A stretch of DNA of 36,934 nt from an uncultured Ruminococcus sp. (GTDB taxonomy: Bacteria; Bacillota; Clostridia; Oscillospirales; Ruminococcaceae): assembly GCA_902786965.1 (NCBI GenBank), contig CADAEJ010000018.1, positions 17,975 to 54,908 of the forward strand, in the 5' to 3' direction. Every line of letters starts with the position of its first letter. The stretch's first letter is position 1. The notes below the pieces were generated by a model, which was not told where the DNA came from, did no database searches, and worked only from the letters and a program-made list of their open reading frames with translations. Below, one piece after another: positions 1-36,934 of the stretch. The position numbers and the translations under genes are program-made.

Positions 1-30
1 CTTGCCGAGCGCGCGAAGCGTCAGGGTATT

Positions 31-163
31 CCGCCGTCTGCGGACGGCGGCAAGGGCTCTGCCCTTGACCCGCCAGCCTTTTTTACGAGAAAAGGCTGGG
101 CGAAAAACCTGTCTTGTCTTTGGCAAGTCCATAAAGGTAGTGCAGACCCACAAATACTGATTT
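31..163 (+). repeat. Dispersed multi-hairpin repeat, left copy (inverted relative to 36811-36934)
   Basis: From about 41 to 163 this is a near-identical reverse complement of the last ~124 bases of the window, with only a few substitutions and one small indel. It folds as consecutive hairpins: 31-38 with 43-50 (8 bp, 4-nt loop), 51-57 with 61-67 (7 bp, loop TCT), and 73-82 with 90-99 (10 bp, 7-nt loop). No gene is supported in 1-204. Bases 1-40 probably belong to the same element but cannot be compared because the right copy ends. The sequence directly shows repetition and hairpins; a function is unknown. Confidence 0.85.
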
Positions 164-170
164 GTCAATA

Positions 171-202
171 AAAAAGACTTGGAAGAGATCCAAGTCTTTT
201 TT
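171..202 (-). terminator. Bidirectional intrinsic terminator
   Basis: A perfect 13-bp stem pairs 171-183 with 189-201 around the 5-nt loop AGAGA. The stem has A-runs on its left and T-runs on its right, so it can terminate in either direction. It lies directly after the stop codon (205-207) of the minus-strand gene. Confidence 0.85.
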
Positions 203-204
203 CA

Positions 205-897
205 TTATCTTTTCTTTTTACGTTTTTCTTTGATAGCCGCCAGCGGATCGCCGAACTTTGCTTTCTGCTGGTCATAATCCATATCAAGCGGCTTTCTGCT
301 GCTTTTGGTCATTGCGGCGCTCATCTTCTGCATCAGCAGGTTCTGTTCAAGCAGCGCGACTGCGTCCTCGCAGGTCTCCGCCTCGCCGTTTTGCAGATAC
401 TCTTTGATCGTGCCGATGTTGTCGATATAATCGGGCGAAAGGAAATCAAGTCTTGATTCAAGCCCTTTTTTGTAGTCATCGCGCTGTTTTTCTATCTGCT
501 TTGTACGCTTGTCGAGCAGGTCTATCTGTTCCTTGATGCCGTTATTGACATCGACCTGTTCTTCCTGTGCGGCTTTGAGCTTTGCGTTGATTATCATTAT
601 CGAAACGACAATGCCGATGACAAACACCAAACAGCCGATAATGCCCGCAATTATCAGTTTAGTAAATATCAGACACACCAAAAACGCCGCCGCCGCAGCG
701 ATCGCAGCAATGCCGATACCGCGCAGCATCTTGCTCTTTTTCTCAAAGAGTCTTTCAACATAAGCGCTGTCGTGGATATACGTTTTGAGATACTCTTTAT
801 TCTGTTTATTGACTTCAACTGCGTCCTCGAAACCGTAATATCTGTCGATAAGATCGGCGACACGGTTTACGCGGTCGAGTTCTTTCTGGTCAGCCAT
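205..897 (-). CDS. Hypothetical membrane protein with coiled-coil segment
   Basis: A 230-residue protein that I do not recognise. The chosen ATG (897) has AAGGAG about 11 nt upstream; a longer reading frame to 969 would run through the promoter at 958-986, so it is rejected. Residues ~60-80 (Ala/Ile/Leu/Phe-rich) and ~81-103 (Ile/Val/Gly-rich) form two adjacent membrane helices. Residues ~108-150 are charged and heptad-like, suggesting a coiled coil. The C-terminus is strongly basic and ends in KKKR. It has its own promoter and terminator, so it is monocistronic. A membrane-anchored, mostly cytoplasmic protein is inferred; no enzymatic motif is visible. Confidence 0.75.
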   Translation of the reverse strand: MADQKELDRVNRVADLIDRYYGFEDAVEVNKQNKEYLKTYIHDSAYVERLFEKKSKMLRGIGIAAIAAAAAFLVCLIFTKLIIAGIIGCLVFVIGIVVSIMIINAKLKAAQEEQVDVNNGIKEQIDLLDKRTKQIEKQRDDYKKGLESRLDFLSPDYIDNIGTIKEYLQNGEAETCEDAVALLEQNLLMQKMSAAMTKSSRKPLDMDYDQQKAKFGDPLAAIKEKRKKKR

Positions 898-957
898 AAA
901 AAATCGTTCTCCTTTTAGCAAAACGCGTGGACATAATAGCACAAATACACAAATAAT

Positions 958-986
958 AGTATAACACACTCTGCGTTTTTTGTCAA
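958..986 (-). promoter_or_regulatory. Sigma-A promoter for the 205-897 gene
   Basis: On the minus strand, TTGACA (986-981) and TATACT (963-958) are separated by exactly 17 bp. The -10 is preceded by TGT, giving an extended -10. It lies about 60 bp upstream of the gene's ATG. Confidence 0.8.
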
Positions 987-1014
987 CGCATCTTCAGTCT
1001 ATGCGGAAAAACAG

Positions 1015-1563
1015 TTATTTGTTTTCGTTTGTGGTCATAGTGATATTGGCTTTTTTCTGCTCTGCCTCTATCTTCTCCATCTGCTCGATGATATTCTTCT
1101 TTATCTCTGCGACAAAAGCCTTTGCAAACGGCAGGTTGTGTGTGAAGGGGTTGATAACGAAGCCGTCAACGTTTGGGAAAGCCTCGATAACGCTTGCAAG
1201 GTCGGGGAAGGTCATAATAAAGCCCTGTGCGCCCTGAGCCTGCTCGTTTCTGAACTTCAGCAGAGACTCGTGGTCGGTGAATGCGGGGATATACTTTTCG
1301 CCCTGCGGATTTTCTACCAGCACAAAGCGAGCCTGCTGGTTCTCGTTAAAGGAAAGTCTGTTATCCTTGCCCTGTGTAAGCTGTGCGTTATCGTTTCTGA
1401 ATGCGGGAACAAAGTATGTCACATCAAAAACGGCTCTGTTCATAACATCGTTCTTGTTGTCGTCGGTGTAGTCTGCGCGCATTCTCTCGATTGCCTTTAC
1501 AAACTCGGAGTTGTCGATGTTTTCAACAGCCTCCTGAAAATTTTCTGCCTTGTATTCTTCCAT
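1015..1563 (-). CDS. SseB N-terminal domain family protein
   Basis: A 182-residue protein resembling the SseB N-terminal domain (enhanced serine sensitivity family). Visible hallmarks are the F-x-P-A-F strand near residue 52, F-x-L-V-E-N, the conserved PAFTDHESLLKF block around residues 92-103, and GFVINPF near residue 134. SseB-domain proteins are widespread in Firmicutes and Actinobacteria, often as immunity or regulatory proteins of unknown molecular role. The last ~35 residues are a charged helix outside the domain. The ATG has AAAGGAG 10 nt upstream, lying at the end of the upstream glycosyltransferase gene, with 5 nt between stop and start, so the two are cotranscribed. No link between their functions is evident. 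Confidence 0.7.
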   Translation of the reverse strand: MEEYKAENFQEAVENIDNSEFVKAIERMRADYTDDNKNDVMNRAVFDVTYFVPAFRNDNAQLTQGKDNRLSFNENQQARFVLVENPQGEKYIPAFTDHESLLKFRNEQAQGAQGFIMTFPDLASVIEAFPNVDGFVINPFTHNLPFAKAFVAEIKKNIIEQMEKIEAEQKKANITMTTNENK

Positions 1564-1568
1564 GGTTT

Positions 1569-2522
1569 TCAGTCTCCTTTTTCCTCTAAATTGGTTTCGA
1601 TTATAAACTTAGGCCGAGCCTTTGTTTCAAGATATATCTTGCCGATGTATTCGCCTATGATCCCTATCGACAGAAGCTGAAGTCCGCCGATAGCCCAGAT
1701 GGATATAACTATCGTTGACCACCCCGGGACAGCGTTGCCTATCGCCCAGGTGATAAGGAACCTTATCAGCATGATTATTGACACGAAAAAGATGAAAAAT
1801 CCCAGAAACGTGATGAATCTTATCGGCTTTACCGAAAGCGAGGTGATGCCCTCGATAGCAAAGCCTATCATCTTTTTCAGCGGATACTTTGATTCGCCCG
1901 CCTGACGCTCGTTGCGAACGTAGGTCACGATGTCTGACTTAAAGCCGACCATCGGCACAAGTCCGCGCAAAAAGAGGTTGACCTCCTTGAACTCCATAAG
2001 AGCCTCGACAGCGCGCTTTGACATAAGGCGATAATCGGCATGGTTGTAGGTTATCTCCACACCCATGCGTGAGAGCAATTTATAGTAGCCCTGTGCTGTT
2101 CCGCGCTTGAATTTGGTATCCTTTTCGCGCGAGCTTCTTACGCCGTAGACTATCTCGCACCCCTGGGCGCGCTTTTCAAGAAAGCCGTCTACCGCGTTGA
2201 TATCGTCCTGCAGGTCTGCGTCCATAGAGATGATTATATCGGCGTAGTTTACTGCCGTGTACATACCCGCAAGCAGAGCGTTCTGATGTCCCTTGTTGCG
2301 CGACAGCTTGACACCTGTAAAAAACGGTATCGAGTGGAGCTTCTGTATTATCTCCCACGTTTTATCCTTTGAGCCGTCGTCAACGAACATCACCTTGCTG
2401 TCGGGGTGGATCTTGCCTTCATCGACCAGCGTCTGCATTTTTTCAAGCAGAGCCTTTGCGGTTATGGGGAGCATCTCCTCCTCGTTGTAGCAGGGTATAA
2501 CGATATAGAGTTTCTCAAGCAT
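1569..2522 (-). CDS. GtrB/DPM1-type polyprenyl-phosphate glycosyltransferase (GT2)
   Basis: A 317-residue family 2 glycosyltransferase. The GT-A domain shows IPCYNEEEMLP near residue 8, the nucleotide-binding DDGSKDKTWE near 49-58, and the metal-binding DADLQDD near 100. Around residues 228-290 are two long hydrophobic helices (FITFLGFFIFFVSIIML and a later WAIGGLQLLSIGIIG segment), typical of GtrB, YkcC and CsbB enzymes that load a sugar from a nucleotide sugar onto undecaprenyl or dolichyl phosphate at the inner membrane face. Length fits (family ~310-330). The donor sugar cannot be read from the sequence. The ATG has AAGGAA 9-10 nt upstream. It lies 27 bp downstream of tatD and is probably in that operon. 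The YfhO protein at 7976 could use a lipid-linked sugar, but that pairing is inference. Confidence 0.88.
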   Translation of the reverse strand: MLEKLYIVIPCYNEEEMLPITAKALLEKMQTLVDEGKIHPDSKVMFVDDGSKDKTWEIIQKLHSIPFFTGVKLSRNKGHQNALLAGMYTAVNYADIIISMDADLQDDINAVDGFLEKRAQGCEIVYGVRSSREKDTKFKRGTAQGYYKLLSRMGVEITYNHADYRLMSKRAVEALMEFKEVNLFLRGLVPMVGFKSDIVTYVRNERQAGESKYPLKKMIGFAIEGITSLSVKPIRFITFLGFFIFFVSIIMLIRFLITWAIGNAVPGWSTIVISIWAIGGLQLLSIGIIGEYIGKIYLETKARPKFIIETNLEEKGD

Positions 2523-2549
2523 TGTTATCGTTCCTTCTTTTTATCTGAC

Positions 2550-3332
2550 TTATTTTATGCCGTACAGCCGTTTGGCGTTCTCGCAGGTCATATCGCACAC
2601 CTGCTGTTCGGTGAGCCCTTTGCGCTCGGCGACCACCTTGACCACCTCGGCGATCATCGGGCTTTCGCACCGCTGACCTCTGTACGGCGGCGGAGCCATA
2701 TACGGACAGTCCGTTTCAAGCAGCAGTCTGTCCATCGGCACCTGCTGCAGGGCTTTGAGCGCCTTTTTTGAATTGCCGAATGCAAGCACGCCCGTAAAGC
2801 CGATATAAAGCCCCATACCAACAGCCTGCGCTGCCATTTCCGCGGAGCCTGAAAAGCAGTGTATTACGCCGCGCGAGCCGTGCTTTTTCAGCAGCTCCAT
2901 AGTATCCTGCGAGGCGTTGCGCGAGTGCACGATAACGGGCAGGTCTTTTTCGTTTGCGAATACGAGCTGTTTTTCAAAGACCTCTATCTCCTTGTCTTTA
3001 TCGTAGCCCTCGTAGTGATAGTCAAGCCCTATCTCACCTATCGCGGTGAGCTTGCCTGTGGCTTTTGCCGCTTCAAAAAGCTCGTTCAGCTTTTGCTCCC
3101 AGTCCTTTGGCAGAATGCTCGCAAACTCGGGGTGAAAGCCGACAGAGGTGTAAAAGTTTTTGTATCTCTTTGCATTTTCGATACCGAAAAGCGCCGAATC
3201 AACATCGGTCGCGGCGTGGTTGACATAGCTGACAGGTGAGCCCTCGCCCAGCACCCTGTCAAGCACCGCCTGTCTGTCATCATCAAACCAGTGGTCATCA
3301 TAATGACAGTGCGAATCAAATATATTGTTCAT
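2550..3332 (-). CDS. tatD: TatD family metal-dependent deoxyribonuclease
   Basis: A 260-residue TIM-barrel hydrolase, the usual TatD length. It shows the N-terminal metal site DSHCHYDD (residues 5-12), EIGLDYHY near residue 95, VIHSRNAS, VIHCFSGS, and the late metal site LLETDCPYMAPPPYRG. TatD enzymes are magnesium-dependent 3'-5' exonucleases and repair or quality-control nucleases. The ATG at 3332 is chosen because AAAGGAA lies 9-10 nt upstream; a longer frame to 3425 reads through the promoter region and adds a non-conserved leader. It is first in an apparent tatD-glycosyltransferase-SseB operon driven by the promoter at 3454-3482. Confidence 0.92.
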   Translation of the reverse strand: MNNIFDSHCHYDDHWFDDDRQAVLDRVLGEGSPVSYVNHAATDVDSALFGIENAKRYKNFYTSVGFHPEFASILPKDWEQKLNELFEAAKATGKLTAIGEIGLDYHYEGYDKDKEIEVFEKQLVFANEKDLPVIVHSRNASQDTMELLKKHGSRGVIHCFSGSAEMAAQAVGMGLYIGFTGVLAFGNSKKALKALQQVPMDRLLLETDCPYMAPPPYRGQRCESPMIAEVVKVVAERKGLTEQQVCDMTCENAKRLYGIK

Positions 3333-3453
3333 TTGCACATTCCTTTCAACGTAATTGAGGGGGGAAGCCCTTCCGACCTCGGCGGGACTATCCTCAACAA
3401 CACAGAGAGTATAACACAAATGCACGGAAAATACTTAATACATAAACATAGTT

Positions 3454-3482
3454 AGTATATCACATTTGCATACATTTGTCAA
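3454..3482 (-). promoter_or_regulatory. Sigma-A promoter of the tatD operon
   Basis: Minus-strand TTGACA (3482-3477) and TATACT (3459-3454) are spaced 17 bp apart, with TGA giving an extended -10. The -35 overlaps the rsmG stop codon. A second extended -10-like sequence (TGTTATACT, -10 hexamer 3413-3408) lies closer to tatD but has no credible -35. Confidence 0.8.
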
Positions 3483-4192
3483 AGGCTCTTTTTCTTTATC
3501 TGCGCCGATGTGCGCGGATACCTGTCGGGTGTTGCGCTGACCTTATCTATTACAACGAGCGTTCTGCCGTCACCGTTTGGCAGGGTATATTCTGTTGTCT
3601 GCGTTATCTTTCCGCCAAGCAGCTTGACTGCGTCCTTTGCCTGCTTTATCTCCTCCTCTGCGCCCGAGCCTTTGAGCGCAAGGAACTTTCCACCGAGAGC
3701 AACAAACGGCAGGCAGTATTCGCACAGGTCAGAGAGGTTCGCCACCGCGCGTGCGGTCGCAAAGTCGAACTTTTCGCGGAACTCGGGGCTGTTGCCGAGA
3801 TCTTCCGCGCGCGAATGTATGCAGGTCGCACCGAGGCTGAGTGAATCTGACAGCTGTGCAAGGAATGTGATCCTTTTTTGCAGGCTGTCAAGCAGAGTTA
3901 TCTTGATATCATCGCGCCAGATCTTGACAGGGCATGACGGAAAGCCCGCGCCCGTGCCGACATCTATCAGCGTGCTTGCCTTGGGTATCTCCACCAGCGA
4001 GAAGGGGTATATGCTGTCAAAAAAGTGCTTGACGGATATGCCCTCGGGATCGGTTATCGCGGTGAGGTTGATCCTTTCGTTCCACTGCACGAGCATTTCG
4101 CTGTACATACCGAGGCGGTACATCTGCTCATCGGTTATCTCAATGCCCGCGTCTGCGAACATTTTTATAAACTTGTCCGATTCGATTATCAT
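3479..4192 (-). CDS. rsmG: 16S rRNA (guanine527-N7)-methyltransferase RsmG
   Basis: A 237-residue RsmG/GidB methyltransferase. It shows the family helix YSEMLVQWNERINLTAITD (residues ~29-47), the H-F-x-DS signature, the SAM-binding LIDVGTGAGFPSCPVKI near residue 76, ITLLDSLQKRITFL, and ATARAVANLSDLCEYCLPF. RsmG methylates N7 of G527 in the 530 loop of 16S rRNA; its loss gives low-level streptomycin resistance in other bacteria. SPSC replaces the more usual PGIP segment after GAGF only in part, so this is a mild variant. The ATG has AAAGGAA about 8 nt upstream. It is downstream of mnmG with 28 bp between, giving the classical mnmE-mnmG-rsmG order. Confidence 0.96.
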   Translation of the reverse strand: MIIESDKFIKMFADAGIEITDEQMYRLGMYSEMLVQWNERINLTAITDPEGISVKHFFDSIYPFSLVEIPKASTLIDVGTGAGFPSCPVKIWRDDIKITLLDSLQKRITFLAQLSDSLSLGATCIHSRAEDLGNSPEFREKFDFATARAVANLSDLCEYCLPFVALGGKFLALKGSGAEEEIKQAKDAVKLLGGKITQTTEYTLPNGDGRTLVVIDKVSATPDRYPRTSAQIKKKSL

Positions 4193-4220
4193 TTAAAGCT
4201 TCCTTTCTGTAAGGGAGTTT

Positions 4221-6104
4221 TCAATTCTGTCTGTTCTTTTGCTCAAGCCACACCAGCAAAACGCCCACATCTGCGGGGTTTACGCCGCTTATGCGGCTCG
4301 CCTGCCCTACCGACAGCGGCTTTATCTTATTGAGCTTTTCGATAGCCTCAAGCCGCAGGCTCGGTACGGTGTTGTAGTCAAGGTCGGCGGGGAGAGCTTT
4401 GCTTTCGAGCTTGCGCATTGCCGCGACCTGTTCAAGCTGTATCTTGATATAGCCGTCATACTTTATTTGCAGCTCGACCTGTTCGGTCACTTCCCTGTCA
4501 AGCTGCGGACGGTTTTTGTCAAACGGCGCGAGAATATCGTAGCTGACGCAGGGACGCTTTATCAGCTGCGAAAGCTTTATGCCGTTGGTAAGCTTATCTG
4601 TACCAAGACCTTCAAGCAGCTCGTTGAGCTTTTCGCTCGGTGCGAGGTTGACGTGGCTGACGCGGTCTATCTCCGCTGCGATAAGCTCATTCTTTTTAAG
4701 AAGATGCTCATACGCCTCGTCACTGACGAGCCCTATGCGGTGTCCCTCGGGGAGCAGGCGTATATCCGCGTTATCCTGCCGCAGCAGCAGACGGTATTCG
4801 CTGCGCGAGGTAAGCATTCTGTACGGGTCGGAGCAGCCCTTTGTCACAAGGTCATCTATCAGCGTGCCGATGTAGCTTGATGCCCTGTCAAGCACCAGCG
4901 GCGGCTCGCCCTTTATTTTCAGCGCCGCGTTGACACCTGCGACAAGTCCCTGTGCGGCGGCTTCCTCGTAGCCCGATGTGCCGTTGAACTGCCCTGCGCC
5001 GTAAAGACCGCTTATGTTTTTGAACTCCAGCGTTGCGAGCAGCTGTGTGGGGTCGCAGCAGTCATACTCGATAGCGTAGGCGTTGCGCATTATCTCAACG
5101 CGCTCCAGCCCCTTTATCGAGTGCAGAAATTGCAGCTGCACAAACTCGGGCAGCGACGAACTCATTCCCTGGAGGTAGTATTCCTCTGTGCCAAGCCCCA
5201 TCGGCTCGATAAAAAGCTGGTGGCGCGGCTTATCGGAAAAGCGCATTATCTTGTCCTCGATAGACGGGCAGTAGCGCGGTCCGATAGCGTGTATGCGCCC
5301 CGAATAGATAGGCGAAAGGTGGATGTTTTCCTTTATTATCCTGTGAGTTTCCTCGTTTGTGTATGCAACATAGCACTTGACGATATTTTTCAGACCGCCC
5401 TTTGTCGAGAATGAAAACGGAACTATCTCATCATCGCCCGACTGCTCCTCAAGCTTGTCAAAGTCTATCGAGCGCTTGTGAACGCGCGCAGGGGTGCCCG
5501 TTTTGAAGCGGCGAATCTCAACGCCTGCATCAGCAAGGCTTTGAGTCAGCTTTTCAGCCGGCTTTACCGAATCCGGTCCGCTTGGGTAGGATACCGCGCC
5601 GACGTGGATAACTCCGCCGAGGTATGTGCCCGTTGCTATTACCGCCGCCTTGCAGCGATAGGTGGTTCCGAGCATTGTCTTAACTCCCGAAACTGCGCCG
5701 CCGTCAAACAGGATATCGGTTATCTCGGCTTGCTTTAAAAACAGGTTTTCCTGCTTTTCTATGATGTTTTTCATAAGGTTATGGTAAGCCACACGGTCTA
5801 TCTGCGCGCGCAGAGAATGTACCGCAGGACCTTTGCCGCGGTTGAGCATACGGCTTTGTATCATCGTCTTGTCCGCTGCCTTGCCCATTTCGCCGCCAAG
5901 AGCATCTATCTCGCGCACGAGGTGCCCCTTTGCAGTGCCGCCTATTGAGGGATTGCAGGGCATATTAGCCACACAGTCAAGGCTTATGGTGAAAAGTGCG
6001 GTCTTTAAGCCAAGGCGCGCCGAAGCAAGCGCAGCCTCGCACCCTGCGTGACCTGCACCCACTATGATGACATCAAAATATTCTGTCTGCTCTGCCTTGT
6101 CCAT
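4221..6104 (-). CDS. mnmG: tRNA uridine 5-carboxymethylaminomethyl modification enzyme MnmG
   Basis: A 627-residue protein, full length for MnmG/GidA (620-630). The FAD dinucleotide fold [19 protein letters not shown] is at residues ~13-31, followed by CNPSIGG near 50 (with the conserved cysteine), GTGTYLGG near 158, and [17 protein letters not shown]. The late [16 protein letters not shown] and C-terminal helical region bind tRNA and MnmE. With MnmE it installs cmnm5 at wobble U34 of tRNAs reading NNA/NNG codons. The ATG has AAAGGAG 11 nt upstream and lies 28 bp downstream of mnmE. The operon pairing puts both subunits of the complex under one promoter. Confidence 0.97.
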
Positions 6105-6132
6105 TGTGACCTGTCTCCTTTTATGAAATTGC

Positions 6133-7500
6133 CTATTTACCTACGCAGAATTTTGCGAAAACATTATCAACGACCGCCTCGGTCGCCTTTTCGCCCGTAA
6201 GCTCAAGCAGCGCATCTGCTGCATAATCTATCATCACAGTCACCGCATCGAGAGTCTGTCCCGATTCGAGACTGTCAAGCGCGTTTTTCAGATACACCCG
6301 CGCCGTGTCAACGCAGGTCTTTTGCCTCTCGTTTGCGAATATATCGCTGTCGGCATCGTATGTGCCCGCGCCGAACATCTCCTCGACCGCGTGCTGTATG
6401 CCGTCAAGACCCTCGCCGTTTTTCGCGGATATCTCAAGCACCTCGCCGTATTTTTCAAGCTCTGCCTTGTTCGCCTGCGCTTGCAGATCGCTCTTGTTGA
6501 GTATCAGCAGCTTGTGCTTGTCAAGCTTTGAGATGTATTCAAGCAGCTGCCTGTCCTGCTCGTCAAGCGCCTGAGAGGAGTCAAACACCGCCATTATCAG
6601 CGATGCGCTGTCAAGCCGTTTTTTCGCAAGCTCGACACCCATCTGCTCGACCGTGTCGTTTGTTTCGTGTATCCCTGCGGTGTCCGACAGCTTGAGCATA
6701 ACGCTGCCAAGCTGCGCACTTTCCTGTATAACATCGCGCGTTGTGCCTGCAATATCGGTAACGATAGAGCGCTCAAAGCCAAGCAGCATATTCATCAGCG
6801 CCGATTTGCCGACATTTGGCTTGCCTGCGATGCAGGTATCTATGCCGCTTTTGAAAATAAGTCCCCTGTCATAGTTTTTAAGTATCTTGTCAAGCACGCT
6901 TATCGCGTCCAAAAGGCTGTTTTTCAGCGTCTGAGTTTCGACCTGCGGCAAGTCCTCCTCGGGATAGTCCACCCACGCCGCAAGCTCGCCGAGTATCTCA
7001 ACAAGGCGGTCTGTCAGCCGTTTTATCTGCTCGAAAAGCTTGCCCTGCCGCGCGAGGTTTGCCGAGTTCAGCGCCAATTCCCCCTGCGCGCTGATAGTGT
7101 CCATTACCGCCTCCGCCTGTGTCAGCGAAAGCTTGCCGTTCATAAAGGCGCGCTTTGTGAACTCTCCCCTGTCTGCGAGCTTTGCGCCCGCCGCAAGACA
7201 CAGCCGCAGCACCTTTTTGGTGACGTATATACCGCCGTGACAGCTTATCTCGCAAACGTCCTCACCCGTATATGACCTCGGTGCGCGGAAAACCGTCAGT
7301 ACGCCGTCATCGACAGTCTTTCCCTGTGGATCGGTTATCTTTCCATAGGCGCAGCTGTAGCCTGCCATTGACTGCACGCTCTCACAGCTTTGCGGAGAAA
7401 ACACCGCAGCTGCGATATTTACCGCGTCCTCGCCGCTTATGCGTATCACAGATATACCGCCCTGTGCAAGCGGTGTCGAAACAGCGCAGATAGTAGACAT
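6133..7500 (-). CDS. mnmE: tRNA modification GTPase MnmE
   Basis: A 455-residue protein of normal MnmE length. The N-terminal folate-binding domain includes [19 protein letters not shown] and [19 protein letters not shown]. The inserted G domain has Walker [13 protein letters not shown] (~225), the K-loop region and [11 protein letters not shown], switch [10 protein letters not shown], and NKSD near 335. The C-terminus ends FCVGK, the family's catalytic cysteine motif (usually FCIGK). It partners MnmG in U34 modification. The ATG at 7500 is chosen because GGGAGGT lies 5-6 nt upstream and [10 protein letters not shown] matches the family start. An upstream in-frame ATG at 7560 lies inside the dispersed repeat and is not credible. 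Confidence 0.97.
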
Positions 7501-7521
7501 AGCGCACCTCCCTTTAAGCTT

Positions 7522-7745
7522 CTGGGGGAAACCCTTTTGGACGAAGGTCGAGAACGGCAAAGCCGTTCTCTTGGGAGTAACCGTGGTAACGGTTACTCCG
7601 TTATCCCCCGAGAATAACCTTTGGATATTCTCGCAAGCGACCGCAGGTCGCTTTACCCCTATTCCTAAACCTTTTATTGCTTTTTCGCCATCGGGGTAAA
7701 TACCCCGATAACGAAAAAGTAGTTAGAGTTCAAAAAGAGAATCTG
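7522..7745 (+). repeat. Modular hairpin repeat, copy A
   Basis: First of three copies (also near 28546 and 31183), all in the same orientation. Hairpins: H1 7550-7558/7562-7570 (loop AAA); H2 7574-7584/7589-7599 (11 bp, loop GGTA); H3 7609-7619/7623-7633 (11 bp, one mismatch, loop TTT); H4 7636-7642/7646-7652 (loop GCA); H5 7680-7698/7701-7719 (19 bp with two mismatches, loop AA). The right boundary is approximate; the last shared words are GTTAGAG and TTCA-AAAAGAGA near 7722-7741. It lies in the probable 5' leader of mnmE, antisense to the orientation used for naming. No gene is supported in 7501-7975. Confidence 0.88.
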
Positions 7746-7838
7746 AAGAATGATCATTTTCAAACGAATACCGCCAAACACTTAAAAAGAGTTGTGATAT
7801 CCTATAGTCAGCGAGTATCCAGGTTAAAATCACCCAAT

Positions 7839-7867
7839 ATTATACCATATATAATGTGATTTGTAAA
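7839..7867 (-). promoter_or_regulatory. Sigma-A promoter for mnmE-mnmG-rsmG
   Basis: Minus-strand TTTACA (7867-7862) and consensus TATAAT (7844-7839) are spaced 17 bp apart, with TGG forming an extended -10. Transcription would start near 7832, giving a leader of about 330 nt that passes through the whole of repeat copy A before reaching the mnmE start at 7500. Confidence 0.75.
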
Positions 7868-7904
7868 GCAAAGTGCATTTTATTCGGCAAAAGTTCAAAT
7901 ACTG

Positions 7905-7933
7905 TTGAAAATTTCGCGCAAGTGTGCTATACT
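7905..7933 (+). promoter_or_regulatory. Sigma-A promoter for the YfhO-type gene
   Basis: TTGAAA (7905-7910) and TATACT (7928-7933) are spaced 17 bp apart, with TGC giving an extended -10. It diverges from the mnmE promoter, their -35 elements being about 38 bp apart. The gene starts about 43 bp downstream of the -10. Confidence 0.8.
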
Positions 7934-7975
7934 AATTATGTATGTTTAAAATAACGAGAAAAAGGGGTAAGGCTA

Positions 7976-10525
7976 ATGACAGCAGCCATTGAAAAAACGG
8001 GCTTTCTGAAAAATCCGCTGCGAAAGTCAAAGGAAAAATACGGGTGGGTGTTCCTCACAGCGTTTGTGATAATGGCAGTTTCCGTATTGCCGCGTACTAT
8101 CGCAAACGGCGGTATATTCACCTATTACGGTGATTTCAACTCACAGCAGATAATGTTCTACCAGCACGCGCACGACTCGGTGCAGGCGGGCAATCTCGGC
8201 TGGGACTGGGGTACAGACCTTGGTTCGAGCTTTGTAGGTTCGTACTCGTTCTACCTGCTTGGCTCGCCGTTTTTCTGGATAACGACATTATTCCCGTCGT
8301 CATTCGTGCCGTATCTGATACCGTGGCTGCTCGCGCTGAAGACCGCAGTTGCATCGGTTTTCGCGTATGCATATATCAGGCGCTTTGTTGATGACCCTGC
8401 GGCTTGCTTTATCGGCGGACTGCTGTACGGCTGCTCGGGTTTTCAGATATACAATGTATTTTTCAACCACTTCCACGATGCGACAGCTTTCTTCCCGATA
8501 CTGCTGATAGGCTTTGAAAAGCTCGTCGCGGAGAACAAAAAGGGCGCATTTGCTCTTGCAGTGGCGATAAACGCGCTGATAAGCTACTTTTTCTTCATCG
8601 GCGAGTGCGTGTTCCTGGTCATTTACTTCTTCCTGCGCTGCACGGACAAGGAGTTCAAGATAACCGTCAAGAAGTTCTTCTGGCTTATTTTTGAGGCAGT
8701 GCTTGGCGTTGCTATGGGCGCGATACTATTCCTGCCCGCTTGTATGGATATTCTTGGAAACCCGCGCCTTACCGAAAGGCTGTGGGGCTCGGATATGGTG
8801 TTCTACAGCGAGAACGTGCGCATACCGCGTATCTTCCAGGCGTTCTTTATGCTCAACGATATGCCTGCGAGAATAAACATCTTTGCATCCGACCGCGCAA
8901 GGTGGGCATCAATGGCGGGCTACCTGCCGATGTTCTCGATGGCGGGTGTTATCGGCTTTATGCGCACACGCCGCAAGCACTGGCTGACGCGCTCGGTGTA
9001 TGTGTTTATGATAATGGCGTGCATACCGATACTCAACTCGTCATTTATGCTGTTCAACGCATCATATTACTGCCGCTGGTTCTATATGCCGATACTTCTG
9101 ATGTGCCTTATGACCGCAAAGGTCTTTGCCGAGGAGCCCGATGACTTCAAGAAAGGCTTCTGGCTGGTGCTTGGCGTCGATGCGGCAATGCTCGCCGTGG
9201 GACTGCTTCCGAAGGAGGAAAACGGCAGACTGGTGTTCGGCAAGATAGCCCAGTACCCCGAGCTTTATTATATCCAGTTCATTATTACGGTGATCATGAT
9301 ACTGATGCTGGCGCTGCTTGTGTACTTTTTCTCGCATAAGGGCGTTAAAAGCGGTATCGGCTTTCTGCATCTTTCATACAAGCGCACCGCCTGCCTGATG
9401 ACCGCTATCGCCTGCGGAGTGTGTATGTTCACCTGCGTGGTATACGGCTCGATACAGACCGAGTCGCCAAAGGACTACATCGCGCGCGGTGTCAACGGCA
9501 AGGAAAATATGGATATGCAGCTGCTTGAGACGAACAGTCTGCATTATAACCCCGACAACAGTTTCTACCGCATAGATACCTCCCCCGATATCGACAACTG
9601 GTGTATGTTCTGGGGAATGTCGTCGATGCGCTGCTTCCACAGTGTTGTAAATACGTCGATAATGGACTTCTACACGAGCCTGGGACAGACGCGTGACGTT
9701 GCATCGCGTATGGAAACAAACCTGTATCCCCTGCGCTCTTTGCTGTCGGTGAAATACTATTTCGATCAGCACGAGCTTAAAGAGGGCGAGTCCCCCGAAA
9801 GCCCCGGACTGCTCACGGGGTTCAAGTATGTGGGCAAGATGAACGGCTTCAGGGTGTTTGAAAACGAGTATTATATCCCGATGGGATTTGCGTTTGACAA
9901 ATACTGCAAGAAAGATGATCTGGACGGAAAATCCGATGTCAACAAGACGCAGATGCTTATGAAGGCGCTTGTGCTTGACGGTGATACCGCCGTTAAGTAC
10001 AGGGACTACGTCAAGTACAACAGTTTCCTGCCGTCAGAGCTTTCTGCGACCTCGTATATGAAGAACTGCAACGAGCGCCGTGAGGAGTGCTGCGACAGGT
10101 TCAGTTACACCACAAGCGGATTTGACGCGCATATCGACCTGCCTGCAAAAAGGCTGGTGTTCTTCTCCGTTCCGTATGACAAGGGCTGGAAGGCGCAGGT
10201 CAACGGGAACGATGTTGAGATCCTCAAGGTCGATTTCGGGCTTATGGCTATCCCCTGCGAACAGGGCAGCAGCGATATTAAATTCACCTACGAGATGCCG
10301 TTCTTGAAAACGGGTATCCTGCTCACAGTCGGAGGCTTTGCGGTCTGGGGCGGTTATGTGGTTTATTTCAGAAAGAAAGAGAAGATAGTCCCCGATGCCG
10401 ATGCTGACGGCAATGACGATGACGAGGATACCTCGGCAGCTGAGGAAGATACCGATGCAAACGGCGGGGATACGGCAGAAAGTGAGGAAGAAGATGTACT
10501 CCAAGGAAAAGACGATAACCTCTGA
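7976..10525 (+). CDS. YfhO family multi-spanning membrane protein (probable GT-C glycosyltransferase)
   Basis: An 849-residue YfhO-like membrane protein. After a basic cytoplasmic start, helix 1 is at ~24-44, followed by the first extracytoplasmic loop with YYGDFNSQQIMFY, resembling GT-C enzymes in which an acidic residue follows helix 1. About a dozen more helices run to residue ~480. A large soluble extracytoplasmic region (~500-770) ends in the family's FFSVPYDKGWKAQVNG block, then a last helix (~785-803) and an acidic Asp/Glu-rich cytoplasmic tail. B. subtilis YfhO is required for adding sugars to lipoteichoic acid; the role here is inferred from that family. AAAAGGGG lies about 8 nt before the ATG. 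The last 32 nt overlap the Nudix gene. Confidence 0.85.
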   Translation: MTAAIEKTGFLKNPLRKSKEKYGWVFLTAFVIMAVSVLPRTIANGGIFTYYGDFNSQQIMFYQHAHDSVQAGNLGWDWGTDLGSSFVGSYSFYLLGSPFFWITTLFPSSFVPYLIPWLLALKTAVASVFAYAYIRRFVDDPAACFIGGLLYGCSGFQIYNVFFNHFHDATAFFPILLIGFEKLVAENKKGAFALAVAINALISYFFFIGECVFLVIYFFLRCTDKEFKITVKKFFWLIFEAVLGVAMGAILFLPACMDILGNPRLTERLWGSDMVFYSENVRIPRIFQAFFMLNDMPARINIFASDRARWASMAGYLPMFSMAGVIGFMRTRRKHWLTRSVYVFMIMACIPILNSSFMLFNASYYCRWFYMPILLMCLMTAKVFAEEPDDFKKGFWLVLGVDAAMLAVGLLPKEENGRLVFGKIAQYPELYYIQFIITVIMILMLALLVYFFSHKGVKSGIGFLHLSYKRTACLMTAIACGVCMFTCVVYGSIQTESPKDYIARGVNGKENMDMQLLETNSLHYNPDNSFYRIDTSPDIDNWCMFWGMSSMRCFHSVVNTSIMDFYTSLGQTRDVASRMETNLYPLRSLLSVKYYFDQHELKEGESPESPGLLTGFKYVGKMNGFRVFENEYYIPMGFAFDKYCKKDDLDGKSDVNKTQMLMKALVLDGDTAVKYRDYVKYNSFLPSELSATSYMKNCNERREECCDRFSYTTSGFDAHIDLPAKRLVFFSVPYDKGWKAQVNGNDVEILKVDFGLMAIPCEQGSSDIKFTYEMPFLKTGILLTVGGFAVWGGYVVYFRKKEKIVPDADADGNDDDEDTSAAEEDTDANGGDTAESEEEDVLQGKDDNL

Positions 10526-11030
10526 ACAGGTCTATGACGGTATCGTGGTCAAGCTTTTCAGCGACAGCGTTGAGCTTGACAACGGCACAAAGGCTGTGCG
10601 CGAGGTCATTCACCACCCCGGCGGCGTGTGCGTGGCTGCGCTTGATGAAAACGAAAATGTGTTTATGGTCGAGCAGTTCAGATACCCTTTTGCAGAGGTG
10701 CTGACCGAGCTGCCGGCAGGTAAGCTCGAATACGGCGAAGATCCCGAGACCTGCGGCAGACGTGAGCTGCGCGAGGAAGCGGGTGTGGTCGCGGACAAGT
10801 TCGAGTACCTCGGCTGCCTCTACCCTACCGTTGCGTATGATACCGAGAAGATCCATATGTTCCTTGCGACAGGGCTGACTGCTGCTGCGCAGGATCTCGA
10901 TGACGGCGAGTTCCTCGATGTCAGGAAAATGCCGCTGAAGCAGGCATTTGAAATGGCGATGAACGATCAGCTGCACGATGCGAAAACGCAGCTTGCAGTC
11001 ATTAAAGCCTATCTGAAACTGCACGGCTAA
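10494..11030 (+). CDS. Nudix hydrolase, ADP-ribose pyrophosphatase type
   Basis: A 178-residue Nudix enzyme. The full Nudix box G-x5-E-x7-R-E-U-x-E-E-x-G-U is present as GKLEYGEDPETCGRREL followed by REEAGV (residues ~77-99). The EQFRYPFAEVLTELPAG segment just upstream is typical of the NudF/ADP-ribose pyrophosphatase branch, which cleaves ADP-ribose to AMP and ribose 5-phosphate. The ATG at 10494 is chosen because GAGGAAG lies just upstream and the preceding in-frame codons read through the acidic tail of the upstream gene. It overlaps that gene by 32 nt, so translation is probably coupled. A strong terminator follows. Confidence 0.9.
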   Translation: MYSKEKTITSEQVYDGIVVKLFSDSVELDNGTKAVREVIHHPGGVCVAALDENENVFMVEQFRYPFAEVLTELPAGKLEYGEDPETCGRRELREEAGVVADKFEYLGCLYPTVAYDTEKIHMFLATGLTAAAQDLDDGEFLDVRKMPLKQAFEMAMNDQLHDAKTQLAVIKAYLKLHG

Positions 11031-11058
11031 ACGGTACGGTACAAGTAAAAAGTCAAAG

Positions 11059-11087
11059 AAAGCGGAGCGCGATGCTCCGCTTTTTTT
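11059..11087. terminator. Shared bidirectional terminator of the Nudix gene and noc
   Basis: Stem 11059-11068 pairs with 11074-11083 (10 bp, loop GCGAT), followed by a run of seven T on the plus strand and preceded by A-rich sequence. It sits between convergent genes and overlaps the noc stop codon by two bases. Confidence 0.9.
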
Positions 11088-11991
11088 AGTCTGCCTCCGC
11101 AGGTTTTGAGGCTATCCTGATTATGTACTCGATGTAGTCCTCGTGGTCGATGCGCTGCGTGTCGGTGTCCACGCCTGCAAGGCGCATAACATCTACCGCC
11201 TTGTTGACGGTGTTGAAAAACATCTTTACATCGCGCAGAACTGCCGCGCTCTTGCGGATATTCCTGCGGTGTATCTCGTCCTCCTCAAGCTTTTTGACGG
11301 CGCTTTCAAGCTGTGCGACTGTCCAGCCAAGGCTGACCGTCTTTTGCAGCAGCTCCTTGCGCTGCTCGGTATCGGGTACCCGCAGCAGTGCCCTTGCGTG
11401 CCTTTCCGAGAGTGAATGCTCGGTGATGATGCTCTGCTCCTCCTGCGTCAGCCGCAGCAATCGCAGCTTGTTTGCGACCGTTGACTGCGCGTAGCCCAGC
11501 CGCACCGCGACCTCCTCCTGCGTCAGCCCGAACTTTTTCACCAGCTTGTCCAGCGCCATTGCCTCCTCAAAAAAGTTGAGCTGCGCACGCTGGATGTTTT
11601 CGATGAGCGACATCACGGCGCTGCGCTTGGTGTCGGCGTTGATAAGTATGCACGGCACTGTGAGCATACCTGCCATTTTTGCCGCGCGAAGCCGCCTTTC
11701 GCCCGAGATAAGCTCAAACCCGCCATCTACCCTGCGCACCGAAAGCGGCTGGATTATGCCGTCCTGCGAGATGCTTTTTGCAAGGCTGGTCAGCTTCTCG
11801 GCGGAGAAAAACTTGCGCGGCTGCGAGGGATTTGTGCGTATGTCCGCTATGGAGATGTCGAATATCTTGCCGACCTCCCTGACTGCCAGACTCCCCTGCT
11901 GCGCGGATTTTGCGCGGTAATAATCGCTTATCTCGCGGTCGTAGTCATCTTCTGTAAAAACTTTCGCCAATGCTTTTGGTAATATTCCCAT
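11086..11991 (-). CDS. noc: Noc-like nucleoid occlusion / ParB family protein
   Basis: A 301-residue ParB-fold protein. It has the ParB CTP-binding boxes NPSQPRKFF (~59), SGERRLRAAKMAG (~95) and ENIQRAQLNFFEEA (~131), then a helix-turn-helix QEEVAVRLGYAQSTVANKL. The QSTVANKLRLL recognition segment matches Noc of B. subtilis rather than Spo0J. The N-terminus (MGILPKALAKVF) could be the amphipathic helix Noc uses to bind membrane, and the C-terminal ~50 residues form the dimerisation region. Noc prevents FtsZ assembly over the nucleoid. No copy of the B. subtilis Noc site was found by eye in the window. AAAGGAGG lies 8 nt before the ATG. It is divergent from parA. It could be a second ParB with another role. 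Confidence 0.85.
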   Translation of the reverse strand: MGILPKALAKVFTEDDYDREISDYYRAKSAQQGSLAVREVGKIFDISIADIRTNPSQPRKFFSAEKLTSLAKSISQDGIIQPLSVRRVDGGFELISGERRLRAAKMAGMLTVPCILINADTKRSAVMSLIENIQRAQLNFFEEAMALDKLVKKFGLTQEEVAVRLGYAQSTVANKLRLLRLTQEEQSIITEHSLSERHARALLRVPDTEQRKELLQKTVSLGWTVAQLESAVKKLEEDEIHRRNIRKSAAVLRDVKMFFNTVNKAVDVMRLAGVDTDTQRIDHEDYIEYIIRIASKPAEAD

Positions 11992-12014
11992 TTTATACGT
12001 CCTCCTTTTCTACT

Positions 12015-12023
12015 ATTGTAACA
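12015..12023 (-). promoter_or_regulatory. Candidate extended -10 promoter of noc
   Basis: Minus-strand TGT followed by TACAAT lies about 24 bp upstream of the noc ATG. No good -35 is present 17 bp further up, so this rests on the extended -10 alone. Confidence 0.45.
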
Positions 12024-12157
12024 CGGCGCCGAGGGGACGTTCCATAGTTTATCCAAAGAAAAAATCCAAATATTGCGACAAATAGCCCGCATTTACGCTA
12101 TATTTAGTGCTGTATCTTTGCGTTGTGAGCACTCCCCTGTCAAAGCGGCTCGAAAAA

Positions 12158-12173
12158 TGTTTCACGTGAAACA
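12158..12173. promoter_or_regulatory. parS: parS centromere site 1
   Basis: The exact 16-bp palindrome TGTTTCACGTGAAACA, the Spo0J/ParB nucleation site, lies in the noc-parA divergent intergenic region upstream of the parA promoter. Confidence 0.97.
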
Positions 12174-12216
12174 ATATTTTTTGCAAAAAGGGGTTTTCAA
12201 AATCAAAATAATATAG

Positions 12217-12222
12217 TATAAT
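12217..12222 (+). promoter_or_regulatory. Candidate -10 of the parA-parB promoter
   Basis: Consensus TATAAT lies 26 bp before the parA start. A weak -35 (TTTTCA, 12194-12199) sits 17 bp upstream. ParB spreading from the parS site 20-60 bp upstream could influence this promoter. Confidence 0.55.
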
Positions 12223-12247
12223 AGGATTTGACAATAAGGAATGGAGG

Positions 12248-13048
12248 ATGCGCCGTTTGGCGTGGAATAAAATGGGTAAAGTAATTGCGGTTTCTAACCA
12301 AAAAGGCGGTGTCGGCAAGTCAACGACGGTCGTTAATCTTGCGGCTGTTTTCGGGGCAAAGGGCTCAAAGGTTCTTATTATCGACTTTGACCCGCAGGGC
12401 AACACGACAACCAGCTTTGGCATCTCAAAGAAAAGTATACGAAACACCGTCTATGACGTGCTTCTGGGAGATTGTCCCTTGCAGGAGTCGGTCGTAGCAT
12501 CGGCGTTCAGGGGCGTTTCGGTCGTACCGACTACGCAGGATCTTGCGAGCGCGTCGGTACAGCTGCTGACGATGGAAAACCGCGCGATGCGCTTGAAGGA
12601 GTGCCTTAATGACGCGCGCGAGTTTTACGACTACATATTCATCGACTGTCCGCCGACGCTTGATATGCTGACAATAAACGCGCTTGTTGCGGCAAATTCC
12701 GTCATCATACCGATACAGTGTGAGTTTCTCTCGCTCGAGGGGCTTGTCGAGCTGCACCAGACGATAACCCGTGTACGCGAGACCTGGAACAGCGAACTTG
12801 AGGTCGAGGGGATACTTTTCACAATGTGCGTGGCGCGCTACAAGCTGACCGAGCAGATAATGAAAGAGGTCAAAAAGCACTTCCCAAATGAGACCTTTAA
12901 CACCGTTATACCGCGTAACATCGCTATTTCAGAAGCGCCGAGCTTTGGCGAGCCTGTGATCTACTACGAGAAGAAATCAAAGGGCGCAAAGGCATACGAG
13001 GAGCTTGCAAAGGAAATGGTCAAGCGCGCAAAGAAAAAATCAAAGTAA
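12248..13048 (+). CDS. parA: Chromosome partitioning ATPase ParA (Soj)
   Basis: A 266-residue ParA/MinD-type deviant Walker ATPase. It shows the signature lysine motif KGGVGKSTTVVNLA (~19-32), LIIDFDPQGNTT (~46), the Walker B-like IDCPP near 129, and the C-terminal PRNIAISEAPSFG that is diagnostic of Soj/ParA. It forms ATP-dependent dimers on nucleoid DNA and positions ParB-parS complexes; Soj also regulates DnaA in B. subtilis. AAGGA lies 7 nt before the ATG at 12248. Family members usually begin MGK, matching an in-frame ATG at 12272, but that codon has no good ribosome site, so the start is uncertain by eight codons. parB follows after 37 bp containing a second parS. Confidence 0.95.
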   Translation: MRRLAWNKMGKVIAVSNQKGGVGKSTTVVNLAAVFGAKGSKVLIIDFDPQGNTTTSFGISKKSIRNTVYDVLLGDCPLQESVVASAFRGVSVVPTTQDLASASVQLLTMENRAMRLKECLNDAREFYDYIFIDCPPTLDMLTINALVAANSVIIPIQCEFLSLEGLVELHQTITRVRETWNSELEVEGILFTMCVARYKLTEQIMKEVKKHFPNETFNTVIPRNIAISEAPSFGEPVIYYEKKSKGAKAYEELAKEMVKRAKKKSK

Positions 13049-13049
13049 A

Positions 13050-13065
13050 TGTTTCACGTGAAACA
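13050..13065. promoter_or_regulatory. parS: parS centromere site 2
   Basis: A second exact TGTTTCACGTGAAACA lies between the parA stop codon and the parB ribosome binding site. The two perfect sites flank parA. Confidence 0.97.
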
Positions 13066-13085
13066 TTTTTAGAAAGGAATAGAAA

Positions 13086-13976
13086 ATGAGCAAAAAAGCA
13101 CGAATGAACAGGGGACTCGATGCACTGTTCAGCGATAATTTCGCACCCGAAAAGGAAACTGAAAAGGCGGAGGAAGGCGGCATTACCACGGTGAGCATCT
13201 CGCTTGTCGAGCCGAATAAAAACCAGCCGAGAACAAAGTTCGATGATGAAAAGATCGCCGAGCTTACGCAGAGCATAAAGCAAAACGGCATTTTGCAGCC
13301 GATACTCGTCACTCCGCTTGACAACGGCGGATACCGCATAGTTGCGGGCGAAAGGCGCTGGAGGGCGGCTCGCGGCGCGGGGCTGAAGGAGATCCCCGTG
13401 TACATCAGAAAGCTTGACGATAAGCAGGTTATGCAGCTGGCGCTTATCGAAAACGTGCAGCGTCAGGACCTGTCACCGATAGAGGAGGCGCGCGCTTACA
13501 GACAGCTGATGGACGAATACAAAATGACGCAGCAGGAGGTGTCCGAGGCGGTGGGGAAGTCACGCTCGGTCATTGCGAACAGTCTGCGTTTGCTGACGCT
13601 TTGCGAGCCTGTGGTCGAGCTGCTTGAAAAGGGCGAGCTTACCGTTGGTCACGCAAAGATGCTTGCGGGTATCACCGATGCGCAGGAGCAGAAAACCATC
13701 GCACAGCTCGCTGTAAAAAACGGCTTCAATGTACGTCAGCTTGAGGTTTATATTGCGGGGCAGTCGGGCGAAAAGCAGAAAGCTAAAAAGCCCTCGCTGA
13801 AGCAGGAAAACCCGTTTCTGCGAGAGTTTGAGATAAGTGTTAACGACAATTCAAACATCAAGGCAAAGGCAAAGCAGTCGGGCGGGGGAGCAACGACCGT
13901 CAGCCTGACGATAGGCAAAAACGTTGATGTCAACGCGGTATTGAGCAAGCTTGCCGAGCTTTTGAAAAACTACTGA
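13086..13976 (+). CDS. parB: Chromosome partitioning CTPase ParB (Spo0J)
   Basis: A 296-residue ParB. The N-terminal basic RGLDALF motif (~10-16), which stimulates ParA ATPase, is present. The CTP-binding domain has EPNKNQPRTKF, VAGERRWRAARGAG and ENVQRQDLSPIEEARAY. The helix-turn-helix region reads QQEVSEAVGKSRSVIANSL, the Spo0J-type pattern, followed by GHAKMLAG. The C-terminal dimerisation domain begins after a Lys-rich linker. ParB loads at parS, uses CTP to slide as a clamp, and recruits SMC. AGAAAGGAAT lies 6 nt upstream of the ATG. It forms an operon with parA and ends in a terminator at 13987-14020. Confidence 0.97.
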   Translation: MSKKARMNRGLDALFSDNFAPEKETEKAEEGGITTVSISLVEPNKNQPRTKFDDEKIAELTQSIKQNGILQPILVTPLDNGGYRIVAGERRWRAARGAGLKEIPVYIRKLDDKQVMQLALIENVQRQDLSPIEEARAYRQLMDEYKMTQQEVSEAVGKSRSVIANSLRLLTLCEPVVELLEKGELTVGHAKMLAGITDAQEQKTIAQLAVKNGFNVRQLEVYIAGQSGEKQKAKKPSLKQENPFLREFEISVNDNSNIKAKAKQSGGGATTVSLTIGKNVDVNAVLSKLAELLKNY

Positions 13977-13986
13977 TATGACAGAA

Positions 13987-14020
13987 AAAGAGAGTCTGCA
14001 CGGTCATGCAGGCTCTCTTT
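13987..14020. terminator. Bidirectional terminator between parB and alaA
   Basis: A 14-bp stem (13987-14000 with 14007-14020) has a single G-T wobble and a 6-nt loop. A-rich and T-rich flanks suit termination of both convergent genes. Confidence 0.85.
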
Positions 14021-14023
14021 AGT

Positions 14024-15238
14024 TTACTGGTGGTAGGTCCTGAGGAAGTCTTTCATCTCGCCCATCGCGTAGGTCAGCTGTTCGCAGTTTGGCAGGTAAA
14101 CGATGCGGAAGTGGTCGGGCTGCTCCCAATGGAAGCCGCCGCCGTGGGTGAGTAAGATCTTTTTTTCGCGCAGGAAATCAAGCACGAACTGCTCGTCGTC
14201 CTTCAAGCCGAACTTTTGCTTGTCGAGCTTGGGGAAGATGTAAAATGCCGCCTGCGGTCTGACTGCGCTCATGCCGTCAATGCCGTCGATAAGCTTGCAG
14301 ATGCACTCGCGCTGTTCGTAGATACGTCCGCCGGGGAGGAGCATCTCATCGGTCTTGTCAAAGTCCTTCAGGGCGTATTCAATGACATACTGGCTCTGGA
14401 CGTTTGAGCAAAGGCGCATTGACGAGAGCATATTGATACCCTCTATGTAGCCGCGCGCTCTGTTGAGATCGCCGCTGAGCACCATCCAGCCGACACGGAA
14501 GCCTGCGATCTTGTGCGATTTTGAAAGACCGTTGAAGGTCACGCAGAAAAGGTCCGGGGCAAGTGATGCAATCGACGTATGCTTGATGCCGTCCATGCAA
14601 AGCCTGTCGTAGATCTCGTCGGAGAAGATGATAAGCTCATGCTCGCGTGCAAGCTGTGCAATCTGCTCAAGTATCTCCTTCGGGTAGACAGCGCCCGTTG
14701 GGTTGTTCGGATTTATAATGACGATAGCCTTGGTCCTGTCGGTGATCTTTGAGCGCATATCCTCAATATCAGGGTACCAGTTTGAAGATTCATCGCAGAT
14801 ATAGTGTACGGCATTTCCGCCCGAAAGTGTGACCGAGGCGGTCCACAGCGGGTAGTCGGGCGCGGGGACAAGCACCTCGTCGCCGTTGTCAAGAAGTCCC
14901 TGCATAGCCATCGTGATAAGCTCGGAAACTCCGTTGCCGGTGTAGATGTTGTCGATAGACTGCGCAATTACGCCTTTTGAAGCGTGGTAAGCCTTTATCG
15001 CCTCGCGCGCACGGACGATGCCGTGAGAGTCGGAATAGCCCTGCGCATCGTGAAGATGCTCGCTCATTTCCTGCAAAATATAGTCGGGTGCGTTGAAGTC
15101 AAACGGCGCAGGATTGCCTATATTGAGCTTGATTATTTTCTCGCCCTGCGCTATCATGCGGTTTGCCTCGTCCATAACGGGACCTCTGATGTCGTAGCAC
15201 ACGTTGTTCAGCTTGGTGGATTTTGCAAAGGTTCTCAT
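14024..15238 (-). CDS. alaA: AlaA-type alanine/pyruvate aminotransferase
   Basis: A 404-residue class I/II PLP aminotransferase. It is strikingly similar to E. coli AlaA along its length: STKLNNVCYDIRGPVMDEA near the start, LNIGNPAPFDFNAPDYIL, VPAPDYPLWTASVTLSGG, INPNNPTGAVYPKEIL, and the PLP lysine in GLSKSHKIAGFRVGWM (~237-252), then RIYEQRE and HFRIVYLP. AlaA transfers the glutamate amino group to pyruvate to make alanine. The ATG at 15238 is chosen for AGGAAG 8 nt upstream and for matching the family's start; an upstream in-frame start at 15280 would overlap the promoter. It is a single-gene unit with promoter and terminator, oriented against its neighbours. Confidence 0.92.
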   Translation of the reverse strand: MRTFAKSTKLNNVCYDIRGPVMDEANRMIAQGEKIIKLNIGNPAPFDFNAPDYILQEMSEHLHDAQGYSDSHGIVRAREAIKAYHASKGVIAQSIDNIYTGNGVSELITMAMQGLLDNGDEVLVPAPDYPLWTASVTLSGGNAVHYICDESSNWYPDIEDMRSKITDRTKAIVIINPNNPTGAVYPKEILEQIAQLAREHELIIFSDEIYDRLCMDGIKHTSIASLAPDLFCVTFNGLSKSHKIAGFRVGWMVLSGDLNRARGYIEGINMLSSMRLCSNVQSQYVIEYALKDFDKTDEMLLPGGRIYEQRECICKLIDGIDGMSAVRPQAAFYIFPKLDKQKFGLKDDEQFVLDFLREKKILLTHGGGFHWEQPDHFRIVYLPNCEQLTYAMGEMKDFLRTYHQ

Positions 15239-15270
15239 ATTTACACTTCCTAATAAAAATATCCTGATAC

Positions 15271-15299
15271 ATTTTACCACTTTAAATATGATGTGTCAA
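15271..15299 (-). promoter_or_regulatory. Sigma-A promoter of alaA
   Basis: Minus-strand TTGACA (15299-15294) and TAAAAT (15276-15271) are spaced 17 bp apart, with TGG giving an extended -10. It lies about 33 bp upstream of the ATG. Confidence 0.82.
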
Positions 15300-15375
15300 C
15301 AGCATTTTTTCTCAAAAATCTTGGATCTGCGTGAGTTTTTTTGGAAAAAGACTTTATTTTTTTCTTTAAATATAG

Positions 15376-15386
15376 TATAATATAAT
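15376..15386 (+). promoter_or_regulatory. Candidate -10 elements upstream of zapA
   Basis: Two overlapping TATAAT hexamers (15376-15381 and 15381-15386) lie in AT-rich DNA about 65 bp before zapA. No convincing -35 is visible, only a T-run near 15353-15363. This could start the long plus-strand array that follows. Confidence 0.45.
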
Positions 15387-15448
15387 TGGTATTCTATACA
15401 TTCAGCAAAACTTATAAACATACATTTTCTGAAACGGAGGAAGATATT

Positions 15449-15931
15449 ATGAAAAACGTGGTAAAGGTCCAGCTTGCAGGGAGAAGCTACACGCTGAACT
15501 CCACCGAAACGCCCGATTACACGATAAGGCTTTCAAGGGAGCTGAACAAGCGTCTGGATATGATAATGTCGCAGTCCGAGAGCCTTTCATCGCTTGATGC
15601 GGCTCTGCTTTGTGCAATGGACTGTCTTGACGAGCTGACAAAGGCAACGCGCAATGTTGAAAATATCCGTTCGCAGATAAAGGACTACGTTGATGATGCC
15701 TCGCAGGCACGCCTTGCCGCAGAGGAGTCCAACAAGGAGAACCGCATACTGCGTGCGAAGGTTGACGAGCTTCAGACCGAGCTGAAAAAGCGCACGACCG
15801 TCATCAGATACGACAACGAAAAGGTCGAGAATGCGCGCGATATGCTTTCACGCGAGATAAACGCGGCGATAAATTCGCCCTTGAGCAGACCTACCGTTCA
15901 GCAGATAAATGCTGACCTTAACAAGAAATAA
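15449..15931 (+). CDS. zapA: Cell division protein ZapA
   Basis: A 160-residue ZapA-like protein. The N-terminal domain reads VKVQLAGRSYTLNSTETPDY, then RLSRELNKRLDMIM and SSLDAALLCAMDCLDEL, the ZapA globular head. A long charged coiled coil follows (~65-125). Firmicutes ZapA proteins bundle FtsZ filaments at the division site; this one is longer than the ~85-110-residue common form owing to the extended coiled coil and an unstructured tail. The ATG has GGAGG 8 nt upstream; an earlier in-frame start at 15386 would overlap the promoter. The stop codon TAA overlaps the next gene's ATG by one base, indicating translational coupling. Confidence 0.85.
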   Translation: MKNVVKVQLAGRSYTLNSTETPDYTIRLSRELNKRLDMIMSQSESLSSLDAALLCAMDCLDELTKATRNVENIRSQIKDYVDDASQARLAAEESNKENRILRAKVDELQTELKKRTTVIRYDNEKVENARDMLSREINAAINSPLSRPTVQQINADLNKK

Positions 15932-17979
15932 TGGCGGAGATACTTTCTCCTGCGGGGTCGCCCGAGGCTTTGCAGGCGGCTCTGCGGTGCGGCTGTGATG
16001 CGATATACGTTGGCGGACGGAGCTTTTCGGCGAGGGCAAATGCGGCGAATTTTTCAGACAGCGAGCTTGCAGATGCAGTCAGGCTTTGCCATGAGCGCGG
16101 GGTGAAGCTGTATCTTGCGATCAACACGGTGATACTCGACAGCCAGCTTGACGAGTGTATGCGTGCGGTCGGATATGCGGCAAAAATAGGCGTTGATGCG
16201 CTTATCACGCAGGATCTTTGCCTTGTGGAGATAGTAAGAAAATGCTGTCCGCAGCTGGAGATACACGCCTCCACGCAGATGACCCTGCACACGAAAAACG
16301 GTGTGCAGACCGCAGGGGAGCTTGGTTTTTCGCGCGCCGTACTTTCGCGCGAGCTTCCCGAGGCAGTGATCGCCGAGCTTTCGCAGCTTGGTATCGAAAC
16401 GGAGATCTTCGTTCACGGGGCGCTGTGTATGTCGGTCTCGGGGCAGTGCTATATGAGCGCGCTGATAGGCTCCCGAAGTGCAAACAGGGGACTTTGTGCG
16501 CAGGCTTGCAGGCTTGCTGTGAGCGCGGTGAAGGGGCAGCACAGGTACGATCTTTCGCTGAAGGATATGTCGCTGCTTGACGTTATGCCGCGTGTGCTTG
16601 CCACGGGTGCAGCCTCGCTGAAGATCGAGGGGCGTATGAAGCGTCCCGAGTATGCTGCAAAAGCAACTGACAGCGCATACAAGGCTTGCTTGGGGCTTGA
16701 TCCCGATATGGACGGGCTTGCGGCTGTGTTCTCGCGCGGAGGCTTTACCAAGGGGTATTTTGAGGCGCGCACGGGTGCGGAGATGTTTGGCAGGCGCGAC
16801 AGGGAGGACGCGGCGGTATCGGCAAGCGTTCTGCCGCAGCTGCACGAGCTTTACCGCAGCGAGTTCAAGCGCGACATAGTGCGGTTTGCGCTGACTGTGC
16901 GGCAGGGGAGCGCGGTGCGGCTTGTGGTCACCGACACGCACGGGAACAGTTTTTCTGCAAGCGGTGACGCTCCTCAAACGGCGCAGAATAAGGGCTTGAG
17001 CGCCGAGCAGGTCGAAAAGCAGCTGAAAAAGCTGGGCGACACAATTTACGAATACGGCGGCTGTGAGTGTGACATCGGCGATATGCTGTACGTCAGCCCT
17101 GCGCAGATAAACGCCCTGCGGCGGCAGGTGTGCGAGGGTCTTGACGCTGTGCGCGCGGCGGCTAATGACAGGTCTGTGCCGTTTGAATATGCGGATATAA
17201 CGGGCTTTGAGGGCGGCTGTGAGTGTGAGCAGTCAAAAATAAGGATAGAAATTTCGAGCTTGAAGCAGCTTGAAAACATAGATCTGCGTGACATAGAATT
17301 TGTGATAATGCCGCTTGAAATGTGCAAAAATGCGGACTTTGCATCGCTTGGCGAAAAGCTTATGGCAGCGCTGCCGAGGTTCACATTTGACGAGGAGAAT
17401 GTGATAACGCGGCTCAAAGTGCTGAAAGAGCGCGGTTTGCGGCATATCCTCGCAGCGAACCTTGCGCACATAAAGATCGGCAGAGAGCTTGGGCTTACAG
17501 TCCACGGCGGCTTTGGGCTGAACGTGACAAACAGCGTGGCGGCGCGCGTGCTGGGCGAGCTTGGCGCGAGTGACATAACGGCTTCGTTTGAGCTGAAAGC
17601 GGCGCAGATACGCGCTTTGAAAAAGCCTGTCCCTGTGGGGTACATCGGCTATGGACGGCTGCCTGCGATGCTGACGGTCAACTGCCCGATAAGGCAGGCT
17701 GTGGGCTGCGGCAGGTGCGAAAAGCGGCTTTACGATCCCACGGGCAGAGAGCTTGCGGTGCGCTGCTCAAAGGGCGAGGGGTATGTCGAGATACTTAACA
17801 GCGATTTGCTTTTCACTGCCGACAAGACGGCGGACTTCAAGGGTGCGGCGTTTGTGCAGCTTTGCTTTGACGGCGAGAGCGCGCAGCAGGCGGCAGACAT
17901 TGTCAGGGCTTATAAATACGGCGAAAAGGCGAACATAGACAACATCACAAGAGGATTGTATTACAGAGGGATAATCTAA
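15931..17979 (+). CDS. U32 family peptidase / RlhA-type 23S rRNA hydroxylation enzyme
   Basis: A 682-residue U32-family protein with the C-terminal DUF3656-like extension. It shows LSPAGSPEALQAALRCGCDAIYVGG at the start (residues 4-28), LNTVILD-type and ALITQDLCLVEIV segments, EIHASTQMT, the family signature FVHGALCMSVSGQCYMSA (~152-169) and NRGLCAQACRL with the conserved cysteines, and a late Cys cluster CPIRQAVGCGRCEKRLYD. Its layout matches E. coli RlhA (YdcP), which hydroxylates C2501 of 23S rRNA; others of the family are TrhP tRNA hydroxylases or were named collagenases. Which RNA is modified here cannot be told. zapA-U32 adjacency is common in Firmicutes. It is coupled to zapA by an ATG/TAA overlap. 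Confidence 0.88.
   Translation: MAEILSPAGSPEALQAALRCGCDAIYVGGRSFSARANAANFSDSELADAVRLCHERGVKLYLAINTVILDSQLDECMRAVGYAAKIGVDALITQDLCLVEIVRKCCPQLEIHASTQMTLHTKNGVQTAGELGFSRAVLSRELPEAVIAELSQLGIETEIFVHGALCMSVSGQCYMSALIGSRSANRGLCAQACRLAVSAVKGQHRYDLSLKDMSLLDVMPRVLATGAASLKIEGRMKRPEYAAKATDSAYKACLGLDPDMDGLAAVFSRGGFTKGYFEARTGAEMFGRRDREDAAVSASVLPQLHELYRSEFKRDIVRFALTVRQGSAVRLVVTDTHGNSFSASGDAPQTAQNKGLSAEQVEKQLKKLGDTIYEYGGCECDIGDMLYVSPAQINALRRQVCEGLDAVRAAANDRSVPFEYADITGFEGGCECEQSKIRIEISSLKQLENIDLRDIEFVIMPLEMCKNADFASLGEKLMAALPRFTFDEENVITRLKVLKERGLRHILAANLAHIKIGRELGLTVHGGFGLNVTNSVAARVLGELGASDITASFELKAAQIRALKKPVPVGYIGYGRLPAMLTVNCPIRQAVGCGRCEKRLYDPTGRELAVRCSKGEGYVEILNSDLLFTADKTADFKGAAFVQLCFDGESAQQAADIVRAYKYGEKANIDNITRGLYYRGII
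17965..17977 (+). repeat. Short direct repeat, left of the AT-rich ORF
   Basis: AGAGGGATAATCT, spanning the last codons of the U32 gene. It matches AGAGGATAATCT at 18955-18966 except for one extra G. The two copies bracket the AT-rich ORF. Confidence 0.7.
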
Positions 17980-17990
17980 GAGGTGTGACA

Positions 17991-18953
17991 ATGAACAGTG
18001 AGATTGCAAAGATATTAGCAATGACATATGCTGAACAGTGTAAATATCTTCAGGGGAAATACGGATTGCCAAAAAATGATTATTTTTATACGGAAGAATG
18101 TAAGTCAAAACATAAAGATATAACACGAACGTCAGAGGGCTTGTTTATTCATCATAATGCAGAATGGTTTCATAATGGAGGCAATTTAGGTCACGAAAAG
18201 CTCGCAAGGACATATCCATTTGAGTTTCAAAAAAAAGAAAACCTCACATATTGTAACTATCTTGAGCATTTAGTGTTCCATTTAAGAATCAATGCTCGTG
18301 AGTGTCCTGTATTTGAACTTCCTTATGAGATACGTTACTTCTTTAATTCAAGAGGATTCTTTTTTATTAGTCAGGAAATGAATGATTTATACTATGCAAA
18401 AGGCAGCAAGACCAAATGGCGCAATGATTGCTATGAAGTGATAGAACCGCTTTTTGAGGATTATGTCAGTGTTTTAAAAGGAGTTCTGTGCTTTTTGGAT
18501 GATAACTACATTGGAGATAGGAATATTAAAATAACAAAAGGAATGACATTATATTCGGATGACTATGAGCTAAATAAGAGAAGTAAATCGATTGATGATA
18601 TACGTTCGGAAGCGGAAAAAAGGATAGAAAAAAGGAAAACGACTGTTGGTGATATATATACAAGATGCATCGAAAGATGTAAAATAACCATTGCTGATAT
18701 TATACCCGAAGAGGATAAGGTTGAATTGGCAACAAATGGTAAAACAGTCGAAAGAAACTTGTCATTGTTTAGTTATGAGTATGACTATAATGCGATAGTA
18801 GAGAACTACACTATGGCAATGAGTGCTTTGTATGATAAGACGGTATGGAGAAAACTGTTTGAAAGGTTAAAGGAGTCGTTTACCGAAGAAGACAAACAAG
18901 TTTCACGGTGGATCAAGGAAATGACACACGACAATTCGTTTGTGATAATCTGA
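17991..18953 (+). CDS. AT-rich ORF with HNH-like motif, likely acquired
   Basis: A 320-residue protein that I cannot assign to a named family. Its codons are conspicuously AT-rich compared with all neighbours. Residues 52-97 look like an HNH (beta-beta-alpha metal) nuclease core: FIHH (His54, His55), NLTYCNYLEHLVFH with Asn84, His93 and His97. The spacing suits that fold, but no zinc cysteine pairs are present. The remainder is mostly charged and helical. ATG 17991 has AGAGGTG 6 nt upstream; a GTG at 17985 is in frame but overlaps that site. It stands between the U32 and 18969 genes, flanked by direct repeats. A nuclease, toxin or selfish element role is inference. Confidence 0.6.
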   Translation: MNSEIAKILAMTYAEQCKYLQGKYGLPKNDYFYTEECKSKHKDITRTSEGLFIHHNAEWFHNGGNLGHEKLARTYPFEFQKKENLTYCNYLEHLVFHLRINARECPVFELPYEIRYFFNSRGFFFISQEMNDLYYAKGSKTKWRNDCYEVIEPLFEDYVSVLKGVLCFLDDNYIGDRNIKITKGMTLYSDDYELNKRSKSIDDIRSEAEKRIEKRKTTVGDIYTRCIERCKITIADIIPEEDKVELATNGKTVERNLSLFSYEYDYNAIVENYTMAMSALYDKTVWRKLFERLKESFTEEDKQVSRWIKEMTHDNSFVII

Positions 18954-18954
18954 A

Positions 18955-18966
18955 AGAGGATAATCT
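18955..18966 (+). repeat. Short direct repeat, right of the AT-rich ORF
   Basis: AGAGGATAATCT, nearly identical to 17965-17977. A third copy of the core (GATAATCTGA) at 18944-18953 holds the ORF's own stop codon. It also supplies AGAGGA as ribosome site for the next gene. Confidence 0.7.
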
Positions 18967-18968
18967 GA

Positions 18969-19427
18969 ATGACACAGTTCAAATACGTCAGCAGGAACAC
19001 CATAGAGCACCTTTCGCTGCACGACTGCGGCTGCTCGGCTATGCACCTTGACGGTGATGAGCTGACTTTTGAATTGGAGTGGTTAGAGGTGCTTGCAACG
19101 CACCCCGACAACCCGTTCTCGCAGGCGCATCAGTCGGGCGAGGGACGGATAGTTCTGCACTGTGCGCATATCGAGCGCGGCGAGTTTGTCAAGGGCGACA
19201 AAAGCGCCCCGATAGGTGAAACGGCGCAGGTAAAGGATTTTGAGATCCTTGATTTTGACGAGGAAAGAAAAGACGGCGGCTTTGAGCTGTCATTTTTCGG
19301 AGTTTTCAGCGGCGCGGAAGATGCCGATTTTATTGAGATGAAGATACGCTGCTCGTCATCGGCCGTTATGTTCAGCGAGCTTGGCGAGGTATCGTGGTTT
19401 GAGGATTTTCACAAACAGGAGGGGTGA
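18969..19427 (+). CDS. Hypothetical protein
   Basis: A 152-residue acidic cytoplasmic protein that I do not recognise. It begins TQFKYVSRNTIEHLSLHDC, has many aromatic and acidic positions alternating in strand-like patterns (LTFELEWLEVL, FELSFFGVF, DADFIEMKIRC), and ends near SWFEDFHKQEG. The H-D-C-x-C-x-A-M-H segment (residues ~18-26) could bind metal, but no family is implied. AGAGGATAAT lies just upstream of the ATG. The stop overlaps the ribosome site of the VOC gene, so they are cotranscribed. Codon use is like that of the housekeeping neighbours. Confidence 0.7.
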   Translation: MTQFKYVSRNTIEHLSLHDCGCSAMHLDGDELTFELEWLEVLATHPDNPFSQAHQSGEGRIVLHCAHIERGEFVKGDKSAPIGETAQVKDFEILDFDEERKDGGFELSFFGVFSGAEDADFIEMKIRCSSSAVMFSELGEVSWFEDFHKQEG

Positions 19428-19429
19428 TC

Positions 19430-19831
19430 ATGAGACTTGACGGATTCGGACTTTTTGTCGAGGATATGGGCAGGATGATCCGCTTTTACAGAGATGTGCT
19501 GGGCTTTGAGATAAAGGAGGACGAGGACACCTCAAATGTCTTTCTTGTCAAGGACGGCACGCTGTTCCTGCTTTACGGCCGCAGTGATTTTGAGAAGATG
19601 ACAAGCCGCAGGTACGAGTATATCAAGGGCTTGAACGGACACTCGGAGATAGCGCTGTATGTTGACACGTTCGAGGAGGTCGATGAAAGGTTCAAAGAGG
19701 TCGTGCAAAAGGGCGCGCAGCCTATCCTTGAACCGACAACAGAGCCGTGGGGACAGCGCACCTGCTACGTCGCCGATCCCGAGGGGAACCTTATCGAGAT
19801 AGGCTCGTTCAACAAGCCGTTTGAAAGATGA
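19430..19831 (+). CDS. VOC superfamily (glyoxalase/bleomycin-resistance fold) protein
   Basis: A 133-residue single-domain VOC protein. Each of the two beta-alpha-beta-beta-beta repeats is visible: FGLFVEDMGRMIRFYRDVLGFEI at the start (residues ~5-27) and EIALYVDTFEEVDERFKEV in the second half, ending CYVADPEGNLIEIG with the metal-ligand Glu. Members include glyoxalase I, fosfomycin and bleomycin resistance proteins and dioxygenases; the substrate is not predictable. The ATG at 19430 follows AGGAGG by 6-7 nt, and is preferred to a GTG at 19424 which overlaps the ribosome site. It overlaps no neighbour and is followed by dut after 25 bp. Confidence 0.85.
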   Translation: MRLDGFGLFVEDMGRMIRFYRDVLGFEIKEDEDTSNVFLVKDGTLFLLYGRSDFEKMTSRRYEYIKGLNGHSEIALYVDTFEEVDERFKEVVQKGAQPILEPTTEPWGQRTCYVADPEGNLIEIGSFNKPFER

Positions 19832-19856
19832 ATAAACAACAGAAAGAGGAAATAGA

Positions 19857-20297
19857 ATGAAACTTCTGATAAAAAAGCTTGATGAGAAAGCAGTGATACC
19901 TGCAAGGCAGACCGAGTTCAGCGCGGGGTACGACCTGAGCGCCTGCTGCGGTGAGCCGATTACGGTAAAGGCAGGGCAGACGGTAAAGGTCCACACTGGA
20001 GTCAGCATGGAGATAGACGGCGACAAAAACACGGTCGGGCTTATCTATGCACGCAGCGGACTTGCGACAAAGTTCGGCCTTGCGCCTGCGAACTGCGTGG
20101 GAGTTATCGACTGGGACTATCGCGGCGAGGTGATAGTTGCGCTGCACAATTCATCGGAAAACGACTTTGAGATAAAACACGGCGAGCGTATCGCGCAGCT
20201 TGTGCTTGCGCCTGTTTTCACCCCCGAGGTCGAGGTCGTAAGCGAGCTTTCGGACACGCTACGCGGTGCGGGCGGCTTCGGCTCGACGAACAGGTGA
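19857..20297 (+). CDS. dut: dUTP diphosphatase (dUTPase)
   Basis: A 146-residue trimeric dUTPase with all five motifs: 1 SAGYDLSA (~22-29), 2 ARSGLA (~65-70), 3 GVIDWDYRGEV, 4 GERIAQLV, and 5 RGAGGFGSTNR at the C-terminus. It hydrolyses dUTP to dUMP and pyrophosphate, preventing uracil incorporation and supplying thymidylate synthesis. Motif 2 has ARSG rather than PRSG, a form seen in Firmicutes, and motif 5 ends STNR rather than the usual STGR. GAGGAAA lies 6 nt before the ATG. The next gene begins 8 nt downstream. Confidence 0.96.
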   Translation: MKLLIKKLDEKAVIPARQTEFSAGYDLSACCGEPITVKAGQTVKVHTGVSMEIDGDKNTVGLIYARSGLATKFGLAPANCVGVIDWDYRGEVIVALHNSSENDFEIKHGERIAQLVLAPVFTPEVEVVSELSDTLRGAGGFGSTNR

Positions 20298-20304
20298 TAG
20301 CGAT

Positions 20305-20604
20305 ATGGGCAGCTTTTTTGCTAACAACCCCACGGTCATACTCGCGCTGATAGGGCTTTTGCTTTCGGTGCTGAACATAGTTAATCTGATACAAAACCGC
20401 AAGCGCGACCACTTTGTTTCGGGGATACCGCTGTTCGGCGGTCTGTTTATACTTATCGGCTTTTTGCTTTCGCACCACAAGATATGGGCGCTTTTGTGCT
20501 TTACCGATTACTCGTGGGTGCTGTTTCCGTATTCGCTGATATTCGGCGGAAAAATCAACCAGAAGAAAGAGGATAACAACGAAAATGAAGATAGTAAACG
20601 CTAA
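20305..20604 (+). CDS. Small membrane protein of unknown function
   Basis: A 99-residue protein, not recognised. Hydrophobic helices are visible at ~10-27 (VILALIGLLLSVLNIVNLI), ~39-54 (FGGLFILIGFLLS) and ~60-76 (IWALLCF to LFPYSLIFGG), followed by a charged tail KINQKKEDNNENEDSKR. The ATG at 20305 follows AGGTGATAG and lies 8 nt after the dut stop; an in-frame ATG at 20266 lies inside dut and is rejected. The last 20 nt overlap the amidohydrolase start. Tight packing with dut and the amidohydrolase supports a real gene, though not a shared function. Confidence 0.7.
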   Translation: MGSFFANNPTVILALIGLLLSVLNIVNLIQNRKRDHFVSGIPLFGGLFILIGFLLSHHKIWALLCFTDYSWVLFPYSLIFGGKINQKKEDNNENEDSKR

Positions 20605-21733
20605 AATTTATACCTGCGACGAGGCTTTTACGGTTATTGAAAACGGCTTTGCCGAGATAGAGGACGGCAGGATAACAAGGGTTGTTGCGGGTACACCAGA
20701 AAGCATTAGCGAGGGCGACATAGACGCGCAGGGAAAGAGCCTTTTCCCCGGGTTTATCGACTGCCACACGCATCTTGGACTGACCACGAGCGGTGTGGGC
20801 TTTGAGGGCGAGGATCTCAACGAATCGGTCGATGCCTGCACGCCGCAGCTGCGCATTATCGACGGTATCAATCCGCTTGACTACTCGTTTGAGCTTGCGC
20901 GCAAAGCAGGCGTGACGGCTGCGGTGGTATCGCCCGGGTCGGCAAACGCTGTTGCAGGGCAGATATACGCGATAAAGACCGCAGGCAAGCGCGTTGACAA
21001 GATGATGCTGGGGCAGGTCGGGATAAAATTCTCGCTTGGCGAGAACCCGAAGATGACCTACAACGACCGCGATGAAACTCCCGTGACGAGAATGGCTGTT
21101 GCGGCGGTGATACGCGAGGCGCTGTACAAGGCGCAGCGCTATGGGCAGGATATTGAAAAGGCGCGCGGTGAGGACGGAGATATGCCTGAATATGACATAA
21201 AGAGCGAGGCTCTTTTGCCGCTGTTTGAACGGCGGATAAAGGCGCATTTTCACTGCCACAGGGCTGACGATATTTTTACGGCGGTGAGGATAGCAGGCGA
21301 GTTCGGACTTGACTACACGCTTGTTCACTGCACCGATGGCTACCTTATCGCTGATGAGCTTGCGCAGGAAAGCTGCTCGGCGGTGATAGGACCTGTTATA
21401 TGCGACAGGTGCAAGCCCGAAATGGCATCGCTGTCGCCCGAAAATGCGGCGATACTTGCACGAAATGGCGTTAAGGTCGCGGTATGCACCGACCATTCGG
21501 AAGTGCCGATAGAGTACCTGCCGCTGTCGGTGGGTATCTGCCGCAAGCACGGTCTGCCGTTCAGGGACGCGCTTTTGAGCGTGACGAGAAATGCGGCGCA
21601 GATAGCGGGCATCGCAGACAGAGTCGGCAGCATAGAAACAGGCAAGGACGCAGATCTTGTGCTGTTTGAGGGCGATCCGTTTGAGGTGATGAGCAGCCCT
21701 GCGCTTGTGATGATCGGCGGAGAAAAAGTATGA
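20585..21733 (+). CDS. Amidohydrolase (imidazolonepropionase-like)
   Basis: A 382-residue metal-dependent amidohydrolase. The first metal motif is FPGFIDCHTHLGL (~54-66). Then come AHFHCHRADDI (His ligands), LVHCTDGY and the late CTDHSE with the catalytic Asp. The small N-terminal beta-sandwich strand MKIVNAKIYT and the C-terminal GSIETGKDADLVLFEGDPFE are typical of imidazolonepropionase-like and related amidohydrolases. The substrate is uncertain; no histidine-degradation genes are nearby, so hutI is unlikely. GAGGATAAC lies before the ATG. It overlaps the 99-residue gene upstream and the GyrI-like gene downstream (ATGA), so the three are translationally coupled. Confidence 0.88.
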   Translation: MKIVNAKIYTCDEAFTVIENGFAEIEDGRITRVVAGTPESISEGDIDAQGKSLFPGFIDCHTHLGLTTSGVGFEGEDLNESVDACTPQLRIIDGINPLDYSFELARKAGVTAAVVSPGSANAVAGQIYAIKTAGKRVDKMMLGQVGIKFSLGENPKMTYNDRDETPVTRMAVAAVIREALYKAQRYGQDIEKARGEDGDMPEYDIKSEALLPLFERRIKAHFHCHRADDIFTAVRIAGEFGLDYTLVHCTDGYLIADELAQESCSAVIGPVICDRCKPEMASLSPENAAILARNGVKVAVCTDHSEVPIEYLPLSVGICRKHGLPFRDALLSVTRNAAQIAGIADRVGSIETGKDADLVLFEGDPFEVMSSPALVMIGGEKV

Positions 21734-22080
21734 TCTTTGAGGGAATAAGCAGAACATTTTCAACGCTCGGCGAGGAGCAGTACCGGACGATAGGTGCGTT
21801 CTGGGACGAGATGTCGGACAAGTACGGTCTTGAAAACCTGCGCGGACTGGGATACGGCTGGACGGACACGACTATCGAGTACGCTATCGGCTTGAAGGAC
21901 GGCGTGATAGAGGGCGCAAACTGCAAGGTGATGCTTCCCGATGACAGCTGGGTGACAGTGCGCGGACGTACAAGCGAGCTTGCTCAGATGTATAATGAGA
22001 TCTACCGTGACGGAGCGCTGAAATACGAGATTGAAACGTTTGACAACGACGGCAGCTGCGTAATAATGTACTGCCGATAA
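21730..22080 (+). CDS. GyrI-like / effector-binding domain protein
   Basis: A 116-residue single-domain protein resembling the GyrI-like (AraC effector-binding) fold. The FWDEMSDKYG helix (~23-32), the EYAIGLKDG strand (~49-57) and LPDDSWVTVRGRTSELAQMYNEIY (~73-96) with a final Tyr-Glu-rich strand match the order of that family. The first half is shorter than usual, so it may be a minimal or trimmed version. Such proteins bind small amphipathic or cationic molecules. The ATG overlaps the amidohydrolase stop (ATGA), implying coupling. The family assignment is moderate; another SRPBCC-like fold cannot be excluded. Confidence 0.6.
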   Translation: MIFEGISRTFSTLGEEQYRTIGAFWDEMSDKYGLENLRGLGYGWTDTTIEYAIGLKDGVIEGANCKVMLPDDSWVTVRGRTSELAQMYNEIYRDGALKYEIETFDNDGSCVIMYCR

Positions 22081-22099
22081 AAAGCAAAGGATAATTATA

Positions 22100-22933
22100 A
22101 TGGGAACTTTATATGTAGTCGGCACACCGATAGGCAACCTCGGGGATATGACGTACAGGGCTGTTGAAACGCTTGAAAAGGTCGATTTCATCTGTGCTGA
22201 GGATACCAGGGTGAGTGCCAAGCTGCTGAATTACTTTGAGATAAAAGCGCCGCTTGTGAGCTATCACGAGCATAATGCCGCACAGGTCGGCGCAGGGATA
22301 TGTGACAGGCTCGCGGCAGGCGAGAATGCGGCGATAATCACGGACGCGGGTATGCCCTGCATTTCAGACCCCGGCGAGCTGCTGGTGAAGATGTGCGCGC
22401 AGCGCGGCATAAAAGTTGAGGTCGTGCCGGGACCGAGCGCGGTGATATCGGGTCTTGCGATAAGCGGACTTGACACGCGCAGGTTTCAGTTCGAGGGCTT
22501 TTTGCCCGTGGCGAAAAAGCAGCGCAGCGAACAGCTCGCGCAGGCGAGCAAATCAACGCACACGCTTATATTCTACGAAGCGCCGCACAAGCTGCAGGGC
22601 ACGCTTGAGGATATGCTCACTTTTTTTGGTGACAGAAAAATATCGCTGTGCAGAGAGCTGACAAAGCTGCACGAGGAGGTCATCCGCACGACGCTTGCGC
22701 AGGCGGTGCAGATGTATCGTGAGGTCAAGCCAAAGGGCGAGTTTGTGCTTGTGATAGAGGGCGCAAAGGACAGCGAGCTTTCGCCTGCAGAAACGATAGA
22801 GCAGGCGCTTGAGCAGGTAAAGACGCTTATGCAAAAGGGTATGCGCGGTGCTGATGCGTGCAGGCAGATCGCAAAGGCAACAGGTTTTTCAAAGGGCGAG
22901 CTTTACACAAAGCTGCTTGAGCAGAAGGAGTAA
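22100..22933 (+). CDS. rsmI: 16S rRNA (cytidine1402-2'-O)-methyltransferase RsmI
   Basis: A 277-residue RsmI, usual length. It starts GTLYVVGTPIGNLGDMTYRA (residues 2-21), has CAEDTRVSAKLLN, YHEHNAA, ITDAGMPCISDPG (~78-90), VVPGPSAVISGLAISGL, and FYEAPHKLQGTLEDM. It belongs to the tetrapyrrole methylase fold and methylates the ribose of C1402 in the decoding centre with SAM. AAAGGATAA lies about 8 nt before the ATG. Its neighbourhood with trmN6-like and tsaD recalls the yabB-yabC grouping in B. subtilis. Confidence 0.96.
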   Translation: MGTLYVVGTPIGNLGDMTYRAVETLEKVDFICAEDTRVSAKLLNYFEIKAPLVSYHEHNAAQVGAGICDRLAAGENAAIITDAGMPCISDPGELLVKMCAQRGIKVEVVPGPSAVISGLAISGLDTRRFQFEGFLPVAKKQRSEQLAQASKSTHTLIFYEAPHKLQGTLEDMLTFFGDRKISLCRELTKLHEEVIRTTLAQAVQMYREVKPKGEFVLVIEGAKDSELSPAETIEQALEQVKTLMQKGMRGADACRQIAKATGFSKGELYTKLLEQKE

Positions 22934-22936
22934 GGT

Positions 22937-23638
22937 ATGAAAAATAAACTAAAAAAAATCAAGGCGCTCGTGCTGACTACACCGAAAAACGTAAGAGAGC
23001 TTATGAAGACGCAGTTTGCAAAGCCCGAGGGCAAGGCAGGCGAGTTTTTCACACTGGCGATGAATGTTTTCAATTTCAAGCTGTACAACGCTGTTTACAA
23101 TTTCGTCCCCAAAGACGAGGGCATCAAGATACTTGATGTGGGCTACGGCAACGGTGATATGCTAAAGCGCCTTGACGAAAAGCTTGACGCGCAGTTCTAC
23201 GGCATTGACATTTCGCAGGATATGAAGGTGCTTGCTACAAAGAACAACGCGCGCGCTGTGGCAGAGGAAAAGATGTTCCTGCGTGTGGGTGATGTTGAGC
23301 AGATGCCTTATGATGATGGCTTTTTCGACTGCGTTTATACGATAAACACGGTGTATTTCTGGAAAAATGCAGGCAGAGCGATGGACGAGACAGTGCGAGT
23401 GCTCAAAGACGGCGGAAGGTTCATCTGCGCCTTTTACAGCAAGGCTTACTTTGAACGCAGCGAGAAGTATCAGTACGAGGGCGAGACTTACTACACTACG
23501 GGCGAGCTGAAAGAGCTTGCAGCGGCTCACGGACTTGAAAAGGTCAAGGTCAAGGTGGTTGATGAAAAGAAGTTTATGTACTGCCTTATCGGTGAAAAAA
23601 GAGGGAACGGCATTGTTGAAGATAGTGTGGATGAATGA
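22937..23638 (+). CDS. Class I SAM-dependent methyltransferase
   Basis: A 233-residue methyltransferase of the UbiE/COQ5-like type. After a basic N-terminal ~45 residues, the SAM-binding motif reads ILDVGYGNGDMLKRL (~66-80), then FYGIDISQDM (motif II), GDVEQMPYDDGFFDCVYTINTVYFW (motif IV region) and VLKDGGRFICAFYS. The substrate is not predictable; the N-terminal Lys-rich segment could contact nucleic acid or membrane. AAGGAG lies 6 nt before the ATG, at the end of rsmI (3-nt gap). The final 26 nt overlap rimI if that gene uses its TTG start. Confidence 0.85.
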   Translation: MKNKLKKIKALVLTTPKNVRELMKTQFAKPEGKAGEFFTLAMNVFNFKLYNAVYNFVPKDEGIKILDVGYGNGDMLKRLDEKLDAQFYGIDISQDMKVLATKNNARAVAEEKMFLRVGDVEQMPYDDGFFDCVYTINTVYFWKNAGRAMDETVRVLKDGGRFICAFYSKAYFERSEKYQYEGETYYTTGELKELAAAHGLEKVKVKVVDEKKFMYCLIGEKRGNGIVEDSVDE

Positions 23639-24056
23639 GCAGAACTACAAGTCGGTCGCCGCGATCGAGGCACGATGCTTTTCGCAGCCGTGGAGTGAAA
23701 GGACCTTTTTTGAGGAGCTTTCAAACCCCAATGCGCATACCTATCTTGCGCTTGATGAGGGTGTGCCTGCGGGCTTTCTGAGCGTGTGGGAGGTCTGCGG
23801 CGAGGTGAGCGTGAACAACATCGCGGTGTGTGAAGGCTCTCGCAGAAAGGGCATAGCGCGTGCGCTTTTGCAGGCTATGCTTGATGAACTATCAGCAGCG
23901 CAGAGCGTAACGCTTGAGGTTAGAAAGTCAAACGCGGCAGCTATCGCGCTGTACGAGTCCTTCGGCTTTGAGCGCGTAGGCGAGCGCAGGGATTTTTATT
24001 CCCACCCGACAGAGAACGCGCTGCTTTACACAAAATTTCTGAACGGAGAAAACTGA
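23613..24056 (+). CDS. rimI: Ribosomal-protein-alanine N-acetyltransferase RimI
   Basis: A GNAT acetyltransferase of 147 residues. The block KSVAAIEARCFSQPWSER (~14-31), then VNNIAVCEGSRRKGIARALL with the acetyl-CoA P-loop (R-x2-G-I-A) and LEVRKSNAAAIALYESFGF match RimI, which acetylates the N-terminal Ala of ribosomal protein S18. The start is unusual: TTG codons at 23613 and 23616 lie 8-11 nt after GAGG and give MLKIVW, the expected first strand, whereas the first ATG (23631) lacks a ribosome site and loses that strand. I chose TTG 23613. rimI near tsaD is a common arrangement; the tsaB and tsaE genes often with them are absent. Confidence 0.9.
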   Translation: MLKIVWMNEQNYKSVAAIEARCFSQPWSERTFFEELSNPNAHTYLALDEGVPAGFLSVWEVCGEVSVNNIAVCEGSRRKGIARALLQAMLDELSAAQSVTLEVRKSNAAAIALYESFGFERVGERRDFYSHPTENALLYTKFLNGEN

Positions 24057-24796
24057 TGTACGACGATTTTACCTTTGAGGATCTGGGCAAGGGCTACAAG
24101 GTGTGCATTTCAAACGAGCACAGGTTCGGCACAGATGCCTTTCTGCTTGCGGATTTCACGCGGCCGCGCCACAAGGACAAGGTGTGCGATTACTGCACGG
24201 GCTGCGGGATAATCGCGCTGATAATGCGGCGCAACTTCGCACCCAAAAAGCTGTACGCGCTGGAGATACAGCAAAAGGCTTTTGAACAGCTCAAGCTGTC
24301 GATAGAAAAGTCAAGCGCAGGCGAGGACACATTTGCGGTGCTTGGCGACCTCAAGGACTGGCGCAGTCCCGAGCCGCTTGATGTTATCACCTGCAATCCG
24401 CCCTACAAGATAAGCGGAACGGGCGCAAAAAACGGCAGCGCTGCGGTATCTATCGCGCGGCACGAGATAGAATGTACGATAGACGATGTTTGCAAAGCGG
24501 CGGCGAAAAATCTGCGCTTCGGCGGAAGGCTGTGCATCTGCAACCGCCCCGAGAGGCTGAATGACATCATCACGGCGATGCGCGCAAACGGCATTGAGCC
24601 AAAGCGTCTGCGCACCGTGCACAAAAACCCCGATTGTGCGCCGTGGCTGGTGCTTGTCGAGGGACGAATGGGCGGCAGCAATTTTATACAAATAGAAAAG
24701 CCGCTGTATGTGCGCTCGAGCGACGGGGGTATATCCGAGGAGATGCAGAGGATATACACCGCACAGATAGATAAACAGGGTGATCAACGAAAATGA
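24056..24796 (+). CDS. tRNA1(Val) (adenine37-N6)-methyltransferase-like protein (TrmN6/YabB)
   Basis: A 246-residue N6-adenine-type methyltransferase. Features are HRFGTDAFLLADF near residue 22, the SAM site VCDYCTGCGIIALIM (~43-57), YALEIQQKAFEQL, and the catalytic ITCNPPYKISGTG (~116-128) with NPPY for adenine N6 chemistry. This matches YabB of B. subtilis and TrmN6 of E. coli, which methylates A37 of tRNA(Val). The start ATG overlaps the rimI stop by one base. The stop overlaps the 47-residue ORF (ATGA). Assigning tRNA(Val) rather than another RNA is family inference. Confidence 0.88.
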   Translation: MYDDFTFEDLGKGYKVCISNEHRFGTDAFLLADFTRPRHKDKVCDYCTGCGIIALIMRRNFAPKKLYALEIQQKAFEQLKLSIEKSSAGEDTFAVLGDLKDWRSPEPLDVITCNPPYKISGTGAKNGSAAVSIARHEIECTIDDVCKAAAKNLRFGGRLCICNRPERLNDIITAMRANGIEPKRLRTVHKNPDCAPWLVLVEGRMGGSNFIQIEKPLYVRSSDGGISEEMQRIYTAQIDKQGDQRK

Positions 24797-24936
24797 TGTA
24801 TACAAGAGATACCCTAAAGGCCTGCGAGGGCATAAACGGATGGGAGATAGCGGCGAGCTTTGCTGTCGGCGGATATTTTGTACTGTCAGATGACGGCGGT
24901 ATCGTGATACTGAAAAAAGTGAATGTTCAAAAATAA
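24793..24936 (+). CDS. Small 47-residue ORF between trmN6-like gene and tsaD
   Basis: A short ORF that I do not recognise. It starts MMYTRDTLKACEGINGWEIA and ends with a basic ILKKVNVQK. Its ATG overlaps the trmN6 stop as ATGA, and it stops 18 nt before tsaD, so it fills the gap exactly. A weak ribosome site (AGGGTGAT) is 9-10 nt upstream. Codon use with GC-rich third positions resembles the neighbours. Strand-like segments (GGYFVLSDDGGIVILKK) suggest a small folded protein. It could be a small conserved protein or a chance coupled ORF. Confidence 0.55.
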   Translation: MMYTRDTLKACEGINGWEIAASFAVGGYFVLSDDGGIVILKKVNVQK

Positions 24937-24954
24937 ATGTTAGGATATGATACA

Positions 24955-25965
24955 ATGAAGATACTTGGAATAGAAAGCTCGTGTGACGAGACTGCCTGTG
25001 CGGTGGTGCAGGACGGCAAAACGGTCCTTTCAAACATCGTTGCCAGCCAGATAGACGAGCATAGGCTGTACGGCGGAGTTGTGCCCGAGATAGCATCGCG
25101 CCGCCACGCCGAAAACATCGGCTGGGTGACAAGAGAGGCGCTTGAAAAGGCAAACTGCACGCTTGACGACATTGATGCGGTGGCGGTCACCTACGCGCCG
25201 GGGCTTATCGGTGCGCTGCTCGTGGGTGTAAGCTACGCAAAGGGGCTTGCACTTGCCGCAAAAAAGCCGCTTGTTCCCGTGCATCACATAGCAGGGCATA
25301 TCGCGGCGAACTATATCTCGCACCCCGACCTGAAACCGCCGTACCTGTGTCTTGTTGTATCGGGCGGACATTCGCACATCGTTGAGGTGCTTGACTACTG
25401 CAAATACCGCGTAGTAGGGCGCACCCGTGATGATGCGGCGGGTGAGTGCTTTGACAAGGTAGCGCGAACGCTCGGCTACGAATACCCCGGCGGAAAGTTC
25501 ATCGACGCGGCGGCGAAAAACGGCAACGCAAAGGCGTTTGACCTGCCGCACCCGAAGGTTCAGGGCAGTGAGTATGATTTCTCGTTCTCAGGGCTGAAAA
25601 CGGCGGTGATAAACCTTGTGCATAACGCACAGCAAAAGGGTATAGAGATAGACCGCGAGGATATGGCGGCATCTTTTCAGCGCACTATCGCGGATATACT
25701 ATGCACAAAGGCTATGCTTGCGGCGGAAAACCTGGGGTATGATACTATTGCGGTCGCAGGCGGCGTTTCGGCGAACTCGGGCGTGCGCGAGAGAATCACG
25801 GCAGAGTGTGAAAAGCGCGGCTATAAGCTGTATCTGCCGGAGCTGAAATACTGCGGCGACAACGGCGCGATGATAGCCTGTCAGGGTCATTACGACTTCC
25901 TTGCGGGCAGACGTGCGGATATGTCGCTCAACGCGGTGGCAACGCTGAGTCTTGAAAATCTTTGA
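24955..25965 (+). CDS. tsaD: tRNA N6-adenosine threonylcarbamoyltransferase TsaD
   Basis: A 336-residue TsaD/Gcp (usual 335-345). The ASKHA-fold ATPase shows LGIESSCDETACAVV (residues 4-18), the iron-binding HHIAGHIAANY (~110-120), LVVSGGHSHIVEV, GECFDKVARTLGY, and VAGGVSANSGVR (~266-277), with the late GDNGAMIACQG. With TsaB and TsaE it transfers threonylcarbamoyl to A37 of ANN-reading tRNAs. The ATG at 24955 has AGGA 10 nt upstream and gives the standard MKILGIE start; an in-frame ATG at 24937 lies too close to the preceding stop. polA follows after 18 bp. Confidence 0.97.
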   Translation: MKILGIESSCDETACAVVQDGKTVLSNIVASQIDEHRLYGGVVPEIASRRHAENIGWVTREALEKANCTLDDIDAVAVTYAPGLIGALLVGVSYAKGLALAAKKPLVPVHHIAGHIAANYISHPDLKPPYLCLVVSGGHSHIVEVLDYCKYRVVGRTRDDAAGECFDKVARTLGYEYPGGKFIDAAAKNGNAKAFDLPHPKVQGSEYDFSFSGLKTAVINLVHNAQQKGIEIDREDMAASFQRTIADILCTKAMLAAENLGYDTIAVAGGVSANSGVRERITAECEKRGYKLYLPELKYCGDNGAMIACQGHYDFLAGRRADMSLNAVATLSLENL

Positions 25966-25983
25966 AATCGGGAGCACTTTTGT

Positions 25984-28542
25984 ATGAAACTACTTGCAAT
26001 AGACGGAAACAGCATAATGAACAGAGCCTTTTACGGCATAAGGGCGCTTGCGAACTCAAAGGGGCAGTTCACGAATGCCATCACGGGCTTTATGAACATC
26101 TACCTCAAAGAGCTTGCGACTGTTGAGCCCGACTGCGCGGCGGTGGCGTTTGACCTCAAAGCGCCGACCTTTCGCCACAAGGCGAATGCCGATTACAAAG
26201 CCAACCGCAAGGGAATGCCTGCCGAGCTTGCCCAGCAGATGCCCGTTATAAAGGAGCTTCTGACAGACCTCGGCGTGAAGATAATCGAATTTGAGGGCTA
26301 TGAGGCTGATGATATTCTCGGTACGCTTTCAAAGGCTTGCGCTGACAGCGGAAACGAGTGCATTATCCTCACGGGCGACCGCGACAGCTTTCAGCTGGTT
26401 TCCGACAGCGTGACTGTTCGCCTTGCGGGAAACAAGGAAACAAAGGTCTACACACCGCAGAGGATAATGGACGAATACGGAGTTTCACCACGGCAGATGA
26501 TAGAGGTCAAGGCGCTTATGGGCGACACCTCGGACAACATCAAGGGCGTAAAGGGTATAGGCGAAAAGACGGCGCTTGACCTTATACAGCGCACAGGCAG
26601 TGTTGACGGTCTGTACGAGCAGCTGCCCGAGCTCAAGCTCACCCCCTCTGTAAGAGCAAAGCTTGAGGGCGGTCACCAGGATGCGCTTGACAGCAGATTT
26701 TTGGCGGAGATATTCCTTGAGGTGCCGATAGATACCGATATTGAAAGCTACAGGCTGACGGGCGGCGACAGGGAAAAAACGCGCGAACTGCTCGCAGGGC
26801 TTGAAATGTTCAAGCTGATGGAAAGGCTTGATGTGCAGGGCGCAGCTGCGGACAGCGGCGAGGTGGAGGCTGAAAAAAAGGTCACGCTCGCAGATCTGCC
26901 GAAGATCACCGAAAAGGCGCTTGAAAGTGCGGATATAAAGGCTTTTGAGCAGGCTGGCAAAGTCGGGTGCGAGCTTAAAGGCGGCACGCTTAAAGTCATC
27001 TGCGGTGATGTTGTTTACACGACCGATGACAAGGCGCTTGTGCTGGAATTTCTGCGCACGGACTGCACAAAGTATGCGCTGGAGGGCAAGAGCCTGCATC
27101 TGTTTGCATTCGGCGGCGGTGAAAGGGTTAAAAACCTTGCGTTCTGCTGTGACCTTGCAGGGTATCTGCTCAACTCGCAGTCAAGCGACTACACGGTTGA
27201 AAACCTGTGCCTTGCGTACAAGGTCGCGTACCGCAGCGACTGCGGAGAAAATGCCGATATCGCAAGTCTTCTTCCGCTGTGCGAGAACCTTGAAAAACAG
27301 CTCGCAGATACGGAAATGACGCAGCTTTACCGCGACATCGAGCTTCCGCTTTGCGAGGTGCTTGCGTCAATGGAATACACAGGCGTAAAGGCAGACGCTG
27401 ACGGCATCAGGGCGTTCGGCGAAAGTCTCAAAGGCAAGATAGCCGAGCTTAAAGAGCAGATATTCGCATACGCAGGCGAGGAGTTCAACATCGCCTCGAC
27501 CAAACAGCTCGGTGTGATACTTTTTGAAAAGCTGGGGCTTCCCGTCGGGAAAAAGACCAAGACAAAAACGGGTTATTCGACAGGCGCGGAGGTGCTGGAG
27601 GAGCTTGAAAACAAGCACCCGATAATACCGCTGATACTTGAATACCGCACGCTGACAAAGCTGGATTCGACCTACGTTGAGGGTCTGCTCAAACAGATAG
27701 GGCAGGACGGGCGCGTTCACTCGGTGTTCAAGCAGACGGAGACGAGAACGGGACGCATATCCTCGACCGAGCCGAATATGCAGAATATCCCCGTGCGCAA
27801 GGAGATAGGGCGCAATATGCGCAAGTTCTTTGTGGCAAAGCAGGGGTATGTGCTTGTTGATGCGGACTACTCGCAGATAGAGCTGCGCGTGCTTTCGTGC
27901 GTATGCGGTGACGAGAATATGCAGGAGGCGTTTTTAAGCGGCAGGGACATTCACCGCTCGACTGCGGCGCAGGTTTTCGACCTGCCCGAAGATTTCGTCA
28001 GCGACGAGATGCGCCGTGCGGCAAAGGCTGTCAACTTCGGCATTATCTACGGCATAGGTCCCTTCTCGCTGTCAAAGGATATCGGGGTATCGGTCGCCGA
28101 GGCAAAGCAGTATATCAGCAATTACCTCGCCAACTATCCGAAGGTCTCACAGTTTATGGACAAAACAGTTGAGGACGGCATAAGAAACGGCTATGTCACG
28201 ACTATTTTCGGCAGGCGCAGATACATTCCCGAGCTTAACGCATCAAACAAGAATGTTCAGGCTTTCGGCAGGAGGGCGGCTATGAATGCGCCTATTCAGG
28301 GTGCGGCGGCTGATATAATCAAGCTGGCGATGGTAAAGGTATATGCACGCATCGCTCGGGAGGATATTGATGCGCGCCTGATATTGCAGGTACACGACGA
28401 GCTTATCCTTGAGGTCGCCGAAAAGGACAGAGAAAGGGCTGAAAAGCTTCTGAAAGAGGAAATGGAGGGCGCAGTAAGGCTTGCCGTTCCGTTTACGGCT
28501 GATGTTCACAGCGGACACAGCTGGTATGATGCAAAGGGTTGA
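25984..28542 (+). CDS. polA: DNA polymerase I
   Basis: An 852-residue family A polymerase. The 5'-3' exonuclease domain begins LLAIDGNSIMNRAFYGIRAL (3-22) with EGYEADDILGTLSK and LTGDRDSFQLV, plus the helix-hairpin-helix GVKGIGEKTALDLI. The middle 3'-5' exonuclease domain (~310-450) lacks the usual acidic triad, as in other Firmicutes polymerases. The polymerase domain has TGRISSTEPNMQNIPVR, DADYSQIELRVLS (catalytic Asp), RRAAKAVNFGIIYGIG (O helix) and VHDELILEV. It fills repair gaps and removes Okazaki primers; with no visible proofreading residues it should be exonuclease-deficient in the 3'-5' direction. GGGAGCA is upstream of the ATG. Repeat copy B follows the stop immediately. Confidence 0.97.
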   Translation: MKLLAIDGNSIMNRAFYGIRALANSKGQFTNAITGFMNIYLKELATVEPDCAAVAFDLKAPTFRHKANADYKANRKGMPAELAQQMPVIKELLTDLGVKIIEFEGYEADDILGTLSKACADSGNECIILTGDRDSFQLVSDSVTVRLAGNKETKVYTPQRIMDEYGVSPRQMIEVKALMGDTSDNIKGVKGIGEKTALDLIQRTGSVDGLYEQLPELKLTPSVRAKLEGGHQDALDSRFLAEIFLEVPIDTDIESYRLTGGDREKTRELLAGLEMFKLMERLDVQGAAADSGEVEAEKKVTLADLPKITEKALESADIKAFEQAGKVGCELKGGTLKVICGDVVYTTDDKALVLEFLRTDCTKYALEGKSLHLFAFGGGERVKNLAFCCDLAGYLLNSQSSDYTVENLCLAYKVAYRSDCGENADIASLLPLCENLEKQLADTEMTQLYRDIELPLCEVLASMEYTGVKADADGIRAFGESLKGKIAELKEQIFAYAGEEFNIASTKQLGVILFEKLGLPVGKKTKTKTGYSTGAEVLEELENKHPIIPLILEYRTLTKLDSTYVEGLLKQIGQDGRVHSVFKQTETRTGRISSTEPNMQNIPVRKEIGRNMRKFFVAKQGYVLVDADYSQIELRVLSCVCGDENMQEAFLSGRDIHRSTAAQVFDLPEDFVSDEMRRAAKAVNFGIIYGIGPFSLSKDIGVSVAEAKQYISNYLANYPKVSQFMDKTVEDGIRNGYVTTIFGRRRYIPELNASNKNVQAFGRRAAMNAPIQGAAADIIKLAMVKVYARIAREDIDARLILQVHDELILEVAEKDRERAEKLLKEEMEGAVRLAVPFTADVHSGHSWYDAKG

Positions 28543-28545
28543 CCG

Positions 28546-28730
28546 CTGGGGGAAACCCTTTTGGACGAAGGTCGAGAACGGCAAAGCCGTTCTCTTGGGA
28601 GTAACCGTGGTAACGGTTACTCCGTTATCCCCCCGAGAATATCTTTCAGCAACGGGAGGCAAAGCTCCCGTCACTGAAAAGTGTTAGAGAGTTCAGAAAA
28701 AGAGTTTGAGCGAAAAACGCTCCCAAGAGA
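28546..28730 (+). repeat. Modular hairpin repeat, copy B
   Basis: Second copy of the 7522 repeat, beginning four bases after polA. H1 28574-28582/28586-28594 (loop AAA) and H2 28598-28608/28613-28623 (11 bp, loop GGTA) are shared with copy A. H3 and H4 are absent; instead H5' pairs 28652-28658 with 28665-28671, reinforced by outer pairs 28644-28649 with 28674-28679. A further short hairpin (28709-28713/28719-28723) lies near the end. The rest of the gap to cheR (28731-28866) contains nothing I recognise, and no clear promoter. Confidence 0.88.
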
Positions 28731-28866
28731 ATAACCACAATGACAACTCTCTGTATCAAAACATCTATTACGGCTATGTGGGGATGCGGCAAAAGTTCAG
28801 CTGCAAATCAGTATTTGTTAGTACGAAAGAGAAACCATACATTACACCACGGAAAAGGGTGATAAA

Positions 28867-29685
28867 ATGTTAACGATAGAGAACGAAGATTTTATAAAGC
28901 TTGTTGATTTTATCAAAGAGCGCTACGGCATAAATCTTGAACAGCGCAAGGTGCTTGTTGAGAGCAGGCTTTCCAACCATGTTCTTGACTACGGCTTTGA
29001 CAATTTCGCTGATTACCTCAACCTTGTCTACAATGATTCGACACAGCGCGAGGTCGCAAATATGGTAAACCGCCTCACCACCAATCACACCTACTTTATG
29101 CGTGAAACTGCGCATTTCCAGCATATGATGGAGGTCTTTCTGCCGATGGCGGAGAAAAACATCAAGGATAAAACGCTGTGCATATGGAGTGCAGGCTGTT
29201 CGTTCGGCAACGAGCCGTACAATATCGCGATGTGCCTTGACGAGTATTTCGGTATGCGCAGACATCAGTGGGATCTGAAGATACTTGCGACAGATATCTC
29301 GTTCAATGCGCTCAAAAGCGCGTCAAACGGTATCTATCCCGCATCGGCGCTTGAAAATATCCCTGACAAGTGGCGCGAGAAATACTTCTGCCGCGCAGAT
29401 CTTGGTGATTACAGGGTAGTGGACGATATAAGAAACAATGTGGTCTTCAAGTATCACAATCTTATGGAGGACATTTCATTCAAGCGCAAATTCCACCTTA
29501 TCTTCTGCCGAAACGTTATGATATATTTCAACGAGGAAACAAAGTCAAAGCTTTGCAGAAAGTTCTACAACGCTACCGAGCTTGGCGGCTATCTGTACAT
29601 AGGGCACGCAGAGAGCGCTCCGCAGGATATGCCTTACCGAAAGATAGCGACAGCTGTTTATAAAAAGGACGGTGATCGGGGATGA
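28867..29685 (+). CDS. cheR: Chemotaxis protein methyltransferase CheR
   Basis: A 272-residue CheR of normal length. The N-terminal helical domain (residues ~1-70) ends in NRLTTNHTYFMRE, the typical NxTxFFR-like block. The SAM site is IWSAGCSFGNEPYNIAM (~98-114; usually STGEEPY), followed by LATDIS and HLIFCRNVMIYF, and GGYLYIGHAES. It methylates glutamates on chemoreceptors. AAGGGTGAT lies before the ATG. Its stop overlaps cheB (ATGA). No cheA, cheY or receptor gene is in the window, so this operon must serve proteins encoded elsewhere or have another sensory role. Confidence 0.92.
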   Translation: MLTIENEDFIKLVDFIKERYGINLEQRKVLVESRLSNHVLDYGFDNFADYLNLVYNDSTQREVANMVNRLTTNHTYFMRETAHFQHMMEVFLPMAEKNIKDKTLCIWSAGCSFGNEPYNIAMCLDEYFGMRRHQWDLKILATDISFNALKSASNGIYPASALENIPDKWREKYFCRADLGDYRVVDDIRNNVVFKYHNLMEDISFKRKFHLIFCRNVMIYFNEETKSKLCRKFYNATELGGYLYIGHAESAPQDMPYRKIATAVYKKDGDRG

Positions 29686-30707
29686 TAAGACAAAGCGGAA
29701 AGATACTTGTTATTACCGATGACAGAGCTTTCCTTGCACTGCTGAAAAAGACGGTCGAAAGTCAGACACAGCAGGGCGTAAAGGTCGTGCTGGAGAGCTG
29801 TTCGTTCGAGCTTGGCGCGAAGATGATAGGCACCTGTCTGCCGAATGTTATTATCGTTGACGGTGACAGGTGGGACAAGGATATAACGGCACAGTACATC
29901 AGAAAGCTTATGCCAAGGTATTCAAGACCGCTGCTCGTATGCACCTGCCATCACAACTCAAATTACGGCTTTATGAGCGCGGGCGCTATGGACGTTGTCA
30001 GCAAGCAGGCAGGCGACAGCGAGCTGTTCGGCAAAAGGCTCTGTCAGAGCCTCAACAGGCTGTTCGCCAAGGAGCAGGAGGACAGGCAGACGCATATGAA
30101 GATACTGCCCGGGCGGCAGGGGAATATTATCGCTATCGGAGGCTCAACGGGCAGCACGCAGGCTTTGCCTGTGGTGCTTGAAAAGCTCGGCAGCGGCGAC
30201 ACCCCTCCGATAGTTGCGGTTTTGCATATGCCCGAGACTTACACTAAAATCTATGCCGAGCAGCTTGACAAGTCCACACGCTTCAATGTGGTGGAGGCGA
30301 AAAGCGGGCTGTACCTTAAAAACAATATGGTCGTTATCGCAAAGGGCGGCGAGCATCTGCGCGTTTTCCACGATAAAGACGGCTACTTTGTCACATCCGA
30401 AGCAGGCGTGAGAGTTTCGGGGCACTGCCCGTCGGTCAACGTGCTGTTTGACTCGGTGGCATACTGCGCCAAGTCAAAGGCAGTCGGCGTGATACTCACA
30501 GGCATGGGCTCTGACGGTGCGGCAGGTATGCTGAACATGAAAAAAATGGGCTGCTACACTATCGGTCAGGACGAGGCGAGCAGCGTTGTCTACGGAATGC
30601 CGCGTGCTGCTTTTGAAAACGGCAGCGTAAGGCGGCAGATGAGCCTTGAAAACATAGCGGGCGAGATAATGCTCGATCTGAAACTTATCAATAAGGAGGA
30701 AAAGTGA
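29682..30707 (+). CDS. cheB: Chemotaxis response regulator / protein-glutamate methylesterase CheB
   Basis: A 341-residue CheB. The receiver domain keeps the acidic pair (DD13-14), the phosphoacceptor Asp60 in VIIVDGD, and Lys108 in VVSKQ, though the sequence around them is divergent. The linker (~125-145) leads into the methylesterase with catalytic Ser in AIGGSTGSTQAL, His in LHMPETYT, and Asp in TGMGSDGAAGM. CheB removes methyl groups from or deamidates chemoreceptors when phosphorylated by CheA. Its ATG overlaps the cheR stop, and cheW begins within a base or two of its end with GGAGG at the junction. Confidence 0.9.
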   Translation: MIRQSGKILVITDDRAFLALLKKTVESQTQQGVKVVLESCSFELGAKMIGTCLPNVIIVDGDRWDKDITAQYIRKLMPRYSRPLLVCTCHHNSNYGFMSAGAMDVVSKQAGDSELFGKRLCQSLNRLFAKEQEDRQTHMKILPGRQGNIIAIGGSTGSTQALPVVLEKLGSGDTPPIVAVLHMPETYTKIYAEQLDKSTRFNVVEAKSGLYLKNNMVVIAKGGEHLRVFHDKDGYFVTSEAGVRVSGHCPSVNVLFDSVAYCAKSKAVGVILTGMGSDGAAGMLNMKKMGCYTIGQDEASSVVYGMPRAAFENGSVRRQMSLENIAGEIMLDLKLINKEEK

Positions 30708-30708
30708 T

Positions 30709-31167
30709 ATGGAGGCAGAGAAGTATCTTGTGTTTTCTGTTGACGGACACATTTTTTCCGTGAACTTTACTTTCGTCAAGCAGATAGTGCCTGCGTCAGC
30801 ACCCGAGAGGATACCCGATTTTCCCGACTATGTACTCGGTACGGTCAGGTACGAAAACAGGTATATCCCCGTGATTGACCTGACACGGCGATTTCAGTAT
30901 GACCTTGGCGGCGTGCGTGAAAGAGACTGCTTCATCGTGACTAACAACCTTGAAAAGCAGGTGGCACTGCTGGTCAATGAGATCTACGGCTTTTCAGAGG
31001 TCATGCCCGAGCAGATACAGCCCGCAGTTGCGCTCAACGAGCAGGCGTGCGCGCGCTTTCTTATCGGTGAGTTTACCGACGAGCAGGGAAGAGAATGCCG
31101 CATCATCGACCCCGATAAAGTCATCAGGCTCGGTGACGAGAGGATCTTTGAACAGGGCGGGGAATAA
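30709..31167 (+). CDS. cheW: Chemotaxis coupling protein CheW
   Basis: A 152-residue CheW. It shows FSVDGHIFSVNFTFVKQIV (residues 9-27), PDYVLGTVRYENRYIPVIDLTRRF (~41-64) with the R-x2-x-x-P-V-I-DL core, and VNEIYGFSEVMPEQIQP. CheW links receptors to the CheA kinase; the two SH3-like half-barrels are complete. AAGGAGG is 9-10 nt upstream of the ATG. It is last in the cheR-cheB-cheW operon. Repeat copy C begins 15 bp after its stop. Confidence 0.9.
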   Translation: MEAEKYLVFSVDGHIFSVNFTFVKQIVPASAPERIPDFPDYVLGTVRYENRYIPVIDLTRRFQYDLGGVRERDCFIVTNNLEKQVALLVNEIYGFSEVMPEQIQPAVALNEQACARFLIGEFTDEQGRECRIIDPDKVIRLGDERIFEQGGE

Positions 31168-31182
31168 GTTGTTTTTTTAATG

Positions 31183-31400
31183 TTGGGGGAAACCCTTTTG
31201 GACGAAGGTCGAGAACGGCTTTGCCGTTCTCTTGGGAGTAACCGTGGTAACGGTTACTCCGTTATCCCCCCGAGAATATCCGTTGGATATTCTCGCAAGC
31301 GACCGCAGGTCGCTATACCCCCGAGGCAAGCTCCCGTCACTGAAAAGTGTTAGAGAGTTCAGAAAAGAGAGAATTTGAGAAAAAATCATTCCCAAGAGAT
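31183..31400 (+). repeat. Modular hairpin repeat, copy C
   Basis: Third copy of the 7522 repeat, in direct orientation to copy B. H1 31211-31219/31223-31231 has loop TTT, the complement of AAA in copies A and B. H2 31235-31245/31250-31260 is unchanged. H3 31271-31281/31285-31295 is a perfect 11-bp stem with loop GTT. H4 31298-31304/31308-31314 has loop GCA. Then only the right half of the H5' module remains (CAAGCTCCCGTCACTGAAAA, 31327-31346). The shared tail GTTAGAGAGTTCAGAAAA follows. No gene is supported in 31168-31506. Confidence 0.88.
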
Positions 31401-31459
31401 TTATCTCAACACTAAAACGACAACATATTCTAACCGTACAAACACTCATATAATAATAT

Positions 31460-31494
31460 AAGACACGAGGAATTGGTTATCTCGTGTCTTTTTG
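31460..31494 (+). terminator. Intrinsic terminator between cheW and the response regulator
   Basis: Stem 31460-31469 pairs with 31481-31490 (10 bp, 11-nt loop), followed by a T-run on the plus strand. The minus-strand tail is weaker (T and A mixed), so it mainly suits plus-strand transcription through cheW and repeat C, but could also end the minus-strand two-component operon. Confidence 0.75.
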
Positions 31495-31506
31495 TTTTGA
31501 AAGTGT

Positions 31507-32127
31507 TTACTTGTGGTTGAAATAGAAGATAGCGAGCTGTGTACGGTCGCGCAGATCGAGCTTTTCAAGTATCTGGCTGAGGTAGTTTCGCACAGTACCC
31601 TCGCTGAGATACATCTCTCCTGCGATCTCCTTATTGCTTTTGCCCTGTGCAACGAGCGTGGTAAGCTCCCACTCCTTGTCGGTAAGTCCAGCGCTTTGGT
31701 AGTCAAAGCTTTCCTTGCCGTTCATAAGCTCGGGAAGCCTGCTGATGACCTGCTCGCCGAACACGCGCTGACCGTTCATCACGGCTTGCAGAGCAGGCTC
31801 GATACCGTTGAAATCCTGCTTTAAGATATAGCCCTTTGCGCCGATGTTAAGTGCCTTGACGATATATTCATCATCTGAAAACGTCGTAAGGTACAGTATG
31901 CGCGCGCTTTGATCCTCGCGCAGTATCATTTCACCCGCTTCAAGTCCCGTCATGCCCTGCATACGAATATCCATAAGCATAACATCAGGCTTGTGCCGGC
32001 GGTAAAGGGCGATAGCCTCCTCGCCGCTGTGACCCATAGCGGCAATTTCGATACTTCCCGTGTTCTCAAGTATGGTTTTGAGCGACAGCGCAACGAGCTT
32101 GTCGTCATCAATAACGATTATCTTCAT
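31507..32127 (-). CDS. NarL/FixJ-type response regulator
   Basis: A 206-residue response regulator. The receiver domain has IDDD (6-9), phosphoacceptor Asp53 in LMDIRM, Thr81-Thr82, and Lys103 in YILKQ. The C-terminal LuxR-type helix-turn-helix reads LTDKEWELTTLVAQGKSNKE followed by the recognition segment LSEGTVRNYLSQI. AGAGGAAT lies 9-10 nt upstream of the ATG. The gene begins one base after the kinase stop codon, so the pair is one operon. By arrangement it resembles LnrK and DesR, and probably controls the divergent ABC transporter; that link is inference. Confidence 0.93.
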   Translation of the reverse strand: MKIIVIDDDKLVALSLKTILENTGSIEIAAMGHSGEEAIALYRRHKPDVMLMDIRMQGMTGLEAGEMILREDQSARILYLTTFSDDEYIVKALNIGAKGYILKQDFNGIEPALQAVMNGQRVFGEQVISRLPELMNGKESFDYQSAGLTDKEWELTTLVAQGKSNKEIAGEMYLSEGTVRNYLSQILEKLDLRDRTQLAIFYFNHK

Positions 32128-32128
32128 A

Positions 32129-33172
32129 TCAGTTATTCCTCTTTTTCATTATACTTACGAAAATCTTAAAGCCCTGTTTGCCGGGGGTAATGTTCAGCAC
32201 TCCGCCGAGTGCCTTGACTCTGTCGTTCATATTTTCAAGCCCTATGCCGCCCGAGGAGATATTATCAGAACATTCGCCGTTATCCTCTATGCACAGTGTA
32301 CACATCGCAGGGTGTTCGCGCACTATTATATTAACGCTGTCGCCGTTTGAGTGCTTGATGATATTGCTGACCGCTTCTTTAACGATGGCGATAAAGCAGT
32401 ATTTGATCTTGCCGTTTATGCGCCCGGGAACGTCATAGTCAAAGCTTACGCTGAAATTCTCTTTAAGTGGGGCTATCGCCTCGCGCAGAGCGCTTTCAAG
32501 GTCGATAGAGTCATCGTGCAGGTCGTGGACGCTTTTGCGTATAGAGTTCATCGCCTCGTCAAGTGTTGATTTAACGCTGTCAAGCGGCTCTTTCAGGTCA
32601 TCGTCCTTGTTGATTATCTGTATCGCGCCCATTTGCAGTATGGTCCTTGTGAGCATATGCCCGACATTGTCGTGTATCTCCCGCGCGATACGGTTTCGCT
32701 CGGTGAGCGTGGCGAGGTGTACCTCGTTATCCTGCGCCTCTATAAGCTGTTCGTTCTTTTTTATAAGTCGGTTGGAGTTCTCAACGGCGGTATCGCGCGT
32801 TGTGATAAGCTCCTGCTTGAGCGTCATCGCGCGGCTGCTGACCCTTTCGAGCGTGACGGCGGCAGCGCAGAAAACAATCGTTTGCAAAAGCAGCTTCACA
32901 TTGCCGTCAAACGTGTGATACCCAAGAGCTGCAAGCGCGGGGACTGCAAGCACATACAGCTTTCTGCGCGAGATATCATATGCAGTAAGGGGCAAAAACA
33001 CCACAAAGCAGGGGTGCGCAAAGCAGCAGACGATATACCCTGCGATAAGTGCGCCCTGCACATATTTGTTTTTAAGCGCCTGGATAAGACAGCTTATCGT
33101 TATGCCTGTGAGCAGTGCCACGACAGGTATGCTCGTGCTGCCTGAGTAATCGGCAAGGCAGGTGGAACACAC
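32129..33172 (-). CDS. DesK/LnrJ-type membrane histidine kinase
   Basis: A histidine kinase of the HisKA_3 class. About five membrane helices span residues ~12-105 (numbering from the GTG at 33172), then a coiled coil (~115-150), the phosphorylation site ERNRIAREIHDNVGHML with His167, the N box KEAVSNIIKHSNG and G box GGIGLENMNDR of the HATPase. The start is uncertain. The given GTG lies 44 nt after a perfect GGGGAGG, while the frame stays open to that site. The codons at 8 and 5 nt from it are ATC (33208-33206) and ACG. The true protein is likely 12-13 residues longer (IYELFEKL...). It partners the adjacent response regulator. Confidence 0.88.
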   Translation of the reverse strand: MCSTCLADYSGSTSIPVVALLTGITISCLIQALKNKYVQGALIAGYIVCCFAHPCFVVFLPLTAYDISRRKLYVLAVPALAALGYHTFDGNVKLLLQTIVFCAAAVTLERVSSRAMTLKQELITTRDTAVENSNRLIKKNEQLIEAQDNEVHLATLTERNRIAREIHDNVGHMLTRTILQMGAIQIINKDDDLKEPLDSVKSTLDEAMNSIRKSVHDLHDDSIDLESALREAIAPLKENFSVSFDYDVPGRINGKIKYCFIAIVKEAVSNIIKHSNGDSVNIIVREHPAMCTLCIEDNGECSDNISSGGIGLENMNDRVKALGGVLNITPGKQGFKIFVSIMKKRNN

Positions 33173-33242
33173 CAGAGTTATTATCAGTTTTTCAAACAGT
33201 TCGTAGATCGTGTCCGCCTCCCCGCTTTTTTTCTCAACAATA

Positions 33243-33272
33243 ATGATAGCACATTTATACGCGCCTTGTCAA
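33243..33272 (-). promoter_or_regulatory. Promoter of the kinase-regulator operon
   Basis: Minus-strand consensus TTGACA (33272-33267) and TATCAT (33248-33243) are 18 bp apart, with TGC giving an extended -10. Transcription would start near 33236, leaving only about 28 nt before the likely start region and excluding any upstream start codon. Confidence 0.7.
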
Positions 33273-33289
33273 TTGAAAAAACAACATTA

Positions 33290-33338
33290 CATTTGTCATA
33301 TCGCTTTGTTACTCTGTTCACTTACCTTGTGACAAATG
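33290..33338. promoter_or_regulatory. Candidate response-regulator operator (inverted repeat)
   Basis: CATTTGTCA (33290-33298) and TGACAAATG (33330-33338) are perfect inverted 9-mers with centres about 40 bp apart, close to four helical turns. They lie between the two divergent promoters, the right arm abutting the transporter promoter's extended -10. A related TTGTCA occurs within the kinase -35. Confidence 0.5.
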
Positions 33339-33341
33339 CTG

Positions 33342-33350
33342 TGATATAAT
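33342..33350 (+). promoter_or_regulatory. Extended -10 promoter of the ABC transporter operon
   Basis: TGA followed by consensus TATAAT, about 48 bp before the ATPase ATG. The -35 region is poor (TTACCT at 17 bp), which is common for promoters needing an activator. Confidence 0.6.
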
Positions 33351-33397
33351 GTAGTTACAGTAAGAAAAACACACAGACGATTTTGGGAGGAAGAGTT

Positions 33398-34345
33398 ATG
33401 GCACAGACGGTTGTTAAGATAGAAAATCTGGTCAAAAGGTACAAGGAGCTTATCGCGGTCGATCATTTCGACCTTGAGATCATGCAGGGTGAGGTATTCG
33501 GTCTGCTCGGACCAAACGGCTCGGGCAAGACAACAACGATAAACTGCCTGCTGTCGCTTCTTGATTTTGACAAGGGCGAGATAGAGATTTTCGGCGAGAA
33601 GATGACACCTACAAACTACGCGCTGAAAAAGCGTATCGGCGTTATCTCGCAGAACGTTGCGGTTTACGATGAGCTTACGGTGTATGAAAACATCGACTAC
33701 TTCTGCGGACTGTACGTTATCGACAAGGCAAAGCGCAAACAGTACGTTGATGATGCGATAAAGTTCGTAGGACTTGAGGAGTTCACAAAGTTCAGACCTA
33801 AAAAACTCTCGGGCGGTCTGCTGCGAAGGCTCAACATTGCCTGCGGCATCGCCCACAAGCCCGAGCTGATAATCCTTGACGAGCCGACCGTTGCAGTTGA
33901 CCCGCAGAGCAGAAACAAGATACTTGAGGGAATACTTGAGCTAAATGCGCAGGGTGCTACTATTATATATACCTCTCACTATATGGAGGAGGTCGAGCAG
34001 ATATGCACGCGCATCGCGATAATGGACAAGGGCAAGAATATCGCGCTGGGTACAAAGGCAGAGCTTAAAAAGATGATAAAGAACACCGAAACGGTATCTA
34101 TCGAAATGGCTCAGCCCGATGACAGCATTATCGGGCAGATGAGCGCTTTGCCTCACGTTTACAATGTTGAATACAAGGACGGCAAGCTGTATATTTACTG
34201 CTCTGGCGGAAAGCACAATCTTATCAGGATACTGGGAGTGCTTCAGGACAAGGACGTTCATTTCGGCAGAGTTTATTCCGAGCTTCCTACCCTCAACGAT
34301 GTATTCCTTGAGATAACAGGCAAGCAGCTGCGCGACAGCGAATGA
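33398..34345 (+). CDS. ABC transporter ATP-binding protein (LnrL-like)
   Basis: A 315-residue drug-export type ABC ATPase. It shows Walker A GPNGSGKT (38-45), the Q loop VISQNVAVYDELTVYENI, signature LSGGLLRRLNIACG, Walker B LIILDEPTVAVDPQSR and the switch His in YTSHYMEEVEQI. The ~80-residue C-terminal domain is typical of CcmA/DrrA/LnrL ATPases. The ATG at 33398 follows GGGAGG by 7 nt. Two ABC-2 permeases follow in the same operon, the layout of B. subtilis LnrLMN (linearmycin resistance), with the two-component system divergent rather than upstream in line. Substrate unknown. Confidence 0.92.
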   Translation: MAQTVVKIENLVKRYKELIAVDHFDLEIMQGEVFGLLGPNGSGKTTTINCLLSLLDFDKGEIEIFGEKMTPTNYALKKRIGVISQNVAVYDELTVYENIDYFCGLYVIDKAKRKQYVDDAIKFVGLEEFTKFRPKKLSGGLLRRLNIACGIAHKPELIILDEPTVAVDPQSRNKILEGILELNAQGATIIYTSHYMEEVEQICTRIAIMDKGKNIALGTKAELKKMIKNTETVSIEMAQPDDSIIGQMSALPHVYNVEYKDGKLYIYCSGGKHNLIRILGVLQDKDVHFGRVYSELPTLNDVFLEITGKQLRDSE

Positions 34346-34368
34346 CGAAAGACAAAAGGAGAAACAGT

Positions 34369-35508
34369 ATGTTCAGGCATAATTTCAAATATGACATCTT
34401 AACGAGCCTTCGTGTCAGAGAGATAATCATATGGCTCATCATATATCCGATAGCGCTGGGCACTTTCTTCAAGGTGGCTTTCGGAAACATCTACGACAAC
34501 GACATCAAGTTCACAACCGTCAAGACTGCGGTAGTTGTAAACTCCGAGGAGAACGCAAAGGCATTCAGGCAGGTCGCAGAGAGTATGGAAGCAGACGACG
34601 ATGCGATGTTCTCTTTCATCTACACCGACAAGCAGGATGCTCTCAAGCAGCTCAAGGACGAGGACGTTCGCGGTATCATCTATGTTGATGACAAGCTGTC
34701 GCTGACGGTAGCATCAAACAACCTCAAAAGCACGATGCTTGAAAGGTTTGTTGAAAAGTACAATCTCAACGCAAAGATAATCAGCGACACTATGGCGGCA
34801 GACCCCGCAAAGACGCAGGAGGTCGCAAAGGCGCTGACCGAGGAGATAAGCAGCGTAAAGGCAGAGGCTCTTTCAAACGGCAACACCAATATGTACGATC
34901 AGTACTTTTACAATCTGCTTGCAATGGTAGCTATGTTCGGCTCACTTGCAGGTCTGCACGTTGCAACGCACAATCAGGGGAACCTCTCACCGCTTGGCGC
35001 AAGAAAGTGCGTTTCACCCACACCAAAGATCACTACGATACTTTCAAACCTGTGTGCAACATTCGTTGTACAGGCAATATGTATGGTGATCGCGGTAACG
35101 TTCATCATCACAGTGCTTCGTGTTGATATGGGCGACAGGATACCGCTTGTTTACCTCACGGCGATACTTGCAGGCTTTGTTGGAAGCTCGCTGGGCTTTG
35201 TGGTAGGCTCTATCGGCAGATTCAGCGAAAACACAAAGAACGCTATGTGTACGGCATCATCGCTGCTGCTTTGCTTCTGCAGCGGACTTATGGACGCAGG
35301 CATCAAGCAGAAGATAGCAGAATCCTCGTTTGCGTGGTTCAACAAGGTCAACCCTGCGGCAGTAATGTGCGAGAGCTTTTTCAGCCTCAACATCTACGAG
35401 GACTACACAAGATACATTCAGTGTATCGTAACTATGATAATTACGATAGTTGTATTCATCACACTCGGACTTTTAATGACAAGGAGGCGTAAGTATGCAA
35501 GTCTTTAA
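34369..35508 (+). CDS. ABC-2 type transporter permease (LnrM-like)
   Basis: A 379-residue permease. Helix 1 is at ~18-35 (EIIIWLIIYPIALGTFF), then a large extracytoplasmic domain (~40-180), and five C-terminal helices: LLAMVAMFGSLAGLHVA, a pair around residues 225-285, ASSLLLCFCSGLMDAGI, and the last TMIITIVVFITLGLLM followed by basic RRRKY. The ATG at 34369 follows AAAGGAG by 8 nt and is preferred to an in-frame ATG at 34342 that overlaps the ATPase stop without a good ribosome site. The next permease gene overlaps its end by 14 nt. It probably forms a heterodimer with that protein. Confidence 0.88.
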   Translation: MFRHNFKYDILTSLRVREIIIWLIIYPIALGTFFKVAFGNIYDNDIKFTTVKTAVVVNSEENAKAFRQVAESMEADDDAMFSFIYTDKQDALKQLKDEDVRGIIYVDDKLSLTVASNNLKSTMLERFVEKYNLNAKIISDTMAADPAKTQEVAKALTEEISSVKAEALSNGNTNMYDQYFYNLLAMVAMFGSLAGLHVATHNQGNLSPLGARKCVSPTPKITTILSNLCATFVVQAICMVIAVTFIITVLRVDMGDRIPLVYLTAILAGFVGSSLGFVVGSIGRFSENTKNAMCTASSLLLCFCSGLMDAGIKQKIAESSFAWFNKVNPAAVMCESFFSLNIYEDYTRYIQCIVTMIITIVVFITLGLLMTRRRKYASL

Positions 35509-36601
35509 GCTGTTTTTCAAAATTGCAAAGACAAAGTGGCTGGCAACACTTATATTCCTTGGCATATTCCTTCTGATACTCAACTTTACAGATGTCGGCG
35601 GCGGAGTACAGTCGTTCTCGACCTCAAAAATGTCGCTGACGGTCTACGACCACGACAACACGGACGCAAGCAAAAGGCTTTATGAGCATCTCAAAAAGAA
35701 CAACGAGATAGTTGAGATAGAGGACGACAAGGATAAGATAATCGACGCTTTGTACATCACCTCGACAAATTACGTCATCGACATCAAAGAGGGCTATGCT
35801 GAAAGGCTCGCAAAGGGCGAGACAGACGGACTTTTCACGACACGCTATCTGCACGACAGCTACACAAACAAGCTGGCAGATTCGACTCTTGACGACTATG
35901 TCGGCACGGTAAAGGCTTACCTTGCGGGCGGTATGGAGCTTGACAAGGCTCTTGACGCAGCAGAGGAAGCGCTGGACATCAAGACCGATGTTACAATGGA
36001 GACATTCTCTGATGACAGCCCTGCAGCCAAGTCAGCATCGTTCTTCAACTATATGCCGTACGCACTTCTGAGCATAATCGTCAGCGTGCTTTGCCCCGTA
36101 CTGATCGCAATGAACAAGAAAGAGGTCGGTTTCAGGACAAAATGCTCAAGCATAAAGCTGTCGTCCGTTTCGGCACAGACAGTTGCGGCAAGCGGCATAT
36201 TTGTGGCGATCATCTGGGTATTTCTTATGATACTCGGCGTTGGCAAGAACGGCGGAATGTTCACGGGCAATATGTGGTATGCAGTTCTCAACAGCGTTGC
36301 TTTCACGCTGGTGTGCGTTGCTATCGCACTGCTTTTCTCGGAGCTTGGCATTGACGACAACGCTCAGGCTTTCGCAACGCAGGTGCTTGGCTTGGGTATG
36401 GCTTTCCTGTGCGGTATGTTCGTTCCGCAGGAGATGCTTTCAAGCAGCGTGCTTGCAGCCGCAAGATTCCTGCCTGCATACTGGTACGTCAAGGCTAATG
36501 ATATGATCTGCGGACTTGGCACAGATCAGTATCGCTTATCGTTAAGAGGCAAAAGAAAGCATTGTGATCCCCCGCGGGACAGAGCTTTTCCCCAAAAATA
36601 A
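35495..36601 (+). CDS. ABC-2 type transporter permease (LnrN-like), probably 3'-truncated
   Basis: A 368-residue permease with helix 1 at ~15-31, an extracytoplasmic domain to ~183, and hydrophobic helices near 188-206, 226-246, 262-283 and 298-325. The conserved LPAYWYVKANDMICG near residue 340 normally precedes one final helix, as in the sister gene. Here it is followed by an atypical charged tail (SLRGKRKHCDPPRD) and a stop, and no membrane segment is found in the other two frames. The end therefore looks replaced or truncated, about 210 bp before the right-hand dispersed repeat. GGAGG is 8 nt upstream of the ATG. Function may be impaired. Confidence 0.8.
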   Translation: MQVFKLFFKIAKTKWLATLIFLGIFLLILNFTDVGGGVQSFSTSKMSLTVYDHDNTDASKRLYEHLKKNNEIVEIEDDKDKIIDALYITSTNYVIDIKEGYAERLAKGETDGLFTTRYLHDSYTNKLADSTLDDYVGTVKAYLAGGMELDKALDAAEEALDIKTDVTMETFSDDSPAAKSASFFNYMPYALLSIIVSVLCPVLIAMNKKEVGFRTKCSSIKLSSVSAQTVAASGIFVAIIWVFLMILGVGKNGGMFTGNMWYAVLNSVAFTLVCVAIALLFSELGIDDNAQAFATQVLGLGMAFLCGMFVPQEMLSSSVLAAARFLPAYWYVKANDMICGLGTDQYRLSLRGKRKHCDPPRDRAFPQK

Positions 36602-36665
36602 TAACAACAAATCGAAAAAATAAGACTTTTTTAAGATTTGATTTAAGAGTTTTTTCAGAAACGGG

Positions 36666-36674
36666 TGTTATTAT
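36666..36674 (+). promoter_or_regulatory. Candidate extended -10 promoter
   Basis: TGT followed by TATTAT, with no convincing -35 but T-rich DNA upstream. It would produce a transcript of about 120 nt ending at the 36777-36802 terminator. No open reading frame with a ribosome site is present in 36602-36776, though AGGGGAG occurs at 36683-36689. Confidence 0.35.
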
Positions 36675-36776
36675 ATAAGCATAGGGGAGAAGAAAGTAGA
36701 TATAAATAGAAAAAAGAGACAAAATAAAACTCCATGATACACCACAAAACCCCAAGATGGGAGACAGACAAGTGAG

Positions 36777-36802
36777 AAGGGCGGCAGTAAGCCGCCTTTT
36801 TC
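36777..36802 (+). terminator. Intrinsic terminator
   Basis: GGCGGC core (36780-36785) pairs with GCCGCC (36791-36796) around the loop AGTAA; flanking A-T pairs and one G-T wobble extend it to about 9 bp, followed by T's. It ends the ABC operon or a short RNA. Confidence 0.75.
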
Positions 36803-36810
36803 ATTTCTAT

Positions 36811-36934
36811 AAATCAGAGTTTGTGGGTCTGCACTACCTATAAGGGCTTGCCAAAGACAAGACAGGTTTTTCGGTCCAGCCTTTTCTCGTAAAAAAGGCT
36901 GGCGGGTCAAGGGCAGAGCCCTTGCCGCCGTCCG
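36811..36934 (-). repeat. Dispersed multi-hairpin repeat, right copy
   Basis: The reverse complement of the left-end repeat (41-163). It carries the same hairpins as the left copy: the 10-bp stem with 7-nt loop and the 7-bp stem with 3-nt loop. It runs off the window end. A minus-strand reading frame over it encodes only low-complexity, frame-shadow peptide and is not called a gene. Confidence 0.88.

Follow-up and report, generated by a model that had tools for sequence, protein, structure and literature searches.

The window analysed here, a stretch of 36,934 nucleotides from an uncultured Ruminococcus sp., contains three copies of a hairpin-rich repeat, all of them found where the initial annotation had placed them, near 7522, 28546 and 31183 (Table 1). 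The basic element of the family is ~165 nt long and comprises, in this order, the P1 hairpin, a linker, the central hairpin P2 and a tail that contains the degenerate hairpin P3. The strand read in the initial annotation is called S and the opposite strand R, and the hairpins previously numbered H1–H5 are taken here as H2, H3, H4, H5 and P2. A further stem, GGGGG.../...CCCCC, which encloses H2 and H3, had been missed. The simple form of this enclosing stem (P1) is commoner, with 93 simple against 36 long forms among the copies examined. LONG forms carry extra hairpins H2–H5 in or beside P1, and units measure roughly 165–280 nt, with several distinct stems. The arms are GAGAACGG..CCGTTCTC in H2, GGAGTAACC..GGTTACTCC in H3, CGAGAATA..TATTCTCG in H4 and AGCGACC..GGTCGCT in H5.

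Table 1. Features of repeat copies A, B and C in the window
Copy	Feature	Position	Strand	Remark
A	P1 left arm with small CCTT..AAGG hairpin, LONG form	7522..7547	+	
A	H2, loop AAA	7549..7570	+	
A	H3	7574..7599	+	
A	Right arm closing P1, GTTATCCCCC	7600..7609	+	
A	H4, one mismatch	7609..7633	+	
A	H5	7636..7652	+	
A	Linker TATTCCTAAACCTTTTATTG, one arm of P2 lower stem	7660..7679	+	
A	Central hairpin P2	7680..7719	+	
A	Tail GTTAGAGTTCAAAAAGAG, other lower-stem arm	7722..7739	+	Right boundary of copy uncertain
B	LONG P1; H2 28573-28594, H3 28598-28623	28546..28633	+	3 nt past polA stop codon
B	Recombinant junction, H4 left arm fused to P2 (CGAGAATATC/TTTCAG)	28634..28649	+	
B	Central hairpin P2	28644..28679	+	
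B	Tail and degenerate hairpin P3	28683..28742	+	
C	LONG P1; H2 31210-31231 (loop TTT), H3 31235-31260	31183..31270	+	15 nt past cheW stop codon
C	H4	31271..31295	+	
C	H5	31298..31314	+	
C	Truncated P2, right part only; without linker and left arm	31323..31349	+	
C	Tail with P3	31350..31411	+	

Copies A, B and C are long or recombinant forms. As had been claimed, their module combinations differ: A has all five hairpins, B lacks H4 and H5, the left arm of H4 leading directly into P2, and C combines H4 and H5 with the right part of P2. The first two hairpins, said to be shared exactly, are so in A and B, but the first hairpin of C has the loop TTT, not AAA. Folding of the minus strand gave z = -9.8, -6.9 and -6.2 for A, B and C, respectively, and 0 of 200 shuffles were as good for each. 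The P1 half and the P3 half of the element are imperfect, terminal inverted repeats, which align with a score of 61 against a maximum of 35 in 1000 shuffles, a score that includes the P2 base, complementary anyway. The outer ends AAATCnGnATTT..AAATTCTGATTT are also present on many copies. Candidate end sequences for comparison with transposase ends are AAATCnGnATTT and AGCTGGGGG.

In the 2.6 Mb draft genome (G000), the 19-nt start recurs exactly at 39 places and the same pattern written backwards at none; further copies thus exist, as the proposal of an interspersed family demanded. The exact start is present in 8 of the 29 genomes of the genus. A covariance model retrieved the family in 21 of the 29, own genome counted and G006 included on one match with E 0.008. 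The strain Ruminococcus sp. FC2018 is among the carriers. Since P1 is a palindrome, this RNA model matches both strands, so that per-genome match numbers are not copy numbers; it also detects the LONG window copies poorly. Like a MITE, the repeat is short, dispersed in many copies and mostly extragenic, with 6 of 71 copies within a called ORF. No Rfam 15 family reached its gathering score in the window, and only two tRNAs did so in loci L094, L017 and L025, where weak microRNA-type Rfam matches overlap the element. A 60-nt query of P1 plus linker had no match in phage and plasmid collections, and nothing was retrieved from viral contigs with the Ruminococcus-type gapped pattern. Among the matches listed in topic searches of the literature, no title names this repeat, and searches with three of its sequence strings returned no paper.

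Stems are retained as their sequence changes, sometimes entirely. In P1, 99.0% of cells are paired, and double changes occur at 7 of 15 pairs (27 cells; 0 of 500 shuffles), against only 3 one-sided standard pairs; a contrary measure, the number of further pair types, stood at 8, below the 9.0 that shuffles averaged. P2 is represented by 61 distinct arm pairs, whose arms are 94.2% complementary within their own variant vs 42.8% between different variants. P1 and P2 are thus compensated, contrary to the outcome that would have counted against a structured family. The H2 loop occurs in both orientations (AAA in 13 and TTT in 11 of 30), inversion of the H3 loop is nearly absent (1/37) and inverted P1 or H4 loops were not found in the alignments.

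The presence, orientation and hairpin content of orthologous sites vary between species. Site A is empty in G016 and G008, the stretch absent from its empty orthologous sites spanning 7501-7837, and site B is empty in G004, G007 and G012. At site C, a terminator but no element is found in G007, G008 and G012, and no P1 element is present at site C39:20842 in G016, G010 and G008. This comparison reveals insertion polymorphism of the MITE kind. Several species carry the element at C4:86627 in an occupied or decayed state, which fits old vertical inheritance and new insertion equally. Hairpins are also replaced between matching flanks, as in window copy B compared with its G016 orthologue, which has a simple P1 and an intact linker, in G016 L063 compared with G020 L067 and in own L017 compared with G016 L139. 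Between own L053 and G016 L102, whose flanks match, P1 is nearly the sole difference. An interspersed, structured and modular family with shuffled hairpins, as suggested earlier, is backed by the copies, the compensated stems and the orthologous sites. Hairpin blocks that vary from one species to its relatives at a shared chromosomal site offer a natural record of hairpin making and swapping. It is debated whether compensatory selection or template switching keeps long hairpins perfectly paired during sequence change, and the family offers dozens of aligned natural cases, including one orthologous site differing almost only in one hairpin.

Predicted folds lend moderate support to R folding more completely than S. 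On R, the strand on which it is predicted, the lower stem has 97.4% of its cells paired, against 57.8% on S; its covariation alone is weak, the R value being reached by 3 of 500 shuffles with a mean of 96.5%. Separate consensus folds reached -50.0 (44 pairs) on R and -42.7 (30 pairs) on S, a difference attained by 0 of 60 column shuffles. Single-sequence energies, R minus S, averaged -8.5 vs -5.0 (sd 5.0) in shuffles, so part of the strand difference is due to composition. Among the 61 P2 arm pairs, mismatches on S comprise 46 A-C (34 distinct contexts) and 23 G-T (8). The lower stem of the R consensus fold contains six standing U-G or G-U pairs, and transitions from its Watson-Crick pairs produced G-U in 21 cells but A-C in only 2; with the P2 stem included, these counts are 45 and 12. 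Unpaired columns (C>T in 32 cells of 11 C columns, G>A in 29 of 7 G columns, A>G in 33 of 16 columns and T>C in 52 of 22) have no wobble-directed bias like that of the R stems. These wobble changes suggest R as the fully folding strand. The family also offers loops in both orientations and a strand-specific wobble signal that could separate selection from mutation.

P1 lies just downstream of a same-strand stop codon in 47 of 62 classifiable copies (median 25 nt), a count that keeps orthologous copies in, drops 9 of 71 copies as unclassifiable and was made after setting aside copies close to a contig end and those lacking the linker, for instance window copies B and C. This position would suit a host-adapted 3'-UTR element, that is, an S RNA made by read-through of the upstream gene that ends or protects mRNAs. 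However, it is improbable that the repeat acts in this way: the lower stem is poorly paired on S, the P2 mismatches favour R, some relatives have empty sites and a separate terminator at site C, and P1 on S is followed by ACCCCCTTCC instead of the T run of an intrinsic terminator, as read from the alignments. Moreover, insertions behind genes may simply be better tolerated, as argued for pneumococcal repeats in the available portion of PMC3049150. An RNA gene on R, dispersed as a structured non-coding RNA family, would account for the standing wobble pairs of the R fold and for transitions towards G-U alongside unbiased unpaired columns. Such a gene seems unlikely, given that Rfam returned only tRNAs at gathering score in the window and the three further loci, that a promoter was not seen by eye and that neither the presence nor the modules of copies are constant. 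Alternatively, the hairpins might be neutral palindromes with no selected fold, their arm complementarity maintained solely by template switching, a mechanism described in the literature (PMC8794818 and PMC8604942, in the parts available). The excess of double-changed over one-sided cells in P1 and the inversion of the H2 loop point in this direction; the excess of wobble changes on R, seen in both the lower stem and P2 but unmatched in unpaired columns, argues against it and leaves it with a small probability.

The mobility implied by the earlier MITE/REP-like reading is supported by the empty sites. However, no target duplication was read there owing to strong divergence of the flanks, and the loci examined yielded no autonomous partner: no framed transposase is evident from their frame lengths, and the genomes were searched for the Y1 family only. 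REP/BIME elements moved by RAYT, a Y1 tyrosine transposase, are extragenic palindromes in mosaic arrangement, mostly behind genes, in the available text of PMC3733652. The short, palindromic, extragenic repeat located behind genes resembles them, and five other carriers (G007, G008, G009, G012 and G020) have matches to the Y1 profile PF01797. Nevertheless, this profile had 0 matches in G000, G010 and G016 (completeness 91%, 70% and 98%), which carry many copies, and the units of ~165-280 nt have several distinct stems. We therefore consider this origin highly improbable; the REP-type claim is unsupported for this genome, and a RAYT-moved element was rejected for G000 only.

We propose that the copies are probably non-autonomous, MITE-like and BOX-like composite small interspersed repeats of rumen Ruminococcus. 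A putative transposase acting in trans would have spread them, and dispersed copies may exchange hairpins by recombination through their conserved spacers. Template switching at hairpins could homogenise arms and invert loops, and selection might keep the single-stranded fold of one strand, either as RNA or as transposition substrate. According to the part of PMC3049150 available, BOX of Streptococcus pneumoniae (boxA-boxB-boxC) is likewise a composite small interspersed repeat, enriched behind genes and thought to be mobile in trans, with hairpin modules that vary at orthologous sites, as they do here. The hosts differ, and the likeness is one of plan. BOX varies in the number of boxB units and is reported to have target duplications, whereas the Ruminococcus family swaps whole hairpins of unrelated sequence and none were read in it. 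Bacterial MITEs such as RUP and Correia share short length, inverted ends, a strong fold and many copies (same portion of PMC3049150), but the loci examined for the Ruminococcus family contain no IS with ends like its own, and its hairpins lie within both inverted halves.

A 57-nt half-element (P1 plus linker) was also detected in Halodesulfovibrio, with 55 of 57 nt identical and a score of 87 bits against the Ruminococcus P1 model. We take this genus to belong to a different phylum from Ruminococcus. In the phylum sample, the linker pattern was retrieved from 2 of 398 genomes, namely this genome and another with a lone site carrying 2 mismatches; at that sensitivity, a repeat common in the phylum does not explain the sharing. 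The family thereby raises the question of how a near-identical half-element arrived in two phyla. The repeats in Halodesulfovibrio and in some IMG/VR contigs are TGCCTCCGGCGGC-bounded hairpin repeats, for which no name was found; one such element had no match in the plasmid collection, and literature matches to the TGCCTCCGGCGGC core were, judged by title, only on other subjects. It is conceivable, though doubtful, that the Ruminococcus family is a branch of an undescribed cross-phylum class with a side hairpin in each inverted end, whose hairpins would be continually rewritten by template switching and copy-to-copy exchange, and whose strand-specific fold would be selected as RNA or as substrate of a mobilising enzyme. 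The TGCCTCCGGCGGC-bounded repeats differ from the Ruminococcus family in their outer ends and centre. In two of the six loci with a strong match, the opposite end bears a weaker P1-like match in inverted orientation.

The repeat is a real, MITE-like composite family whose place and content vary between species. The basic element, of about 165 nt, consists of a hairpin (P1), a linker, a central hairpin (P2) and a tail with a degenerate hairpin (P3). Simple P1, the commoner state (93 simple copies vs 36 long ones), has 15 bp, CTGGGGGAAACCCTTTTGGAGAAGGGTTnTCCCCCAG, and is followed by the linker ACCCCCTTCCTAAACCTTTTAATG, P2 and the P3-bearing tail, which ends near CCCACAG. The P1 half aligns with the other strand of the tail with a score of 61 (shuffle maximum 35, n=1000); the element is therefore an imperfect inverted repeat whose halves each carry a side hairpin and whose centre is palindromic. 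In the long forms, P1 encloses hairpins H2 and H3 and is followed by H4 and H5; the alignment of long P1 covered 32 of the 36 forms, with the four under 105 nt excluded and window copies B and C, junction forms without the linker, outside the set. AAATCnGnATTT ends form an outer frame around many copies.

Copies of the repeat in the window and their neighbouring genes
Copy	Window position	Gene context
A	7522	mnmE (minus strand, ATG at 7500) on one side, YfhO-family gene on the other
B	28546	polA / cheR intergenic
C	31183	flanked by cheW and a convergent LuxR-type response regulator

A same-strand stop codon precedes the P1 end in 47 of 62 classifiable copies, at 1–493 nt (median 25); these were drawn from 71 copies that had the linker and sufficient flanking sequence, orthologous copies being retained, and the ORF calling was simple and misplaced the neighbour of copy A. 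At G000:C39:2787 in the window's own genome (L010 near 2789, minus strand), the copy begins, by eye, about nine codons ahead of the end of the gene in relative G016, and the last codons are therefore replaced by element sequence. In five loci (L016, L081, L096, L098 and L141), P1 is followed by a different 3' tail in place of the P2 linker, in most of them TATGATACCCTTAGGG-like and then AACCGAATAGGACnAA. Four 368-nt composite frames in Ruminococcus sp. FC2018 (G007; contigs C3, C4, C8 and C16) combine the element with a further repeat of 148 nt, whose ends are of the AAATCAGAATTT type, and three of the four lie, complete or partial, within L094, L150 and L156.

The window (G000:C18:17975-54908) belongs to a draft genome of 2.6 Mb in 125 contigs, where queries A, B and C gave 51, 59 and 48 BLAST matches, which are pieces rather than copies. 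The 19-nt exact start occurs 39 times in this genome and is present in eight of the 29 genus genomes (own included) and absent from all 32 genomes searched that belong to other genera within the family and order. With a covariance model built on P1 and linker, the family was detected in 21 of the 29 (E 0.01), one of them by a single weak match, with match counts inflated because P1 is a palindrome. Named carriers are the uncultured Clostridiales and Ruminococcus MAGs RUG060, RUG460, RUG13226 and RUG13311, two SRR bins and FC2018; we take the RUG-series MAGs to be of rumen origin. A contig end is no more than 150 nt away from 22 of the 39 exact starts; the repeat has therefore probably interrupted the short-read assembly, and its copies are likely undercounted.

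The sites of copies A, B and C were each compared in eight relatives. Site A spans 337 nt in the own genome vs 35 in G016 and 31 in G008; G010 has a different element there and G020 a remnant resembling the tail, while P1 was not seen at this site in G009, G007, G012 or G004, the right flanks of the last three being poorly aligned. Site B is empty in G004, G007 and G012, has a simple P1 in the same element with the same flanks in G016, another P2 in G010, another long form in G009, and other arrangements in G008 and G020. Site C holds the terminator alone in G007, G008 and G012, another element in opposite orientation past the terminator in G016 and G010, and a terminator with one element on either side in G020; one flank is absent in G009 and G004. 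Further own-genome sites were also compared: C4:86627 (other hairpins in G010, remnants in G016 and G008, flank missing in G020), C39:20842 (another long form in G020, no P1 element in G016, G010 or G008), C39:2787 (other hairpins in G016 and G020, other sequence in G008) and C39:9731 (long form in G008). Among the pairs inspected, a part of 34, the element of own L053 is distinguished from that of G016 L102 almost exclusively by its P1 hairpin.

Exchange between dispersed copies would fit such whole-hairpin differences between matching flanks. H2 loops read AAA in 13 and TTT in 11 of 30 cases, and H3 is inverted in one of 37. Two papers describe template switching as yielding arm homogenisation and spacer inversion (PMC8604942; PMC8794818), and it may be the source of arm homogenisation and loop inversion here.

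The stems of P1 and P2 keep their pairing while their sequence changes. In simple P1 (35 distinct sequences), 99.0% of cells are paired and both-sided changes occur in seven of 15 pairs, a level reached by none of 500 shuffles; slid partners gave only 35–69% pairing, and further pair types numbered eight, under the shuffle mean of 9.0. The 94 P2 hairpins exceeding the score limit comprise 61 distinct arm pairs, with complementarity of 94.2% between own arms vs 42.8% between arms of different variants. Folding energy on S, the strand read in the initial annotation, had a mean z of -8.0 (25 extracted elements). The P1 stem is nearly fixed in alignment A2 apart from one unpaired base, at column 29: of the 35 sequences, 14 have A there, 10 have C, seven G and one T, and three lack the base; Halodesulfovibrio copies have A or C.

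There is moderate evidence that a single-stranded form of the opposite strand, R, is under selection, be it as RNA or as DNA. The 61 P2 arm pairs contain, on S, 1066 Watson-Crick pairs, 46 A-C, 23 G-T and five others (34 A-C and eight G-T mismatches by distinct context); an A-C on S is a G-U on R. In alignments of 36 simple elements (78 had been extracted, of which 42 were excluded by length or as odd cases), the consensus comprises 44 pairs on R (-50.0) and 30 on S (-42.7), and the lower stem of the R fold includes six standing U-G or G-U pairs; under 60 column shuffles the R–S difference averaged -1.2 (lowest -6.2). Lower-stem cells are paired in 97.4% on R vs 57.8% on S, the pairs being those predicted on R, and their transitions from Watson-Crick pairs led to G-U in 21 cells and to A-C in two; no matching mutational bias was found in unpaired columns. 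Three points temper the case for R: shuffles within the lower stem already give 96.5% pairing, the cells have common ancestry, and composition favours R in single sequences, where R folded at the lower energy for 71 of the 78 elements (the R–S difference averaged -8.5, and -5.0 with an sd of 5.0 among shuffles).

More widely, P1 and linker recur in Halodesulfovibrio spirochaetisodalis contigs and two IMG/VR records, with 55 of 57 bases identical when the unpaired base is matched to the corresponding Ruminococcus variant. TGCCTCCGGCGGC adjoins these copies, except in L082, where a one-base variant takes its place. The Ruminococcus P1 and linker model scored 87 bits in six of these loci, two of which (L158 and L159) have weaker inverted partners about 180 nt off. 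When viral contigs were scanned for the TGCCTCCGGCGGC frame with a gapped pattern, all 27 distinct matches listed had T paired with A, or C paired with G, at the outer position, although other combinations were permitted. Five IMG/VR loci (L179, L181, L218, L221 and L223) contain short elements with the plan TGCCTCCGGCGGC-hairpin-GACCCC..GGGGTC-hairpin-GCCGCCGGAGGCA, with varying hairpins and with facing matches near each other.

Two sites with TGTTTCACGTGAAACA, which we take to be a parS-like motif, lie at window positions 12155–12178 and 13047–13070. They adjoin one gene of the ParA family and two of the ParB family (11086–11991, minus; 13086–13976, plus), which probably places the window close to the replication origin.
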